The position numbers and the translations under genes are program-made. 64,000 bases of DNA from Maribacter polysaccharolyticus (GTDB lineage Bacteria > Bacteroidota > Bacteroidia > Flavobacteriales > Flavobacteriaceae): the NCBI RefSeq assembly GCF_028882255.1, contig NZ_JARBUY010000007.1:1-64000 (forward strand), written 5' to 3'. Positions within the stretch are counted from its first letter, which is position 1. Every line of letters begins with the position of its first letter. This document shows, in pieces, positions 1-64,000 of this stretch. The notes beneath the pieces were generated by a model. That model did no database searches, was not told the DNA's origin, and saw only the letters and a program-made list of their open reading frames with translations.

Positions 1-28
1 CCAAGTGGGAGAGTAGGCCGCCGCCTTC
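1..28 (+). rRNA. rrf: 5S rRNA, 3' end (partial)
   Basis: The first 28 bases carry the conserved 3' strand of bacterial 5S rRNA, with the core GTGGGAGAGTAGG followed by CGCCGCC. The rest of the gene lies before the window. A hairpin with a T run follows at once, as expected at the end of an rRNA operon. The call rests on this short conserved motif and its position before a terminator. Confidence 0.85.
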
Positions 29-34
29 CTTGAA

Positions 35-69
35 CCCCGACATGCTCCGCATCGTCGGGGTTTTTTTTT
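35..69 (+). terminator. Rho-independent terminator of the rRNA operon
   Basis: CCCCGAC at 35-41 pairs with GTCGGGG at 54-60. An inner ATGC/GCAT stem extends it past a single bulged base. A run of nine T follows at 61-69. Confidence 0.85.
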
Positions 70-166
70 GCCCGGATTTTAAGTAGTATGTAAAATAATA
101 AACCATTAATCGACATAAATCCAAGGGACAATCAGGCTTTTCGATGGAATGATTGGCGCTATTTTG

Positions 167-174
167 TAATTTTG
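167..174 (+). promoter_or_regulatory. -7 promoter box of the hemolysin III gene
   Basis: TAATTTTG matches the Bacteroidota -7 consensus TAnnTTTG, 22 bases before the ATG at 197. No convincing -33 TTG lies at the usual distance. Confidence 0.5.
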
Positions 175-196
175 TTTCCTTACTAGGTAATAGGTC

Positions 197-829
197 ATGG
201 TCAAGGAATTGTCATATCATACGGAAGAAAAATGGAATGCAATTTCACATGCCATCGGAGTGGTGTTCGGTATTGTGGCATTGTTTTTCCTACTGCGGCA
301 TAATTCCGATAAAACCGAATATGCCCAACTAAGTATCATTATTTACAGTATGTCGTTCATAATACTGTTTTTGGCCTCAACCCTTTACCATTCCGTTTCC
401 AATCCTGGTATAAAACGAAAACTAAGGATATTGGATCATATAAGTATTTACGTATTGATCGCCGGTACCTATACCCCTATGGCCCTCATTACCCTGGTAG
501 ATGGCAAAGGGTGGCTTATTTTCTATGTGGTTTGGGGGATAGCAGCTGTGGGGACCCTATTGAAATTGTTCTTTACAGGAAAATTTGAGGCATTCTCCTT
601 GATCTTATATATTGCCATGGGGTGGTTGATTGTTTTGGATTTTCCCAACCTTTTGGAATATTCCTCTAGACTGGGTCTTAAATTACTTTTTTTGGGCGGG
701 GCATTCTATACTGTCGGCACCATCTTTTATGCTTGGAAAAGGATACCTTATAATCATTTTATATGGCATTTGTTTGTGCTTGGAGGGGCACTGAGCCATT
801 GGCTCTTGATATACTGTGATGTCGTGTGA
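197..829 (+). CDS. Hemolysin III family (PAQR-like) membrane protein
   Basis: This 210-residue protein has about seven hydrophobic membrane segments and the usual length for the HlyIII/YqfA/TrhA family. Family marks are the N-terminal NAISHAIG, LYHSV near residue 65, and LDHISIYVLIAGTYTP near 80-95, which hold the conserved Ser/His/Asp set that in the related PAQR receptors binds zinc. Some members act as membrane homeostasis factors and a few lyse red cells when overexpressed; the role here is unknown. It stands alone after the rRNA operon, has its own -7 box, and runs toward the minus-strand DUF4268 gene. Confidence 0.85.
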   Translation: MVKELSYHTEEKWNAISHAIGVVFGIVALFFLLRHNSDKTEYAQLSIIIYSMSFIILFLASTLYHSVSNPGIKRKLRILDHISIYVLIAGTYTPMALITLVDGKGWLIFYVVWGIAAVGTLLKLFFTGKFEAFSLILYIAMGWLIVLDFPNLLEYSSRLGLKLLFLGGAFYTVGTIFYAWKRIPYNHFIWHLFVLGGALSHWLLIYCDVV

Positions 830-854
830 AAGTAGGTACTATTGCCGACAATAT

Positions 855-1283
855 TCAGGGTGCGATTATATCACGGTATTCATTGAAGAAAGCTTCAAAA
901 AGTAACATATTATCGTTCAAAAATTCCATCGTTTCCCTCCATGTGTTTTTGTTGTGGATGGAAACATTTTCCAAAAGTACGTACACCCGGGATATTTCTT
1001 TCCCATTATCCAATATCAACGAATCATTAAAAACGACTTCTGGGAGATAATCGTTTTTCAGGATCGATTCCAAAGAAGATAATTTATCCCAAAGTGCCAT
1101 CCGTACGGCCAAATCGGTAGGTTCAATATCCAGCGATACCATGGCTGTTTTCAAACCGAAATGGAACTTTAAGGAAAGGCCTTTGATCTTGGTATTGTAC
1201 AATATCCATTTACGGGGGAACGATTTTCCGAAAGCAACCCAGAATTCCTGGCGTAATTTCTTTGATTCCTCCTTGCTGAACAT
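855..1283 (-). CDS. DUF4268 domain-containing protein
   Basis: A 142-residue soluble protein that matches the small stand-alone DUF4268 proteins of Bacteroidota. It begins MFSKEESKKLRQEFW and has no signal peptide or membrane segment. DUF4268 also occurs in nuclease-like proteins, but I see no clear catalytic motif in this one. Its ATG directly follows the stop codon of the ZIP transporter gene, so the two form one minus-strand transcript. Function unknown. Confidence 0.8.
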   Translation of the reverse strand: MFSKEESKKLRQEFWVAFGKSFPRKWILYNTKIKGLSLKFHFGLKTAMVSLDIEPTDLAVRMALWDKLSSLESILKNDYLPEVVFNDSLILDNGKEISRVYVLLENVSIHNKNTWRETMEFLNDNMLLFEAFFNEYRDIIAP

Positions 1284-1955
1284 TTAAAGGGCATATGCGA
1301 TTACGATGCCCAATAAAATGACCACCAGTTTTCTCAAATTGAACTTGTGGCCCTCAGAGCTTTCAAAGAGGATAACCGTTGAAATATGTAAAAACACACC
1401 TATGACCAATGCGGTGATCGCTACATAGTAGGTAGTGGCAAATTCGAAATGTGCGGCCAGATAATTCCCAATCGGGGTCATCAATGAAAATAGGACCATA
1501 AAGAACAGGGCATGGGTAAATTTGATTTTGGAATTCAAAAGAAAAATACTCAATACGATGGCAATCGGTATTTTATGGACAAGAATACCATAAATGAGGT
1601 GATCGTGATTTTCAATGGGAAAACCCTCCAATAAAGAATGGATCGATAGACTCACGAACAATAACCATGGGAAATCCGTTTTTTCGGTATCGATATGCAT
1701 ATGGCCATGTTCCGCACCCTTGGAGAAGAATTCAAGGAAAATCTGCAATAAAATACCCAACATGATAAATACGCCTATGGTCTTGGAATCGGATATTTCA
1801 TAAACCGAAGGGAAAAGTTCGAATATCGTCAATGCCAATAAAAAGGCGCCACTAAAAGCCAAAAGGAGTTTTAAATTTGTATTGTTTGTAGGTTTTACGA
1901 AGTATACAAAGGCAAAGCTTAACAACACTCCTAAAATGAGCAGTACATAAGTCAT
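1284..1955 (-). CDS. ZIP family metal transporter
   Basis: A 223-residue membrane protein with about eight helices and the ZIP-family transport motif in the middle: SIHSLLEGFPIE in one helix and HKIPIAIVLS in the next, which place the His and Glu residues that bind the divalent metal (zinc or iron in known members). A His-rich stretch (EHGHMHID) lies in the loop before them, the usual variable metal-sensing loop. It is the first gene of a two-gene unit with the DUF4268 protein and is divergent from the RNA methyltransferase gene. Confidence 0.87.
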   Translation of the reverse strand: MTYVLLILGVLLSFAFVYFVKPTNNTNLKLLLAFSGAFLLALTIFELFPSVYEISDSKTIGVFIMLGILLQIFLEFFSKGAEHGHMHIDTEKTDFPWLLFVSLSIHSLLEGFPIENHDHLIYGILVHKIPIAIVLSIFLLNSKIKFTHALFFMVLFSLMTPIGNYLAAHFEFATTYYVAITALVIGVFLHISTVILFESSEGHKFNLRKLVVILLGIVIAYAL

Positions 1956-2018
1956 TAATGAAGGTTTAGTGGCAACTACTAATTAAATCCATCTGTCGTG
2001 GATGGCGCAAAAATACTG

Positions 2019-2026
2019 TATTTTTG
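2019..2026 (+). promoter_or_regulatory. -7 promoter box of the THUMP methyltransferase gene
   Basis: TATTTTTG matches TAnnTTTG and puts the transcript start near 2031. This rules out an in-frame ATG at 2002 and supports the ATG at 2047. Confidence 0.55.
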
Positions 2027-2046
2027 TGGCAATCTTTATAAAGCAT

Positions 2047-3216
2047 ATGAACAATAATTTTAAAATGGTGGCCAAGACCTTATTTGGTTTTGAAGAACTT
2101 TTGGCCAAGGAATTACGAAACCTAGGGGCCGGTAATGTCAAAGAGGGCATACGTAACGTTTCGTTTGAAGGGGATACCGGCTTTATGTACAAGGCCAACC
2201 TTTGTTTACGTACGGCCATAAAAATAATTAAGCCCATACATTCATTTTCCGTTCGCAACGAAAATGAGCTTTATAAAAAAATCTATCAAATGGATTGGAC
2301 CGGGATCCTTTCGCCCGATGCGACCTTTGCCATCGATACCACCTTGTTTTCCGATGTATTTACCCATTCGCTTTATGTTTCCCAGAAAATAAAGGATGCC
2401 ATTGTGGATAAATTTAGGGACACCGACGGAAAACGACCCGATGTTGATGTGAAATTTCCGGATATGCGGATCAATGTCCATATCCATAAGGAACATTGCA
2501 ACATTTCATTGGATAGTTCCGGAAGGTCTTTGCATCATAGGGGATACAGGACGGCCACCAATATTGCCCCGATCAATGAGGTGTTGGCCTCGGGGTTGCT
2601 TTTAATGAGTGGATGGGATGGGCAATCCGACTTTTTGGATCCCATGTGCGGAAGTGGAACCTTTTTGACCGAAGCTGCCATGATCGCATGTAATATACCG
2701 GCAAACATCAATAGAAAGGAATTTGCTTTTGAAAAATGGAACGATTTCGATGAGGAACTTTTTGAAAAGATCATTGAAAGTAGTTTAAACAAAACCCGTG
2801 AGTTTCATCATAAGATCGTGGGTTATGATAAAGCACCCTCCGCTGTACGTAAAGCCATCGATAATATCGCAAATGCCAATCTCTCGGAATATATTACGGT
2901 AGAACGTAAAAGTTTCTTCGACTCGACAAAGTTTACCGAAAACCATTTGCACATGGTTTTTAATCCCCCCTATGGAGAACGTTTGAATCTTGATATGGAG
3001 GAATTTTATGCTTCAATTGGCAATACCCTAAAGCAGGAATACCCGGGGACCGATGCATGGTTCATTACCTCCAACCTGGAAGCCTTGAAATTCGTAGGGT
3101 TAAGGCCTTCTAGAAAAATCAAGGTATTCAATAGTCATTTAGAATCTCGCTTGGTCAAATATGTGATGTACGAGGGCAGTAAAAAAGCCAAATATCAAAA
3201 TAAAGACAATGGGTAG
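2047..3216 (+). CDS. THUMP-domain class I SAM-dependent rRNA methyltransferase (RlmL-like)
   Basis: This 389-residue protein has an N-terminal ferredoxin-like/THUMP RNA-binding part (about residues 1-165) and a Rossmann methyltransferase part. The SAM-binding motif DPMCGSGTFLTEA is at 198-210 and the catalytic NPPYGER is at 306-312, which is typical of N2-guanine or N6-adenine RNA methyltransferases. It corresponds to the RlmL/YcbY N-terminal enzyme, which makes m2G2445 in 23S rRNA in E. coli, without the fused RlmK half. The ATG at 2047 was chosen because an upstream in-frame ATG lies inside the promoter and because MNNNFKMVAKT is the expected family start. Confidence 0.88.
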   Translation: MNNNFKMVAKTLFGFEELLAKELRNLGAGNVKEGIRNVSFEGDTGFMYKANLCLRTAIKIIKPIHSFSVRNENELYKKIYQMDWTGILSPDATFAIDTTLFSDVFTHSLYVSQKIKDAIVDKFRDTDGKRPDVDVKFPDMRINVHIHKEHCNISLDSSGRSLHHRGYRTATNIAPINEVLASGLLLMSGWDGQSDFLDPMCGSGTFLTEAAMIACNIPANINRKEFAFEKWNDFDEELFEKIIESSLNKTREFHHKIVGYDKAPSAVRKAIDNIANANLSEYITVERKSFFDSTKFTENHLHMVFNPPYGERLNLDMEEFYASIGNTLKQEYPGTDAWFITSNLEALKFVGLRPSRKIKVFNSHLESRLVKYVMYEGSKKAKYQNKDNG

Positions 3217-3219
3217 CCT

Positions 3220-3450
3220 ATGAAACCGAAAACACGCGCTATGATATTCAATTTTTTGGGTTTTGCCATCTTGTTCCTGCTTATTCGGTTCGCTTTGGGT
3301 CAAATTTTTGATATAGGTCGGTTTTACTTGGCCTTGGCCGCAGCTTTTACCGCAAGTATCCTGGCCCCTAAATTTGGGGTGGTTAAAATGAATGAAGATG
3401 AAAAAGTCCTAATGAAATGGATTTTCATCAAAGGATTTCGTGAAGTCTGA
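3220..3450 (+). CDS. Small two-helix membrane protein, unknown function
   Basis: A 76-residue protein starting three bases after the methyltransferase stop, hence co-transcribed with it. It has a basic N-terminus (MKPKTRAM), two hydrophobic segments at about residues 9-27 and 32-50, and a short charged C-terminal tail. I recognise no named family. The position and clean start support a real gene. Confidence 0.7.
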   Translation: MKPKTRAMIFNFLGFAILFLLIRFALGQIFDIGRFYLALAAAFTASILAPKFGVVKMNEDEKVLMKWIFIKGFREV

Positions 3451-3483
3451 ATGTAAATTGATAGAAGGGATTTTGGGCAAGCT

Positions 3484-4281
3484 TTAATTTCTAGGGCCTT
3501 CACTGTTGTTCATTTCGGGGCGTTCTGGCTGCTGTTCCATTTGTGGTTTTTGCTTTTTGTGCTTGTTCGCCTTTTTGTATAAGGGGATCAAATAGGTGAT
3601 GGAAAAATTATAACCGACCCCGAATAAACTGCCATCGGTAACTTTATTGAACCCGGGAATGAACAGATTCGAGAAATTATCGGGTTCTTTGTCACTGATT
3701 AAAGCGGCAAGCCTTACGCTTCCCCCTAAATAAATATTGGCGAACAATTCGGCTTTTAAGCCCAATACAAATTCGAGCCATGCAGCATTCAACCCGCTAA
3801 ATTCCTCAGCTTCTTCCGAACCGGTGGCAAAATCATCTTCATACCAATATCTGTCGGAATTGTAATATTGGTAATAATTCAAGGTTTGGCTAAAACTACT
3901 GAATGCAAGCCTTCCACCTATATAGATGGAATTATCCATGCCATACCAATTTTCATAAGTGTTGAAATCCACCCCTGCTTTTAGATAACTGCCAGATGTC
4001 GTAAAGCTATAAAGGTCTTCCTGTGTGGTCTTCTTTTCATTTCCCAATTCCGCTGCCAGGTAAAACTTATGCGATAGCCTGTAGTCCCCAACGATTTCCA
4101 AACCTTGGTAATCGTCATTGGTCTGGTTTAGGATAATACGGCTTAAATCGATTCCTACCCTTAATCCGTACGTCTGTTTGTGTACAACGGTATCTTTGGG
4201 CTGCAGGTCAATGGGTTCTTGCTGCGCAAATCCTAAAAAAACGCATAATAAAAGACTACTACTAGTGATAAATCTTAACAT
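3484..4281 (-). CDS. DUF6048 family outer-membrane-type protein
   Basis: A 265-residue exported protein with a signal peptide ending near GFAQQ. The alternating strand pattern (YGLRVGIDLSRII, KFYLAAELG, SYLKAGVDF, LGGSVRLAAL, FGVGYNFSITYLIPL) looks like a small outer-membrane beta-barrel. The C-terminal 30 residues are rich in Lys, Gln and Pro and look disordered. It matches DUF6048, a Bacteroidota-only family. Its start lies inside the DUF6452 gene (20-base overlap), so the two are translationally coupled. Function unknown. Confidence 0.8.
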   Translation of the reverse strand: MLRFITSSSLLLCVFLGFAQQEPIDLQPKDTVVHKQTYGLRVGIDLSRIILNQTNDDYQGLEIVGDYRLSHKFYLAAELGNEKKTTQEDLYSFTTSGSYLKAGVDFNTYENWYGMDNSIYIGGRLAFSSFSQTLNYYQYYNSDRYWYEDDFATGSEEAEEFSGLNAAWLEFVLGLKAELFANIYLGGSVRLAALISDKEPDNFSNLFIPGFNKVTDGSLFGVGYNFSITYLIPLYKKANKHKKQKPQMEQQPERPEMNNSEGPRN

Positions 4282-4756
4282 GGGCTGAGTCTGAATTTTC
4301 TACGGTGGTGTTTACGACTTCAATGCTTTCTATCCAGTTATCCGAATCGGTGGTCAAACTGTCGCTCAGATTTTCGTAATTGGCGACATATCCACAGGCA
4401 CGGGAAATATAGACCGAGTTCGTCTCGTAGGAGAACGTAAGGACATCAATATTCTCGGTATCTTCATTCGATTCTTGCCGGGATATCAGGAATGAGGTAT
4501 AGGAGTAGGTAGCCCTTAGGGGAAGCGCGATGGAATCCAAGTCGGCATTGTCGATAACGTCCAAAGTATCGGTTTCCGTTACCCCTTTCACCTCCAGGTT
4601 GGTAACATCCTTATATTCGTCGGTGTCCGAAGCATCATAAAATCGGATTACCAATAAAGGTTCATCGCCATCGGTACAAATATCATCTTTCTCACATCCT
4701 GAGAAAGACAATATGCCTATGATCAGGATGACAAATGCAGTGCTTATTTTTTTCAT
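4262..4756 (-). CDS. DUF6452 family lipoprotein
   Basis: A 164-residue lipoprotein. The ATG at 4756 gives MKKISTAFVILIIGILSFSGC, a good signal peptide with lipobox FSGC; a longer frame to 4786 would run into rlmD and is less likely. The mature part is acidic and mostly beta, with Cys residues (DDIC near the N-terminus and RACGY later) that could pair. It matches DUF6452, which in flavobacteria sits between rlmD and DUF6048 as here. Probably an envelope protein; function unknown. Confidence 0.8.
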   Translation of the reverse strand: MKKISTAFVILIIGILSFSGCEKDDICTDGDEPLLVIRFYDASDTDEYKDVTNLEVKGVTETDTLDVIDNADLDSIALPLRATYSYTSFLISRQESNEDTENIDVLTFSYETNSVYISRACGYVANYENLSDSLTTDSDNWIESIEVVNTTVENSDSAHVKIYH

Positions 4757-4760
4757 GCGG

Positions 4761-6170
4761 CTATAACTTTTCCAAAAGTACGACATTTTCTACGTGGTGT
4801 GTCTGTGGGAACATATCTACGGCCTGTACTTTGGTTAGGGCATAATGATCTTTCATCAAAGCCAGATCCCGGGCCTGGGTAGCACTGTTGCAGCTTACAT
4901 ACACTATTTTTTTAGGGGCGATGTTCAAGAGCTGTTGAACAACATCCTTATGCATACCGTCCCTTGGGGGGTCGGTAATAATAACATCGGGGGTGCCATG
5001 TTCCTCGATAAATTCCGTATTGAACACATTTTTCATATCTCCGACGAAGAAGTCGACATTGTCGATTTTGTTGTTGGCAGCGTTTGCTTTGGCATCTTCG
5101 ATGGCCTCAGGAACAGATTCTATCCCCACAACCTTTTTAGCTTTTTTTGAAACGAATTGGGCAATGGTCCCGGTACCGGTATACAGATCATATACGAGCT
5201 CTTCTCCGGTAAGTCCGGCAAAATCCCTGGTTACCTTATACAGTTCATAAGCCTGTTTGGAATTGGTCTGGTAGAACGATTTTGCATTTATTTTGAACTG
5301 TAACCCTTCCATTTCCTCTACGATGTAATCCCTGCCCGAAAAGCAGATGATATCCTGGTCATAGATAGTGTCGTTCTGTTTGCTGTTGATCACATATTGC
5401 AAGGAAGTTATTTCGGGAAAGGTTTCTTTGAGATGTTGGAGTAAAAGTTCCCTTTTGGCTGTATGGTCCTCAAAACATTGGAGCACGACCATGATCTCTC
5501 CGGTAGATGCCGTCCTGATCATCAAGGTGCGTAGCATCCCATGCTGGTTGCGTGGATTGAAAAAAGGGATATTGTTCTTTAGGGCAAAATCTTTCACTTC
5601 CAAGCGAATGGCGTTCGAGGGATCTGCCTGTAGGTGACATTTTTTAATATCCAAGATCTTATCCCACATCCCAGGGATGTGGAAACCTAGGGCATTTCGG
5701 TCTTTGATTTCAGCTTCCGATTGAATTTCCTCCAAGGATAACCAACGGCTATCCGAAAAAGAGTATTCCATCTTGTTGCGGTAAAAGTACTGCTCTTCAG
5801 ATCCCAAAATCGCATTAGGTGTCGGAAACTCTAAATGGCCGATGCGTCTTAAGTTGTTTTCAACTTCTTTTTGTTTGTAATACAATTGATGCTCATAGCC
5901 CATATGTTGCCATTTACATCCACCACAAATTCCGAAATGTTCGCATTGGGGTGCTGTACGCTTCTCTGAATAAGTATGGAAAGTGGTGGCCACCCCCTCG
6001 AAATACGCTTTTCTTTTCTTCGTAGTCCTTACATCCACGACATCACCGGGCACCGTATTGGTCAAAAAAATGACCCTACCGTCCGGGGCTCTACCGACGG
6101 TTTTGCCTTTGGCACCTGCATCGATGACTTCAACATTCTCGAAAACTTGATTTCTTCTCTTTTTTCGCAT
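4761..6170 (-). CDS. rlmD: 23S rRNA (uracil-5-)-methyltransferase RlmD
   Basis: A 469-residue enzyme that methylates C5 of U1939 in 23S rRNA in well-studied bacteria. An N-terminal TRAM domain covers about residues 10-65. The [4Fe-4S] cysteines are C76, C82, C85 (CEHFGICGGC) and C178. The SAM site is at LYTGTGTIAQF, DPPRDGM follows, and the catalytic nucleophile is C427 in VSCNSATQARDL. Length and motif order are normal for RlmD/RumA. It is the first gene of a unit with DUF6452 and DUF6048. A -7 box ends only four bases before the ATG, so the transcript may lack a leader. Confidence 0.93.
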   Translation of the reverse strand: MRKKRRNQVFENVEVIDAGAKGKTVGRAPDGRVIFLTNTVPGDVVDVRTTKKRKAYFEGVATTFHTYSEKRTAPQCEHFGICGGCKWQHMGYEHQLYYKQKEVENNLRRIGHLEFPTPNAILGSEEQYFYRNKMEYSFSDSRWLSLEEIQSEAEIKDRNALGFHIPGMWDKILDIKKCHLQADPSNAIRLEVKDFALKNNIPFFNPRNQHGMLRTLMIRTASTGEIMVVLQCFEDHTAKRELLLQHLKETFPEITSLQYVINSKQNDTIYDQDIICFSGRDYIVEEMEGLQFKINAKSFYQTNSKQAYELYKVTRDFAGLTGEELVYDLYTGTGTIAQFVSKKAKKVVGIESVPEAIEDAKANAANNKIDNVDFFVGDMKNVFNTEFIEEHGTPDVIITDPPRDGMHKDVVQQLLNIAPKKIVYVSCNSATQARDLALMKDHYALTKVQAVDMFPQTHHVENVVLLEKL

Positions 6171-6174
6171 GCAG

Positions 6175-6182
6175 CAAAAATA
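6175..6182 (-). promoter_or_regulatory. -7 promoter box next to the rlmD start codon
   Basis: On the minus strand TATTTTTG matches TAnnTTTG, with four bases between it and the rlmD ATG. Transcription would start at or beside the start codon. No clear -33 TTG is seen. From here to the rocD promoter (6183-6410) I see no gene or repeat. Confidence 0.45.
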
Positions 6183-6391
6183 CTAATAGCAATGCATTTA
6201 TTACCGAAATCTTTTATGGGATACTGATAAAAATATCCTAAAAGAAGCACCTGTATTGCATTCAACCGTGGTAAATAATCCATTAGAGGTTCCTGCTCCA
6301 GGATTCGATTGGATAGTGTGGTGTTTTAAACGGACTGAACCGCGATATATGGGCTCTTGGGCTGAAATCCATATTCGATTATAAAAGACCC

Positions 6392-6418
6392 TTGAAAGGA
6401 TAATATTTTCTATTTTTG
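6392..6418 (+). promoter_or_regulatory. Promoter of rocD (-33 TTG and -7 box)
   Basis: TATTTTTG at 6411-6418 matches TAnnTTTG and a TTG at 6392-6394 lies 16 bases upstream. The leader to the ATG at 6488 is about 65 bases. Confidence 0.55.
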
Positions 6419-6487
6419 TTTACCACGATAGGATGATTTCTCTCCCTAAGAAGGAATTGCTGAAATTTTAATGAAAAATCGAATAAC

Positions 6488-7765
6488 ATGTCGGTCTTAG
6501 AAAATAAAGGTTCCAATGAGGCTATCGCCTTGGAAGAAAAGTACGGAGCACAAAATTACCATCCTTTGCCCGTGGTTTTAAGTAAGGGGGAAGGGGTATA
6601 TGTATGGGATGTGGAAGGAAAGAAATACTACGATTTCCTGTCGGCCTATTCCGCTGTAAATCAAGGTCATTGTCACCCCAAAATCGTTAACGCCTTAAAA
6701 TCACAGGCCGAAAGATTAACGTTGACATCCAGGGCATTTTATAATGATATGCTCGGAAAATACGAAAAGTATGTGACGGACTATTTTGGTTTTGATAAGG
6801 TATTACCCATGAATACGGGTGCCGAAGCTGTTGAGACGGCAATAAAGTTGGCACGTAAATGGGGTTATGAGAAAAAGGGGATTGAAGCCAATAAGGCAAA
6901 GATCATCGTTTGCCAGAATAATTTTCACGGAAGGACGATAACCATTATTTCTGCATCCAACGATCCAGTGGCTACCGAGAATTTCGGGCCGTTTACCCCA
7001 GGGATCGTTTCTATCCGCTATAATGATATCCAAGCATTGGAGGAGGCCTTGGAAGATGGGAATGTAGCGGCGTTCTTAGTGGAACCCATACAGGGTGAAG
7101 CCGGTGTTTTCGTTCCCGATGGGAATTACTTAAGTGAAGCTTTGCATTTATGTAAATCGAAAAACGTGCTTTTCATTGCGGATGAAGTACAGACAGGAAT
7201 TGCCAGGACGGGACGTCTTTTGGCCACCTGTGGCAATTGTTCTTGTCCCGATAGATCATGTAGCGGTTCCCCAGAGGTGAAACCCGATATACTTATTTTG
7301 GGTAAGGCGATTTCGGGAGGGGTATTCCCGGTTTCCGCCGTATTGGCCAATAATGATATCATGGAGGTGATACGCCCCGGTAACCACGGTTCCACTTTTG
7401 GAGGCAATCCTTTGGCCTGTGCCGTGGCCATTGCGGCGCTAGAGGTAGTGAAAGAAGAGAAACTTGCAGAGAATGCCGATCGATTGGGTGAACTTTTCAG
7501 AAGTGAAATGGAAAAATTGATCGCGCAGACCGATTTGGTCTTAAAGGTCCGTGGCAAAGGGCTGTTGAATGCCATTTTGATCAATGATACGGAAGACAGT
7601 TCCACAGCCTGGGACATATGTATGGCCCTAAAGGAAAACGGACTTTTGGCCAAACCAACCCATGGCAATATCATTAGGTTCGCACCGCCCTTGGTCATGA
7701 CCAAGGAGCAGTTATTGGATTGTGTGTCGATCATCTCGAAAACCCTGAGAGAATTTAAAAAATAA
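6488..7765 (+). CDS. rocD: Ornithine aminotransferase (ornithine-oxo-acid transaminase)
   Basis: This 425-residue class III PLP aminotransferase moves the delta-amino group of ornithine to 2-oxoglutarate in arginine/proline metabolism. The family start [19 protein letters not shown] is clear. [15 protein letters not shown] at 109-123 binds the PLP phosphate, DEVQTG is at 232-237, and the Schiff-base lysine is K273 in LGKAISGG. Between [10 protein letters not shown] and the lysine there is an insert with four cysteines (C248, C251, C253, C258) not found in the Bacillus or human enzymes; I believe it is shared by flavobacterial homologues. It is monocistronic, with its own promoter and terminator. 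Confidence 0.93.
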
Positions 7766-7799
7766 AAAAATCCCCTGAAGTTTTCCAGGGGATTTTTTT
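7764..7799. terminator. Bidirectional rho-independent terminator
   Basis: CCCCTG at 7772-7777 pairs with CAGGGG at 7786-7791, flanked by an A run on the left and a T run on the right. It can serve rocD on the plus strand and the convergent CCC-motif gene unit on the minus strand. Confidence 0.85.
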
Positions 7800-7821
7800 G
7801 AATGGATTTGCTATTTGCCGA

Positions 7822-8136
7822 TCATTGAAAAGCACCTTCAGAGGCGGCACCGGCTATTATAGCTGCAATAACCCCAAAATAAATTATGGTGAAAACCAAT
7901 AATATGGCGGCCAAAGCAATTCCGATATAGGAAAGGATCCTCCCGGTTTTTACATTATCGTACCCCGAATATCTTTCCGGTTCAATATGGTATATACGTT
8001 CGGCCTTTTTAGCCTTTGAAAGTCCTATTATGCCGAAAATGCCCCCAAAGGGTCCACAACATAATAAGGTCAATACTATTGACAATATACCAAAAGTCAA
8101 TACATTCCCGGAATCGGGTAAGGTTTCTCTATGCAT
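7822..8136 (-). CDS. CCC-motif-type small membrane protein
   Basis: A 104-residue protein with two main hydrophobic stretches. The cysteine pair LLCCGPFGGIFG in the first helix and ERYSGYDNVKTGRILSYIG before the second are the marks of the Bacteroidota CCC-motif membrane protein family, though this copy has CC rather than CCC. The ATG start gives MHRETLPDSGNV, the expected family N-terminus. It is the last gene of a three-gene minus-strand cluster with a paralogue and a DUF2752 protein. Function unknown. Confidence 0.8.
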   Translation of the reverse strand: MHRETLPDSGNVLTFGILSIVLTLLCCGPFGGIFGIIGLSKAKKAERIYHIEPERYSGYDNVKTGRILSYIGIALAAILLVFTIIYFGVIAAIIAGAASEGAFQ

Positions 8137-8164
8137 GGTTATGATTTACGTTTATGCCAGTGGT

Positions 8165-8491
8165 TTATTGTAATTGGTCCATCATATCCTGAATCTGCTC
8201 CATATAAGCATCCCAACCTCCCATTTGTTGAACGGAGTATATAGTCCAGATCAATGAGCATACGCCTAAAACCAGACCAATGATAGCTACGATCTTAACG
8301 GTTTTCAAGGTGCTGTAATTGCTGTAGTTCTCGGGATTCTGTTTGTACAGGTTCTCATCTTTTTTGGTCAATAAAAAAGCGATACCTGAAAGTACGATTC
8401 CTCCGATTCCGGCACTAAAACAGCAGCAAATAAACGATAATATCGAAAGTATTAGGGATAGGGTTACATTAGGTAATTTTTGTTGTTCCAT
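8165..8491 (-). CDS. CCC motif membrane protein
   Basis: A 108-residue paralogue of the downstream gene. It has the full triple cysteine (FICCCFSAG, near residue 22), the ENYSNYSTLKTVKIVAIIG linker and a second helix. Its C-terminus is longer and ends in an amphipathic, Met/Gln-rich tail. The family is known by name only. It lies between DUF2752 and the second CCC protein, with gaps of about 20-30 bases, so one transcript is likely. Confidence 0.85.
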   Translation of the reverse strand: MEQQKLPNVTLSLILSILSFICCCFSAGIGGIVLSGIAFLLTKKDENLYKQNPENYSNYSTLKTVKIVAIIGLVLGVCSLIWTIYSVQQMGGWDAYMEQIQDMMDQLQ

Positions 8492-8510
8492 AATTTAAAG
8501 GGTTAGGTTG

Positions 8511-8810
8511 TTATATAAATTTCAAGATGTAGTTACCGAGTATCAACACGACACTCGAAACCATTAAGGTAATTATGATTTTGTTGGAAAATTTGATCGT
8601 AAAAAAACTATCGGCCAATAAAAAGCCCAATAAGGGGATAATGGTATAAATGGCCGGGTACATGGCAAAGGCCTCGGCAAATTCGCCCTGTAATAAAAAG
8701 GAAACCGCACGTTGGGCTCCACAACCAGGACAATCGAAACCAAATAATTTTTTGTTCAGGCACGGGAGCATATAATCATCCAAGGAGATCATGAAATTGG
8801 CCAGTTGCAT
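8511..8810 (-). CDS. DUF2752 domain-containing membrane protein
   Basis: A 99-residue protein with the family signature FDCPGCGAQRA, in which C27 and C30 form a CPxC pair that could bind a metal or be redox-active, followed by two or three membrane helices. The ATG at 8810 was chosen because an open frame extending upstream to 9023 would run through the promoter and into the divergent Smr gene. It is the first gene of the cluster with the two CCC-motif proteins. Function unknown. Confidence 0.85.
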   Translation of the reverse strand: MQLANFMISLDDYMLPCLNKKLFGFDCPGCGAQRAVSFLLQGEFAEAFAMYPAIYTIIPLLGFLLADSFFTIKFSNKIIITLMVSSVVLILGNYILKFI

Positions 8811-8845
8811 TTTTCCATTTATTATTATTTGGGGAAAATAACCAT

Positions 8846-8853
8846 TATTTTTG
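8846..8853 (+). promoter_or_regulatory. -7 promoter box of the Smr gene
   Basis: TATTTTTG matches TAnnTTTG, 17 bases before the ATG at 8871, so the leader would be only about a dozen bases. Confidence 0.5.
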
Positions 8854-8870
8854 GGGTATAAAATAAATTT

Positions 8871-9419
8871 ATGCGGCTTTTTAAAGTAGGGGATAAGGTA
8901 GAGGTGCTCGATGGAATGGAACATGGGGTCGTGGTCACGGTAAACGGTACTGAAATCACCATTGAAACCGAAGATGGTTTCGAAATGCAATTTGCCGATA
9001 ATGAATTGGTTAAAATACCCCATACCGATGCCATACGGGTAACGAACTATGAAGTGGCCCGGGTCAAGTCGGAAAAGGAAGTAACCAAAAAAAAGAAAAC
9101 GACCGTTTTTAAGGCTAAGGAACGCAATGCCCCCAAAATGGAAGTTGATCTACATATTAACCAATTGGTAAAATCCCCCAAGGGGATGAGCAATTATGAG
9201 ATGTTGAATTTACAAATGGAAACGGCTAAGCGCCAATTGGAATTTGCCATGCAAAAACGCATACAAAAAGTGGTCTTTATCCATGGGGTCGGTGAAGGGG
9301 TCCTTAAGGAAGAACTCCATTTTCTGTTCGGTCGGTACGACAATATAAAATATTATGATGCCGATTACCAAAAATACGGATTGGGGGCTACCGAGATCTA
9401 TATTTACCAAAATAGCTGA
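8871..9419 (+). CDS. Smr/MutS2-type domain protein
   Basis: A 182-residue protein with an N-terminal small beta-barrel-like part (FKVGDKVEVLDGMEHGVV, about residues 4-50), a Lys-rich linker (65-85) and a C-terminal Smr domain. The Smr motifs are VDLH at 92-95 and the glycine loop HGVGEG at 138-143. Smr domains of MutS2 and related proteins nick nucleic acid or cleave mRNA on stalled ribosomes; which applies here is not known. There is no MutS ATPase part, so it is a stand-alone Smr protein. It converges with the lipoprotein gene that follows. Confidence 0.87.
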   Translation: MRLFKVGDKVEVLDGMEHGVVVTVNGTEITIETEDGFEMQFADNELVKIPHTDAIRVTNYEVARVKSEKEVTKKKKTTVFKAKERNAPKMEVDLHINQLVKSPKGMSNYEMLNLQMETAKRQLEFAMQKRIQKVVFIHGVGEGVLKEELHFLFGRYDNIKYYDADYQKYGLGATEIYIYQNS

Positions 9420-9421
9420 AA

Positions 9422-9925
9422 CTATTCCGTGGAGGTGGTGACGCTACCAAAATTTTCAATACTTAAATCGGTAATTCGGGTGTTTTCGGAAGTAACGAAA
9501 GAAATGTCACCTAAGGTAATCTCATGGGTGTAGGTAATGGAATCATCAGTGGTTGTGGTGATATAGACATAACCGCTTTCGGCTTCCATTTCCTCTTCTA
9601 CGAAAGGTGTGGAATCCGGAATGATATTGCAAAAATAATCGCTGTCCACATCATCGGAAAAAAGGCGATAGGTCAAGGAGGAGTCATCTGGGATTTCACT
9701 GGTTATCGTTGATTCTGAAACTTCATTCAGCAATACGTCGTCGGGTAAAACAAGGATCAGGGCCTCATCATCACTGATTTTGAACAGCACGGTCGTTACC
9801 CCTACGGTAACATCGTCACAGTACTCGATGTCCTCACTGTCGAAATCAATGGTCTCAATCTGTAAATCACCATCACTACACGAAAGAAGCAAGGCGAATA
9901 GGCATAAAATAAATAGGTTTTTCAT
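9422..9925 (-). CDS. Lipoprotein of unknown function
   Basis: A 167-residue protein with a signal peptide and lipobox (MKNLFILCLFALLLSCS, Cys at 16). The mature part is strongly acidic, rich in Asp, Glu, Ser and Thr, and predicted beta. Cys residues at EYCDD and DYFCNI could form a disulfide. I do not recognise the family. Its stop is two bases from that of the Smr gene. A -7 box ends four bases before the ATG, as in rlmD, so the mRNA may be leaderless. Confidence 0.75.
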   Translation of the reverse strand: MKNLFILCLFALLLSCSDGDLQIETIDFDSEDIEYCDDVTVGVTTVLFKISDDEALILVLPDDVLLNEVSESTITSEIPDDSSLTYRLFSDDVDSDYFCNIIPDSTPFVEEEMEAESGYVYITTTTDDSITYTHEITLGDISFVTSENTRITDLSIENFGSVTTSTE

Positions 9926-9929
9926 GCCT

Positions 9930-9937
9930 CAAATTTA
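9930..9937 (-). promoter_or_regulatory. -7 promoter box next to the lipoprotein start codon
   Basis: On the minus strand TAAATTTG matches TAnnTTTG and leaves four bases before the ATG at 9925. No good -33 element is seen. Confidence 0.4.
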
Positions 9938-9993
9938 AATCAAATAAACAATAAGTTTATCTACTTTGGGATAGATTTTACATTTTAATCCTT

Positions 9994-10001
9994 TAATTTT
10001 G
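9994..10001 (+). promoter_or_regulatory. -7 promoter box of the cysteine desulfurase gene
   Basis: TAATTTTG matches TAnnTTTG, 26 bases before the ATG at 10028. A TTTG at 9965-9968 is 25 bases upstream, slightly beyond the usual spacing. Confidence 0.5.
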
Positions 10002-10027
10002 CCCATCTTTTAGATGTAAGCCTACCC

Positions 10028-11176
10028 ATGAAAAATGTTTATCTAGACAATGCGGCCACCACCCGGGTCAGGGATGAAGTCGTTCTGCGAATGCAAGGCG
10101 TATTGACAGATTGTTATGGGAATCCGTCGTCGACGTACGGTCAGGGCCGTAAAGCCAAAACGGCCGTTGAAACCGCGCGTAAAACCATAGCCAAAGAACT
10201 AAAGGCCCACCCCTCTGAGGTCATTTTCACTTCCGGTGGGACCGAGGCGGATAATATGGTACTCAGGAGTGCCGTTCGCGATTTGGGGGTCGAAACCATT
10301 ATAACCTCCAAAATTGAGCATCATGCGGTATTGCATACGGCCCAGGATCTCGTAGCCGATCATGGCATTGCCGTAAAATATGTCGCACTCGATGAAAGCG
10401 GCAATCCACAAACCTCCCATTTACAGGAATTGTTGCAAGAAGACGATACCAAAAAAATGGTAAGTCTCATGCAGGTCAATAATGAGATCGGTAACTTATT
10501 GGCGATTGACGAAGTGGTTAAAATGTGTAAGGCGAACGGGGCGTTGTTCCATTCCGATACGGTTCAGGCCATTGGGCATTATAAATGGGACGTGAGTAAG
10601 ACACCTATAGATTTTTTGGTCGCTTCGGCCCATAAGTTCCACGGCCCTAAGGGGGTCGGCTTTTTATTTGTACGCCAACATTCGGGATTGAAACCGATGA
10701 TTTCCGGGGGAGGTCAGGAAAGGGGACTTCGGGCTGGCACCGAAGCCGTACATAATATAGTAGGTCTTGAAGAGGCGTTTAAAATCGCCTATCGAAATCT
10801 TGCGGAAGAACGGACCTATATTGAGGGACTCAAACGCTATTTCATCGATCAGGTAAGGCAACAGATACCCGGGGTGTTTTTTAACGGACTTTCAGGTTCC
10901 ATGGAAAAGAGTACCTACACGTTGGTAAATATCGGTTTGCCTTTGGATGATGATAAGACAAAAATGCTTTTGTTCAATTTGGACATGAAAGGCATCTCTT
11001 GTTCCAAAGGCAGTGCGTGCCAATCAGGTAGTGATGCAGGGTCCCATGTGCTGAATGAATTGCTCAGTGAAGAAGCGCTCAAAAAAACGTCGTTGAGATT
11101 TTCATTTTCCAGCTACAATGGTATCGAAGAGTTGGATTATACGATCGGGGTGTTAAAGGAGTTGGTGGAAGGTTAA
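10028..11176 (+). CDS. Cysteine desulfurase (NifS/IscS class)
   Basis: A 382-residue class V PLP aminotransferase-fold enzyme that takes sulfur from cysteine for Fe-S cluster or thio-nucleoside synthesis. YLDNAATT opens the fold and FTSGGTEADN at 67-76 binds PLP. The lysine is K203 in SAHKFHGPKG, and the catalytic cysteine is C331 in KGSACQSG, within the short loop typical of group I (IscS/NifS). No isc or suf genes are nearby, so its partner is unknown. It overlaps the convergent downstream gene by four bases. Confidence 0.92.
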   Translation: MKNVYLDNAATTRVRDEVVLRMQGVLTDCYGNPSSTYGQGRKAKTAVETARKTIAKELKAHPSEVIFTSGGTEADNMVLRSAVRDLGVETIITSKIEHHAVLHTAQDLVADHGIAVKYVALDESGNPQTSHLQELLQEDDTKKMVSLMQVNNEIGNLLAIDEVVKMCKANGALFHSDTVQAIGHYKWDVSKTPIDFLVASAHKFHGPKGVGFLFVRQHSGLKPMISGGGQERGLRAGTEAVHNIVGLEEAFKIAYRNLAEERTYIEGLKRYFIDQVRQQIPGVFFNGLSGSMEKSTYTLVNIGLPLDDDKTKMLLFNLDMKGISCSKGSACQSGSDAGSHVLNELLSEEALKKTSLRFSFSSYNGIEELDYTIGVLKELVEG

Positions 11177-11832
11177 TCTTTGTTCTTGTCCTTGTCTTTT
11201 TTCTTTTCCCGGTCATACGGAAATTTTCGTGCGGCAAGTTTCATCATCTTGTCGATTAAATCAAAAGTGTTCTTCCCTGTCTTTTTATCGATTTTTTTCT
11301 CGTATTTCCAAAGTAACTTGCCGGATTGCCCATCACTTATCTTAATGCCGATTCGGCCATAATAGGAATCCCCCATGAAATAATCCATAAAATTGAATTC
11401 CGTTGGGACACCTTTGGACAATAGGATGTTGAGATCTATGCTGCCGCTGATTATACCATCGACCTGTAAAATTTCACTTAGCTGTTTCGTAGTATAGATG
11501 TCAATATTTTCGTAGGTAATATTGTGCTGGGCCAGCATGGCATTGGTGTTCTTGGTATTTTGGAACTCGACGGAAAATTTCTTTTTCGTCTTCCGTTTGG
11601 AGAAATAGGTTTCCAGGGCATTTTGAACGGTATAACCTTCTTTCTCCTTCAATCGTTCCAATTCATCTTTTGGGATATCATGTTTTAAATCCAAATTGGT
11701 TAGGAATGGTAAAATGGCCAAAACTTTATGATCCTGACTTAACCGATCAAAATTCTTATGTTCATAGATATTTTTTTGGGCACTTACCAAATAACCGCTC
11801 ATGAGGAGCATCAATACAAATAACTTTTTCAT
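11173..11832 (-). CDS. Exported protein of unknown function, CsgG/DUF799-like in outline
   Basis: A 219-residue protein. The ATG at 11832 gives MKKLFVLMLLMSGYLVSAQ, a clear signal peptide; a longer frame to 11865 would bury it. HKVLAILPF near the mature N-terminus, QLSEILQVDGIISGSI in the middle and GKLLWKYEKK later resemble the layout of CsgG/DUF799-type periplasmic proteins, in which the DGIISGSI segment is the shared core. That likeness is an impression, not a firm assignment. The C-terminus is a run of Lys and Asp. Function unknown. Confidence 0.7.
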   Translation of the reverse strand: MKKLFVLMLLMSGYLVSAQKNIYEHKNFDRLSQDHKVLAILPFLTNLDLKHDIPKDELERLKEKEGYTVQNALETYFSKRKTKKKFSVEFQNTKNTNAMLAQHNITYENIDIYTTKQLSEILQVDGIISGSIDLNILLSKGVPTEFNFMDYFMGDSYYGRIGIKISDGQSGKLLWKYEKKIDKKTGKNTFDLIDKMMKLAARKFPYDREKKKDKDKNKD

Positions 11833-11861
11833 TTCATCAATTGTTGACGGCTGTTTCTTTT

Positions 11862-12508
11862 TCACATCCGCATTTTAAGTCGTACGTTCCATACCCGACT
11901 TGTCCTATAATTGGGAACGGCAAAATTCATTTTTGCCCTTTACATCCTTGATCCATGTATTGGTGATCGAGTTTTGGTTATTGAACAGATTAAAGATTTC
12001 GAAACCAACACTCACTTCCTTAAATCCATGAAACCAAGGGTTTTTTCCATAATTGTTTTTCCCGGCTACAAAAATATGTGAAATTCCTAAATCTGCACGT
12101 TTATAATCCCTTAATCTATTCTGAAAAATATAAGGATCGGCATAACTGTGCGATCCCCTTGGGAACCCCGGTAGTATAAACGGGATTGAGGTGCATTTTT
12201 AAATTCATGATGGCGGGTACATCATCCTGGAAAAGAATCCCCAATTTGGAAGTTGGTCGATTGTTCTCGATAAAATTCCTTGCCATGGCACTTTCATAGG
12301 TAACAGGCGGGAATTCAAAAGCAGTTTCGGGTTGGTTGTTGGTATATTCGATAGGCGGGGGCGTACCGAAAAACCTGCTGAATCCATATAAAAGGATTCC
12401 CTTAGTCGGTCGCGAATGTCTTCATGGGTGTATTTTACACCCCATTCCAATGTTCTTTTTCCGTTAAAAACGCTTCCCCGTTGTTCCAGATTAACGATCA
12501 GGGCATTT
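11862..12508 (-). pseudogene. Decayed C-terminal part of a TonB-dependent receptor
   Basis: No full open frame covers this stretch, but pieces in three frames on the minus strand join into the C-terminal third of a TonB-dependent receptor. In order they read TLEWGVKYTHEDIRDRLRE, YESAMARNFIENNRPTSK, then RADLGISHIF and FEIFNLFNNQNSITNTWIKD, and last AVPNYRTSRVWNVRLKM, the usual end of the last barrel strand. At least three frameshifts and an in-frame stop at 12506-12508 break it, and the signal, plug and most of the barrel are absent. It begins about seven bases after the M23 peptidase stop, so the intact receptor was probably the next gene in that operon. Confidence 0.85.
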
Positions 12509-12515
12509 CAAGGTG

Positions 12516-14210
12516 TTAATTTCTATAAAAGGTTACCTCGTAGGTGGTACTGTTCCCTACATTGTCCTTAACGTTGACCTTTAGCAGGCATTGTTTTTTA
12601 TCCAAAATCCTATCGTCGAAATTATAGGTTAAGGTTTTGGTTTTGGGTTCGTACTCCATAAGGATCCATTCCCCGTTCAAAGTTGCGGAATACGTATCGA
12701 TACCGCTGAGGTCATCCGAGATCATTAGGCTTAAATAACGGTAGTTGGTAAGCCATTGTTTATTTTTAAAGTTTTTCGTCCTGATCTTAGGGGCAATGGT
12801 ATCCTTGACCAGGGTGTAGGTGCCCAAGTTTCGGGTTCGTGTGCTGAATGTATTGCCCCTTTTATAGGTAGACGTATAGCTGGGTTTCAAATGTTTGTCC
12901 AATCGGGCAATGAAAAGTTGTTTGCGTTCTTCCTCGGTATATTTCGAAACATCGAAGGTCATGGTGAAATTCTTGTGGGCCGGTACGTGATTGTTATGTA
13001 CCTTGACCGTATCGTTGCCTTTTTCCAGATCTATATAGAAATCTTCGTAGAAGGTATTGGCTGGGAAATATACTTTCGCCAATCCCAAATCGTAATTATT
13101 GGGGCGTTTGGCAATCAGGTAGTTATCGGTTTTGGGATTTTCATCCTTGATTTTAAGGTCTTGTTTTTTCCCTTCTACCGGAATGATCAATTTGGTCAAA
13201 TTACCTTCCCAATCGTAAATCAAAATTTCAACGGTATAGGAAAGTCCTTCATTCACAACGATTTTGCCGTCATTGACCAAAGTGTTGTAGATGCTCAGAT
13301 GGTTGCCCGGACTTTTAAAGCATTTTTGGATACGTTGTCGGTATTTGCCAAAGTGATCGTAATCTATCAATGTGTTGATATAGCGTGTTTCCGCAAAGGA
13401 GAAACTCTCAAAATCATATTCCGTATTTACCTGGCCATTCACTACCTGCCGTACCGAATACACGCCATTTTTGTTTGCGGCCAGATCTTGGCGGTCAAAA
13501 CCGATAAAACCAAAACCAATCGTTCCGAGGGCAGTAACTTTGTCGGCAAGGAAAGAACCGTCTTTTTGACGCGTAAAGTTGATCTGTGTTTTCGTGGCAC
13601 TTTGGTTAAGTTGGGCATTTTCGGATAACGGATAACCATAAAGGCCTACCAAAGTCGGGTTGGTGGCATCCCTTACCTCTAGGCCGTACATTAGGGGATT
13701 CGTGGGTTTTTCCGAAATGCTGTTCCTTATTTCAAAATGTAAATGGGGACCCGATGAACCACCCGTATTTCCACTATAAGCAATGATTTCACCTTTTTTA
13801 AGTTCAATCTCCCCATACTCGGGAAAAGCCTCCACTTCGTACGACTTTTTACTGTATTGTAACTTTTTTATGTACTCCTCGATTTTTGGGGCGAATTTCT
13901 GTAAATGGCCATAAACCGAAGTGTACCCGTTGGGGTGGGCTACATATAAGACTTTTCCGTATCCCCATAATGCCACTTTGATCCTTGTTACCGTACCGTT
14001 TCCTATGGCGTACACGGGCAGTCCCTGTCTTTGCTGGGTTTTTATGTCGATTCCGGAATGGAAATGATTGCTGCGTAGTTCGCCGAAAGTGCCTGCCAGT
14101 ACCAAAGGAATGTCCAGGGGAGGACGGAATTCCTCCATCGGATATGCAGCGTCCTGGGCCGAAATACCCAGTGAAAAAAGTAATAGAAAAATAAGAAATC
14201 TTTTGCCCAT
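12516..14210 (-). CDS. M23 family (LytM-type) metallopeptidase, exported
   Basis: A 564-residue protein with signal peptide MGKRFLIFLLLFSLGISAQ. The M23 domain covers about residues 30-175 and has the zinc ligands H51 and D55 (HSGID) and H158 in HLHFE, with H102 in YGHL. Such enzymes cut peptidoglycan cross-links. The remaining 390 residues are beta-rich with Ig-like stretches (for example around DDLSGIDTYSATLNGEWI) and are probably for binding or positioning. Length and layout fit a large flavobacterial M23 subgroup. It is followed by the receptor pseudogene and preceded by a 271-base leader region with three GAATACG copies. Confidence 0.9.
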   Translation of the reverse strand: MGKRFLIFLLLFSLGISAQDAAYPMEEFRPPLDIPLVLAGTFGELRSNHFHSGIDIKTQQRQGLPVYAIGNGTVTRIKVALWGYGKVLYVAHPNGYTSVYGHLQKFAPKIEEYIKKLQYSKKSYEVEAFPEYGEIELKKGEIIAYSGNTGGSSGPHLHFEIRNSISEKPTNPLMYGLEVRDATNPTLVGLYGYPLSENAQLNQSATKTQINFTRQKDGSFLADKVTALGTIGFGFIGFDRQDLAANKNGVYSVRQVVNGQVNTEYDFESFSFAETRYINTLIDYDHFGKYRQRIQKCFKSPGNHLSIYNTLVNDGKIVVNEGLSYTVEILIYDWEGNLTKLIIPVEGKKQDLKIKDENPKTDNYLIAKRPNNYDLGLAKVYFPANTFYEDFYIDLEKGNDTVKVHNNHVPAHKNFTMTFDVSKYTEEERKQLFIARLDKHLKPSYTSTYKRGNTFSTRTRNLGTYTLVKDTIAPKIRTKNFKNKQWLTNYRYLSLMISDDLSGIDTYSATLNGEWILMEYEPKTKTLTYNFDDRILDKKQCLLKVNVKDNVGNSTTYEVTFYRN

Positions 14211-14241
14211 GTTTTTTTTTGATCTTGGAAATCTTGTATTC

Positions 14242-14283
14242 GAATACGACGTATAAATAGTAAGAATACGGTATTGGAATACG
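14242..14283. repeat. Three GAATACG direct repeats upstream of the M23 gene
   Basis: GAATACG occurs at 14242-14248, 14264-14270 and 14277-14283, spaced 22 and 13 bases start to start. The first copy lies in the palindrome GTATTCGAATAC. They lie 30-75 bases before the M23 start, where an operator could be. No known factor is assigned. Confidence 0.35.
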
Positions 14284-14426
14284 TAAATAAGCGATAAAAT
14301 TAATCAGATGGAAACAATTAACCGCCATCAAGGGTCAAAAACTGTCCGGAATTCGGAATGTTTCATCTTTTATGGCTCTTAATATCAGTATTTAAAGTAA
14401 TACTTAAAGATTATTTTGAAAAAGTA

Positions 14427-14457
14427 TTGCCCAGTGTTTATATCTATGTTAACTTTG
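14427..14457 (+). promoter_or_regulatory. Promoter of the coiled-coil/zapA operon
   Basis: TTG at 14427-14429 and TAACTTTG at 14450-14457 are 20 bases apart, the best -33/-7 pair in the window. The start would be near 14462, which excludes an in-frame ATG at 14416 and supports 14482. Confidence 0.7.
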
Positions 14458-14481
14458 TGTAATAGGCATTGGGTATTGTAT

Positions 14482-14772
14482 ATGAGCGAATTGGTCAAAA
14501 TTGTTGATTCCTTGGAAAACAAAGTCAGTAAGTTGTTACATCAATTACAGATGTTGCAACATGCTAATGAGAAGTTGAAAGAGGAACTGGTTTCTACTAG
14601 AAACCAAATGCATTTGACCGAGAAAGTTGTTTTCGAATGGGAACAAAAGTATAATTCACTCAAACTTGCAAATTCGATGCTTGGCAGTAATACAAATAAA
14701 ACAGAAGCTAAGCTTAAGATAAATACATTAATCAGGGAGTTGGATCATTGTATTTCCCAACTTGCTGAATAA
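14482..14772 (+). CDS. Small coiled-coil protein upstream of zapA
   Basis: A 96-residue protein that is almost all alpha-helix. Heptad-like Leu, Ile and Val spacing from about residue 5 to 60 (LVKIVDSLENKVSKLLHQL and on) predicts a coiled coil. It lies 13 bases before zapA under the same promoter. By size, fold and neighbour it resembles ZapB-type division proteins, which bind ZapA in E. coli, but I see no clear ZapB signature, so this is an inference from context. The start at 14482 follows the promoter. Confidence 0.75.
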   Translation: MSELVKIVDSLENKVSKLLHQLQMLQHANEKLKEELVSTRNQMHLTEKVVFEWEQKYNSLKLANSMLGSNTNKTEAKLKINTLIRELDHCISQLAE

Positions 14773-14785
14773 GGTTAAAATTAAA

Positions 14786-15082
14786 ATGTCAGAAAGGCTC
14801 AAAATCAAACTTTCGATTGCTGATAGGGTGTATCCCTTGACAATCGATCCCAGCCAAGAGGAGGGATTGCGTAAAGCCGCGAAGAATATTGAGCAATTGG
14901 CAAAAAAATTTGAACAGAGTTATGCCGTAAGGGACAAACAGGATGTACTTGCAATGTGTGCATTGCAGTTTGCATCCAAAATTGAACAGCGTGGTATAGA
15001 TCAATCTGAAGGCAATCAAGAGGCCACTGCTCGATTAAGGGCATTGGACGAATTGTTGGATTCAAAGCTAGGTATTAAATAA
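14786..15082 (+). CDS. zapA: Cell division protein ZapA
   Basis: A 98-residue ZapA. The N-terminal part has the family pattern KIKLSIADRVYPLTIDPSQEE, then a helix with GLRKAAKNIEQLAKKF, then the C-terminal dimerization helix. ZapA bundles FtsZ filaments at the division ring in the cytoplasm. The ATG at 14786 was chosen because the upstream start at 14762 lies inside the previous gene and adds residues not seen in the family. A 6S-like RNA follows, as zapA and 6S RNA are also neighbours in E. coli. Confidence 0.9.
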   Translation: MSERLKIKLSIADRVYPLTIDPSQEEGLRKAAKNIEQLAKKFEQSYAVRDKQDVLAMCALQFASKIEQRGIDQSEGNQEATARLRALDELLDSKLGIK

Positions 15083-15110
15083 AATAAGTTCTTTTAAATA
15101 ACAATAAGTT

Positions 15111-15280
15111 ACTGCCCACATTGGTATTATCTTTTGACAAACTCAACATTAATTAGTTTAAAAAGGGTGAGTTTAGATTGTAAAAGCAGGCCTTACTCGT
15201 ATAAGGATCCTTGATCAGTCTGTTAGCCCTAAACCTGTTTACAGGAGTTTGTACAAAACTTCCCCAATGTGGGTTTTTTT
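15111..15280 (+). ncRNA. ssrS: 6S-like regulatory RNA (6S-Flavo type)
   Basis: The 219-base gap between zapA and rny folds into one long rod. CCCACATTGG at 15115-15124 pairs fully with CCAATGTGGG at 15264-15273. After near-symmetric internal loops of 12 and 11 bases, ACAAACTC at 15137-15144 pairs with GAGTTTGT at 15245-15252. A smaller apical hairpin CCTTA/TAAGG lies near 15191-15206. A T run at 15274-15281 ends it. A 160-170-base rod with a large central bubble, right after zapA, is what 6S RNA looks like; 6S binds and sequesters the housekeeping RNA polymerase. The identity is inferred from structure and place. Confidence 0.75.
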
Positions 15281-15301
15281 TATATTATAAATATTCAAAT
15301 T

Positions 15302-16870
15302 ATGGACATTACCACACTTATATTAGTCGCAATCGGAGGCCTGGTCATAGGGTTCATTATTGCGAAGTTTTTGGAGAAAGGAAAGGCTTCAAAGACCATC
15401 AGCAATGCGAAAAAAGAAGCCAGTTCAATCCTGAAAGAGGCTAAACTCGAAGGGGAGAACGTTAAGAAAGACAAGATTCTGCAGGCTAAGGAGAAGTTCT
15501 TGGAATTAAAGGCCGAGCATGAGAAAGTCATCATCAACAAGGATAAGAAGATCGCTGAGGCGGAAAAGCGGACAAGGGACAAGGAATCCCAAGTCAGCAA
15601 CGAGCTGGCGAAGAACAGGAAACTCAACGAGCAGTTAGAGCGAAAAATAAAGGATATTGCCCATCGGGAAGAATTCTTCGAGAAAAAGCAAGAAGAGTTG
15701 GAAAAACTGCATAACAATCAGGTACAGCAGTTGGAGGTGATTTCTGGATTGTCTGCCGACGAAGCAAAAAGCCAGTTGATGGAATCGTTGAAAGAGAATG
15801 CAAAGACCGATGCCATGGCGTATTTGCAAACCACCATGGAGGAAGCGAAATTAACAGCCCAGCAAGAAGCACGAAAAATCGTTATCAATACCATTCAGCG
15901 AATCGGTACGGAGGAAGCTGTGGAGAATTGTGTATCGGTGTTTAATTTGGAATCGGACGATGTAAAAGGACGTATCATTGGTCGTGAGGGTCGTAATATA
16001 CGGGCCATTGAGGCCGCTACGGGGGTAGAGATCATCGTTGACGATACCCCGGAGGCCATTATTCTTTCTTGTTTTGATTCCGTCCGAAGGGAAATAGCAA
16101 GATTGTCGTTGCATAAATTGGTGACCGATGGTAGAATCCATCCAGCACGTATCGAGGAAATCGTGCGTAAGACCGAAAAACAAATAGAACAAGAGATCGT
16201 GGAGATAGGGAAACGTACGGTTATCGATTTAGGTATCCACGGACTGCATCCCGAACTGATCAAAGCGGTCGGTAGGATGAAATACCGTTCTTCTTATGGC
16301 CAAAACCTACTGCAACACTCCAGGGAGGTTGCCAAACTATGTGGTGTGATGGCAGCGGAATTAGGATTGAACCCCAAATTGGCCAAAAGGGCCGGACTTT
16401 TACATGATATCGGAAAGGTGCCGAATACAGAGGCCGAGGTAGAAACCCCACATGCCATTCTAGGGATGCAATGGGCCGAGAAATACGGTGAAAAACCAGA
16501 CGTGTGCAACGCAATAGGTGCCCACCACGATGAAATTGAAATGAAGACCTTGATATCCCCGATCATCCAGGTTTGCGATGCGATCAGCGGAGCAAGACCA
16601 GGAGCGCGTAGACAGGTATTGGATTCCTATATCCAACGTCTTAAGGATTTGGAGGAAATCGCTTTTGCCTTCAATGGGGTACAAAAGGCGTATGCGATCC
16701 AAGCAGGAAGGGAACTTCGTGTAATTGTGGAAAGTGAAAAGGTGAGCGATGATAAGGCCGCCCAATTATCATTTGAGATATCCCAAAAAATACAGACCGA
16801 TATGACCTATCCAGGTCAGGTTAAGGTGACCGTAATCAGGGAAACCCGATCGGTAAATGTCGCGAAATAA
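15302..16870 (+). CDS. rny: Ribonuclease Y
   Basis: A 522-residue endoribonuclease that starts mRNA decay at the membrane. It has an N-terminal membrane helix (about residues 3-22), a long coiled coil (25-195), a KH RNA-binding domain with [10 protein letters not shown] at 223-232, and an HD domain with the metal-binding H368-D369 in LLHDIGK. Length and order are normal. The ATG at 15302 places the membrane helix at the N-terminus; an alternative start at 15269 falls inside the 6S-like RNA terminator. A terminator follows the stop. Confidence 0.95.
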
Positions 16871-16892
16871 CAATTTCGTGTCATAGGAAGAT

Positions 16893-16917
16893 AAAAAGGG
16901 GCTTAAGGCCCCTTTTT
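16893..16917 (+). terminator. Rho-independent terminator after rny
   Basis: AAAAAGGGG at 16893-16901 pairs with CCCCTTTTT at 16909-16917, with a loop of seven bases. Confidence 0.8.
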
Positions 16918-17018
16918 CAGCTTGTTATGGGGAAATACATTTTGGATAAAGTATGACCGATGTCATTTTTTATCAAAATCGTTTAAGGTAAAATTGCAGT
17001 TAATTTTAAAGCCTGGTG

Positions 17019-17942
17019 ATGAACATTACGGAAGCGATAAAAAAGTTGAAAAAGGAAAAGAATGCGGTTATTTTGGCGCATTATTACCAATATCCCGAAA
17101 TTCAGGATATCGCTGATTATGTTGGTGATAGTCTCGGTTTGTCCCAAATGGCGGCCGAAACCGACGCGGATATCATCGTATTCGCCGGTGTTCATTTTAT
17201 GGCCGAAACGGCAAAGATCCTGAACCCCGAGAAAAAGGTGCTATTGCCGGATCTTACGGCTGGGTGTTCTTTGGCCGACTCTTGTCCACCTGAAAAGTTC
17301 AAGGAATTCATCGATGCCTATCCGGACCATACGGTGATTACCTATGTGAATTGCTCTGCGGAGGTAAAAGCAATGACCGATATCGTCTGTACATCTGGCA
17401 ATGCCTTGAAAATCGTGGAATCCTTGCCCAAGGATGAACCCATTATTTTTGCGCCGGATAAGAATCTCGGCCAGTACGTAAATAAAGAGACAGGAAGGAA
17501 CATGTTGCTTTGGGACGGTAGTTGTGTGGTACATGAAGCTTTTAGCTTGGAAAAATTGTTGGACTTGTTCAAACAACATCCAGATGCCTTGATCATTGCA
17601 CATCCTGAATCTGAAGAACATATTTTGAAAACAGCCAATTATATCGGTTCTACGGCCGGAATGATCAATTTCGTCAAGAAGTATCCGAATAAGAAATTCA
17701 TTGTCGCCACAGAAGTAGGATTATTGCACAAAATGCAGCAGGCGGTTCCCAAAGCTGAATTGATTCCGGCCCCAACAAAGGAGGACAATACATGCGCTTG
17801 CAGTGAATGTGCCTACATGAAAGTAAACACCTTGCAAAAACTTCACGATTGTTTGTTGAATGAATCCCCGGAGGTAAATGTGTTGAAAGAAACCAGGGAA
17901 AAAGCCTTGGTACCCATTCAGCGCATGTTGGATCTTTCCTAA
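17019..17942 (+). CDS. nadA: Quinolinate synthase A
   Basis: A 307-residue enzyme that joins iminoaspartate and dihydroxyacetone phosphate into quinolinate for NAD synthesis. The [4Fe-4S] ligands are C83 (TAGCSLAD), C169 (DGSCVVHE) and one of the C-terminal group C259, C261, C264 (CACSEC). [18 protein letters not shown] at 21-38 is the substrate site. The length fits the short archaeal/Thermotoga-like form. A GTG one codon upstream is possible. It lies four bases before nadB, forming a nadAB operon. Confidence 0.94.
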
Positions 17943-17946
17943 ACGT

Positions 17947-19524
17947 ATGGTTGAAACCAATTATTTGGTAATAGGCTCTGGGGTGGCGGGCCTCACCTTT
18001 GCAGTTAAAATGGCCGAAAAACATGCGGCAAGAAAAGTCGTTATCGTTACCAAAGCCGATGCCGATGAATCGAATACCAAGTATGCCCAAGGGGGGATTG
18101 CCGTGGTAATGGACATGAAAGGGGACTCCTTTCAAAAACACATACAGGATACCCTAATAGCGGGAGACGGAATCTGCGATAGGGAAGTTGTTGAAATGGT
18201 CGTAAAAGAAGGGCCACAACGGCTTAAAGAACTGATTGCTTGGGAAGCCAACTTTGACCTGACCGCTGATGGTGGATTTGATTTAGGAAAAGAAGGGGGA
18301 CATTCCGAATACCGTGTGGTACACCATAAGGATGTCACGGGTTATGAAGTCGAAAGGGCCCTTCTGGAACGGGTACATCAGTTGCCGAATATTGAACTGT
18401 TAGCGCATCATTTTGCCATCGATCTGATCACCGATCACCATTTGGGTCCAAAAAAAGGAGATCTGCTTTCCTGTTATGGAGCGTATGTATTGAACCAAAG
18501 AAATGGGGAAATACGGACCATAAAAGCAATAAATACGGTATTGGCCTCTGGAGGTATCGGTAGGGTGTACGGCCATACCACCAACCCGATTATCGCGACC
18601 GGGGACGGTATTGCCATGGCCTATAGGGCAAAAGCGATGGTGCGTGATATGGAGTTTGTTCAATTTCATCCTACGGCATTGTACAATCCTGAAGGAGGAT
18701 CCTACTTTTTGATTTCTGAGGCTGTACGTGGTTTTGGGGCTTATCTGCGCAATAAGGCAGGATACCGATTTATGCCCGATTATGACGCAAGGGCAGAGTT
18801 GGCTTCAAGGGATATCGTCTCCCAAAGTATTGATAACGAGTTGAAGAAAACGGGGGATTCACATGTTTTCTTGGATTGCACCCACTTGGATATGGCTGCA
18901 TTCAAAAAGCATTTTCCCAATATCTACGACAAATGTTTGGAATACCATATTGACGTTGAAAAAGATTGGATTCCGGTCGTTCCTGCCTCACACTACCTAT
19001 GTGGGGGCATCGTAGTCGATAAGCAAGGAAAGACTTCCATACGTAATTTATATGCTTGTGGTGAATGTTCGGGAACGGGGTTGCATGGGGCGAATCGATT
19101 GGCTTCGAATTCCCTTTTGGAAGCCTTGGTATATGCCCATAATATTTTTGAGGATTTAAGCAATGATACGGGGGATTCAATACCATTGGACATCCCGGAT
19201 TGGAACGATGAGGGTACCCGAATCCCCAAAGAACATATATTGATCCAGCATAACCTAAAAGAACTTCAGGCCTTGATGCGGGATTATGTGGGTATCGTTC
19301 GAAGTGACAAAAGATTGCAAAAGGCGGTGGCCCGATTGGATGTGATCTATAACGATATCGAGGAATTATATCGGGAATCGAAGGTCACAACTTCGCTTTG
19401 TGAGCTTCGGAACATGATCAATGTGGCGCATTTGATTATCAGTCAATCCCTAGAGCAAAAAGAGAATAGGGGAGGGTATTTTAATTTGGACCGCCTGGAT
19501 CAGGTCGAAAACCAACTTAGTTAG
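17947..19524 (+). CDS. nadB: L-aspartate oxidase
   Basis: A 525-residue flavoprotein that oxidizes aspartate to iminoaspartate, which NadA uses next. The FAD-binding GSGVAGL is at about 9-15, and the succinate dehydrogenase/fumarate reductase-type motifs TKYAQGGIAV, QFHPTALY and GLHGANRLASNSLLEALV are all present. The C-terminal helical domain is complete. It converges with the first GH17 gene of the PUL and the two coding regions overlap by eight bases, so there is no room for a terminator outside coding sequence. Confidence 0.95.
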   Translation: MVETNYLVIGSGVAGLTFAVKMAEKHAARKVVIVTKADADESNTKYAQGGIAVVMDMKGDSFQKHIQDTLIAGDGICDREVVEMVVKEGPQRLKELIAWEANFDLTADGGFDLGKEGGHSEYRVVHHKDVTGYEVERALLERVHQLPNIELLAHHFAIDLITDHHLGPKKGDLLSCYGAYVLNQRNGEIRTIKAINTVLASGGIGRVYGHTTNPIIATGDGIAMAYRAKAMVRDMEFVQFHPTALYNPEGGSYFLISEAVRGFGAYLRNKAGYRFMPDYDARAELASRDIVSQSIDNELKKTGDSHVFLDCTHLDMAAFKKHFPNIYDKCLEYHIDVEKDWIPVVPASHYLCGGIVVDKQGKTSIRNLYACGECSGTGLHGANRLASNSLLEALVYAHNIFEDLSNDTGDSIPLDIPDWNDEGTRIPKEHILIQHNLKELQALMRDYVGIVRSDKRLQKAVARLDVIYNDIEELYRESKVTTSLCELRNMINVAHLIISQSLEQKENRGGYFNLDRLDQVENQLS

Positions 19525-20461
19525 TCCCTTCTTTAGCCAAAAGTTTTGCCATGACCAATTTGGGGGTTCGATCTACTTTGAACAATCCCCAGTGTTTTTC
19601 AGGTTCATGGGCTTCGGGAGATCCTTTCCACGGTTCATCAAAAGCCTCAAAAACAAAGGTAAGGATACTCGCTTCCGCAGACCAAGTCACCAAATCGTTA
19701 TAATAAATATTCTGATGTTCCTCACTGACATTACTTGGGCAAATACCTTTTCCATTGGAAAAAGTTGTCCAACCCGCTTCGGTGATGACTACAGGTTTAT
19801 GGGGATAGGTATCCGCTACGGCATAATAGTTTTGTTTGGTATATTCCAATGCCTCATGAATGTTCTTATACTCCCACACCGGGTAGGTATGTATCGAAAT
19901 AAAATCGACGGCTTCAACCAAATCCTTTAGTTTGTCGAGCCAAGGAAGGTAGTTTTCGCAAAAGGTCACCGGCTGTTTTGCCCCTTTTTTGATCATTTTG
20001 ACGTACTTGATGACGCTGTCAACAGGGACATAATGGTCTGTCCAATCAACACAAGCTTCATTTCCTGCGGATAACGCGAAAATGATATCGGGAAATTGGT
20101 TGGCCAAATGGATCAATTTTTCGATTTGGGTGCCATTGGTTCTTTTGTTTTTCTCCAGCTGCTCTTCGGAGTATGACCCACCGCCCCATGGGCATCCGTA
20201 ATTGTTCGCCTCTGCTACGATATAGGCCCCAAGCATTACTTTGAAATCAAGTTTTTCTTTTCGGATGACATCCAGGACAATATCGGTATGTTCATCGCAA
20301 TCATACAAACGAAGATATTTCCAATGGTTTTCAAGGATTAAAAGGTCTTCCTTTACCTCTTCATAACTCGGGTAAACACCTCCGGGATTTTGTCCTTCCC
20401 GAAAACCGGAATAGCAAATGGCATTTCCAGGTTCAATATGTAGTGCTTTCGTGTATTCCAT
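19517..20461 (-). CDS. GH17-family glycoside hydrolase without signal peptide
   Basis: A 314-residue (beta/alpha)8 protein of the GH17 type, which cut or rearrange beta-1,3-glucans. The acid/base Glu is in ALSAGNEA (E135) and the nucleophile in VVITEAGW (E228); ISIHTYP and FVFEAFDEPWKG are also family-typical. There is no signal peptide or lipobox, so it should be cytoplasmic. The ATG at 20461 is preferred over an in-frame TTG at 20479. It is the last gene of the PUL, after a similar GH17 gene. The exact activity (exo-hydrolase, endo-hydrolase or transglycosylase) cannot be read from sequence. Confidence 0.85.
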   Translation of the reverse strand: MEYTKALHIEPGNAICYSGFREGQNPGGVYPSYEEVKEDLLILENHWKYLRLYDCDEHTDIVLDVIRKEKLDFKVMLGAYIVAEANNYGCPWGGGSYSEEQLEKNKRTNGTQIEKLIHLANQFPDIIFALSAGNEACVDWTDHYVPVDSVIKYVKMIKKGAKQPVTFCENYLPWLDKLKDLVEAVDFISIHTYPVWEYKNIHEALEYTKQNYYAVADTYPHKPVVITEAGWTTFSNGKGICPSNVSEEHQNIYYNDLVTWSAEASILTFVFEAFDEPWKGSPEAHEPEKHWGLFKVDRTPKLVMAKLLAKEGTN

Positions 20462-20506
20462 GCGACAAGGTGCTGACAAGTGCTTTGATTTAGGGTTATC
20501 GTACTT

Positions 20507-21394
20507 TTAGAATTTAAGCTTTTCATCTTTGTCCCAAAGGCCCCAAAATGCCCCGACATCCCCTTCGGAACCTATTTTCCATGATTCATCAAAAGAAGAG
20601 AAATAGAACATGTCGATACTTTCTTCCTTGGACCACTTTTGTGAATTGAGAAAATATTTTAAAAAGTTTTCGTAAGATGGATGTGCCCCTTCAAGTCCGG
20701 TTCCTTGGCTGGGCCAACCGGTTTCGGTAACAATGACCTTTTTCCCATTGGCGGCTTGAAGTGCTCTTTGGTACATGTCTTTCATGTACAGTAGGGAATA
20801 GTCTAGGTCACAGCCTTCCCAAAAGGGGTAACAGTTGGCTAAAATGACATCACAGGCCTCTGCGATACCCGGGCGATCAACAAACTCATAATAGGCATCG
20901 ACATACCCGACCTGTATATTGGGCAAAGCCTCTTTAACCTGATAGATATAGTCTAGCAATTCTTCCTCGGTCAAATCTCCCCTATACATCACCTCATTAC
21001 CCACTGCAGCGATATCAACATAACCTTCATGGGCCAATTCAATGAGGTTGGCGATTTCTTTTTCATTGGTAATGGGGTCATCTCCCAACCACGCCCCGAC
21101 CAGGGTCTTGAGGCCGTATTCATGGGCGATTCTGGGAATCGCCTCATTGCCTTCGGTACAGGAAAATGAGCGTATCCATTTGGTATAGGGCTTTATGAGC
21201 TGCATGCGCCGTCGTATCTGTGCTTCCGTAATGATATCACAAGGTTTTTGCCCCTCTTCATAAGGACTGAAACAAATGCCGTGCATGCCGCTTTTCAAGA
21301 CCTTATGGCACTCATTTTTTAAATCTTCTGTAGTTTTGCCGGCATAGTCCAAGGTGGCCAATGCCAATTTCTTTTCTTTTCTTACGGATGACAT
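20507..21394 (-). CDS. Second GH17-family glycoside hydrolase without signal peptide
   Basis: A 295-residue GH17-type barrel. It has the acid/base E134 in AAVGNEVM and nucleophile E224 in IVTETGWPS, which is the textbook GH17 motif, and FSSFDESWK near the C-terminus. It opens with KLALATLDYAGK and has no export signal. It differs clearly from its downstream neighbour, so the two are not recent copies. It lies just after the GPH transporter gene, which suggests that it acts on short glucans that the transporter brings into the cytoplasm. Confidence 0.85.
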   Translation of the reverse strand: MSSVRKEKKLALATLDYAGKTTEDLKNECHKVLKSGMHGICFSPYEEGQKPCDIITEAQIRRRMQLIKPYTKWIRSFSCTEGNEAIPRIAHEYGLKTLVGAWLGDDPITNEKEIANLIELAHEGYVDIAAVGNEVMYRGDLTEEELLDYIYQVKEALPNIQVGYVDAYYEFVDRPGIAEACDVILANCYPFWEGCDLDYSLLYMKDMYQRALQAANGKKVIVTETGWPSQGTGLEGAHPSYENFLKYFLNSQKWSKEESIDMFYFSSFDESWKIGSEGDVGAFWGLWDKDEKLKF

Positions 21395-21470
21395 AATCTA
21401 CGAATTATATTGTTTTAGCCTGTATTTAACGATCCAAGTCAATGGGTTAGGGGGTTGGTTCATTTTTATT

Positions 21471-22895
21471 TTATTTTGAATCTGCAATGCGCTTTCGTTC
21501 ATCGAGCAGGGTACGTACTTCATTGGCACGTTCTTCGCTTATATCGTAATTACGCATTACGTACATCGCGATAAGTGTTCCTGCCATAGGGAAAAAGCAA
21601 AAGAAGGCATGGAGTCCGTTTACCGCAGATTGTTGGTCAATAGTAGCGAGGTCGGGGTTAAAGCCGACTATCGCAATGATAAGCCCACTGAGTGCTCCTG
21701 CGATAGCAAATCCAACTTTGACCATCCACCAATAAATTGCGCCAAAAATACCTTCTCTACGTTTGCCGGAATTGAGTTCGTCAATATCTATTACATCCGC
21801 TGTCATGGACATCATAATCGTAAATAAGCTCCCTATTCCAAAAGAAAAGAATGGTAGGCCAATAATATACATCCAAGGTTTACCCGGTACAAAGAGAAAG
21901 TACAACATAATATAACCCAATACCGAAATGGCCTGTGACACCATGAACGCTTTTTTCTTGCCCATTACCGTAGCCATTTTGGCAACAACCGGAATAACGA
22001 TAAAGGTGGTGACCAGAGCCCCTAAACAGCCGAATAATGCGACCCAAATACCGGAGGCGTCGGCATCTCCATTGAATAGTTTATATACAATGACAAAAAA
22101 GGTCAGTGATGCTACGGTATTGAATGCATTGAAAATCAAGAACGTGGCGATACAGATTTCCCTGAATTGTTTTATTTTGAAAGCCGCCTTAAAGCTGTCG
22201 ATGATCTTAATTAAACTACTGCCGATAGTAGATACATTCAAGGGTTCATAATTTTCATTGAGGGTAGATCTACTTTTTATGAATATCGCAGGTACCATGG
22301 CGGAAATCGCGCAAGGTATTGCAACCCATATGGCAAGTTCCCGAACGGCTACATCGGCAGAAGGAAACCATTCAGGGTCGTACATGATAATCCAAAATAA
22401 TGGGGCGATGACCCAAGCCCATTGTCCGATCCATTGTGCTATGGCCATGATATTGGTGCGCTCATGGAAATCATTGCTCATTTCATATCCCATGGCCACA
22501 TAAGGCACACTGAAAAATGTAAGTCCCAAATAAAAAACGATAGACCAGATAAAGAAATACCAAAAATTGTATTGCAGGGAATCTTCGGCATAGAGCTGCC
22601 ACATAAAAATAAAGGCTACGCCCATTAGAAGTCCACCAATGAGAATATACTGTTTTCGTCTTCCCCATTTCGATTTGGTATTATCCGAAATAAAACCCAT
22701 GATCGGGTCTGTGATCGAGTCGAAAATCCTAGGAAAGAAATAGATCAGCGACCACATCCAACCTGGAAATCCTAAATCTTCTACCAAGACAACCATGAAA
22801 ATCCCAAGAATCGCAGGAAACATTTGGTTGGCGAACATACCAATTCCGAAGGCTACTTTTTGCCCGAAGGGGACTTTATTGATCGTTGTTGACAT
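21471..22895 (-). CDS. GPH-family (MFS) sugar:cation symporter
   Basis: A 474-residue inner-membrane protein with about twelve helices. FPRIFDSITDPIMGFISDNTKSKWGRRKQYIL after the second helix is the glycoside-pentoside-hexuronide symporter signature, and the central ADVIDIDELNSGKRREG is the matching motif in the second half. Such carriers move di- or oligosaccharides with H+ or Na+. It lies between GH30 (two bases away) and the cytosolic GH17 pair, so its cargo is probably short beta-glucan from the periplasm. Confidence 0.9.
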   Translation of the reverse strand: MSTTINKVPFGQKVAFGIGMFANQMFPAILGIFMVVLVEDLGFPGWMWSLIYFFPRIFDSITDPIMGFISDNTKSKWGRRKQYILIGGLLMGVAFIFMWQLYAEDSLQYNFWYFFIWSIVFYLGLTFFSVPYVAMGYEMSNDFHERTNIMAIAQWIGQWAWVIAPLFWIIMYDPEWFPSADVAVRELAIWVAIPCAISAMVPAIFIKSRSTLNENYEPLNVSTIGSSLIKIIDSFKAAFKIKQFREICIATFLIFNAFNTVASLTFFVIVYKLFNGDADASGIWVALFGCLGALVTTFIVIPVVAKMATVMGKKKAFMVSQAISVLGYIMLYFLFVPGKPWMYIIGLPFFSFGIGSLFTIMMSMTADVIDIDELNSGKRREGIFGAIYWWMVKVGFAIAGALSGLIIAIVGFNPDLATIDQQSAVNGLHAFFCFFPMAGTLIAMYVMRNYDISEERANEVRTLLDERKRIADSK

Positions 22896-22897
22896 GT

Positions 22898-24394
22898 TTA
22901 TTGGTTTTTAGGTATGACTACCGTTTGTAGGGCTTTTGGCGCTATTATGAATTCAACCGATTTCCCGTTTAATAGTAAACCGATACTTTTTTCTTTTTCG
23001 GTTTCATTAAAAATAACAACCGATATATTCCCATTGGGATTTTCCGCAGCAGTAACCATTAGGTCTTTATCCGAAGTGTCGACTCCTATTACCTTGGCGT
23101 TTGGCCTAATGAATTTACTAAAGTGCGACATCGTAAAAAAGAGCGGGGTAAAATAAACTTCATCGGCCTCAGGGTCTACGATTACAGGTGCAATGCACCA
23201 GTTTTCAAACCAATTGGGTCCCCCTTGCCTATCAAGTACCATATTCCAGTCTACCCAGCCATCGACCCTATTGTTGAGGCAACCGATTATATCCCTTGCA
23301 TAGCGGTTAACTGGGGAATATTTAGGGTGCAGGTGCTTATCTTTTTCCGGAGCCCAGTCCCAACCCCAATCGGTAGCTTCTTTGGACCAGTACCATTTAT
23401 CGTCTTGCCATACGGGGATTTCAGAATCCACGCAAGCTTCTGCTTGTATTAAATATTTGTCGGGCGCTTTGTGATGTGCATACTGCAATTCTTCCGGAAA
23501 AACTTCAAAGGTGCTGGCATACCAATGTATGGCCGTACCTGCGAAATATTTTGAACTGGCCTCATTTCGAAACATTTCATCTACCCATTCCTTTAGGTGT
23601 TCACGATTTTGGTCGTATCCTAAAATTTTTAGATCCCCTTTTCCATCGGCTTCCAATTTAGGTCCTAAATGGTACTCGACGAAGTCGGTCATTTCTTTTG
23701 GGCTAAAATGCATGCTTTCCCAGTTGTTGCCATTGCCAAGAGGTTCATTTTCTACCGTGAAACCCCAAATATCGATTCCTTCATTTTTATAGGCGTCAAC
23801 GTATTTTGAAAAAAACAATGCCCAGGTATCATAGTATTCGGGAAGCAATTTACCCCCAACCCAATTGTTGTTGTCTTTCATCCAAGGTGCTGCCGTCCAT
23901 GGCGAGGCAAAAATCTTAAATCCATCTTCAGAGGCGGCCATTGCATCCTTGATCATAGGGATCAGGTCATCTTTATCTTCTTCGACAGAAAAGTGTTCCA
24001 ATTCTTTATCCCCTTCAATAGGGCTGTAAGAGTAATTGTCCAGTGAAAAATCGCAAGAATTCATATGGGTTCTTGTGAGGGAATAATTGGCCCCTTCTTT
24101 ACTGAAATAAGCATCGATGATTTTTTTGCGATTCTCTTTTCCCATTTGGTTCAGTAGGTAGGCCGAAGATTCGGTAAAGGCCCCCCCAAACCCTGTTATG
24201 GTCTGAAATTGCTCATCGGGATTCAATTTTATCTGTATGGGGTTCCGTACTTCCGGGAATTCCGTAATACGCTTCAATTGGTTGCCCGAAGCGGAGGTTT
24301 CATATACCTCTACCGTTAATTGTTCTTCTTTTTCGTTACAACTTACCATTAGTAGGATAAGTAGGGTTAGTAGGTAGAAACTGTTTTTTATCAT
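22898..24394 (-). CDS. GH30-family lipoprotein (beta-glucosidase/beta-1,6-glucanase type)
   Basis: A 498-residue lipoprotein with lipobox MVSC (Cys 19). The GH30 barrel starts with QTITGFGGAFTES. The acid/base is E217 in TVENEP and the nucleophile is E319 in LIQAEAC. A C-terminal beta-domain follows (VVIFNETEKEKSIGL). GH30 members in glucan loci remove beta-1,6-linked glucose or cut beta-1,6-glucan, which fits laminarin side chains; the subfamily is not certain. It stands between the GH2/GH72-like lipoprotein and the GPH carrier, and it is one of two GH30 genes here. Confidence 0.9.
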   Translation of the reverse strand: MIKNSFYLLTLLILLMVSCNEKEEQLTVEVYETSASGNQLKRITEFPEVRNPIQIKLNPDEQFQTITGFGGAFTESSAYLLNQMGKENRKKIIDAYFSKEGANYSLTRTHMNSCDFSLDNYSYSPIEGDKELEHFSVEEDKDDLIPMIKDAMAASEDGFKIFASPWTAAPWMKDNNNWVGGKLLPEYYDTWALFFSKYVDAYKNEGIDIWGFTVENEPLGNGNNWESMHFSPKEMTDFVEYHLGPKLEADGKGDLKILGYDQNREHLKEWVDEMFRNEASSKYFAGTAIHWYASTFEVFPEELQYAHHKAPDKYLIQAEACVDSEIPVWQDDKWYWSKEATDWGWDWAPEKDKHLHPKYSPVNRYARDIIGCLNNRVDGWVDWNMVLDRQGGPNWFENWCIAPVIVDPEADEVYFTPLFFTMSHFSKFIRPNAKVIGVDTSDKDLMVTAAENPNGNISVVIFNETEKEKSIGLLLNGKSVEFIIAPKALQTVVIPKNQ

Positions 24395-24436
24395 CGTGAA
24401 GCACTTTTAATTTATCAATGAAAATTGTTGTTATGG

Positions 24437-25468
24437 TTAAGGGTGGGTTAGGCCCGTATAGATTTTCTTTATTTCGTAAAAGGTTTCTTTCTTCTTCCTT
24501 TCAATGTCGACAATACCCCAGAACTCCTCATTGGGCGTACCGTCATACGGAACGCCGGTACTATTCGGAGCCCAGCCACCTGGATCTTGGGTTTCCGGAT
24601 TTCCTGCTTTCCACCATCCATCGGTAAAGGAGAACAGGGTTACACCTGAGCAAATATCGGTGTTGTTAAAGACCGCGTTTAAAATGCTTGTATTGGCATC
24701 GGCCTGTGCTTTTTGGTTGTTACCTGCTTCATAACCATCTTTTGTGATGGTCATATAGCTGTCTCCTCCAGCTTCGGACAAATACATGGGTTTAGGGCTA
24801 ATTGCATTCCATTCGGTAAAAATGGAGGAGGGGTCATCAAAACGATAGACGTTCATTCCCCAAACATCGATGTTTTTGGATAAGGACAATGCCAAGGAAT
24901 CGGGTAATTCGCCATGGGCCGTGGCAACCGGATGAGAAAGGTCGTTTTTATGGATAAGATCGGCAGCATTGTCCATGGCCCTATACCAGTTCTTTATATC
25001 GCCTTCAAACCATTCGGGGTGGTAGTTGTACTCATTTCCCAACTCCCAGAATAAAATGGCATCGTGATCTTTATATTTATTTACATAATCGATGAAAGAC
25101 CCGGAGCGTATATCATAAAAACCCCCTTGGTTATACCCGAAACCAATGATCACTTTGATACCCGCAGCCTTAAATCGGTCAAGGACAACTTTATCATCTA
25201 TGGGTTCATAAACCCTTATTGTATTTATACCGGCTTCTGCCATTAAGGCAATATCCTGGGTTAAATTACCAAAGTCCCTTTTTTCACTTCCTTTAGGAAC
25301 GGGATGATAACAGATGCCTTTGATTAGATAAGGGGTTTTGTTGACCAATATTTGACGTCCTGAAACCGAGACCAAATCGCTTTTGGCATTACCGGAACAG
25401 GAAATAAGAATGCCTGTCAAGAGTAATACGATCCCATATTGGAATCCTAATGTGATTTTTTTAATCAT
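24437..25468 (-). CDS. Clan GH-A lipoprotein, GH2-C/GH72-like barrel
   Basis: A 343-residue lipoprotein with lipobox LISC (Cys 24) and a lone (beta/alpha)8 barrel. Catalytic glutamates of clan GH-A type are E146 in WELGNEYNY and E232 in YLSEAGGD. The start VNKTPYLIKGICYHP and AGINTIRVYEP resemble both the GH2 barrel domain and fungal GH72 beta-1,3-glucanosyltransferases (which have GNEV and SEYG). GH2 side domains are missing. Given the PUL, a beta-1,3-glucan hydrolase or glucanosyltransferase is my inference; the family remains open. It lies between GH17 and GH30 genes in the same direction. Confidence 0.8.
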   Translation of the reverse strand: MIKKITLGFQYGIVLLLTGILISCSGNAKSDLVSVSGRQILVNKTPYLIKGICYHPVPKGSEKRDFGNLTQDIALMAEAGINTIRVYEPIDDKVVLDRFKAAGIKVIIGFGYNQGGFYDIRSGSFIDYVNKYKDHDAILFWELGNEYNYHPEWFEGDIKNWYRAMDNAADLIHKNDLSHPVATAHGELPDSLALSLSKNIDVWGMNVYRFDDPSSIFTEWNAISPKPMYLSEAGGDSYMTITKDGYEAGNNQKAQADANTSILNAVFNNTDICSGVTLFSFTDGWWKAGNPETQDPGGWAPNSTGVPYDGTPNEEFWGIVDIERKKKETFYEIKKIYTGLTHP

Positions 25469-25522
25469 ATCGATTATACTTAATGATCACCGGGTATCGT
25501 GAATCAGGGTTCAATGCTGTGT

Positions 25523-26821
25523 TCATTGTTCGGGTTTTTTAATATTACGGGCCATTGGGGGTACCCTAACCGCTTTCATAAGGGCATCCATATCTCCGTT
25601 GTACGTTTTGGTAATCGCTTTTCCGTCTCGGGTCAATCCGTCAAAAGTACCTTCATCCACCAAGTTCCATAGGGGATACTTAGCCTCACTCTTCAAATTG
25701 ATCAATCCGAAATGGTTTTCGGATCCCATAGGATTTTCGGCATCTTTCCATTGTTCATCAAAAGCTTCAAAATAAAAGCAGGAAATACCTTTGGCATTGG
25801 TCCATTCCCGCATATGTTTATAATATAAGCCTTGCTTGTATTCATCGGTAGCCCTGGAGCCGGTAGGGCCATAGAATCCGTCGGACTTCGTAGCCCATCC
25901 GGTTTCGCCGATATGAATGGGTTTGTGCACGCCCAAACTTTTCATATATCCCGAAACACTATCGTATTGTGATTTTGCGAACTGTAGGGCACGTAGCATG
26001 GCCGCATCTATTTTTTCAATATCCGATAGGCCTTCTTCATTTTCCGGTACGCCCCAAAAAGCTGGATTATAATGGGTATTGTGATAGGGGTAGGTATGCA
26101 TGGATATGTAGTCAACCGCATCGATCAATTTTTCAAGATCTTCGGTGTGGTATTCTGCACTGCCGCCACCCCAGGAGGAAAAATCGTCCGAACTGGTTAT
26201 CCATAGCTCTTTGGGTAGCTTGCCTTCTTTTTTTAAATTTTGAAGGTGGGTAACCCATTTCAAGATCACGGCAGGTTGCACATAATAACTGGCGGCCCAT
26301 TTGACCATGGCTTCGTTCCCTACCGCGATTATCTTAACGATATCGGGATATTCGTTCGCCAACCTAACGGCTTCTTCAATTTGCCAAGTATTGGCTTCAC
26401 TTTCCACATTGTGGTCAGGGTCCTTATCTGTCCATGCATTTTTACAATCGATCCAGGCGCCTAGCATGACATACATTTCAAAACCAGGGTCTTTTTGTTT
26501 CAATTCACTAATGGCCTTCAATAAATTGGCTGCCTGTGGTAGGTGCACTTTGTAGGTGCGCACGATTTTTATGCCCATGGCAGACAAAAGCTTCATGTCT
26601 TCTTTGAGTTCATCCAAAGTGGGTTCGATATCGTGGTCTACATGCCTATATCCACCATAGGATATGGCCAGATATTCCGGATTGCCGAGAATATCCTTCG
26701 CACTTTTATTTGCGGTCTCTTTCACAGTTTCGATATTAACTTCTTTCTTCGCATTCTCTTTACATGAAAAAGCCAAAAGCATACATAGCACCAAAAAGCT
26801 GAATTTAACGTGTTCTTTCAT
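25523..26821 (-). CDS. GH17-family lipoprotein
   Basis: A 432-residue lipoprotein with lipobox AFSC (Cys 20). A linker to about residue 48 precedes a GH17-type barrel. The acid/base is E170 in IAVGNEAM and the nucleophile E306 in IGETGW; YISMHTYPY and FEAFDEQWKD follow. It is longer than the two cytosolic GH17 proteins because of insertions in the barrel loops and an about 40-residue C-terminal tail. It probably trims beta-1,3-gluco-oligosaccharides in the periplasm or at the surface. It starts ten bases after the stop of the phosphorylase gene. Confidence 0.88.
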   Translation of the reverse strand: MKEHVKFSFLVLCMLLAFSCKENAKKEVNIETVKETANKSAKDILGNPEYLAISYGGYRHVDHDIEPTLDELKEDMKLLSAMGIKIVRTYKVHLPQAANLLKAISELKQKDPGFEMYVMLGAWIDCKNAWTDKDPDHNVESEANTWQIEEAVRLANEYPDIVKIIAVGNEAMVKWAASYYVQPAVILKWVTHLQNLKKEGKLPKELWITSSDDFSSWGGGSAEYHTEDLEKLIDAVDYISMHTYPYHNTHYNPAFWGVPENEEGLSDIEKIDAAMLRALQFAKSQYDSVSGYMKSLGVHKPIHIGETGWATKSDGFYGPTGSRATDEYKQGLYYKHMREWTNAKGISCFYFEAFDEQWKDAENPMGSENHFGLINLKSEAKYPLWNLVDEGTFDGLTRDGKAITKTYNGDMDALMKAVRVPPMARNIKKPEQ

Positions 26822-26831
26822 TGCTTTGGTT

Positions 26832-29800
26832 TTATTTTTTCAGGGATACGACAATTTGCTTTATTTCACCGGTGCGTTCAAAAACCATGTTACTTGTCGA
26901 TGAATCAAGATTTTGTCCGTCCAATTCAAGAACGGAACCTTCTGTGAAATGAACGTTCAACCCTTCTTTTTCGGACAATTTGTAAATTATCGGGATTTGA
27001 CAATAGGTAAAGGCCAGCGACCCTTCTTCAAGTTGTATTTCCTTTACTTCATTATTTTTATTGAAATAGGTAAAGACCTTAGGGGTCTTTAAGAACTCCT
27101 CAACCCGTAGTAAACGAGGATCGAAGAAGATTTTTCCGTCGGTTACGTAGACACCCAATTCCCCAAATCGGCTTAATATATCCTCTTTCACCTGTCCCGT
27201 CATTCCTGGCTGCTGTGCGCCTTTACCTGCCGGTGTATGTGAATAGGGATCTGTAGGGAAGGCCCCGTAGAGTTCCGGGGACTTATGAACGCCGATTCCC
27301 GCTTCAATTTCATAATAATGGTCCAGTAAACGACCAATAATCGTTTCATCTTCCTGATCGGCAACGGCTCCTAAACAGATTTCCTGTACCGCCAACAACA
27401 ATTTTGAGACCATATGCCAGTATATGGAACCCAAACCCTCATACCCGAAGAAGGTCCCGGATCGACCGGTAAAGGCCTTATGGTTGAATATTTCTTCAAA
27501 AGTTGCCAATAACAAGGATTCGTCTTTTTCGACAAGGGCCCCATATTGTTTTTTGGGCAAGTTTGCCAATGCCGATTTTAAGCTACCGGCATTGTTGAAA
27601 TTTCCATTGAAATGGTAGTTTCCTAAACCATCCTTTTCGACGATTTGGGTATTTCCATCCTTTACCAATCGCGCTACTAAACTTGAATCCGCAATGCGCT
27701 CCGAGGGAATGTTGTTTTTATCATAAAAACGTGGGAGCTCCTTGTTCGGATACAGGATATAACTGTATTGGTCGGGCCTGAACAGGGCACTGTTTTTCAA
27801 GGCGTCCAAAAGTTCCAGGGCATCTTTACCGACAATATAACCCGAACTTAGAACGGCGACTTGCCCTTCCAACATTTCCGGTAGGTAGGAGATGGAAACT
27901 TCCGAATCATTTTCGACGGTCATTAAATTGTAGGCATGATACAATTTGTCGTCCCTTTTGTTGGCCCTGATACTATGGTCCAAGTACTTTTTGGAAACTT
28001 GCAGGAAGTGCAACAGTTCATTTTTTGTAATGCGCTCTTTGCTGCCCTCAAAACCATTTTCATAAATGGTAGTCCTATAGTCGCTACCTGCATTTCCCAG
28101 TCCGTCTAACACCGTTTTACGGTCTTTATCGGAAACTTTCCCGGAAAGTATGGCGATATTGCTATCGAAAGTGTTGACCACCTTATTGAAAAATTGGGAT
28201 AATTCTTTGGATATCTCACTTTCGCCATGGGGCATACGCGCTACCACCCCTTCGAAGAAATGCAGGAACCTTCTTAGGTAATACAGGGTTACCATTGACA
28301 CCCCGTTGCCCACCAACGCATTGTTCGCATCGTTCCATTCGGGTCTCTGGGTATTCATCCAGATACCCCCTTCAGGAATGAAATTCGAAATCTTGGCCAA
28401 TAAGGTTGCCAAAAGCTTTTCAATAAGGTTCGCTTTGCAGATCACGGCGTTTTTATCACTTAGTAATGCGCCATCCGCACCCATAACTTCCCTCTTTTTG
28501 TTTATTTCGGAATCAAGGCCATCGTCGAATACGATGGTGTCCTTGGGGTTGGCCAGGATATCGGCATAACCCTTTATTTTGTAGGGAACGTTCGCATAAA
28601 CGAAAACATTTTGGTTAAAATAGGAAGCTAATTTATCGGGGTAATGGTGTTCGATGAACTCCAGGAATTTTAGGAGATAAATGATCTGATGATCTCCCCA
28701 ATACCCAATGTAGGACCATGGATCGTCGGGTTCTATGGTTTCCCAATCAAAGCCGTCTTTGGTGACCCGGTAAGGATTGTAGCCATCGAAGGTAGTTGCA
28801 TTCAGGAATTTATGGATCATATTTTCGATAAATCCGGGGTACGAATGCGCCAAAGCTTCCCAATTCTGGAAAATATCGCGCCAGTTTCCTTCATAGTCCA
28901 ATATTTTGGACCCATCTTCATTTCTCGTGTTTATCGAAAATTTGTTCCAAGGTCTACTTGGGTCCCCATGTCTTCTACTGAATTTCAGGGGCATGTATTC
29001 AAAGGCCAATCGCATGAAATCACTGTCATGGTCTTTTATGGCCAATTGCTTGAGGTCCTGGAATGCGAATTTTTCCGATAGGGGGGCAATGAGCTTTTCT
29101 TTATTCGCGAATACTTCTTTATTGGCTTTTTGGAGGTATTTGAGAAAATCGTTTTTTTCGATTTGATAATTATCATCAAAGATACCACCTCGCATAATGT
29201 TGAAGAGGGTATTGGAAAAGTGTCTGGTGTTTCTCAAATTGTCCGCCGACATCTGCAAACCATCAGAAGCTCCGTTCAACTCCAATAAATGGGTCGACCC
29301 CAATTCAATATCCGCTTCGATCAAGGAGGTCAGGGCTTTTTCCTTTTTTAATTTTTCTGAAATCTTACGAATACCGACCATCGTTTGGTTGACATCGGCA
29401 ACGATCAACCACTTTTTTGATTCCTTTGGTTGTAAAGTAACATCGGTACAAATAAAGTAGGCCCCTTTTTCGGCTTTAATATCTTCTTCCTGTTCTATGG
29501 CATTTCCCTTTCGGAAGGCATCCAGTTGTTTGGATGAAACCAAATATTTTACATTTTCCAGGCCAATGGACCAAGCTATTGAAGCTTTTAAGGCTTCACT
29601 GGGTTCGGCTTTATCCACGATTATGGCACTTAAGGCATAAATGCCGATACCCACCTCGGGATCAAGCTCATTTCTTTTGTACGCATCGACCAAATTACTT
29701 TGTCTATTCTGTAATTCGGATGACACCCCATATGGAAGAATATTTTGGATACCGTCCAATACGGTTACTTTTTTAGCAGAATCCGTAGTGTTGATCAAAG

Positions 29801-30275
29801 TTGATTTTCTTACAAAGCCATAGGTGTCGCTTGAACTCCATTGGTACCTGAAGGTGATTCCCAGGTCGATATTGGTTTCTTCAAAAACAACCTTGTTTCC
29901 TAACGAATTTTTATACAGATTTCTTTGGGTATTGTAAATTCCGTTGAATCTCTCGGAAAAAGGCTCCCATAAATAGGTTTTGCCTTCGGCATGGATATGA
30001 AGGATGGTCTTGCTTCCGGTAATATCGGCCGACTCTGTAATTTTATCATCGGTATAATAGGGAAAAAGTGATGATTCGCTGTTTTTTCTTCCGGCAGTCA
30101 ATCCTCCATTACTTGAAATGAACATCCAATGGTTGGAATCACTTACAATGCTCATGAAGAAAGGTCTCATGCCGTCGCAATTGGAAATTTTATAATAACT
30201 TTCGTTATCAAGATTCACAAGTTCCCCTTTTATTTTACCGGCTTCAAAGGAAGCTACATTTTTTCCTAAATACAT
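26832..30275 (-). CDS. GH149-type beta-1,3-oligoglucan phosphorylase
   Basis: A 1147-residue protein with no signal peptide, so cytoplasmic. The order is that of GH94/GH149/GH161 phosphorylases: an N-terminal beta-sandwich (about 1-310), a helical linker, an (alpha/alpha)6 barrel (about 340-1060) and a short C-terminal beta part. RRHGDPSRPWNKFSI at 435-449 and EGNWRDIFQNWEAL at 462-475 are the conserved core; D467 is the likely general acid by analogy with the GH94 Asp. Length favours GH149 over GH161. The reaction would be beta-1,3-glucan(n) plus phosphate to glucan(n-1) plus glucose 1-phosphate, saving ATP. It lies next to the sugar porter gene. Confidence 0.85.
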   Translation of the reverse strand: MYLGKNVASFEAGKIKGELVNLDNESYYKISNCDGMRPFFMSIVSDSNHWMFISSNGGLTAGRKNSESSLFPYYTDDKITESADITGSKTILHIHAEGKTYLWEPFSERFNGIYNTQRNLYKNSLGNKVVFEETNIDLGITFRYQWSSSDTYGFVRKSTLINTTDSAKKVTVLDGIQNILPYGVSSELQNRQSNLVDAYKRNELDPEVGIGIYALSAIIVDKAEPSEALKASIAWSIGLENVKYLVSSKQLDAFRKGNAIEQEEDIKAEKGAYFICTDVTLQPKESKKWLIVADVNQTMVGIRKISEKLKKEKALTSLIEADIELGSTHLLELNGASDGLQMSADNLRNTRHFSNTLFNIMRGGIFDDNYQIEKNDFLKYLQKANKEVFANKEKLIAPLSEKFAFQDLKQLAIKDHDSDFMRLAFEYMPLKFSRRHGDPSRPWNKFSINTRNEDGSKILDYEGNWRDIFQNWEALAHSYPGFIENMIHKFLNATTFDGYNPYRVTKDGFDWETIEPDDPWSYIGYWGDHQIIYLLKFLEFIEHHYPDKLASYFNQNVFVYANVPYKIKGYADILANPKDTIVFDDGLDSEINKKREVMGADGALLSDKNAVICKANLIEKLLATLLAKISNFIPEGGIWMNTQRPEWNDANNALVGNGVSMVTLYYLRRFLHFFEGVVARMPHGESEISKELSQFFNKVVNTFDSNIAILSGKVSDKDRKTVLDGLGNAGSDYRTTIYENGFEGSKERITKNELLHFLQVSKKYLDHSIRANKRDDKLYHAYNLMTVENDSEVSISYLPEMLEGQVAVLSSGYIVGKDALELLDALKNSALFRPDQYSYILYPNKELPRFYDKNNIPSERIADSSLVARLVKDGNTQIVEKDGLGNYHFNGNFNNAGSLKSALANLPKKQYGALVEKDESLLLATFEEIFNHKAFTGRSGTFFGYEGLGSIYWHMVSKLLLAVQEICLGAVADQEDETIIGRLLDHYYEIEAGIGVHKSPELYGAFPTDPYSHTPAGKGAQQPGMTGQVKEDILSRFGELGVYVTDGKIFFDPRLLRVEEFLKTPKVFTYFNKNNEVKEIQLEEGSLAFTYCQIPIIYKLSEKEGLNVHFTEGSVLELDGQNLDSSTSNMVFERTGEIKQIVVSLKK

Positions 30276-30398
30276 GTGGTCTACTTTTATTTTATCGTCG
30301 ATGTTTTTTTTGAAAACCCCTTCCGTAATAATTATAGGAAAAGGATTTTTTGTTGTCGTTCAATGTTAGGGCACATCATTAAAAATGCACCGTTTGTT

Positions 30399-31940
30399 CT
30401 ATTTTCTTATTAATAATTCCTCTACTTCCTCCAATGTCCTGCCCTTGGTTTCCACCACAAATTTGTAAACAAAGAAAATGGCGCAGAACGAGAGTAGGGC
30501 ATATAGGCCGAAAGTCATCGTTGGTCCAAGATTTGACAGTTCCCAAGGAAAAACCTGTGTTACCGAAAAACTGACCAATGAATTGAAAAAACCTACCACC
30601 GAAATGGCTATTCCCTTGATTTTACTAGGGAATATTTCAGAGATCAAGGCCCACATCACGGGTCCTAGCGAAATGGCAAAAGATGCCACGTAAAGTAGGA
30701 TCGCGATTAAGACCAAGGAGGCATTGATATTTATGGTATTGGTGATTTCGTTTCTTTTGAATTCCAAAAACCGATCGGCATCCAATAAGGATTCCACCTC
30801 GTTGAACAAGGCGGCCTGACTATCAAAAGAACTACCTTTCAACTCGGCCAATGCCATTTTGATTTCGGTATTGCCGATTTGGTCTAGGGTCGTGTCGTTA
30901 AAGTCATAAGTGGCATTGTTGAATGCAAAAGCAGCCAACAAAAGTGCAATGGTCATACATGTTGTGCCAATGAGTAATAAAGGTTTTCTTCCCAACCTGT
31001 CGATCAACCATATGGCTACCAAGGTAAAGACTAAATTGGTCAACCCTACGACTATGGCCTGAAGAAAGGACGAATCGGTACTTCCTCCGGCTTGTTCAAA
31101 TATTGTGGGGGCATAATAAAAAATGGCATTGATACCGGTAATTTGTTGAAAGAACGCTATGCCCAAGGCGATGATCATGATGGTCATATACTTGGGGTTC
31201 ACCAAATCGGAGAGTTTGCCTTTTTCTTCTTTTTTTGCCAATCCTCTCTGGATTTCCGCGATGGTCACTTCGGCATAGGCTTCCCCGCCGATTTTGGACA
31301 GTGTCTTTTGGGCCAAATTTACCTTATCCGATTTTTGGATCAACCACCTTGGGCTTTTGGGCACCGTCCAAAGCGACAGAAAGTAGATGGCTGCAGGTAT
31401 GGCTTCCACCCCGAGCATCCACCTCCAACTTTCGCCTTCCAGATTTACCAGGAAATAATTTGAAAAATAGGCCACTGAAATCCCGATTACAATATTCAGT
31501 TGGTTAAAAGAAACCAAACTTCCCCTTAATTTGGGCGGTGCGATTTCGGCAATGTAAATAGGGGCGATCAGAATGGCTCCCCCGATACCGATGCCCCCGA
31601 TGATCCTGGCAATGATAAACTCGGTATACTCGGTTGCCAGTGCCGACCAAGTAGCGGATATCGTAAAAAGTGCGGCAACGATGATCAGGACTTTTTTTCT
31701 TCCAAAGCGGTCGGCCATGGGGCCTGCCAATAAATTACCCGCCATGGCCCCGAAAATGACACATCCTACAGCAAATCCGAGCATCGAATCGGTCATTTCA
31801 AAATAAACGGTTATGCCTTTAACGGCTCCTGAGATTACCGCACTGTCGAATCCCAATAAAAAACCACCCAAGGCCACTATCAAACTAATTAGAACAGTAT
31901 AGGGTTTATTCGTTTTTAGTACAGCATCGTTTTTTTGCAT
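30399..31940 (-). CDS. Sugar porter family MFS transporter
   Basis: A 513-residue inner-membrane protein with twelve predicted helices. Sugar porter marks are GPMADRFGRKK (73-83), RWRWM-like ESWRWMLG (170-177), PKSPRWLI (194-201), QQITGIN (265-271) and the second-half DRLGRKP. It should carry glucose or a short glucan with protons. An unusual hydrophilic stretch of about 65 residues (341-405) sits between two late helices, on the periplasmic side by the usual topology. It is the second inner-membrane carrier of this PUL and precedes the phosphorylase gene. Confidence 0.9.
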   Translation of the reverse strand: MQKNDAVLKTNKPYTVLISLIVALGGFLLGFDSAVISGAVKGITVYFEMTDSMLGFAVGCVIFGAMAGNLLAGPMADRFGRKKVLIIVAALFTISATWSALATEYTEFIIARIIGGIGIGGAILIAPIYIAEIAPPKLRGSLVSFNQLNIVIGISVAYFSNYFLVNLEGESWRWMLGVEAIPAAIYFLSLWTVPKSPRWLIQKSDKVNLAQKTLSKIGGEAYAEVTIAEIQRGLAKKEEKGKLSDLVNPKYMTIMIIALGIAFFQQITGINAIFYYAPTIFEQAGGSTDSSFLQAIVVGLTNLVFTLVAIWLIDRLGRKPLLLIGTTCMTIALLLAAFAFNNATYDFNDTTLDQIGNTEIKMALAELKGSSFDSQAALFNEVESLLDADRFLEFKRNEITNTININASLVLIAILLYVASFAISLGPVMWALISEIFPSKIKGIAISVVGFFNSLVSFSVTQVFPWELSNLGPTMTFGLYALLSFCAIFFVYKFVVETKGRTLEEVEELLIRK

Positions 31941-32004
31941 GGTTTTAATACTTAATGGTTGCTTTCCTTTTTTATTGGCTTTTGGCTTCTATAATTTATG
32001 ACTT

Positions 32005-33519
32005 TTATTCGGATAATAATATGGTTTGAATGGCGTGTGCGGGAATGGATACACTTGCCGTATTCCCGGCAATGGTAATAGTGTAATCCAGTTCTTTGTC
32101 ACTCTGGTTCATGGCGATAATGGCCATGCTTCCATCTTCGTTCAAAAAGCCCGTTGACAATAGGCTATTGGCCGTCGAAACACTACTGATCCTTTTGGCT
32201 CCCGGGCGAATGAATTTTGAAAAATGACCTATATAGTAGTAGGAGTTGGTGAACATAAGCTCACCGGTTTTCGTGTTCCCGTGGACAGGGGCAAAACATA
32301 AATTGCCTACATGGTTGGGGCCTCCGGTCTCATCCAAAAGTATATTCCAATCGGTCCAAGCTACGGTGCCATTGTTGAAGTCGTTAACCATTGACCTTCC
32401 ATAACGTTCGGCAAGTCTTGGTTCTTCTATTTTAGCCATATCAAAGGCTTCATTACAGCCTTCGGTAAAAATCAGGTTTTTATCGGGATAGGCTTCCTTT
32501 ACCCTTAGTACATGATCGAACATGGGTATGCCGTCTTTCCAGTCCTCATACCAATGGAAACCGGTGCCCCAAACATATTTGGCGGCATCGGGGTCGTCCA
32601 AGATGGTACTTGCCCGTTGAAAAAGAAGATCCCTGTTATGGTCCCAGACAATAATATTCTTATCACCCATATTCGCTTTTTCCAAGGTGGGGCCCAGATA
32701 ATTTTTTAGGAAATCGCGTTCTTCTTCCGCGGTGTAGATACAGGATTCCCATCGTTGTACGGCCATGGGCTCGTTTTGAATGGTCAATCCCCAGATCGGT
32801 ATGCCTTCGGCTTCGTAAGCTTCTATGAATTTTACATAGTAATTGGCCCAAGGTTGAAAGAACTCCGGTTTTAGTTTTCCGCCTTGCAGCATATTGTTGT
32901 TCGTCTTCATAAATGCAGGTGGACTCCAAGGGCTGGCGTACATCGTCAAATCACCCCCTGCTGCTGCTATGGCTTTTTTTGTAAATGGTAATCGGTATTG
33001 GCGGTCATGGTCAATATTGAAGGTTTTTAGTTCGGCGTCCCCTTCTTCAACATAGGTATAACTGCCCGATGAAAAATCGCAACTATGTATAATGGTTCGG
33101 CCCAAGGAATATCCGATTCCTTTGTCTTTGTCATAATAGGCTTCCAAGAATCTTTCCTGGTTCTCTTCCGATAATCGGTAAAAGGTCTCCGCTGCGGCAT
33201 CGGTCAAGGCAGCACCAATGCCTACCAATGATTGGAATTGTTTGTTCGGATTTACATAAATATCAATATCCATTTCCAAGGGTTGTTTATTGGGACCAAA
33301 GTTCAGGGTTCCGGTCTTTGCCAATTTAAGATCGGATTTGTGGGCCGTGGTGTAAATATCCGCTTTCATTCCTTCTATTGATAATATTACGGGCTTGGGT
33401 TCGGCTGTTACGGTTTCTTTATTTTCCTTCTTCGTACCCGTACAATTAGCCATGAGCAATGGTAAAAGTAGCACCCCTATGGCACTGTGGAACAAACGAC
33501 CTTTTTTTAAGTTTTTCAT
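32005..33519 (-). CDS. GH30-family lipoprotein (second copy)
   Basis: A 504-residue lipoprotein; the ATG at 33519 puts the lipobox MANC at Cys 26. The barrel begins FQSLVGIGAALTDAAAETF; the acid/base is E250 in TIQNEP and the nucleophile E353 in IFTEGCNE. A C-terminal beta-domain ends AHAIQTILL. This closely follows GH30_1/GH30_3-type glucosidases and differs well from the other GH30 gene, so the two probably divide the beta-1,6 work. It is the first gene after a strong hairpin that follows GH16, so it may begin its own transcript. Confidence 0.9.
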   Translation of the reverse strand: MKNLKKGRLFHSAIGVLLLPLLMANCTGTKKENKETVTAEPKPVILSIEGMKADIYTTAHKSDLKLAKTGTLNFGPNKQPLEMDIDIYVNPNKQFQSLVGIGAALTDAAAETFYRLSEENQERFLEAYYDKDKGIGYSLGRTIIHSCDFSSGSYTYVEEGDAELKTFNIDHDRQYRLPFTKKAIAAAGGDLTMYASPWSPPAFMKTNNNMLQGGKLKPEFFQPWANYYVKFIEAYEAEGIPIWGLTIQNEPMAVQRWESCIYTAEEERDFLKNYLGPTLEKANMGDKNIIVWDHNRDLLFQRASTILDDPDAAKYVWGTGFHWYEDWKDGIPMFDHVLRVKEAYPDKNLIFTEGCNEAFDMAKIEEPRLAERYGRSMVNDFNNGTVAWTDWNILLDETGGPNHVGNLCFAPVHGNTKTGELMFTNSYYYIGHFSKFIRPGAKRISSVSTANSLLSTGFLNEDGSMAIIAMNQSDKELDYTITIAGNTASVSIPAHAIQTILLSE

Positions 33520-33627
33520 TGTTTTGATATTCGGGTTTAATTTCCGTAAAACCAAATTAATTAATGTAAAGAGCAGAAATACAGTGCATTATACTGAATT
33601 TTTGTCTTCTGTTCCCAAAATAGGGAA

Positions 33628-33659
33628 GAAAAAGGTTAGTTGGGAAACTAACCTTTTTC
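33628..33659 (-). terminator. Strong hairpin between GH16 and GH30 genes
   Basis: A perfect 14-base stem (33628-33641 with 33646-33659) and four-base loop. On the minus strand the stem ends in a T run. It lies 30 bases after the GH16 stop and about 110 before the GH30 start, so it can end or attenuate the susCD transcript. Confidence 0.75.
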
Positions 33660-33689
33660 TTTACTCGAACCGTGATTGGGGTTCGATCT

Positions 33690-35315
33690 TTATTGATATA
33701 CCCTAACGTAATCAACTTCCATCGATGCTTCGGTGAAAGCATCATCTATATCACCACCGAAAGATCCTCCCATGGCAACGTTCAAGATCAGGAATTGATC
33801 GGAATCGAATGGCCAGGTGTCCCCATCTTTGGTATCCGGGTTGTACGTATAGAAAATTTCATCATCCACTAAGAAAGAGATTTCATCCTCGGACCAGTTG
33901 ACCGAATACACATGAAATTCAGAAGTAGCATCGCTAACCGTAACTTCCCCGGTATTAACGGTGGCACCGGAACTAGAGGTGTTGTGGATCGATCCATGAA
34001 CGGTACCTTCGTCGTTACCAACATGTTCCATAATATCGATTTCCCCACAAGCAGGCCATCCGGTGGTATCAAAATTGGCTCCCAACATCCAAAGTGCGGG
34101 CCAAGTTCCCCCGCCTGAAGGCAATTTTGCACGGATATCGACCCTGCCATAGGTGAATTCAAATAGATCTTGTGTCAAAATCCGGGCGGAAGTATATTCC
34201 GATCCCTCGTAACTTTCCTTTTTGGCGGTAATCTTCAAAGTACCATCCGAAATCGATACGTTATCGGTCCTATCGGTGTAATATTGGGATTCATTATTTC
34301 CCCATCCGTCGGTACCGGTTCCTAAATCATAGGTCCAATTGGCTGAATCAGGACTTCCATCAGTATCGAATTCATCGTACCAAACCAAGGTGGAATACGT
34401 GACATCAACGGTAGCTTCTTCATCCGTAGGTTCATCTTCGGAAGTCAATATGCCAAACCAACCCAGGCCATCATCACCAATGGTTTTGACGAACATTTCG
34501 GTATCCGTTCTGGAGATTATTTGATAACTGTGGTCACCGCCCACATAAAATCCATGGAATCCATAACCATTGAAAGTTAAGGTCTCTTGGTCATCCGGAG
34601 CCGTTAACTCCCAAGTATCGGTAAAATCCGAAACCGGATAGTTTTCATATTCCCCGTTGGAATTTTCATCCCAAGAAGTTCCGAAATCGGCAAATAATGG
34701 ACCAGACTGACCATAAATCGTTTCGTTGGTCACATAGGTTACCGTACCATCGGACTTGAATGTTATTCTGTCGTCATAAGCACCTAAATCGGCTTTGTCA
34801 TAAGCATTGGCAGACCACCAATCGGCAGAAGTACCGTCGGCCGGACCAACCCCGAAATGACCACCGGATTCCGCTTTGACCCTCCAGGTTTTTTCACCAT
34901 CTCCGTACAACATCTCCAATAAATCCTCTGGGGGCTCATAGGTTGCCAATACTTCGATCTGGACGGTTTCGGTTGAACTCGTTCCTGCCGTTCCATAGGC
35001 CTGTACGGTAATATCGTAGGTGTTGATCCCTACGGTGGAAAAACTTACTTCCAATTCCCCTGAAGGAGCCATTTCTTCCTTACCACTATAGATGAACTTA
35101 TAGGTAATGGCGTTGGAAGCGGATGCGGTTAAACTAACCTTACCTGTCCCGTCACCATAGGGGTTATCTGTATCCAATCCTTGGATATCCGCAGTTACCT
35201 GCAGGTCTGACGGTGCAACTATGTCACCGAATTCGTAATTATTTTCTTCGCACGACATCAATAGAATCGCGAAAACGAGGAAAATGGTTTTATAAAATGT
35301 GCTACTATTTTTCAT
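33690..35315 (-). CDS. GH16 laminarinase with PKD-like and accessory domains (lipoprotein)
   Basis: A 541-residue lipoprotein, lipobox LMSC (Cys 22). An Ig/PKD-like domain covers about residues 33-123. A second beta-domain at about 128-295 (KTWRVKAESGGHFGVG near its start) is an accessory domain I cannot name. The GH16 domain covers about 305-541; nucleophile E425 and acid/base E430 lie in GEIDIMEHVG, the laminarinase (GH16_3) form. It should cut beta-1,3-glucan chains at the cell surface. It follows SusC, SusD and the binding lipoprotein, the usual place for the surface endo-enzyme. Confidence 0.92.
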   Translation of the reverse strand: MKNSSTFYKTIFLVFAILLMSCEENNYEFGDIVAPSDLQVTADIQGLDTDNPYGDGTGKVSLTASASNAITYKFIYSGKEEMAPSGELEVSFSTVGINTYDITVQAYGTAGTSSTETVQIEVLATYEPPEDLLEMLYGDGEKTWRVKAESGGHFGVGPADGTSADWWSANAYDKADLGAYDDRITFKSDGTVTYVTNETIYGQSGPLFADFGTSWDENSNGEYENYPVSDFTDTWELTAPDDQETLTFNGYGFHGFYVGGDHSYQIISRTDTEMFVKTIGDDGLGWFGILTSEDEPTDEEATVDVTYSTLVWYDEFDTDGSPDSANWTYDLGTGTDGWGNNESQYYTDRTDNVSISDGTLKITAKKESYEGSEYTSARILTQDLFEFTYGRVDIRAKLPSGGGTWPALWMLGANFDTTGWPACGEIDIMEHVGNDEGTVHGSIHNTSSSGATVNTGEVTVSDATSEFHVYSVNWSEDEISFLVDDEIFYTYNPDTKDGDTWPFDSDQFLILNVAMGGSFGGDIDDAFTEASMEVDYVRVYQ

Positions 35316-35339
35316 AAGTACCTTTATTATTTAGACTTA

Positions 35340-37382
35340 TTAGTTTTGTGAAATATCATCAACATAAATGGTATAATTACTGGTGCCATCTCCCATGGTT
35401 CCATTATCCATGATCAATACCAAATTGTAATAGTCGATGCTCGAATCAACACCGGTAAGGGTATAGGTTAATTCCTCCCAAGTATTGGCAACGGTAGTGG
35501 CTACCGTAATTTCATCGGTTGCAGCGGTATCTGGCCAAGCAACGTCATCTTCGAATTTCACCAATAAATTCAAACCGGCCCGTGGCGACCAAACTTTGAT
35601 CTTGATCGTGCTGCCTTCCTCAATGTCGAAAGGTTCTTCCACGGTTATTTTGGATCCAGCCCAGGTTTGACCGTCACCTTTGATCAATTCGGCGACCGTA
35701 GCCGATGTATTTCCGGAAGTATCCGGATTTTCAACGGTAGCGATCGATCCGCCATCAAAGGAACTCATGGCATAATCCGCTTCAAAATCCAAGAATGAGG
35801 CTACCGAAATATCATCGATATAGAGGGTATAATCACTACTGCCATCACCTACGGTACCATTATCCATAATCAACACCAAATTGTAATAAGATAGGCTGGA
35901 ATCAACACCTGTAATGGTAAATGATAGTTCTTCCCAAGCATTGGCCACTGTAGTGGCTACCGTAATTTCATCGGTAGCAGAGGTGTCGGGCCATACAACG
36001 TCGTCCTCGAATTTCATCAATACATCCAATCCGACCCTAGGGGACCAGACCTTCATGGTCACGACGGTATTTTCGGAAACATCAAAGGGCTCTTCAACGG
36101 TTATTTTGGATCCAGCCCAAGTTTGACCGGCACCTTTGATCAGTTCGGCAACCGTAGCTGAGGTATTGCCTGAAGTATCCGGATTTTCGACGGTGGCAAT
36201 CGACCCACCATCAAAGGAGCTAAATGCATAGTCCGATTCAAAATCTATGGGAAGCGATCCACTTACCGCAGCGGTAGATGCCCTGTAGAAATAAATGTTA
36301 TCGATGAATACGGTACCTGCGGCCCATGGCGCACCGACAAATTTAAGTTGATGGATATCGGCTACGGTCAATCCCTGATCCGTAAAGTCTGAAATTGGAA
36401 TATCGATACTTGTCCATTGATCGGCCGTTAAGGTCGATGTTACCGGTTTTTCCCCATTCGTTGCACTGATCAACGAGGTTTCGATGGTGGTTACATCTGC
36501 CGTCCAAATATCCATATGTAAGTACTCCATTTCCGTTAAGTCCTCAGCTGCGGCAAATTGGACCCCTTGGTAACTAAGGTTAATGTATTGTAACATGGTA
36601 TCCCCATTCAAATCGAATTCCGCATAGCTACTTCCCTGTCCTGATTGTCCCCAATCCGGGTTAAAATCGACCCCGGAAATATCGGTATACTTAGCACTGT
36701 AGACAGAAATTACATCGTCGGCATTTCTGGTTGGTGGCGTAGCAGCCGAGGATATCGGCTGTAAAATGGCAACCGCATCGAAAGTAGTGGTGTACTCCGT
36801 TGTCTCAATGGCGGCACCTTTTGCCACTACCGTAATGGTATAGGTTCCTGCCTCATCGTATATATAGGATACGGTATCCCCGATATTGGCCGAAACGGGA
36901 TCATCATTGCCTTCTTCACCAAAGTAAACATCGTAAGTAATGGCGTAATCAGCAGTTGCGGTTACATTGACCTGTTTGGATACCGCTTCATCGTTTGAAA
37001 TGGAAACCTCCAAATTTTCAGGGGCATTGAAGGAAACCTCCAAAGGTAAGGTGGTATCCGAGCTTAAACCGGTAATACCGTAAGCGGTGATTACCACGCT
37101 ATAGGAACCTTCTGCATAGGTATGTGATGTATTTTCCCCTTGCTCCAGGGTCGCAACCTCTGAAGCATCGCCATAATCGATCCCATAACTAACCGCGCCC
37201 TCACTATTTGGCGTAATCGTTACATCACCCGTATTATCCTGCGTTACACTAAATAACGCCGATACATTTGTGGGTGCTACCGCTGAGTCAATAAAATCAA
37301 CGTTGTCAAAGTTGTCGTCCTCACAGCCCCAAAGAGCGGAAAAAACAACAATAGCACTTAGAATATATTTCAATGTTTTCAT
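35340..37382 (-). CDS. SusE-position glycan-binding lipoprotein with duplicated C-terminal domain
   Basis: A 680-residue lipoprotein, lipobox LWGC (Cys 20), with no catalytic domain. Two PKD-like domains cover about residues 35-118 and 120-205. A jelly-roll-like domain (about 222-368, with AGTVFIDNIYFYR) follows. Then come two near-identical domains at 380-527 and 532-678, each with TWAGSKITVEEPFD, VKVWSPR-like and NLVLIMDNGT segments, which resemble beta-sandwich carbohydrate-binding modules. It takes the SusE/SusF place after SusD and should hold glucan at the surface. The two last domains differ at only a few positions, a recent duplication. Confidence 0.85.
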   Translation of the reverse strand: MKTLKYILSAIVVFSALWGCEDDNFDNVDFIDSAVAPTNVSALFSVTQDNTGDVTITPNSEGAVSYGIDYGDASEVATLEQGENTSHTYAEGSYSVVITAYGITGLSSDTTLPLEVSFNAPENLEVSISNDEAVSKQVNVTATADYAITYDVYFGEEGNDDPVSANIGDTVSYIYDEAGTYTITVVAKGAAIETTEYTTTFDAVAILQPISSAATPPTRNADDVISVYSAKYTDISGVDFNPDWGQSGQGSSYAEFDLNGDTMLQYINLSYQGVQFAAAEDLTEMEYLHMDIWTADVTTIETSLISATNGEKPVTSTLTADQWTSIDIPISDFTDQGLTVADIHQLKFVGAPWAAGTVFIDNIYFYRASTAAVSGSLPIDFESDYAFSSFDGGSIATVENPDTSGNTSATVAELIKGAGQTWAGSKITVEEPFDVSENTVVTMKVWSPRVGLDVLMKFEDDVVWPDTSATDEITVATTVANAWEELSFTITGVDSSLSYYNLVLIMDNGTVGDGSSDYTLYIDDISVASFLDFEADYAMSSFDGGSIATVENPDTSGNTSATVAELIKGDGQTWAGSKITVEEPFDIEEGSTIKIKVWSPRAGLNLLVKFEDDVAWPDTAATDEITVATTVANTWEELTYTLTGVDSSIDYYNLVLIMDNGTMGDGTSNYTIYVDDISQN
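35349..36245 (-). repeat. In-frame tandem duplication within the binding lipoprotein gene
   Basis: Residues 380-527 (bases 35802-36245) and 532-678 (35349-35789) are offset by 152 codons and match closely at protein and DNA level, including long identical runs such as DGGSIATVENPDTSGNTS. The copies are joined by a four-residue linker. Confidence 0.9.
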
Positions 37383-37400
37383 AATTAAGTCTTTTTGTTA

Positions 37401-38864
37401 TTAATAGCCGTCGTTTTGGGTTAAATTCGAAATATCGATTTCCTGTTGGGGAATGGGGAACACTTCGTGTTTTCCTTCCACAAAACCATCGATAACGTCT
37501 GCGGCTTCACCTGTCCGTACCAAATCGAAGAATCGGTGCCCTTCCATGGCAAGTTCAAAATTCCGCTCGGCCCAAATGGCATCGGTCAAGGTAGAACCTG
37601 TGGCCGTAATATCATGGTCCGTGTCCCCAAAGGCCCTACGTCTGACTTCATTCAAGTATTCCTGGGCCTTAGTATCACTTACGCCCCCTCTATTGTTGGC
37701 TTCGGCAGCCATCAACAATACATCGGCATAGCGGATAGATCTATAGTTGGTGCCATAGTTCAGTTCTGTTTGCGCATCACTTTCCCCGGCTCTAGGAATA
37801 TATTTATGGTTATAGTACCCTGTATGCTCATACCCTTCGGTATAGGAAGCGTCGTTGGCTTCTGCAAAGGCTTCCATATCCAAGATGGAAGCGTCCCTTC
37901 TTGTATCGTTTTCATCATAGGAGTTGTACAGATCTTCGGTAGGTACGTTAAAACTCCATCCGGAAGCATATGTAGGTCCACTGAAACCCCTTGGTCCGTT
38001 ATGTATTATACCATAGTTACCTTCGGTACCTTGAGGGGTGTAACCCCAATCCCACCATTCGGATGCACTTGAATGTTGCACCTCAAAAACGGATTCGGTA
38101 CCATTTTCCCCAGAGGAAAGGAATTGACTGGCGTAATCCGATACCAAAGTATACTTGCCGATTACGTTTTCCAAAACCTCAGCGGATTCGGTAAATTTAT
38201 CTTGGTACAAATACACTTTACCCAGTAAGGCCTGAGCGGCATATTTGGTAACCCTGCCCGATTGACTGACTGTTGTAGGCAATGCATCTATGGCATTCAA
38301 TAGGTCGGTTTCTATTTGCGCATAGACAACCGATGCCTCGGAACGCTCTAAAGTTCCGGAGTCCGATGCTGTCAACCTATATTCGGTAAACAAAGGCACA
38401 TCCCCAAAGAATTTCACCAATTCAAAATAATAGTAGGCCCTAAGGAAGTAAACTTCGCCATAAAGGGCGGCCTTACCGTCAAATTCGAGTTTTTCCTTGT
38501 TTTCCTCTAAGTAATTTGCCCGGTTGATCCCTTCATAACACCACGTCCAAATGGAGGTTAGGTTGTCATTACTGGCATAATGGGTCATATCATCGATTTC
38601 CTGTAAACCGACAACATCCGTGGCACTCTCACCACCACATAATGAATTATCCGATGCAATATCACCGATCAATATATTTAGGTACATCCATTGCAATGGG
38701 TCATAAGTACCCACTACGGCAGATTCATAATCGTCTGAAGACTCAAAATAGATGTCAGCAACGATCTCATAATTTTCTGCAGGGTCATAATCCACATATT
38801 CCGTACAGGAATATGCCGTTACCATCAATAACCCGATTAGCGCTATATTTTTAAATATTTTCAT
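37401..38864 (-). CDS. SusD/RagB family nutrient-binding lipoprotein
   Basis: A 487-residue lipoprotein; the ATG at 38864 puts the lipobox AYSC at Cys 20. SusD marks include DIYFESSDDYESAV near the N-terminus, AALYGEVYFLRAYYYFELVKFFGDVPL in the TPR-like part, and the C-terminal block with YADVLLMAAEANNRGG, YLNEVRRRAFG and IWAERNFELAMEGHRFFDLVR. SusD forms the lid on SusC and helps capture glycan at the outer membrane. It begins ten bases after the SusC stop. Confidence 0.95.
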   Translation of the reverse strand: MKIFKNIALIGLLMVTAYSCTEYVDYDPAENYEIVADIYFESSDDYESAVVGTYDPLQWMYLNILIGDIASDNSLCGGESATDVVGLQEIDDMTHYASNDNLTSIWTWCYEGINRANYLEENKEKLEFDGKAALYGEVYFLRAYYYFELVKFFGDVPLFTEYRLTASDSGTLERSEASVVYAQIETDLLNAIDALPTTVSQSGRVTKYAAQALLGKVYLYQDKFTESAEVLENVIGKYTLVSDYASQFLSSGENGTESVFEVQHSSASEWWDWGYTPQGTEGNYGIIHNGPRGFSGPTYASGWSFNVPTEDLYNSYDENDTRRDASILDMEAFAEANDASYTEGYEHTGYYNHKYIPRAGESDAQTELNYGTNYRSIRYADVLLMAAEANNRGGVSDTKAQEYLNEVRRRAFGDTDHDITATGSTLTDAIWAERNFELAMEGHRFFDLVRTGEAADVIDGFVEGKHEVFPIPQQEIDISNLTQNDGY

Positions 38865-38874
38865 GTCTTTTTTA

Positions 38875-41800
38875 TTAGAATTTAACATTTATACCAAGTG
38901 TCCAAACTCTAGGTTGTGGGTAAGTACCCCTATCAACACCGGTATCCAGTACTGAATCGTCCCCATTGGAAATTTCCGGGTCATATCCCGAATAATCGGT
39001 GAAAACAAAGGCGTTTTTCACTTGACCATAAATCCGTATCTGATCCAAACCATTTTTCTTTACGACATCATCGGGTATTTTATACCCTAATTGGATGTTC
39101 TTGATCTTGATGAAACTGCCGTCTTCTATGTATCTGTCTGAAGCCCTAGTGTTGTTATTGTCATCTACGAAGGTTACCCTTGGTTCGGAATAACTCGTAC
39201 CTTCACCGGTCCATCGGTCCAAAACGGATGCAAAACGGTTCGTATAGTTCAGGTTTCTTTCATAAGCCCTGTAGATATCATTTCCTACAGAGGCGTAGGT
39301 AAATACGTTGAAGTCGAAATTCTTATAATCCAAAGCCAAGTTCCATCCTACCGTAAAGTCGGGGAAAGGATCTCCGATTTCCGTTCTGTCGTCATCATCG
39401 ATTTCCCCATCTCCATTGACATCCACGAAACGGATATCGCCGGGAACAGCGCCATCTTGTGTAGCATGGGCATCGATTTCACTTTGGTTTTGGAAAATAC
39501 CATCGGTTTTGTAACCGTAGAAATATCCTGGGGAATAGCCTTCCTCAAAACGGGTTATATAGGTATAGGGGATACCATAACCTGAACCGTCTATGTATTT
39601 GTTACCGTTGTTGATTTCCTTAACTTCATTGACCGAGGTGGTAAAACTAACATTGGTGCTCAGTTTAAAATTGTCCCCGAACTCGCTATTATAGCCGATA
39701 CTGGCATCAATACCATAACTACTGGTTTTACCGATATTGGTGGTTGGATATTCAGGAGATCCGAGGTATAAAGACAAGGTGGGGTCGAACAATAAATCGT
39801 CTACCGTTTTATTGAAGTAGTCAGCCGATATGCTCAATTTATTATCGAACAATCTGGTGTCAAAACCTATATTGTATTGAATTTGATTTTCCCATGAAAC
39901 ATCTTCATTTGGAATCGTTTCCAAAGTGGATCCACTAGCTATTTCATTACCAAAAGTGTAGGAAGGGAAGGTTGAGATGGTCGAATACTGTGCCTCGATG
40001 TTGTCATTACCGACCGTACCATAACTACCCCTAAGTTTAAAATAGGTCATCACTCCCGGATTGAAGAATTCTTCTTCGGAAACCAACCATCCTAGGGATG
40101 CGGATGGGAAGAACCCGAATTTGTTGTTTTCACCAAAGTTTGTTGAACCATCTATACGACCTGTGAACGACAGTAAATACCTATTCATAAAGTCATAGTT
40201 GATCCTAGTGAAATAGGATATGTTCCTTGTCTCATATTGCCATGAGCTAGAGGTGTCCGATTCTGAATCGGTAGAAGCGGAAACATCTGCGTACTTCCAA
40301 GAGTTAAAAGGAATATCCTCAGCACTTGCGGTGATATTATCCCCGGTATTCTTGCCTATTGCCATACCCAATACCGTTTCAAAAGCATGGTCATCACCGA
40401 TGTTGAAGTTGTAATTGGCGAACATTTCGTAGGTGAAGTTGAAGTAATTCGTTCTGGATTCGGAAACCCTGTTACTATAGAGGTCGGTTTCATTGCCATC
40501 ATCATCCGTGGTGGTTATCGCAGATAGATCTGCATTCGCCGTCGTTGAATTATGGCCTGTTCCATAGTATACCAAGGGGTAAAAATTCTTTGAATATACG
40601 TCTACATAGGTATACCCGAACCTGGAAGTGAACTTCAGGTTGTCCAATACGTCATATTGCAATTCCAATTTCCCGGTGAGCTTGTTGGTGTTGGACTTGT
40701 TATAGGTGTTGGCTATAAGTGCAACCGGGTTTACAATCTCTTGGGTTATCGTTTCACTTACCCCGTAATTACCATCCTCATCATATACGGGAACGGTAGG
40801 ATCCATGTTCAATGCATTTGAAAGAACCCCTGTGATACTGTTTTCAGCGATACTGCTGCCCTTGATGTTGGCATAACTTGTATTGGAGATCAACTTTAAT
40901 TTATCGGTCATATCCGTATCAAAGTTGGCGGTAAAGTTAACCCTGTCGAAGTAGGATTTGTCCCCACCTCCAACAATACCTTCTTGGCTCATATACCCCG
41001 CGGAAACGAAATAAGAGGTAAGTTCACTACCCCCTTGGGCAGATAAATTATGAGTGGTGATCGGTGCCGTTTTAAAGACTTCTTCCTGCCAATCGGTTCC
41101 TTTGCCATAGCCGGATATATCACTGAAAATGATTCCTTCACCGGCATTGGCACTGGCTTCATTTAAAATGGCAACATATTGACTGGCATTCAATACATCG
41201 ATTTTGTTGATTACTTGCTGTAGTCCGTAGGAAGAATTAAGGGAAAATGTCGTCTTGGTGTTCCGTTTACCTGATTTTGTCTTTACAACAATTACACCAT
41301 TACCACCTTTTACCCCGTATATAGCCGATAAAGCGGCATCTTTCAATACGTTGATGGATTCAATATCAGAAGTGTTCAATGAATTCAGGTCATCCAAGGT
41401 TTGCGTAACACCATCGATAACGACAAGTGGATCGGTACCTGTATACGAAGGGATACCCCGTATCAAGACCGTAGGTTTTGAACCGGGAGAACCGGCTCCG
41501 ATAACGTTTACACCGGAAGCTTGCCCTTGTAAGGCGTCATCTGCCCTGACTGCATTGAGTTTTTCGAGATTTTCCCTTTTTACGGTAGAGACCGCACCGG
41601 AAATCTTACTTACTTTTTGCGTACCATAACCAATAACCACCACTTCTTCCAATGCTTCCGCATCTTCGGTCAGTGTCACGTTAATGGTTTGGTTACCACG
41701 GGTCACTACAACCTCTTGGGTTTGGAACCCCAGATAGGAAAAAACCAAGGTTGAGTTAATGGGAACATCATCTAAGGCAAACATACCATCAAAATCTGTT

Positions 41801-41952
41801 GCGGTTCCCTTTGTCGTGTTTTTCACGATAACATTTACACCTGGAATAGGCATGTTACCCGAATCCGATACCGTACCGGAAACATTGGTCGTTTGACCAA
41901 ATGTAAACGATGCGACCAAGAATAATGAGAGAAATAAAATTTTTGACTTCAT
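38875..41952 (-). CDS. SusC/RagA family TonB-dependent outer-membrane transporter
   Basis: A 1025-residue transporter with signal peptide ending TFGQ. A carboxypeptidase-regulatory-like domain covers about 23-100 (VSGTVSDSGNMPIPGVNV). The TonB box region and the SusC signature ALEEVVVIGYGTQ follow near 105-115, then the plug (LIRGIPSYTGTDPLVVIDG, IEVL-like INVLKDAALSAIYG) and a 22-strand barrel ending WTLGINVKF. It imports oligosaccharides with SusD using TonB energy. It is the first gene after the regulator; the 332-base gap upstream holds inverted repeats that could be the control site. Confidence 0.96.
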   Translation of the reverse strand: MKSKILFLSLFLVASFTFGQTTNVSGTVSDSGNMPIPGVNVIVKNTTKGTATDFDGMFALDDVPINSTLVFSYLGFQTQEVVVTRGNQTINVTLTEDAEALEEVVVIGYGTQKVSKISGAVSTVKRENLEKLNAVRADDALQGQASGVNVIGAGSPGSKPTVLIRGIPSYTGTDPLVVIDGVTQTLDDLNSLNTSDIESINVLKDAALSAIYGVKGGNGVIVVKTKSGKRNTKTTFSLNSSYGLQQVINKIDVLNASQYVAILNEASANAGEGIIFSDISGYGKGTDWQEEVFKTAPITTHNLSAQGGSELTSYFVSAGYMSQEGIVGGGDKSYFDRVNFTANFDTDMTDKLKLISNTSYANIKGSSIAENSITGVLSNALNMDPTVPVYDEDGNYGVSETITQEIVNPVALIANTYNKSNTNKLTGKLELQYDVLDNLKFTSRFGYTYVDVYSKNFYPLVYYGTGHNSTTANADLSAITTTDDDGNETDLYSNRVSESRTNYFNFTYEMFANYNFNIGDDHAFETVLGMAIGKNTGDNITASAEDIPFNSWKYADVSASTDSESDTSSSWQYETRNISYFTRINYDFMNRYLLSFTGRIDGSTNFGENNKFGFFPSASLGWLVSEEEFFNPGVMTYFKLRGSYGTVGNDNIEAQYSTISTFPSYTFGNEIASGSTLETIPNEDVSWENQIQYNIGFDTRLFDNKLSISADYFNKTVDDLLFDPTLSLYLGSPEYPTTNIGKTSSYGIDASIGYNSEFGDNFKLSTNVSFTTSVNEVKEINNGNKYIDGSGYGIPYTYITRFEEGYSPGYFYGYKTDGIFQNQSEIDAHATQDGAVPGDIRFVDVNGDGEIDDDDRTEIGDPFPDFTVGWNLALDYKNFDFNVFTYASVGNDIYRAYERNLNYTNRFASVLDRWTGEGTSYSEPRVTFVDDNNNTRASDRYIEDGSFIKIKNIQLGYKIPDDVVKKNGLDQIRIYGQVKNAFVFTDYSGYDPEISNGDDSVLDTGVDRGTYPQPRVWTLGINVKF

Positions 41953-41988
41953 CTGTTAATTTTTGTTAGTTTTTAATTCTTCAGATGG

Positions 41989-42040
41989 AATTCGCATAAA
42001 CAAGGTTTCCTTTTGCGTTGAGAAAGTCGTTATGCGCATT
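41989..42040. promoter_or_regulatory. Inverted repeat upstream of susC, candidate operator
   Basis: AATTCGCATAA at 41989-41999 is the reverse complement, with one mismatch in eleven, of TTATGCGCATT at 42030-42040; 30 bases separate the arms. A further copy of the second arm, TTATTCGCA (8 of 9), is at 42151-42159. They lie about 40, 80 and 200 bases before the susC ATG. No exact TAnnTTTG box is found for susC, as would fit an activator-dependent promoter. Nothing else is seen in 41953-42284. Confidence 0.5.
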
Positions 42041-42284
42041 TCATTTATGATTACTTTTTATTAAGGTAAATTTAACGCCAAGAGTTAAGGATTCCTTAAA
42101 AATGACCACAACAAAAAACATACATCTCAAAAAAAAGAGCTTAAAATGCGTTATTCGCACTTGTTTTCCTTGTAACTTATATAGGTACGCAAGGAATTTG
42201 AAGTTGTTGGAATGCAGCTGATTGGCCTACGAAATCGTTTTTGTATAGGTAATGTTGAGGTGGTGTTGTAGGGGGGTGTATGGC

Positions 42285-45095
42285 CTATAGGTTCAAAATG
42301 TAGTCCGTTAGACCCGATTCGTGTTGAAGCTGCATCTTTTTACGGAGCCTATAGCGCTTTACTTCCACGCTTCGTACCGAAATATTCAGTAAAGGTGCGA
42401 TTTCCTTCGAAGACAGGTTCAATCGCAAATACGCACAAAGCTTTAAATCGTTCGGGGTTAATTCCGGATGTATTTTTTTTATCTTTTTCAGGAAATCTTT
42501 ATCGGCATTTTTGAAGGCCTCTTCGAAAAATGACCAGTCATCTTTGTTGTTGATATTTTGATTGATGGTCCTAATAACCGATTTGATCTTTGGATGGTCG
42601 CCATTTTCTTTTAGCTGGTCCCGGATCATACTTAAAAACTCGTTCTTTTTTATGATGCTCATGGTGGATATGGCCAATTCCCGGTTTTTATTCGCTATAT
42701 CCTGACGCAATTGTTCATTCTTGATTTCTATGATCTTACTTTGTGCCTTTAGCTTTTTTCGCTTTAGCTTTTTGGTGTTTTCCTTAAGAATTTTGGCATT
42801 TTGCCTTTTATAGTACGATTTGTATAATTTATGGATCAGGAAGGAAATTAAAATAAAAGCGAGGATATAACAGGTGATGGCAATATTGGAATAATACCAA
42901 GGTCTTTGGATAACGAAAGGGAAACTCGCTATGTTCTCGGACATACGGTCGCCTATTTTTGATCTTACTTTAAAGGTATAATCCCCAAAACTCAAATTTT
43001 CAAAAGAGATGTCCGGATGCGTGATCCAACTGCTCCATTGGTCGTTAAGTCCCTCAAGTTTGTATTGATAGGTAACTTCCGCGTATTTATCATAGTTGGG
43101 GGAACTGAATGAGAATTCCAGATCGTTCTCCGTATATGCCAATTCTTGTCCAGGGTTCAATGCAATCTCTTCTTGGGGCGCATTTAGGAATTCTTTCTGT
43201 ACCGAGGAAATCCTGATGGTATGTTTTTTGGTTTTGACCTTGTTCAGGTCTAGGAGGGTATAGCCATTAGATCCACCGATCAAATAGGTGTTGTCCTTTA
43301 AATGGGCAATATGCTCAAATCCCGAAATACCGATACTTCGTCTGAATTTCGTGGAAATGGGAACCTTTACCACTTCGGGTGAATTACTGAATTTACCCGG
43401 GGTGGTATATACGATGTTTTTTTCACTGAAACCCCAGAGCCTTTTGTTTTCGGGATCTGGGATTAAAATACCGTTTAAATTGTCATTTGGGATATAGAAC
43501 ATTTTTGAGAGGACGGTATCGGTCTCGAAACCATCTTGTTCGTAATTGTATCTCAGGATCTTTTGATTCGAGTTTTCTGTGTAGTATAAACTGTTATCAT
43601 GAAGGACCAAGCTTGATCCAAACCCATCGGCAGGATCATTTTGCACTTTGAGTATGGTCTTGAAATCGGGATCGACGGTTAATTTATAGATTCCTTTATA
43701 TTCATTGTTAACGATTATCTCATAGGTGTCGATGAATTCGAAAAATCTGCTTGAATAATTGAAACCCTCCAATTTGTTCCTTGGGCGCCATTTCCCGTTT
43801 ACCTTTTCAAGAATATTCAAACCATCATAGTTGCCTTGTAACAATAGGTTGTCATGCCCCTCGATTTTCTTTATATTCCATGTTCCTGTCGATTCGCATA
43901 TGAGTTCCGCAGTTGTATTTTTCACCATATAGGTGCCATTATTATGGCCGCAAAACAAGCTGCCGTCCTGTTCAACCAAACCCCATACTTGCCCTTGGGT
44001 ACCGGCGATCAATCGAAAAGGGTGCTGCGTATTCGCCTCTTTGTAAAAAAGACCTTGGTTGGTGCCTATATATAATAGACCATTAAAAATTTTAGCGGCA
44101 TAAACATTTCCGATCTTTCCCTTAAGATCGTTGTATTCCTTAAATGGGGAGTTGTAGTTGATCACACTTAGACCATTATCCAAACCAAGCCATAGGTTTT
44201 GGTCCAGATCTTCGAACATAGACAGTACAGTGTTGTTGTAAAGTCCTTTTTCTTTATTGATCGCGTTTATGATCTTGCCGGTCTTATCTAGATGGTAAAC
44301 GCCATTGGTTATGCTGCCTAGGGCAAAACTACCGTCACTCAATTGGATACTGCTGAATAATTTTATCGAGGCCAATTCCTGGTCTGCTTCGATATTCCAT
44401 TTTCTTAATCCCTTTTCTTCCAAAAAGTAAAACCCACCTTTCTCCAATAGAAAAAGGAGTTTTTGGTCTTTTTTATAAATCGCGATGACGAGATTTTCGG
44501 CAAGGATCGGGTCATTGGTGAGCGATATCGGATTCCCATTTTTTATTTCAAAAATACCTTCATTGGTTTTTTGGAAAAATACGCTGTTGTCCACATTGAA
44601 AATCTGTGCCCTTGGGGTTTCCGAATCAATGATCGTAAACGATCCATCAAGGGTGTTGTAGCTATAGATACGGTCCAAGGATTGGAATAAAACCCAATCC
44701 CCGACTTTAAGTATATTCCAGAATTGCTCATCATCGATCAGTGGCGTTTCAAGCTTGGGTATCAAAGAATGATAAACAAGTTGGCCGAATTCATTTTTTT
44801 TCCAGTAACCGAATTCCATAAAACATCCGGTATAGACCAAATCATTGATAACCTTTACAGAACGTATAACGGAGCGATTGGGGGAATCATAGAGTTTAAA
44901 ACGCGCGCCATCAAACGTTAACAAACCCGAATTATTGGCGATAAAGATGGTTTTATCCGTGCTCTGGGAAAGCATCCAATTCTGATTGTCGGCCTGGTAG
45001 GTCTCTGGGGGATAGGTAATGATCGGAGGCAGTTCCTGTCCGATAAGATGAATGCTGTTAAAAAGTAAAATTATCAAAAGGGCCTTCAAGTGCAT
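42285..45095 (-). CDS. Membrane-spanning propeller/Y_Y_Y sensor with LuxR-type DNA-binding domain
   Basis: A 936-residue regulator. After a signal peptide (to about residue 20) come beta-propeller repeats such as MLSQSTDKTIFIANNSGLLTF-type blades (about 35-600), a Y_Y_Y (triple tyrosine) domain (about 650-720, with VTYQYKLEGLNDQWS), one membrane helix (about 735-758), a coiled coil (760-840) and a C-terminal LuxR/GerE helix-turn-helix (about 880-936, with NLSSKEIAPLLNISVRSVEVKRYRLRKK). There is no kinase or receiver domain, so the periplasmic signal would reach DNA in one protein. It lies upstream of susC in the same direction and probably controls the PUL. Confidence 0.9.
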   Translation of the reverse strand: MHLKALLIILLFNSIHLIGQELPPIITYPPETYQADNQNWMLSQSTDKTIFIANNSGLLTFDGARFKLYDSPNRSVIRSVKVINDLVYTGCFMEFGYWKKNEFGQLVYHSLIPKLETPLIDDEQFWNILKVGDWVLFQSLDRIYSYNTLDGSFTIIDSETPRAQIFNVDNSVFFQKTNEGIFEIKNGNPISLTNDPILAENLVIAIYKKDQKLLFLLEKGGFYFLEEKGLRKWNIEADQELASIKLFSSIQLSDGSFALGSITNGVYHLDKTGKIINAINKEKGLYNNTVLSMFEDLDQNLWLGLDNGLSVINYNSPFKEYNDLKGKIGNVYAAKIFNGLLYIGTNQGLFYKEANTQHPFRLIAGTQGQVWGLVEQDGSLFCGHNNGTYMVKNTTAELICESTGTWNIKKIEGHDNLLLQGNYDGLNILEKVNGKWRPRNKLEGFNYSSRFFEFIDTYEIIVNNEYKGIYKLTVDPDFKTILKVQNDPADGFGSSLVLHDNSLYYTENSNQKILRYNYEQDGFETDTVLSKMFYIPNDNLNGILIPDPENKRLWGFSEKNIVYTTPGKFSNSPEVVKVPISTKFRRSIGISGFEHIAHLKDNTYLIGGSNGYTLLDLNKVKTKKHTIRISSVQKEFLNAPQEEIALNPGQELAYTENDLEFSFSSPNYDKYAEVTYQYKLEGLNDQWSSWITHPDISFENLSFGDYTFKVRSKIGDRMSENIASFPFVIQRPWYYSNIAITCYILAFILISFLIHKLYKSYYKRQNAKILKENTKKLKRKKLKAQSKIIEIKNEQLRQDIANKNRELAISTMSIIKKNEFLSMIRDQLKENGDHPKIKSVIRTINQNINNKDDWSFFEEAFKNADKDFLKKIKKIHPELTPNDLKLCAYLRLNLSSKEIAPLLNISVRSVEVKRYRLRKKMQLQHESGLTDYILNL

Positions 45096-45371
45096 ATCGT
45101 AAAGCGTGTCTTCCCAAATCGGAATTTATTGAGGTTGTAAAGATACCGAAATGTGACCTATACTCCTTAAAACACCTGCTAATTGATGTTAAAACGGATG
45201 ATCTGTTATGTGTCCTAAAATTGGAAAGGGGTAAAAAAGAGCTGTTCAAAGCAATGGTGCATTGCGGAATAGTCGCCATTTGAATGTGGTTTAAAGCCTT
45301 GTACATGATTTTTATCATTCTTTTCCGGAGTAAATCTGAGTATTTTTAAAAAGGAACTTAAATCCTCGATT

Positions 45372-45797
45372 ATGAAAAAAGGAACTCCCATATCAGAAAT
45401 AATGACCAAAAAAGTCATTACGTTGAATACGTCGGATAATCTTGAGAAAGCCGAGCATTTATTCAGAAAACATCATATCAGGCACATACCTGTAGTTTCC
45501 GGTTCTAAGATCATAGGTATGCTGAGTTATACCGATTTATTGCGTATAAGTTTTGCCGATGCGGTTTATGACGATGAGGATACCGTGGATTCCATGGTGT
45601 ACAATATGTTCAGTATTGAACAGGTAATGGCAAAAAGTTTGATCAGTGTATCTTCGGATACCCATGTAAAGGATGTTGCCGAAATACTATCCAAAAAAGA
45701 GTTTCATGCCATTCCGGTGGTGGATGATGGGGAACTTAAAGGTATTGTGACCACAACTGACTTGATCAATTTTTTACTACGGCAGTACGAAGATTAA
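45372..45797 (+). CDS. Two-CBS-domain protein
   Basis: A 141-residue cytoplasmic protein made of two CBS domains (about 8-60 and 80-138), with ISEIMTKKVITL and IEQVMAKSLISV as starts and RHIPVV/HAIPVV in the centre. CBS pairs bind adenosine nucleotides and act as sensors, but there is no effector domain here, so its partner is unknown. It is divergent from the PUL regulator across a 276-base gap in which I see no further gene, and it ends at a strong terminator. Confidence 0.88.
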   Translation: MKKGTPISEIMTKKVITLNTSDNLEKAEHLFRKHHIRHIPVVSGSKIIGMLSYTDLLRISFADAVYDDEDTVDSMVYNMFSIEQVMAKSLISVSSDTHVKDVAEILSKKEFHAIPVVDDGELKGIVTTTDLINFLLRQYED

Positions 45798-45840
45798 AGC
45801 CGGGACAACCTGTTTGGGATTCTTGGTGGCATAGTGCGGT

Positions 45841-45880
45841 AAAAAAAAGACGAAACGGAATTCCGTTTCGTCTTTTTTTT
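45841..45880. terminator. Bidirectional terminator between CBS and DUF349 genes
   Basis: A perfect palindrome AGACGAAACGGAA/TTCCGTTTCGTCT centred at 45860-45861, with an A run before and a T run after. It serves both convergent genes. Confidence 0.9.
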
Positions 45881-45947
45881 ATTAGGTTTTAGTATGGATT
45901 AACCGTTTTTTAAACGGAATGTACCTCGGAGTAAAGGCCAAATATTT

Positions 45948-48008
45948 TTATTCGTCCGCTTCAGAGGGATCCATTTCGTCCTCATCGGTATCTTCTTTTT
46001 CCAGATTACGCTGCATTATGGTCAATTTTTTCAACTTGGCCTTCCAGGTATCCAACGATTCCCTGTGTTTTTCAACTTTTTTGATCACATCCTGAACCAA
46101 GGGATTGTCCTCGGAGGCATTGGAGAAAAATTGAAGATTGTTCTCCAGTTGGCGAATTTCATTTTTGCTTTCCTCTATTTTTTTACGGATGAAAGAACGT
46201 TCATTGGCAAAGGCCCTATCATTGTCCGCATTGGCCAATTGCTGTATTTTGTTGCCATATCTCAGAAGTTCCGATTCTTGTCGGTCAACATCCAATTTCT
46301 TGAAGATGGCATCCAATATCTTATTGAACTTTTGATTGATGTTCTTTTTATTAAAAGGCACCCGGCCATAGGTTTTCCACTCTTCGATAAATGATTTTAT
46401 GGTTGCCAGATCGGCCTCCCTTTTCCCAGTTAGTTCAAAGGCTTTTAGACGGTCAAGACAATCGCTCTTTTTTTCGAAGTTTTCCATTTCTTCCTTGTAG
46501 GCCTCGTTTTTCGAAGCGTGCAAACGATCGAAATAATGGTTACAGGCGTCTTTGAACTCTTTCCATATTTTGTCGGAATACTTACGGGGAACGTGGCCTA
46601 TCTTTTTCCAGTCACTTTGAATCCGCTTCATCTCGGAAGTGGTTTTCTCCGTACGCTCACTATCTTTCAATGAAATGGCAAGTTTCAGCAATTCCCGTTT
46701 TTTATCAAGATTCTCCTGTTGTTCCTTTTTTAGGTTTTTGTAATAGGCATTTTTATTCCTGTTGAAACTTCGTACCGCCTCTTTAAATTCCGCCCAAGTT
46801 TGTTCATTTACTTTTTGGGGAACTTTACCCGCTTTGAAGAAGGCGTCCCGCAATTCTTCGATTTGTTTTATTTGCTGTTGAATTGCCCTGTGGTTGGTGG
46901 CGATATTATCGGCAATACCTTGGATGGCATTGATAATCTCTTTCTTTTTTTCAAGGTTTTGTTCGTGGATCTTTTCAAGGTCCTTGTAATAATCCTGTCT
47001 TCTTTGGTGCAGTACCTTCGTAGCATTGCTAAAGCGTTCCCATATTTCTTCACGGTGTTCTTTATCAACCGGTCCAACATCCTCTTTCCATATTTTATGC
47101 AGGGTCTGCAATTCGCGGAATGCCTTGTTTAGATCTCCTTCTTTTTCCAATGCTTCCGCCCGATCGATCAATTTCAGCTTTTCTTCCAGGTTATGCTTAA
47201 AATCAAGGTCTCGCAATTCCCTGTTTATATGTAGAAAATCATAGAAAATTTCGATATGGTGTTGGTAGGTACGCCAAACATCATTGTAATTATTACGGGG
47301 AACAGGGCCTGCATTTCGCCATTTTTCCTGAACTTCCTTAAAGTGTTTGTATGTGGTGTTGATATCTTCCTCAACATTCACCAAACTTTTTAGTTCTTCG
47401 ATGAGGGCCAATCTGTTCGCTAAATTTTCCTTTAAACTATTTTCGAGCGATTTGTAATATTGGTTTCGTTTTTCACGATACTCGGAATAGACCTCGTTAT
47501 ATTGCCTTTTTGTAACCGAGTTATACTTAAAATCTATCTCATTGCCGCCATTGCTGATAAAGTCCTCTTTTTTCCCTTCAATGAATTCCTGGAATTTCAG
47601 GTCAAATTCATATTTGATTCCTTCTACATGCTTTTTAATGGCTTGTACTTTTTCATTTTTGACCAATCGCTGCAATTCCCCTACCAGATTTTCCATAGAC
47701 ATGGCATGGTAATCCAATATGGGGATATCATGTCTGTGTTGGTTGTCCTGGTCCTCGGCATCTTCTGCGTTCGATTCGTCGATTTCATTCATGACCTCTT
47801 CTTCCCCATGGTCGGATCCCCCGTCCGGAGCAGTTTCCGGCAAAGCATTTTCGGTGCTTTCGGGTGTTTCCGTAGGGGTAATCGAATGGTTGTTCTCTAC
47901 TGTATTTTCAGGGCTTTTCTCCGAAGTCTCTTTTATGGGTTCGGTAGTTTCTGAAACTTTCTCTCCATCTACAGTTTCTTGTAGTTCTCGGTCTTTATCT
48001 TCTTGCAT
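45948..48008 (-). CDS. DUF349 domain-containing protein
   Basis: A 686-residue cytoplasmic protein. The first 95 residues are acidic and disordered. From about residue 110 on there are repeated helical DUF349 units of about 70 residues, each with a WKxxGxVPR-like core (KWRNAGPVPRNNYNDVWRTY, DWKKIGHVPRKYSDKIWKEF, EWKTYGRVPFNKKNINQKF), and an acidic C-terminal coiled coil. The family is common in Bacteroidota; function is not established. It has its own -7 box and stands alone. Confidence 0.9.
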   Translation of the reverse strand: MQEDKDRELQETVDGEKVSETTEPIKETSEKSPENTVENNHSITPTETPESTENALPETAPDGGSDHGEEEVMNEIDESNAEDAEDQDNQHRHDIPILDYHAMSMENLVGELQRLVKNEKVQAIKKHVEGIKYEFDLKFQEFIEGKKEDFISNGGNEIDFKYNSVTKRQYNEVYSEYREKRNQYYKSLENSLKENLANRLALIEELKSLVNVEEDINTTYKHFKEVQEKWRNAGPVPRNNYNDVWRTYQHHIEIFYDFLHINRELRDLDFKHNLEEKLKLIDRAEALEKEGDLNKAFRELQTLHKIWKEDVGPVDKEHREEIWERFSNATKVLHQRRQDYYKDLEKIHEQNLEKKKEIINAIQGIADNIATNHRAIQQQIKQIEELRDAFFKAGKVPQKVNEQTWAEFKEAVRSFNRNKNAYYKNLKKEQQENLDKKRELLKLAISLKDSERTEKTTSEMKRIQSDWKKIGHVPRKYSDKIWKEFKDACNHYFDRLHASKNEAYKEEMENFEKKSDCLDRLKAFELTGKREADLATIKSFIEEWKTYGRVPFNKKNINQKFNKILDAIFKKLDVDRQESELLRYGNKIQQLANADNDRAFANERSFIRKKIEESKNEIRQLENNLQFFSNASEDNPLVQDVIKKVEKHRESLDTWKAKLKKLTIMQRNLEKEDTDEDEMDPSEADE

Positions 48009-48070
48009 TGTAATTCGTGTTAGATCTGCTTAAGAATGCTATTGTAATATACTAACAACGGAAGGAAATC

Positions 48071-48078
48071 CAAAGTTA
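48071..48078 (-). promoter_or_regulatory. -7 promoter box of the DUF349 gene
   Basis: TAACTTTG on the minus strand matches TAnnTTTG, 62 bases before the ATG at 48008. Confidence 0.5.
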
Positions 48079-48101
48079 ATACCATTTCTTTTTTGGTAAA
48101 G

Positions 48102-48851
48102 TTACTTCGAATTCCAGATTTTCCAGGATTTTTCCGCTTGTAATTCAAGCATTCTTAATCCGTTGCGGATCATTGCCCCTTGTTTTTCCCCTTCTTGGAG
48201 AAAGGCCGTTTTTTCGGGGTTGTAGATCAAATCGAAAAGCAAGTGCCTGTCCGAGATAAAAGCATACGGAATCGTTGGTTTTTCCTTAATATCGGGGAAG
48301 GTGCCCAAAGGGGTACAGTTGACCAAGACCGTATATTTTTCCATCAATTTTTCATTCAAATCGGTATACTGCAACTGATTTTTTTTAGGGCTCCTTGAAA
48401 CGAATTTGAATTTGATTCCCAATTCCTTGAATACGAATGCAACGGCTTTCGAGGCACCTCCCGTACCTAGGATCAAGGCTCGTTTATGGTGTTTTTTTAA
48501 AAAAGGTTTTATCGATTTTTTGAATCCGTAAATATCGGTATTGTACCCTTTTAATCCCTTTTTAGTGAATTTTATGGTGTTTACGGCCCCTATTTTTTTT
48601 GCTTTTTTATCGAGTTTATCCAAATAGGGCATTACGGCCTCTTTATAAGGAATGGTAACATTGAGGCCTTTAAGGCCCTTGTTTTCCAAGATCAGTTTTT
48701 CAAATTCATCGATTTGGGAAAGATCGAAATTGCGGTAAGAATACCCGGTTAACCCTAAATCCTTGAATTTTTGCGCAAAGTACCCTTCCGAAAATGAGTA
48801 GGATATATTCTTTCCTACCAGTCCGTATTTATTTTTTTCTATTGTTTCCAT
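48102..48851 (-). CDS. aroE: Shikimate dehydrogenase
   Basis: A 249-residue NADPH enzyme that reduces 3-dehydroshikimate to shikimate in aromatic amino acid synthesis. The substrate site NISYSFSEGYFAQKF and NVTIPYKEAVMPYLD with the catalytic Lys (PYK) are clear; GAVNTI, the nucleotide loop LGTGGASKAV and NCTPLGTFP follow. It is slightly shorter than the E. coli enzyme. Its start lies inside the DUF368 gene (23-base overlap), so it is coupled to that gene. Confidence 0.94.
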   Translation of the reverse strand: METIEKNKYGLVGKNISYSFSEGYFAQKFKDLGLTGYSYRNFDLSQIDEFEKLILENKGLKGLNVTIPYKEAVMPYLDKLDKKAKKIGAVNTIKFTKKGLKGYNTDIYGFKKSIKPFLKKHHKRALILGTGGASKAVAFVFKELGIKFKFVSRSPKKNQLQYTDLNEKLMEKYTVLVNCTPLGTFPDIKEKPTIPYAFISDRHLLFDLIYNPEKTAFLQEGEKQGAMIRNGLRMLELQAEKSWKIWNSK

Positions 48852-49842
48852 ACCATTCCAAACCTAATAATATCAAAATACCGACAATGACGAAGAAAAC
48901 AGCCCACCAAGTTTCGCTGCTCGAGAAATCGGGCAGGTACCTTTCGTAATTCAGGATAATCTCTTTGCCATTGGAATCAAAAATCACCTGTCCGGCCTCA
49001 TTGGTTTTAAAGATGGTACGTTTCCAGGGCCAAACGACCCCTAAAGAACCTGTTATGAATCCGATGATTACCGCCGTGGTGATATGTTTATAGTGTTTTA
49101 GTACATAGGTTAGAATGTGCGATAGGGTAACCAGACCCGTAGCCGAACCGGTAGTGAATACGGCCAGGATTTTCAAGGTCTCGAGCCTTTCGTCGTTTTT
49201 AACGAAACTAAAATCGCCCCGTAGGATTTCTGCCATGGAGTCGTAAAGGGCATTCACCGAATCGACAAGGAGCAGCACATAATTACCGAGAAGTATAAGG
49301 ATGAAAGAACCTGAAAGCCCGGGAAGGGTCATGCCCGAAACACTGATCATTCCACATAAAAAAATGAACCAGAGATTGTCGTTTTCCTTGGCCGGACTCA
49401 AAAAACTGATAGATACACCAACGATGAGGCCTAAAATGCCCGCGGGGAGCGTTTTTTTGTTCCAGTGTTCGAAATCTTTTGAAATAAAGTAGATAGAACC
49501 CAAGATCATGCCGAAAAAAGAGGCCCAAACAAATAGTTCGTTGCGTTCCAAGAAATAATCAAGTATTTTGGAAACACTGAAATAACTTACGAGCATTCCA
49601 AAAACAAGGAGTCCCAAAAATTGACCATTTACATAACGATAAAAGCTTCTGAACCTACCGTTGAACAGTAGTTTAAAGGCTTTTAGGTTTATTTTCTGAA
49701 GGGAATAGATGAATTCTTCATAGAATCCGCCTACGAAAGCCACAATACCCCCGGAAACGCCAGGTACTTTGTTGGCGGCGCCCATGGCAAGGCCCTTGAT
49801 GACCAAAAACAATTTATCCAAAAATGTTCTAGGCTCGTACAT
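48829..49842 (-). CDS. DUF368 membrane protein (PopT-type, copy B)
   Basis: A 337-residue polytopic protein with about nine helices and the family motifs GAANKVPGVSGGIVAFVGGFYEE at the N-terminus and SGMTLPGLSGSFILILLGNY in the middle, an internal repeat. DUF368 proteins have been shown to move undecaprenyl phosphate back across the membrane (PopT). This copy carries a larger loop near the C-terminus (WKRTIFKTNEAGQVIFD). It lies 12 bases after a second DUF368 gene. Confidence 0.88.
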   Translation of the reverse strand: MYEPRTFLDKLFLVIKGLAMGAANKVPGVSGGIVAFVGGFYEEFIYSLQKINLKAFKLLFNGRFRSFYRYVNGQFLGLLVFGMLVSYFSVSKILDYFLERNELFVWASFFGMILGSIYFISKDFEHWNKKTLPAGILGLIVGVSISFLSPAKENDNLWFIFLCGMISVSGMTLPGLSGSFILILLGNYVLLLVDSVNALYDSMAEILRGDFSFVKNDERLETLKILAVFTTGSATGLVTLSHILTYVLKHYKHITTAVIIGFITGSLGVVWPWKRTIFKTNEAGQVIFDSNGKEIILNYERYLPDFSSSETWWAVFFVIVGILILLGLEWYGNNRKK

Positions 49843-49854
49843 AGGGTTAAATGA

Positions 49855-50772
49855 TTATTTTTTTGAGGCGAGTTTTTCCAGTATAAAAATAAGGGAAAAA
49901 CCGATGATCGCGGCAATAATGGCAAACATTAACTGTGGATCGCCTTCGTAGCCGAACGGGGATACATTCTGTTCTTTGAGGGTAATGACCTTATCACCGA
50001 TGGTCTTGGATTCCAGAATGAATTTCCAAGGCCATATTTTGTTCAGTGAACCTAGTATGAAGCCGGTCAGTAAAGCCAAGGTCAGGTTTTTGTAGTTGCT
50101 GAACATCCATTTAAGGAGCTTTGCAAAGCTCAAAAGCCCGAATATGGCCCCAAGCGCAACCGTGATGACAATTTTAAGATCCCTTTCATGGACGGCATCG
50201 AGAATGGTCTTGTAGGATCCCAATAACACTAGGATGAATGCACCCGAAATTCCGGGAAGGATCATGGCACATACTGCCAAAGCCCCGGATAGAAATAGGT
50301 AGGGGAGGCTAGTGGAATTCTCGGAAGCCGGTAAAGTGGTTATAAAATAAGCCAACGCCGCACCGAATAGCAATGTCAAGGCTGTGGATAAATTCCATTT
50401 GGTAATTTCCTTGCCAACGAAAAAAATACTGGCCGCAACCAGCCCAAAAAAGAACGACCAAAGCAAAATGGGCTCGTTTTCCAACAGCCAACTTACTAAA
50501 GTGGCCAACGAAAATAGACTTATGAAAATGCCTAAAAACAAGGCCAAAAGGAAATTGCCATTGATTTTTTGCCAAAAAACCTTGAAACCTTCCGCTTTCC
50601 AAACCTTGATCAGGGAAGGGTTCAGGTTGTTGATCGAGGTGATCAATTCTTCATAAATTCCGGATATAAAAGCGATGGTGCCCCCTGAAACCCCGGGAAC
50701 CACATCTGCGGCGCCCATAGCGATTCCTTTTAGGGTGACGAATATATACTGGAGTAAGTTTCGATTTTCCAT
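49855..50772 (-). CDS. DUF368 membrane protein (PopT-type, copy A)
   Basis: A 305-residue paralogue of the next gene, with GAADVVPGVSGGTIAFISGIYEE and CAMILPGISGAFILVLLGSY, the form closest to the family consensus. About nine helices. The role would be recycling of the C55 lipid carrier used for peptidoglycan and other surface sugars. The two copies are clearly diverged, so the tandem is old. It lies 27 bases after the TPR gene. Confidence 0.9.
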   Translation of the reverse strand: MENRNLLQYIFVTLKGIAMGAADVVPGVSGGTIAFISGIYEELITSINNLNPSLIKVWKAEGFKVFWQKINGNFLLALFLGIFISLFSLATLVSWLLENEPILLWSFFFGLVAASIFFVGKEITKWNLSTALTLLFGAALAYFITTLPASENSTSLPYLFLSGALAVCAMILPGISGAFILVLLGSYKTILDAVHERDLKIVITVALGAIFGLLSFAKLLKWMFSNYKNLTLALLTGFILGSLNKIWPWKFILESKTIGDKVITLKEQNVSPFGYEGDPQLMFAIIAAIIGFSLIFILEKLASKK

Positions 50773-50799
50773 AGATAAAAAAAAACAAAAATAGTTTAT

Positions 50800-52197
50800 T
50801 TATCTAGAAGCTCTTTTGTTATTCGCTATTATGTTCTGGGCCCATTCGGTTTTGTAGAAATCGGGAAACTCTTCTTGAAAGATATTTATTTTTTCGAAGT
50901 TCTTATGTAAGGCGTCGAGCAAACGAATACGGGCATTGATTTTGTCATGGGCCAAGAGATAGAGCCCTACGGTTTTGTACTGGATCTCTGCGCTTTCGGG
51001 GTAAAATTCCAATCCTTGGGCCAATATTTGGATACCCGCTTCATAATCCTTGTTCGCCTTAGTGACGTTTGCCCATCTCAACCAGGTGTCCAACTCGTAA
51101 TTTCCCAGTTCAACGGCTTGTTTGAATGAAAAATCGGCTTGGTCATAATTTCCCAACGCAGCGTTGATATTCGCGTTTTTTTTCCAATAGGACGGATTTT
51201 CCCCATCAATGTTCAAGGCCTTGTTGATGTAGTGAAGGGCTTTTTCGAAATCCTCTTTGCCGAAATAGAAATCCGTTATGGCCAACCAACCTTTATCCAA
51301 TAAGGGGTCTTCATGCACGGTTTGGTAGTAATAATATTTGGCCATTTCATCATTGCCCAAATGTTCATAACATTTGCCGATGCGCAAATAGGCATGTGAA
51401 GTGGGATCTTCGATTTGAATGGTGGTCTCGTAGTTTTCTATGGCCTCATGGTATTTGCCCAGTTTTTCCAACACCTTGCCCTTTTCAAAATAGGCCCCGA
51501 TAAAGGAGTCGTCCGAAATAATGGCAAAATCGAAAGCAGTCAAGGCCTCTTTGAACATGCGTTTGGAGTAATACTGTTTCCCCAGTTGATGCCAGGCCAC
51601 TTCACAATAAGGGTTCCTGTCCAAGTATTCGTTCAGGTAGACAATGGCCCCCTCAAAATCCTCAAGGAAATCAAAGCAATAGATCACATTGTATAGGGAG
51701 GAATAATCCTGGTCGTCATAATTAACGCATTGCATGAAGCTTTCTTTGGCCAGTTTGAATTCGTCCATGAAAAGATATTCCATTCCCAATAGAGAATGGA
51801 TGTCATAACTGTCGTCCGCGAGCTCCAATGCCTTTTTCAATAGCTTGACGGCAGCTTCGTGGTTGTCTTTTTTTGAATATATGTTGGCTCTTTGGATAAA
51901 GATCTCCTCGTTGGAACTATCCAACATTTGGAGTTTATCCAATAACTCCTCGGCCTTATCAAGGTTGTTTTCGAAAACAAGAACCTCAATATCCAAAAGT
52001 TTCAACGCAATGGAGTCGGGGTGTTGTCGTAAACTGATCTTAATGGCCTTCTTTGCCAAAGCTATTTTACCATGGTTGAGGTAATGGTGGATAATGTCTT
52101 CAAAGTCTTCAGCGTCAAAAAAATAGACATCATCGGTCTTCAGCATGGATTCAAACTTGGCAATGGGCTTATTGGGCCTTTCATTGGCTTCTGCCAT
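50800..52197 (-). CDS. Tetratricopeptide repeat protein
   Basis: A 465-residue cytoplasmic protein with no signal peptide, made of about a dozen TPR-type helix pairs from residue 25 to the end. Typical units are KYHEAIENYETTIQIEDPTSHAYLRIGKCYEHLG and YDQADFSFKQAVELGN-type repeats. TPRs mediate protein contacts; the partner is unknown. It is the first gene of a run through the two DUF368 genes to aroE, with short gaps or overlaps. Confidence 0.9.
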   Translation of the reverse strand: MAEANERPNKPIAKFESMLKTDDVYFFDAEDFEDIIHHYLNHGKIALAKKAIKISLRQHPDSIALKLLDIEVLVFENNLDKAEELLDKLQMLDSSNEEIFIQRANIYSKKDNHEAAVKLLKKALELADDSYDIHSLLGMEYLFMDEFKLAKESFMQCVNYDDQDYSSLYNVIYCFDFLEDFEGAIVYLNEYLDRNPYCEVAWHQLGKQYYSKRMFKEALTAFDFAIISDDSFIGAYFEKGKVLEKLGKYHEAIENYETTIQIEDPTSHAYLRIGKCYEHLGNDEMAKYYYYQTVHEDPLLDKGWLAITDFYFGKEDFEKALHYINKALNIDGENPSYWKKNANINAALGNYDQADFSFKQAVELGNYELDTWLRWANVTKANKDYEAGIQILAQGLEFYPESAEIQYKTVGLYLLAHDKINARIRLLDALHKNFEKINIFQEEFPDFYKTEWAQNIIANNKRASR

Positions 52198-52294
52198 AGG
52201 TACTATTTAGTTAGACTATGGATTTAAAAGTAGTCTTTTGAGACTAAGTTTTCATCCCGGATTGGTCTATATTATTAACAAATTAGTTAACAAC

Positions 52295-53476
52295 TTATTG
52301 TTTGTATTCGTTTAAGATCGTAAGTATGGTCTGGCATCCTTCCTCAATTTCCTTTATTGAAATGGTAAGGGGAGGGGTTATCCTGACCGCACTTTTTTCG
52401 AACAAAAGCCAAAAAAGTATAAGGTGTTCCTTAGCTGCTTTTAAGATAAGATAGTCGGCTATTTCAGGGTTTTCAAGGATCAATGCAAGCATGAGTCCTT
52501 TGCCTCGTATTTCTTTAATGTACTTGTGTTTGAGTAAGCTACGGATGTGTTTTTCCTTGGTCAAAGCCTCGGCCATTAGATTACTTTCGACAATATGCGA
52601 CAAGGTTGCCAAGGAGGCCGCAGCAATAACGGGGTTACCTCCAAAAGTGGTGATATGCCCCATTTTAGGGTCATCTTGTAAGGTCGACATCATCTCGTTC
52701 GAAGCAACGAATGCCCCTACCGGAAGTCCTGAGGCCATACCTTTGCCTATGACCAGGATATCGGGTACACAATTGTAATTTTCGAAGGCGAACAACTTTC
52801 CAGTGCGCCCAAAACCCGGCTGGATTTCATCCAATATCAACAGGGCACCTACCTCGGTACAGCGTTCCCTGACTTTGGCCAGATAATCATTTTGGGGTTC
52901 GATAAAACCGGCACCTCCCTGGATGGTCTCTAAAATAACGGCTGCCGTTTTTTTCGTGATAGCTTCAAGATCGGAAGGTTCGTTAAACCCGATATAGGAA
53001 ATATCCGGTATCAAGGGCCTGAATACACCTTTTCGTTCTTCCAGTCCCATAAGGCTCAAACTTCCCATGGTGTTGCCGTGATAGGCTTTTTTTGCGGCAA
53101 TGATCTGGCTTCTTCCCGTAAATCTGCGGGCCAATTTCAAAGCCCCTTCAATGGCCTCGGTTCCCGAATTGACCAAATAGGTCGTTTCCAATGGCGAAGG
53201 GAGTTGGGAGGCCAGGAGTTTCGTATAGGCCACCGCAGGTTCTTGTATATATTCCCCGTATACCATAACATGCATATACTTGTCCACTTGTTCTTTTATC
53301 GCATTGACCACCTTCGGATGGCAATGGCCCAAACTACAAGCGGAAACGCCTGCAACAAAATCCAAATGGGCATTCCCTTCATTGTCATGGATAAAAGACC
53401 CCTGGGCATGTGATACGTGCAACGCTAAAGGGTGGGGAGACGTCTGGGCTTGGAATTTTAGAAAATCATCTTTCAT
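52295..53476 (-). CDS. Class III PLP aminotransferase
   Basis: A 393-residue enzyme with the class III motifs NSGTEAIEGALKLAR (103-117), the PLP-ring Asp in LILDEIQPGFGRTG (D216) and the Schiff-base lysine K245 in VIGKGMASGLPVG. The overall form matches the acetylornithine/4-aminobutyrate aminotransferase group, but no argD or gab neighbours help to set the substrate. It lies eight bases after the OstA-like gene in the same direction and is probably co-transcribed. Confidence 0.85.
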   Translation of the reverse strand: MKDDFLKFQAQTSPHPLALHVSHAQGSFIHDNEGNAHLDFVAGVSACSLGHCHPKVVNAIKEQVDKYMHVMVYGEYIQEPAVAYTKLLASQLPSPLETTYLVNSGTEAIEGALKLARRFTGRSQIIAAKKAYHGNTMGSLSLMGLEERKGVFRPLIPDISYIGFNEPSDLEAITKKTAAVILETIQGGAGFIEPQNDYLAKVRERCTEVGALLILDEIQPGFGRTGKLFAFENYNCVPDILVIGKGMASGLPVGAFVASNEMMSTLQDDPKMGHITTFGGNPVIAAASLATLSHIVESNLMAEALTKEKHIRSLLKHKYIKEIRGKGLMLALILENPEIADYLILKAAKEHLILFWLLFEKSAVRITPPLTISIKEIEEGCQTILTILNEYKQ

Positions 53477-53484
53477 GGCGCCTG

Positions 53485-55188
53485 TTATTTGACTTTCTGC
53501 AGCTTCAAATCCTTTTTGGGATCAGTGGCTTTGTCATTTTTCGGTGGAATATTGTTTACCGGATCTCCTTCATTTTTGCTCCGTTCCTCTTCTTCGGCAT
53601 CGATATCGATGGGGTTCGATATTCCCCGAAAGACCGGAAGTACCAAATTGTTGTCGTCATCATCGAAAATGTCATCCTTGGTAATGATACGTTCATCACC
53701 ACGCCAGAGGAACCCCTTTAACTTCCTGCTGTTTTCGGGAAGATCTTTTTCCGGGAAAATGTCCCCGTCGGGATTCGTGAAAAAGGTGAGCTCATCGATG
53801 TCATTGTTCGCCAAGCTCATACGAATGGCACTGCATATGGTCTTGTTTATCCCGATAAGCTCGTTATCATCGTTGTACATGTAATAAATGAGCTCCGTAT
53901 TTTTTATTAGATCGATGAGTTTAAGCTGGTTGTCTTCGAATTTTCCGAAAAGGTCCTTGCCTTTTGCCTGGTTGTACCCTTTCATACTGATGCTGTCCAA
54001 CGAAATTATAAAGGCATTGTTCATTACCTTGAGCGAATCCATTTTTTCAGTCTTTAGGTCCGACTTTAAATGAATGCTGTCTCCGGTCATTTGATTTGGG
54101 CCGTTCCATATGATGGGATTGGTGATCAGTTGGGTTATGCCTGTTTTTTGATCGGCATGGATCGAGTCGCATTTACCACTTAAATCGGTCTTATAGAACT
54201 TGGCATTCCTGAATGCCCGAAGGATCCTGTGCTCCGGTTTCCCGGTCAGCATGAGTGTATCCCCGTGCATATAGAGCGAATCTTGTTCCATTAATGAAAT
54301 GGATACGGCCCGTTTTGTGGCAAAAACGGAATCCTTGGCCTTGAAAACCTCCGCATAATGGGCTTTTATCATTCCATTGTTTACCGTGTCGATGACCCGA
54401 ATGTTGTTGGTGGCCGACGCAAACTCCCTAGCTTTGTTAAAATAGACGCTATCGCCCTTAATGATACGGTTGTTGTAATCGATTCTCGTATTTTTTATAA
54501 AGTAACCGCTCTCTACCTTGGTGTCATAAAAACCACGCTCACAATATATTTTATAGGCTTTGCCCGTTATGGTCGAAGGTCCGTAGAGATAGGCGTTTTT
54601 CGATGTTTCGTAATAATCCAATTGTTCGGAATCCAGGATGTAATCGGGATTTACGATATGCACGCTGTCCAGGAACTGTAATTTTTTGTTTTCCAGAAAA
54701 TAGCGTCCTACTTCACTGGTCAAGGTATTCACGGAATCGATTACCGTACCAAAATCCTGATAATATGCCTGTTGTTCCAAGCGATTGAATCGCAGGGTGT
54801 CTGTCTTTAGCGTCATATTGGAACTACTGGTCAAAACAACATTTTCCCAAGCTTTGGCCATGTTCTCATTACCGTCATAATTGATCTTGCCACTGGTCAT
54901 GTTGATGGAATCTCCCTGCTGTAAGCGAATGTTGCCAATGGCTTTTAGCTTGTTTTCCTTTTGATAATAAATGGCAATATCACAGAATAGATCGGCCCCT
55001 TCATGTTCAAATTGGATCTGCCGATTATCCTTGCTAAAAATCGAAGCTCCGGGATAGCGGGCTTCATCCTTAGTGAAGTTGGCCCCATAAACAATATTGA
55101 TTTGTTTTGCCTCTTTTCTGGGGGGATCTTGTGCAAATAGGGGGAAAGAAACCAATAGAAGCAGTAAGTATTTTATTTTACCCAACAA
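53485..55188 (-). CDS. OstA-like (LptA/LptD N-domain type) protein
   Basis: A 567-residue exported protein with signal peptide LLLLLVSFPLFAQ. The body is a long series of beta-strands of the OstA/LptA kind, with recurring patterns such as IRLQQGDSINMTSGKINYDG and ARYPGASIF. LptA-type folds line up lipopolysaccharide for transport to the outer membrane. The C-terminal 80 residues are charged and low in complexity. The frame starts with TTG; no ATG fits upstream, and a -7 box 17 bases before supports this start. Confidence 0.85.
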   Translation of the reverse strand: MLGKIKYLLLLLVSFPLFAQDPPRKEAKQINIVYGANFTKDEARYPGASIFSKDNRQIQFEHEGADLFCDIAIYYQKENKLKAIGNIRLQQGDSINMTSGKINYDGNENMAKAWENVVLTSSSNMTLKTDTLRFNRLEQQAYYQDFGTVIDSVNTLTSEVGRYFLENKKLQFLDSVHIVNPDYILDSEQLDYYETSKNAYLYGPSTITGKAYKIYCERGFYDTKVESGYFIKNTRIDYNNRIIKGDSVYFNKAREFASATNNIRVIDTVNNGMIKAHYAEVFKAKDSVFATKRAVSISLMEQDSLYMHGDTLMLTGKPEHRILRAFRNAKFYKTDLSGKCDSIHADQKTGITQLITNPIIWNGPNQMTGDSIHLKSDLKTEKMDSLKVMNNAFIISLDSISMKGYNQAKGKDLFGKFEDNQLKLIDLIKNTELIYYMYNDDNELIGINKTICSAIRMSLANNDIDELTFFTNPDGDIFPEKDLPENSRKLKGFLWRGDERIITKDDIFDDDDNNLVLPVFRGISNPIDIDAEEEERSKNEGDPVNNIPPKNDKATDPKKDLKLQKVK

Positions 55189-55204
55189 CGTACATAATTT
55201 TGCC

Positions 55205-55212
55205 CAAAAATA
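55205..55212 (-). promoter_or_regulatory. -7 promoter box of the OstA-like gene
   Basis: TATTTTTG on the minus strand matches TAnnTTTG, 17 bases before the TTG start at 55188. Confidence 0.5.
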
Positions 55213-55383
55213 TGATTTTTTAAGGGAGTGATATCAATGATTAGGATAGAATTAGCAAACAGCATGTTTTTGGGAACAATGTAGGAAAACCATCCAGATG
55301 TAAATGGCATGGTCTAAACCAAACGGAATGCAACCGATTCTGCCATAGCGATGTGGACCGTTTTTCCATACCGTCCTTATAAT

Positions 55384-56832
55384 TTAGAATACCCTGTAGG
55401 GGGATTCCAAATATTGATTAGCCTCCGTTTCCTTGAATTGTGCCGTTTTGGTGTCCCAATGTAACGTCTTGTTCGGAAAGCGACCGGCAATTACCCCTAA
55501 AAGGATCGTTTCCGTCAGCCTTGAGGCATAGGAAAATGGGGCACTGCAAGTAGCTTTCCCCAAACAGGCATCTACAAATTGATGGTAGTGTTTTGGTCCT
55601 TCCGAACCGTAGTTTCTAATGGGCTTGCCCATATTATGGATCTTTTCCAATTCAGCGATTTCCGCGGAAATATCCACATACTTGCCATCGACGATTTTCC
55701 TTGGCAATTCCATGAAGTGCGGCAATAACAGGCGACCTTTCTCACCAATGAACATGGCGCCCTGTTCGGGTAATTTACCTTCTTTTGTCGCTTTGGTTTC
55801 CAACGACATTTTCTCTTTGACCGACTTCCCCTTTGCCGCTTTGTCATCATCCGGAATGGTTTCGATGGCCCCAGGCAATAGGAGGTCTTCGTGCATTTTG
55901 GGCGCACCTGGTCCGTCATACCAAACCCATGTCAAGGTTTCCGCGGTATAGTTGGTGCCCGGAAACTCATAGGTGACTTTATTGTTTTCCGGGAAGCCGA
56001 ATCGGTTGGGTTCCCGACACTCATTGCGTATTGTCCTGGGGACGTCCAATCCAAGGGCGTTGTATGGGGTGTCAAAAATATGTACCCCCATATCCCCGAG
56101 GGTGCCACAGCCAAAATCCATTAATTTTCGCCAATTTCCCGGATGATAGATGTCTTTTTTATAAGGTCTTTTTTTTGCGGTGCCCAACCATAGGTTCCAG
56201 TCCAATGAATCGGGGATCGGGTCGCTACCTTGGGGTTCGGGACCGTCATACCCCCAATTTTTTGGAGACCATGCACGTACCGTATGCACTTTACCGATGA
56301 TTCCCGACTGTATCAATAGGGTCGCCAATTTGTAATCATAGAACGAATGCACTTGTATGCCCATTTGCGTGACAAGGCCTTTATCGGTTGCCATTTTTTC
56401 CATAGCCCTAGCTTCGGAAACATGATGGGTAAGGGGCTTTTGACAATAGACCGGTTTGCCCGATTCCATGGCCAATAGGGAAGCAGGGGCATGGGAGTGA
56501 TCCGGGGTGGATACAATGACCGCATCAATTTCATTTTCCATTTCCTTTAACATGACCCGGTAATCGGCAAAAACTTTTGCAGTGGGATGCATTTTCTTGG
56601 CTGCGGCTAAATTTGTACTGTCCACATCACAAAGGGCGACAACATCAACTGATTTGTGGGAGGCGATGGCCTTTAAGTCCTCATTGCCCATTCCGCCAAC
56701 CCCGATATGTGCGGTCCTTAAACGGTTCTTAGGTCCCATTTGACCGATTAGGCTAGGGGCCATGGCCATTCCCAAGATCCCTAAACTGCTTTTCTTGACA
56801 AAATCCCGACGTTCTTTATGGTGTGCGCACAT
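55384..56832 (-). CDS. Gfo/Idh/MocA family oxidoreductase, Tat-exported
   Basis: A 482-residue protein. The N-terminus has a twin-arginine type signal (ERRDFVKKSSLGILG), so it is exported folded with its cofactor. The Rossmann loop GVGGMGN is at 44-50, and the catalytic lysine motif is YCQKP at 129-133, which points to a true NAD(P)-dependent oxidoreductase. The C-terminal part fits the large Bacteroidota subgroup (MDFGCGTLGDMGVHIFD). It is the last gene of the GH97 cluster and may oxidize a sugar or glycoside; substrate unknown. Confidence 0.88.
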   Translation of the reverse strand: MCAHHKERRDFVKKSSLGILGMAMAPSLIGQMGPKNRLRTAHIGVGGMGNEDLKAIASHKSVDVVALCDVDSTNLAAAKKMHPTAKVFADYRVMLKEMENEIDAVIVSTPDHSHAPASLLAMESGKPVYCQKPLTHHVSEARAMEKMATDKGLVTQMGIQVHSFYDYKLATLLIQSGIIGKVHTVRAWSPKNWGYDGPEPQGSDPIPDSLDWNLWLGTAKKRPYKKDIYHPGNWRKLMDFGCGTLGDMGVHIFDTPYNALGLDVPRTIRNECREPNRFGFPENNKVTYEFPGTNYTAETLTWVWYDGPGAPKMHEDLLLPGAIETIPDDDKAAKGKSVKEKMSLETKATKEGKLPEQGAMFIGEKGRLLLPHFMELPRKIVDGKYVDISAEIAELEKIHNMGKPIRNYGSEGPKHYHQFVDACLGKATCSAPFSYASRLTETILLGVIAGRFPNKTLHWDTKTAQFKETEANQYLESPYRVF

Positions 56833-56844
56833 AAAATATTCAAT

Positions 56845-57525
56845 TTATTTATTGGTTGTTAGCTCCTTGATCCTGATGTTTTTAAAACGGACAATATCCC
56901 CGTGGCCCAGAAAACCGATATGGCCTTGGGTCCTGTGTAATCCCGGATGGTCTTTTTTATCCATGGTACCATTTTTACTCGCTTCGATAAAATCACCATC
57001 CAAAATGGTCGTTCCGTTTAAGGTGACTTTTATGGTCGATCCCTTTACGAAAACTTCTTGAAGGTTCCATTCCCCAACGGGTTTTCCATAACCGCGTTGG
57101 GCAGGAATAATCCCATAGACCGAACCATGGTATTGATAGGGTTGTAGGTCTTTATACTTGTCTGCGGTATTATCCAATATCTGTAATTCTTTCCCTACGT
57201 ATGCGGCATCTCCTTCCAAAGGGGCGTGTATGCCAAGACCATTGTTCGCCCCTGGGGTCAATTGAAATTCAAAGCGTAGTATAAAATCGCCGTATTCCTT
57301 TTCGGTAAAAAGATTGCCCCCACTTCCACCCCCATTGGGGTCAACGACGATCATACCATCTTCGGCCCGATACGATGAGGTATTGCCTACCCAACCAGTT
57401 AGATCTTTTCCGTTGAAAAGGGCATAAAACCCCGATTCATTTGCATTTTTTTGGGAGGCACATGAACTAAGGACAAGAAATGCGACCATAACGAATAGGT
57501 GCTGTATGTCAATTATTTTAACCAT
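56845..57525 (-). CDS. DUF1080 lipoprotein (3-keto-disaccharide hydrolase type)
   Basis: A 226-residue lipoprotein; the ATG at 57525 gives lipobox LSSC (Cys 22). The jelly-roll DUF1080 fold, related to GH16, shows FYALFNGKDLTGWVG near the start, YGDFILRFEFQLTPGANNGLGI in the middle and GHIGFLGHGDIVRFKNIRI at the end. Members have been linked to cleavage of 3-keto-glycosides. It lies between the two Gfo/Idh-type genes, which supports that role. Confidence 0.88.
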   Translation of the reverse strand: MVKIIDIQHLFVMVAFLVLSSCASQKNANESGFYALFNGKDLTGWVGNTSSYRAEDGMIVVDPNGGGSGGNLFTEKEYGDFILRFEFQLTPGANNGLGIHAPLEGDAAYVGKELQILDNTADKYKDLQPYQYHGSVYGIIPAQRGYGKPVGEWNLQEVFVKGSTIKVTLNGTTILDGDFIEASKNGTMDKKDHPGLHRTQGHIGFLGHGDIVRFKNIRIKELTTNK

Positions 57526-57545
57526 CGGTCGGAGATGAAGGTGGA

Positions 57546-58943
57546 TCATAAAATTATATCCAAAGGATTCGTGTCTTTCCATTTACCTCGGGTAAAATCG
57601 GGAAATTGTTGTGGTGCTCCCCCATGGGCCACGGAGCGCTCACTCAGTGGGGAAACCGCACTCCAAAAACAACCCTCATAGACATTTTGATCTAAAGGTA
57701 ATCCCTGCTGTAGACATTCCACGATACGGTACATCATCATTCCATCCATTCCCCCGTGTCCGGTATTTTTGGTGGCTTGGTTCAATCTTTTATATAGTGG
57801 GTGGTCATATTTTTCATAGATAGCGGCCAATTGTTCCCCTTGGGCCCATGAGTGGTGGTTTTCAGTTGCCCCAGAAACACCGCCTTCCAAGGCGATTCTT
57901 GTTGGAAAACCGGCTAAAATGCCTTTGGTTCCTTGAATAAGGTTCAATCTGGAATAGGGGCGGGGACTTGTTTCGTCCCATTGGACCATTATCGTGCGGC
58001 CCACGGAGGTTTTGATTATAGACGTATTCAGGTCCCCTCCCTGGTAATCCAACTTGTTCCATTTATGGTCGGTCGGATAGTTCTTTTCGGCATACAATTT
58101 CCTTCCCAAGGCTTGGGTCGAATAGGAAACAAGGCTCTCAAAGGTATCTTCCTTCCTTGCTAAATTCATGTATTGGGCCACAGGTCCGAGACCATGGGTG
58201 GGGTATAGATTCCCATTTCGCTTGGCATAATGATGCGTTCTCCAAGAACCGGTACCACGTTCTTGTTCTTCCATTTGGAACCGAAGCTCATGGATATAGG
58301 AAGCTTCGCCATGCAATAAATCCCCGATAACGCCTTGCCTACACATATTCAGGAACATCAACTCATCCCGACTATAGTTGACGTTTTCCATCATCATGCA
58401 GTGCCTTTGGGTCTGCTCCGATGTATTTACGATTTCCCACATTTCATCCAATGTTACCGCAATCGGCACTTCCACGAATACATGTGCACCTTGTTTCATG
58501 GCCTCGATGGCCATTGGGGCATGGTTGTGCCAATTGGTGGCTATGAAGACGACATCGGGTTTTACCTCGGCCAGCATGGTCTTCCATTGGTTTTCATTCC
58601 CATAATATTGGGCTATGTTTTTATGTCTTTTTCCATTTCCCATTTCTTGGGCTTCGTTACTCCATTTTTCCGTCAGATCCCGATATAGATCCGATACCGC
58701 TACCACCTCGGTGCCCGGTAATGAAGCAAAGAATTTAAGATGTTCCGGACCTCGTGCTCCCACTCCGATGAAGGCTGCACGAACGGTCTCTAATTTGGGT
58801 GCGGCGAAATCGCCCATATACTTTGCTCCATAGGGGCGTCCGGAAAAAGCGTAGGCTCCATGGGCTATTGTCGGGGATACCGCCAGCGCGCTGCCGGCCA
58901 ACGACGTTTTCTTAATGAAGTTTCTTCTGTTGATGTTCTTCAT
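57546..58943 (-). CDS. GH109-like Gfo/Idh-fold protein, Tat-exported
   Basis: A 465-residue protein with a Tat-type signal (RRNFIKKTSLAGSALAV) and NAD-binding loop GVGARG at 60-65. The place of the usual EKP lysine reads VEVPIA (EVP at 158-160), the GH109 form, and NLYPTHGLGPVAQYMN at 245-260 and HGGMDGMMMYR are also GH109-like. GH109 enzymes use NAD+ to remove alpha-N-acetylgalactosamine, but the family's range is wide, so the substrate is open. It lies four bases after GH97. Confidence 0.85.
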   Translation of the reverse strand: MKNINRRNFIKKTSLAGSALAVSPTIAHGAYAFSGRPYGAKYMGDFAAPKLETVRAAFIGVGARGPEHLKFFASLPGTEVVAVSDLYRDLTEKWSNEAQEMGNGKRHKNIAQYYGNENQWKTMLAEVKPDVVFIATNWHNHAPMAIEAMKQGAHVFVEVPIAVTLDEMWEIVNTSEQTQRHCMMMENVNYSRDELMFLNMCRQGVIGDLLHGEASYIHELRFQMEEQERGTGSWRTHHYAKRNGNLYPTHGLGPVAQYMNLARKEDTFESLVSYSTQALGRKLYAEKNYPTDHKWNKLDYQGGDLNTSIIKTSVGRTIMVQWDETSPRPYSRLNLIQGTKGILAGFPTRIALEGGVSGATENHHSWAQGEQLAAIYEKYDHPLYKRLNQATKNTGHGGMDGMMMYRIVECLQQGLPLDQNVYEGCFWSAVSPLSERSVAHGGAPQQFPDFTRGKWKDTNPLDIIL

Positions 58944-58947
58944 GGTC

Positions 58948-60978
58948 CTACTTTTTGGTAATTATAGCGGAGTATCCTCCACCACTTGATAATTCTAGAT
59001 TCAGCTTTGAGGTAGGGTACACTTCTTGGGTGGTTGTTTTGTAATCCTGGGCATTTCTTGAAGCGTTTATTCCGTCTTCAAACGTTTTTAGGGTATAGGT
59101 ACCTTCTCCCAAAAAAGAAAGTTCTATTTCAAAATCCCTTGGCGTCCAATCGGTCATAGCCCCAATATACCAGGTATCCCCATTCCTACGGGCAATAACG
59201 ATATAATCGGCAACAGCGCCTTCCAAGACAATGGTTTCATCCCACACCGTTGGTATTGAGGTGATAAAATCAACGGTTTCCTGTTCCTTGTAATAAATGG
59301 TGGGCGATTCGCATAGCATTTGAAGGGGTGCTTCATAAACTATATACATGGCAACCTGGTGAGCCCTTGTCCCAAAGCTCATGGGTCTGGTGAATAAAGG
59401 TGCAAAATTGGCCGCGCCCGTTTCATAATTCACTTGGTTCATGTTGATCATTGCTCCGGGTGTATAATCCATTGGTCCGGCCGCCATACGGATAAAGGGT
59501 ATGGTCACATTGTGTTCAGGGGTAATCTCGTCGGTCCATTTATTGTTCTCATTGCCCCTGACAGCTTCATAATTAACGATATTGGGCCATAGTCGTTCCA
59601 CACCTGCAGGTTTGAATGCACCATGATAGTCGACCATCAATTTGTACTTGGCGGCAATTTCGGCAATTTTACCATAAGAGTCCACCACATATTGGTCGCT
59701 GCGTTGCATAAAATCCACTTTAATACCGACAGCCCCCCAACTACTGTATAATTTTAGGATTTCATCGGGATTTTCATAAAGGGGTTTCCATAAAACCCAT
59801 AAGATGATATCGACATTTTTGGATTTGGCGTATTTTATGAGATCGGGGACATCAAGAAATTCGTTGTCTTCCAAGATTTCAGTGGTCGATTTCGTCCATC
59901 CTTCATCGAGAATGACATATTCGATTCCGTTCTTAGAGGCAAAATCGATATAATATTTATAGGTTTCCATATTGAGTCCGGCCTTAAAATCGACCCCATA
60001 AATATTGTTCGCATTGTACCAATCCCAAGCCACCTGTCCTGGTTTTATCCAATCGGTATCGGTAATCTTCGAGGTGTCGGCCAAAATGGTGACCAGGTTA
60101 CTTTCTACGAATGTCCTATCGTCATCACTGATGATGAATACCCTCCAAGGATATGAACGTTTGCCATCGACTCTTGCAATAAAATCGGCTTCCTGTTCGA
60201 TTATTTGGTTGCGATCGGGAGAAGATCCTTCATTAGGTACGGCTTTGAGAACGTATTTCGGAAAAGTCGAAGCCATGGTGTTTTCAGTCGTTTTGGCCAA
60301 GAACATACCGGGATAATCGATCAAAGCCGATTCGGTAAACAATACTTTTGCGCTTTGGGTGTCGAAGAGTACGGGGAGACTGCAAAAAGCACCGTTCTCT
60401 ATTTCATCCAATGATTTTGTTTGGTAATTGCGTTCATTGTGGGAATAAAATGATTCTTCTTCCGGGAAATAACTCGAAGTCGCTTGGGGAAAGGTCAAGG
60501 CCATTTCTTCGTGATAAACGTGCGTCGACTTTTGGTTTCCATCAATGAATCGATAGGCCATGCCATCGTTATAGGCGCGGAAAACCAATTGATAATTATC
60601 CTTGAAGTTTAAAGTCAATTCATTGAAAATGCTACGGATTTCGGAATCTTTATTGGGGACTACCGGGATATGGTTTTCCGTTTTTTGTTCAAGTCCTTTT
60701 TTACGTAAAACCGGGTTTTTGCCCAAAACCCTGCCGTTGCCCATATCCATGGCCATCATGGCATGGCTAATGACCACGGATCCGTTGAAATCACCCTTCC
60801 AAGTGATGTCATCGGATAGGCTTATGCTTATTTTCAGTTTTTCATTCGGGGAGCTTAATTCAATTTCTTGTTGACCAAGTGCCCGATAAACGGTAAGCAG
60901 TTGAAATAAAATCAGGAGGTAGGCCTTGATAGCCCCTACGTTGGTCAGGATAAAGTAGTTGGTTGTTTTCATTTTCAT
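58948..60978 (-). CDS. GH97 glycoside hydrolase, retaining type
   Basis: A 676-residue exported enzyme with a long-region signal peptide ending near ALGQQ. An N-terminal beta-sandwich (about 37-300) is followed by a (beta/alpha)8 barrel and a C-terminal beta-domain. In GIKVDFMQR, D422 matches the nucleophile of retaining GH97 (alpha-galactosidase type), and E471 in NYEAVRG matches the acid/base; the inverting SusB form has a Gly at the Asp position. So a retaining alpha-galactosidase-like activity is likelier than SusB-like alpha-glucosidase. It is the first gene of a four-gene cluster. Confidence 0.9.
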   Translation of the reverse strand: MKMKTTNYFILTNVGAIKAYLLILFQLLTVYRALGQQEIELSSPNEKLKISISLSDDITWKGDFNGSVVISHAMMAMDMGNGRVLGKNPVLRKKGLEQKTENHIPVVPNKDSEIRSIFNELTLNFKDNYQLVFRAYNDGMAYRFIDGNQKSTHVYHEEMALTFPQATSSYFPEEESFYSHNERNYQTKSLDEIENGAFCSLPVLFDTQSAKVLFTESALIDYPGMFLAKTTENTMASTFPKYVLKAVPNEGSSPDRNQIIEQEADFIARVDGKRSYPWRVFIISDDDRTFVESNLVTILADTSKITDTDWIKPGQVAWDWYNANNIYGVDFKAGLNMETYKYYIDFASKNGIEYVILDEGWTKSTTEILEDNEFLDVPDLIKYAKSKNVDIILWVLWKPLYENPDEILKLYSSWGAVGIKVDFMQRSDQYVVDSYGKIAEIAAKYKLMVDYHGAFKPAGVERLWPNIVNYEAVRGNENNKWTDEITPEHNVTIPFIRMAAGPMDYTPGAMINMNQVNYETGAANFAPLFTRPMSFGTRAHQVAMYIVYEAPLQMLCESPTIYYKEQETVDFITSIPTVWDETIVLEGAVADYIVIARRNGDTWYIGAMTDWTPRDFEIELSFLGEGTYTLKTFEDGINASRNAQDYKTTTQEVYPTSKLNLELSSGGGYSAIITKK

Positions 60979-61177
60979 TTAAAAATAACATCTTGAGGAA
61001 AAACCGAAAGGACGGATTGGATGGGGGTAAATGAACTCAATTGTAGTGGTTGGGCAATTCATTTCTTAACTCGGATGGATGGTGATTCAATTTACAATAA
61101 AACACCCAATTAAAAAATTGAAATCCATCGTTTTTTAGCAGTCTATAGGAAGATTGTTGTAGTGTAAATGTGGGGCA

Positions 61178-61220
61178 TAAAAAAAAAGTGCCCTGCAAGA
61201 TTTTATCTTACAAGGCACTT
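61178..61220 (-). terminator. Rho-independent terminator after purA
   Basis: A 15-base stem with G-U pairs (61186-61200 with 61206-61220), loop of five, and an eight-base T run on the minus strand, 40 bases after the purA stop. The rest of the 60979-61259 gap shows no gene. Confidence 0.85.
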
Positions 61221-61259
61221 AAGTCGTATGAATTACGTTAAAAAAAGAAGTTGCCCGAA

Positions 61260-62531
61260 CTACCTGTGAATCGTTTGGGTCCTATCCGGACCAACGGAAA
61301 CTATTTTAATGGGCACTTCCAATTCTTTCTCTAAAAAGTTGATATAATCATTCAAGGATTCAGGAAATTCTTCTTCCTTGCTCATTTTGGTCAAGTCTTG
61401 GGACCAACCCTTCATCTCGGTATATATGGGGGTTACATTTTCGGCCTCAATATTATACGGTAGGTGCTTGATCACGTCCCCCTTATAATTGTAGGCCGTA
61501 CATACCTTAAGTTTTTCGAATCCACTGAGTACATCACCTTTCATCATCATAAGTTCGGTGACCCCGTTTACCTGAACGGCATATTTCAATGCAACAAGAT
61601 CAAGCCAACCACATCTCCTCGGCCTACCCGTGGTGGCGCCAAATTCATTGCCCACACTCGCCATGGTCTTCCCATCCTCGTCGAAGAGTTCGGTGGGGAA
61701 AGGTCCACTTCCTACACGGGTGGTATAGGCTTTGAAAATACCTTTTACATCGCCAATTTGGTTAGGGGCGACCCCTAAGCCGGTACAGGCACCTGCCGCT
61801 GTGGTATTGCTCGACGTAACAAAGGGATATGTCCCGAAATCAATGTCCAATAATGATCCTTGGGCACCTTCTGCCAATATTTTTTTGCCGGCCTTTTGGG
61901 CTTGGTACAAATATTCCTCGCTATCGATAAAGGTCAGTTCTTTAAGCTTTTCTATAGCCTTGAAGAATTCAGATTCGAGTTCTTCGAGATTATATTGGAT
62001 ATCCACATTGTAAAAACCGATCATAGCTTCGTGTTTATCGGCTAAGGCCCGGTATTTATCTTTCCAGTCGGATAACTCCAAATCACCGATACGCATTCCG
62101 TTTCTACCGGTTTTGTCCATATAGGTTGGACCGATACCTTTCAAGGTAGAGCCGATTTTGGCTTTTCCTTTGGAAGTTTCCGAGGCGGCATCCAATAAAC
62201 GATGGGTCGGTAAAATCAAATGGGCTTTTCTACTTATGAACAACTTTGATTTTACATCAATATCAAAGACGTCCAAAGCCTCAAGTTCTTTCTTAAAGAT
62301 AACGGGGTCGATGACCACGCCGTTACCGACGACATTTATGGCTTTCTTATGGAAAATGCCTGAGGGGATGGTATGTAAAACGTGTTTGATCCCATCAAAT
62401 TCCAAGGTGTGCCCGGCATTTGGCCCTCCTTGAAAACGTGCTATTATATCATAGTTTTTGGTGAGTACATCGACAATTTTACCTTTTCCTTCGTCTCCCC
62501 ACTGTAATCCCAACAATAAATCTACTGCCAT
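61260..62531 (-). CDS. purA: Adenylosuccinate synthetase
   Basis: A 423-residue GTP enzyme that joins IMP and aspartate in AMP synthesis. The N-terminal QWGDEGKGKIVD is the phosphate loop, followed by GGPNAGHT, IGSTLKGIGPTYMDK, the switch region GAQGSLLDIDFGTYPFVT and the guanine-binding end VSVGPDRTQT. Length is normal. It begins 12 bases after the Fur-family gene and ends at a terminator. Confidence 0.96.
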   Translation of the reverse strand: MAVDLLLGLQWGDEGKGKIVDVLTKNYDIIARFQGGPNAGHTLEFDGIKHVLHTIPSGIFHKKAINVVGNGVVIDPVIFKKELEALDVFDIDVKSKLFISRKAHLILPTHRLLDAASETSKGKAKIGSTLKGIGPTYMDKTGRNGMRIGDLELSDWKDKYRALADKHEAMIGFYNVDIQYNLEELESEFFKAIEKLKELTFIDSEEYLYQAQKAGKKILAEGAQGSLLDIDFGTYPFVTSSNTTAAGACTGLGVAPNQIGDVKGIFKAYTTRVGSGPFPTELFDEDGKTMASVGNEFGATTGRPRRCGWLDLVALKYAVQVNGVTELMMMKGDVLSGFEKLKVCTAYNYKGDVIKHLPYNIEAENVTPIYTEMKGWSQDLTKMSKEEEFPESLNDYINFLEKELEVPIKIVSVGPDRTQTIHR

Positions 62532-62543
62532 TGTTTAGTTTGG

Positions 62544-62999
62544 TTATTTGTTTGTTTTACCTTCTTTGTTTTTGGTTCCGTAAAAGTATAATGAGTGATT
62601 GGTGATTTTTATGTCAAAAACCTCTTCGATGGTCTTTTTGATGGATTGGATCCGAGGGTCGCAGAATTCCATCACTTCCCCGGTATCGGTTAAGATCACA
62701 TGATCGTGTTGACGATCAAAATAAGATTTCTCGTACTGTGCCTGATTTTTTCCAAACTGATGCTTACGCACCAATTTACACTCCAACAGAAGTTCTATGG
62801 TATTGTATAAGGTGGCCCGACTTACCCGATAATTCTTGTTTTTCATGTTGATATAGAGCGATTCTATATCAAAGTGTTCATCACTTTCGTAGATTTCTTG
62901 GAGAATGGCGTAGCGTTCGGGTGTTTTCCTATGCCCTTTTTCTTCTAAAAAGGTGGTGAATACGTTTTTGACAATTTCCTGGTTTTTGTTAGGAGGCAT
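62544..62999 (-). CDS. Fur family transcriptional regulator
   Basis: A 151-residue regulator with an N-terminal winged helix ([16 protein letters not shown], then [15 protein letters not shown] as recognition helix) and a C-terminal dimer domain with [16 protein letters not shown]. The His residues of the regulatory metal site are present in part. The structural CxxC pairs of classical Fur are missing, as in the PerR/Fur-like group of Bacteroidota. The ATG at 62999 was chosen because the upstream start at 63026 overlaps the promoter. It precedes purA in the same direction. Confidence 0.9.
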
Positions 63000-63023
63000 A
63001 ACAATAATCACTGCATTAATGTA

Positions 63024-63031
63024 CAAAGGTA
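63024..63031 (-). promoter_or_regulatory. -7 promoter box of the Fur-family gene
   Basis: TACCTTTG on the minus strand matches TAnnTTTG, 24 bases before the ATG at 62999. Confidence 0.55.
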
Positions 63032-63052
63032 CGCTTAAATTTTAATTAAGTT

Positions 63053-64000
63053 CTATACTCGGCTTACTTTATCGATCCCACTGATAAGCATTAGGTTGTT
63101 TATCAGTTTTTGAAGAATATTATTGTTCTTTACCACCACAGTGATCCTTCCGGTGAAAGTACCGCCTTCCGTACTGAAATTAAGGTTTTGCATGTTTACG
63201 TTCATGTGCGTGGATATGATCTCGGTGATTTCACTGATCAGACCCACAGTATCGATGCCCGTTAATTTTATTTCAGCTCGGAACTCTTCCTGTGATGAAT
63301 CGATCCATTTTGCGCTAATGATGCGATAAGCATAGTTGGATTGTAATGAGATGGCGTTGGGACAATTTTTTTTATGCACTTTGATGCCTTCACTAACACT
63401 GATGAATCCGAATACCGGATCCCCCGGGATCGGATTGCAGCACTGGGAAAGCGTATAGTCCAGTTTTTCCTCTTCCTTGCCAAAGACGAGCATATCATAT
63501 TTTGCGGTTATCTCATCCTTATCGATATTCTCGAGGACGGGGCTTCTCCTGATCTTGCTCTTAAAGAAACTTATGAATGCATTGTTATAAGAGGCGGTAA
63601 AGTCCTTGATTTTTTGATTGTCTATGGCACCCACCCCAACACGATAGAACAAATCAAGGCTGGTCTTTAATTTGAAGTACATGACCATCTTGTTGATGGT
63701 ATCTTCGTTAAGGGTTATTTTTTGCGATTTGAGTTTTCTTCGCAAAATTTCCTTGCCCTCATTGGCGATGACTTTCTTCTCTTCCCTTAGGGATGATTTT
63801 ATTTTGGCCCGTGCCCTAGCGGTCGTGGCATAGTCGAGCCAGTTTTGGTTTGGCTTGGCTTGGTCGGAAGTGATTATTTCTACCTGGTCACCACTTTTCA
63901 GGGTGGTGTTCAGGGGGACCAGTTTTCCGTTCACTTTGGCCCCACGGGTATGCATGCCCACCTCTGTATGGATGTTAAAAGCAAAATCAAGGGGTGTGGC
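63053..64000 (-). CDS. RelA/SpoT (p)ppGpp synthetase/hydrolase, C-terminal part (partial)
   Basis: The last 316 codons of a long RelA/SpoT protein; the gene continues past the window end. The frame stays open to 64000 and reads LDFAFNIHTEVGMHTRGAKVN, the end of the TGS domain. A helical domain follows, then the conserved Cys/zinc-finger-like block QCCNPIPGDPVFGFIS and, from about residue 240 of this fragment, a C-terminal ACT domain (TVGLISEITEIIS). The synthetase and hydrolase domains lie outside, so RelA and Rel/SpoT cannot be told apart, though Bacteroidota usually have a bifunctional form. Confidence 0.92.
   Translation of the reverse strand, partial: ATPLDFAFNIHTEVGMHTRGAKVNGKLVPLNTTLKSGDQVEIITSDQAKPNQNWLDYATTARARAKIKSSLREEKKVIANEGKEILRRKLKSQKITLNEDTINKMVMYFKLKTSLDLFYRVGVGAIDNQKIKDFTASYNNAFISFFKSKIRRSPVLENIDKDEITAKYDMLVFGKEEEKLDYTLSQCCNPIPGDPVFGFISVSEGIKVHKKNCPNAISLQSNYAYRIISAKWIDSSQEEFRAEIKLTGIDTVGLISEITEIISTHMNVNMQNLNFSTEGGTFTGRITVVVKNNNILQKLINNLMLISGIDKVSRV

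Follow-up and report, generated by a model that had tools for sequence, protein, structure and literature searches.

The 2018 paper that founded family GH149 describes, in its relevant passages, a cluster that combines GH149 with a GH17 of the cytoplasm and with a carrier of the MFS_2 type (pfam13347; Alteromonadales, type II), along with PULs of Bacteroidetes in which GH149 occurs with GH3/GH30_1 and GH17/GH16 (PMC5827456). Debranching by GH30 and cutting of the backbone by GH17A have been shown for Formosa enzymes (PMC6246565), and an unclassified 'GH0' is listed adjoining GH149 in PULs related to the 'variant 1' laminarin PUL (PMC6246565, PMC10108472). A fusion of GH17 and MFS is reported for most, though not all, variant 1 PULs. 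The periplasmic steps of laminarin use have been assayed, and the cytoplasmic end has not yet been put together. Here we describe a locus of Maribacter polysaccharolyticus that we consider, on balance, to be a laminarin PUL of the already described variant 1 kind, with one cytoplasmic stage and a second carrier (g8) that probably serves glucose.

Layout of the locus and its predicted extracytoplasmic enzymes

The window, i.e. the whole stretch of 64,000 nucleotides that was analysed, bears a locus of 13 same-strand genes (g1–g13) and a regulator (g14). ORF coordinates and Pfam/NCBIfam profile searches confirmed all 14 genes at 19517–45095, all on the minus strand:

19517..20461, minus (listed ORF to 20479): g1, signal-less GH17, here given the newly coined label 'GH17C' (Pfam GH17)
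20507..21394, minus: g2, signal-less GH17, by residues a predicted MlGH17B-type β-1,3-glucanosyltransglycosylase (Pfam GH17)
21471..22895, minus: g3, GPH-like MFS_2 symporter, probable oligosaccharide carrier (Pfam MFS_2, 208 bits)
22898..24394, minus: g4, GH30 lipoprotein, probable debranching β-1,6-glucosidase (Pfam GH30; position of FbGH30)
24437..25468, minus: g5, lipoprotein with a GH2/GH158-like TIM barrel (Pfam GH2_C, 33 bits)
25523..26821, minus: g6, lipoprotein, GH17A-type endo-laminarinase (Pfam GH17; PDB 6fcg)
26832..30275, minus: g7, GH149 β-1,3-glucan phosphorylase, signal-less (NF058639)
30399..31940, minus: g8, sugar-porter MFS, XylE/GlcP-like, possible glucose carrier (Sugar_tr; TIGR00879)
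32005..33519, minus (listed ORF to 33555): g9, second GH30 lipoprotein (Pfam GH30)
33690..35315, minus: g10, GH16 lipoprotein, probable surface endo-glucanase (GH16 profile; N-terminus)
35340..37382, minus: g11, PKD-domain lipoprotein, probable glycan-binding protein (PKD domain; N-terminus)
37401..38888, minus: g12, SusD-like protein (PF07980, 108.2 bits)
38875..41952, minus: g13, SusC-like TonB-dependent receptor (profile match)
42285..45095, minus: g14, Y_Y_Y-domain regulator (Y_Y_Y; weak LuxR-type HTH match just under the cut-off)

As the intergenic gaps measure −14 to 134 bp within g1–g13 and 332 bp between g13 and g14, these genes likely form a single transcription unit. The listed TTG starts of g1 (20479) and g9 (33555) are probably too early, with an ATG at 20461 and a start at 33519, respectively, in their place. 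When N-termini were read by eye, lipobox-like sequences were found in g4, g5, g6, g10, g11 and g12, as well as in g9 when read from an ATG inside the listed ORF, and no signal peptide was seen in g1, g2 or g7. The genes that the initial annotation had proposed, namely 13 in one direction and a regulator, with GH16, two GH30, three GH17, GH149, SusC and SusD, were thus borne out by profiles and coordinates, and its binding lipoprotein, sugar porter and GPH symporter were found as the PKD lipoprotein g11, the Sugar_tr protein g8 and the GPH-like g3. The two inner-membrane carriers and the two GH17 proteins without a signal that it described were likewise supported, as was a GH149 lacking a signal peptide.

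For comparison, we used a sample of 149 genomes of the family and three sets of loci. The first set comprised 51 loci plus the window (60 stretches were fetched and 9 left out, 5 as upstream extensions and 4 as having no GH149 on the contig); the held-out set comprised all 87 of 87 fetched loci, from the same family and with some genera shared with the first set; and the third comprised g1 loci from the best 80 of 585 relatives, mostly more distant, 56 of which bear GH149. The sets overlap, some contigs being common to two of them, so that residue counts from alignments and tree are not independent.

The phosphorylase g7 scored well over the NCBIfam GH149 cut-off (NF058639, 1818.8 bits versus 1150), and g6 matched FbGH17A (PDB 6fcg) with 610.6 bits over residues 9–429. 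The first GH30, g4, occupies the position seen in the Formosa and Muricauda PULs as presented in passages of PMC6246565 and PMC13188888. The second, g9, is 33% identical to g4, with the SsrB-activated GH30 protein 2wnw and glucosylceramidase as PDB matches, and its type adjoins g8 in 13 of the 14 relatives found (3/3 in the first set, 10/11 in the held-out set). A lipobox-like pattern was matched by 34/39 orthologs of g4, 9/13 of g5 and 32/54 of g6, as opposed to 0/50 of g2 and 0/8 of g1; the pattern is crude, matching 0/3 orthologs of g9 despite the lipobox-like N-terminus of g9 in the window. As to g5, which had been called a 'GH2/GH72-like barrel', the GH2 half of the name stood (over the Pfam GH2_C cut-off) but the GH72 half fell under its cut-off. 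The AF2 model of g5 (pLDDT 85.0) was placed by Foldseek nearest to GH2, then GH157 and GH158. An assignment to GH158 was rejected, since the match to the GH158 structure 9oro was partial and reached 37 bits, compared to 285.9 bits for the GH158-like protein of a relative, and Foldseek ranked GH2 first.

The signal-less GH17 pair

In MlGH17B, Tyr136, Trp191 and Glu192 are the residues tied to transfer (PMC11005184). With g2 supplying the residue columns, matched by eye to the motifs in the relevant passages of that paper, g2 was seen to have the same catalytic Glu pair and the same Tyr/Trp/Glu set as the β-1,3-glucanosyltransferases MlGH17B and RmBgt17A, the latter also being matched by g2 in the PDB (4wtp, E=1.5e-35). 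Judged by these residues, g2 is a predicted transglycosylase of the MlGH17B type. The set is nearly invariant among g2-type sequences of the overlapping sets (Tyr 191/200, Trp 200/200, Glu 200/200), a pattern that points to selection for transfer. In g1, by contrast to MlGH17B and RmBgt17A (PMC11005184), Val replaces the Tyr, and the same position holds Val in 95/97, Ala in 2/97 and Tyr in 0/97 of the g1-type sequences. The best PDB match of g1 was 6fcg (124 bits), and its AF2 model (pLDDT 87.9) led Foldseek to 6fcg, then to 4wtr/4wtp. In the tree, g1 groups with GH17A with a support of 0.998, although the GH17A clade itself has 0.085 and the grouping depends on the midpoint root. Judging from residues, we think hydrolysis, with recognition of the reducing end, the more likely activity of g1. 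Our literature searches found no study of a g1-type GH17.

Among the 149 family genomes, 44 have a g2-type GH17, and 43 of these also have GH149 (Fisher 4.7e-28). There, g1 directly follows g2 in 9/9 cases, as it does in 8/8 held-out loci and in 74/80 loci from the best 80 of 585 relatives. In 24 of these 80 loci GH149 was not seen, many of them being cut by contig ends (5/24 exceed 20 kb). A fusion of carrier and GH17 was present in 7/39 (first set) and 15/62 (held-out set) of the GH149 loci bearing g2. ORFs of ~790 aa that matched g2 had been considered as glycosyltransferase fusions, a candidate that was rejected as they are these carrier–GH17 fusions.

One way to read the pair is that g2 and g1 are plain cytoplasmic hydrolases that shorten laminari-oligosaccharides for GH149, transglycosylation being an effect of high substrate in vitro. 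FbGH17B, 53% identical to MlGH17B, is reported in passages of PMC11005184 and PMC6246565 as an exo-hydrolase giving glucose, g1 has no transfer-linked Tyr, which is also present in no more than 9/41 GH17 domains fused to a carrier; GH149 enzymes can, according to passages of PMC6484121, degrade G2 and G3. Against this, the near-invariance of the transfer residues in g2 leads us to regard plain hydrolysis as doubtful, if with a real chance. More improbable still, in our opinion, is a cytoplasmic β-glucan store of glycogen-like logic, in which GH149 run in reverse and branching by g2 would build a laminarin-like reserve that g1 trims. MlGH17B makes β-1,6-branched products up to DP26, for which its authors suggest a storage role (passages of PMC11005184 and PMC13188888), GH149 also runs in the synthetic direction (PMC6484121, likewise in part) and g1 and g2 are without signal peptides; yet the genes sit inside a SusCD uptake operon, and the glycogen branching enzyme GlgB is present in the window's genome and in 33/44 genomes with g2 versus 50/105 without. 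No replacement of glycogen was thus seen among the 149 family genomes.

The g2–g1 pair, conserved and predicted to be intracellular, is the least understood part of the locus. It is conceivable, though we rate it quite unlikely, that the g2–g1 pair is a cytoplasmic β-1,3-glucan machine of two enzymes, so far undescribed and conserved across several Bacteroidota classes, which with GH149 would buffer imported laminarin as a branched intracellular pool: g2 would cut laminaribiose off the reducing end and re-attach the rest via β-1,6 bonds, g1 would cut at that same end but transfer nothing, and GH149 would consume from the other end, in a way that resembles the treatment of maltodextrins by MalQ and MalP. 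The gap is a clear one that experiments could address: a conserved GH17 for which no study was found adjoins an enzyme type that makes new β-1,6 bonds.

Two carriers and a probable single cytoplasmic stage

We name g3 'GPH-like' because it lies under the TIGR00792 (GPH) cut-off (180.6 versus 231.35 bits) but far over that of Pfam MFS_2; it matched MelB with 63 bits. When intervening unnamed genes and additional g2 copies are skipped, a g3-type gene lies upstream of g2 in 37/39 (first set) and 57/62 (held-out set) loci. The porter g8 exceeded the cut-off of TIGR00879 for the sugar porter SP family (372.7 versus 237.8 bits) and aligned with XylE and GlcP across the FQQ..GIN and GPV.W stretches, which we take to have a role in sugar binding. 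Among GH149 loci, a GPH gene (43/51 in the first set, 77/87 held-out) is commoner than the porter (16/51 and 21/87).

In the first set plus the window, 13/17 loci with the porter had GH3, a second GH30 or GH158, compared to 1/35 without; this test was post hoc, and thresholds for the held-out loci were set before these were fetched. In the held-out set, the porter again went with extra exo-glucosidases (GH3, second GH30) or GH158 (17/21 versus 6/66, p=8.7e-10). The link was not significant in the 56 GH149 loci from the best 80 of 585 relatives (3/7 versus 10/49, p=0.33), which are mostly more distant, so that it may be confined to the family. This within-family link suggests a glucose carrier for the XylE/GlcP-like porter, and g8 most likely imports glucose freed in the periplasm by GH3/GH30-type exo-enzymes. 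Should the link extend past the family, it would aid in predicting the carrier responsible for glucose. The porter is also commoner where a GPH gene was not seen (6/8 versus 10/43, p=0.008, in the first set, with 2/6 on short contigs; 7/10 versus 14/77, p=0.0014, in the held-out set), and g8 may therefore carry oligosaccharides in some species. In 4 loci from the best 80 of 585 relatives, a g8-type gene lies directly upstream of GH149–g2–g1, which speaks against g8 as a glucose carrier, as does the expectation that g4 likewise frees glucose where a locus has no porter.

The initial annotation had proposed that two routes run in parallel in the cytoplasm and that each is served by a separate carrier, the porter g8 feeding GH149 and the GPH-like g3 feeding the two GH17 enzymes with another class of oligosaccharide, perhaps linear versus branched. 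In the window, GH149 does have g8 as its immediate upstream neighbour, and g2 has g3 in that place, 11 of 13 porter-only GH149 loci also had no g2 (6/6 first set, 5/7 held-out), indicating that some modularity of carriers is real, and g2 could in principle attack oligosaccharides whose opposite end is closed to GH149. Nevertheless, g8 resembles monosaccharide porters, g2 is nested in genomes with GH149, the GPH gene is the commoner carrier of GH149 loci, and g2 comes straight after GH149 in 14 of the 56 GH149 loci from the best 80 of 585 relatives, 13 of these 14 having a GPH-like gene and 4 having g8. The proposal of separate routes is thus unsupported, and we hold it to be unlikely. Taken together, the co-occurrence of g2 with GH149, the succession of g1 upon g2 in the family sample and that of g2 upon GH149 suggest one cytoplasmic stage.

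For a variant 1 laminarin PUL with such a single stage, the gene families would have GH16 (g10) cut laminarin at the surface and SusCD (g13, g12) import the fragments. By analogy with the Formosa enzymes, the GH30 lipoproteins would remove β-1,6-linked glucose in the periplasm, where GH17A (g6) would cut the backbone. The GPH-like g3 would bring short laminari-oligosaccharides into the cytoplasm, to be phosphorolysed by GH149 and cut or re-joined by the g2–g1 pair, while g8 would import glucose from the periplasmic exo-enzymes. Elsewhere in the genome of the window there are 10 matches to GH3, so that other β-glucosidases may take part.

Comparison with described laminarin PULs

Both the enzyme families and the match to published PULs support the β-1,3/1,6-glucan (laminarin) substrate that had been proposed at the outset, and the layout, signal-less GH17 included, agrees with the Formosa and Muricauda PULs as far as these are set out in the passages cited below. 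Akin to the clusters of PMC5827456, the locus has GH149 together with signal-less GH17 genes and a carrier of the MFS_2 kind, although the relevant passages there concern Alteromonadales. The Muricauda PUL (passages of PMC13188888) also has a LuxR-type regulator, GH16, GH149 (or GH3) and a 'GH2', followed, in the downstream order of the window, by GH17A, GH30_1, MFS and a GH17B that lacks a signal. Its GH30_1 is predicted to be cytoplasmic, whereas that of the window is lipoprotein-like, and these passages make no mention of a second cytoplasmic GH17 such as g1.

The variant 1 PUL of Formosa sp. Hel1_33_131 and bloom MAGs is likewise close. Its passages in PMC6246565 and PMC10108472 do not mention g1 or the extra GH30–porter pair of the window, and GH17B and the MFS carrier are fused there; this fusion, a feature of variant 1 that does not define it, is absent from the window, in which g3 and g2 are separate genes. 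GH149, GH17A, GH30, GH17B with an MFS carrier, GH16 and SusCD are common to both, and the locus holds what marks variant 1, namely a SusC/SusD pair with GH16, GH17 and GH30, and GH149 with a GH17A–GH30–MFS–GH17B block, here with g5 between GH17A and GH30.

Gene content of the locus

The gene list and family names that the initial annotation had drawn up for a single large locus were borne out by Pfam and NCBIfam, and that observation is confirmed as a whole. The features concerned, together with a neighbouring cluster, are as follows.

19517-45095, minus strand: thirteen same-strand genes and a regulator (g14), namely signal-less GH17 enzymes (g1, g2), a GPH-like MFS_2 carrier (g3), GH30 enzymes (g4, g9), a GH2/GH158-like barrel (g5), a GH17A-type GH17 (g6), GH149 (g7), a sugar porter (g8), GH16 (g10), a PKD lipoprotein (g11), SusD (g12) and SusC (g13)
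30399-31940, minus strand: g8, longer than XylE by ∼60 residues in the stretch separating the two aligned blocks (query 341-408); the XylE loop at this place is short
35340-37382, minus strand: g11, with a near-exact internal repeat of ∼140 residues at its C-terminus, after the PKD-like domains; probably duplicated binding modules
55384-60978: a second carbohydrate cluster with a GH97 and two proteins of the GFO/IDH/MocA type, of which one has a C-terminal GH109 domain

The GH149 score of g7 lay well over the curated NCBIfam cut-off, and g6 matched the crystallised endo-laminarinase FbGH17A at 610.6 bits (residues 9-429). By inspection of the N-termini, no signal peptide was seen in g1, g2 or g7, while the remaining enzymes have lipoprotein-like N-termini; g1 and g9 probably start at internal ATGs. 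Both g4 and g9 are glucosylceramidase-like GH30 proteins (33% identical to each other), and none of the genome's 10 GH3 matches lies on this contig. The lipoprotein barrel g5 is conserved (24 sequences, mean column identity 68%) and weakly resembles GH158 (37 bits); its model (pLDDT 85.0) is nearest to structures of GH2, then GH157 and GH158, and the protein may correspond to the 'GH0' entry of published laminarin PULs. In many relatives' laminarin loci, a protein of ∼1040-1080 residues with a weak GH2_C barrel match, absent from the window, lies upstream of GH16/GH149 (e.g. L036:14699-17836).

The cytoplasmic enzymes g1, g2 and GH149

The cytoplasmic enzymes belong together. Among 149 Flavobacteriaceae genomes, 44 carry g2 relatives and 51 carry GH149. 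Both are encoded in 43 of the 44 g2 genomes, the lone exception being an 82% complete genome, and eight GH149 genomes, one from the window's own genus, are without g2. Orthologs of g1 (at least 63% identity, window included) were present in nine of these genomes, directly after g2 in each. The best 80 of 585 g1 relatives in named genomes (63-83% identical) came from Flavobacteriaceae, Bacteroidales, Chitinophagaceae, Saprospiraceae, Balneolaceae and two betaproteobacterial bins. In these best 80 loci g2 immediately precedes g1 in 74, and the fetched stretches contain g2 in 78, a GPH-like gene in 73 and GH149 in 56. GH149 is directly followed by g2 in 14 of those 56 (e.g. Labilibaculum, Marinifilum, Carboxylicivirga); of these 14, 13 have a GPH-like gene, a porter gene immediately precedes GH149 in four, and nine also have a more distant MFS gene (<38% identical). 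This co-occurrence and adjacency argue against the two separate cytoplasmic routes, each with its own carrier, that had been proposed, though not against several carriers.

A second g1-like gene (45-49% identical) directly follows g1 in 10 of the best 80 loci, for example in L110 (downstream of 10001-10921); Labilibaculum, Marinifilum and Carboxylicivirga are among the genera represented. In the two betaproteobacterial-labelled bins (L165:9030-10942; L169:9962-10927) g2-g1 lies behind a GH16-like gene and GH149 was not seen in the fetched stretches, hinting at transfer or misbinning. The usual laminarin block g4-g3-g2-g1 is also found on L111, a contig labelled as a Klebsiella pneumoniae MAG; the bin is probably mislabelled.

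According to PMC11005184, MlGH17B acts on laminari-oligosaccharides of at least four units, taking laminaribiose off the reducing end and rejoining the remainder via a beta-1,6 bond, a transfer tied to one Tyr, one Trp and one Glu. Among 200 g2-type sequences, Trp and Glu are invariant and Tyr is present in 191 (Leu in nine); the catalytic acid is missing from one of them. Of 41 GH17 domains fused to a carrier, 9 have the Tyr. Trp and Glu are retained throughout the 97 g1-type sequences, and the Tyr position is Val in 95 and Ala in two, as it is Val in 12 more distant g1 relatives; the transfer Glu occurs in 8 of 166 GH17A proteins. In a midpoint-rooted tree g1 clusters with GH17A rather than g2 (support 0.998), and its AlphaFold2 model (pLDDT 87.9) best matches FbGH17A, then RmBgt17A. 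g1 is a putative cytoplasmic hydrolase recognising the reducing end; no study of it was found in the literature searched.

The pairing of a phosphorylase with a branching enzyme recalls glycogen metabolism and raised the possibility of a beta-glucan store. However, GlgB is encoded by the window's own genome and by 33 of the 44 g2 genomes, compared with 50 of the 105 others, giving no sign of such a store replacing glycogen.

The two carriers

The MFS_2 member g3 lies upstream of g2 in 37 of 39 g2-bearing loci and in 57 of 62 further ones (skipping additional g2 or unnamed genes in between), and a carrier-GH17 fusion occurs in 7 of the 39 and 15 of the 62. Several relatives have a protein of ∼205-212 residues behind the GPH-like carrier (e.g. 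L060:6036-6653); the one scanned had no Pfam match.

The nearest solved relatives of g8 include XylE, GlcP, STP10 and GLUT1. In a post hoc test on 52 loci, GH3, a second GH30 or GH158 was present in 13 of 17 loci with g8 compared to 1 of 35 without, and with thresholds set in advance the figures for another 87 GH149 loci were 17 of 21 compared to 6 of 66 (p = 8.7e-10). The g9-type GH30 adjoins g8 in 3/3 and 10/11 cases. On the simplest reading, g8 would import glucose freed in the periplasm. Among the 56 GH149-bearing loci of the best 80, however, the link was not significant (3/7 versus 10/49, p = 0.33), and g8 is enriched in GH149 loci without a visible GPH gene (6/8 and 7/10). The association may therefore be particular to this family, and in some species g8 may serve GH149 directly; the association is a statistical hint, replicated only within Flavobacteriaceae, as to the second carrier's function.

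Comparison with known laminarin loci

The locus is of a known kind. As described in PMC13188888, the Muricauda PUL has a LuxR-type regulator, GH16, GH149 (or GH3) and 'GH2' upstream, and GH17A, GH30_1, MFS and a signal-less GH17B downstream; the GH17A-GH30-GH17B portion was assayed in Formosa (PMC6246565), and laminarin PULs of this kind, termed 'variant 1', showed high expression during a North Sea bloom (PMC10108472). GH149, a cytoplasmic GH17 and an MFS_2 carrier were reported together in Alteromonadales in 2018 (PMC5827456), so that, with the Muricauda and Formosa reports, the part that the initial annotation called unusual is largely already published. The initial interpretation stands in part: more than one carrier is compatible with our data, which argue against the separate routes. 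The locus holds the widespread g1 and the unplaced barrel g5, and it gives the family-restricted hint on the second carrier's role.
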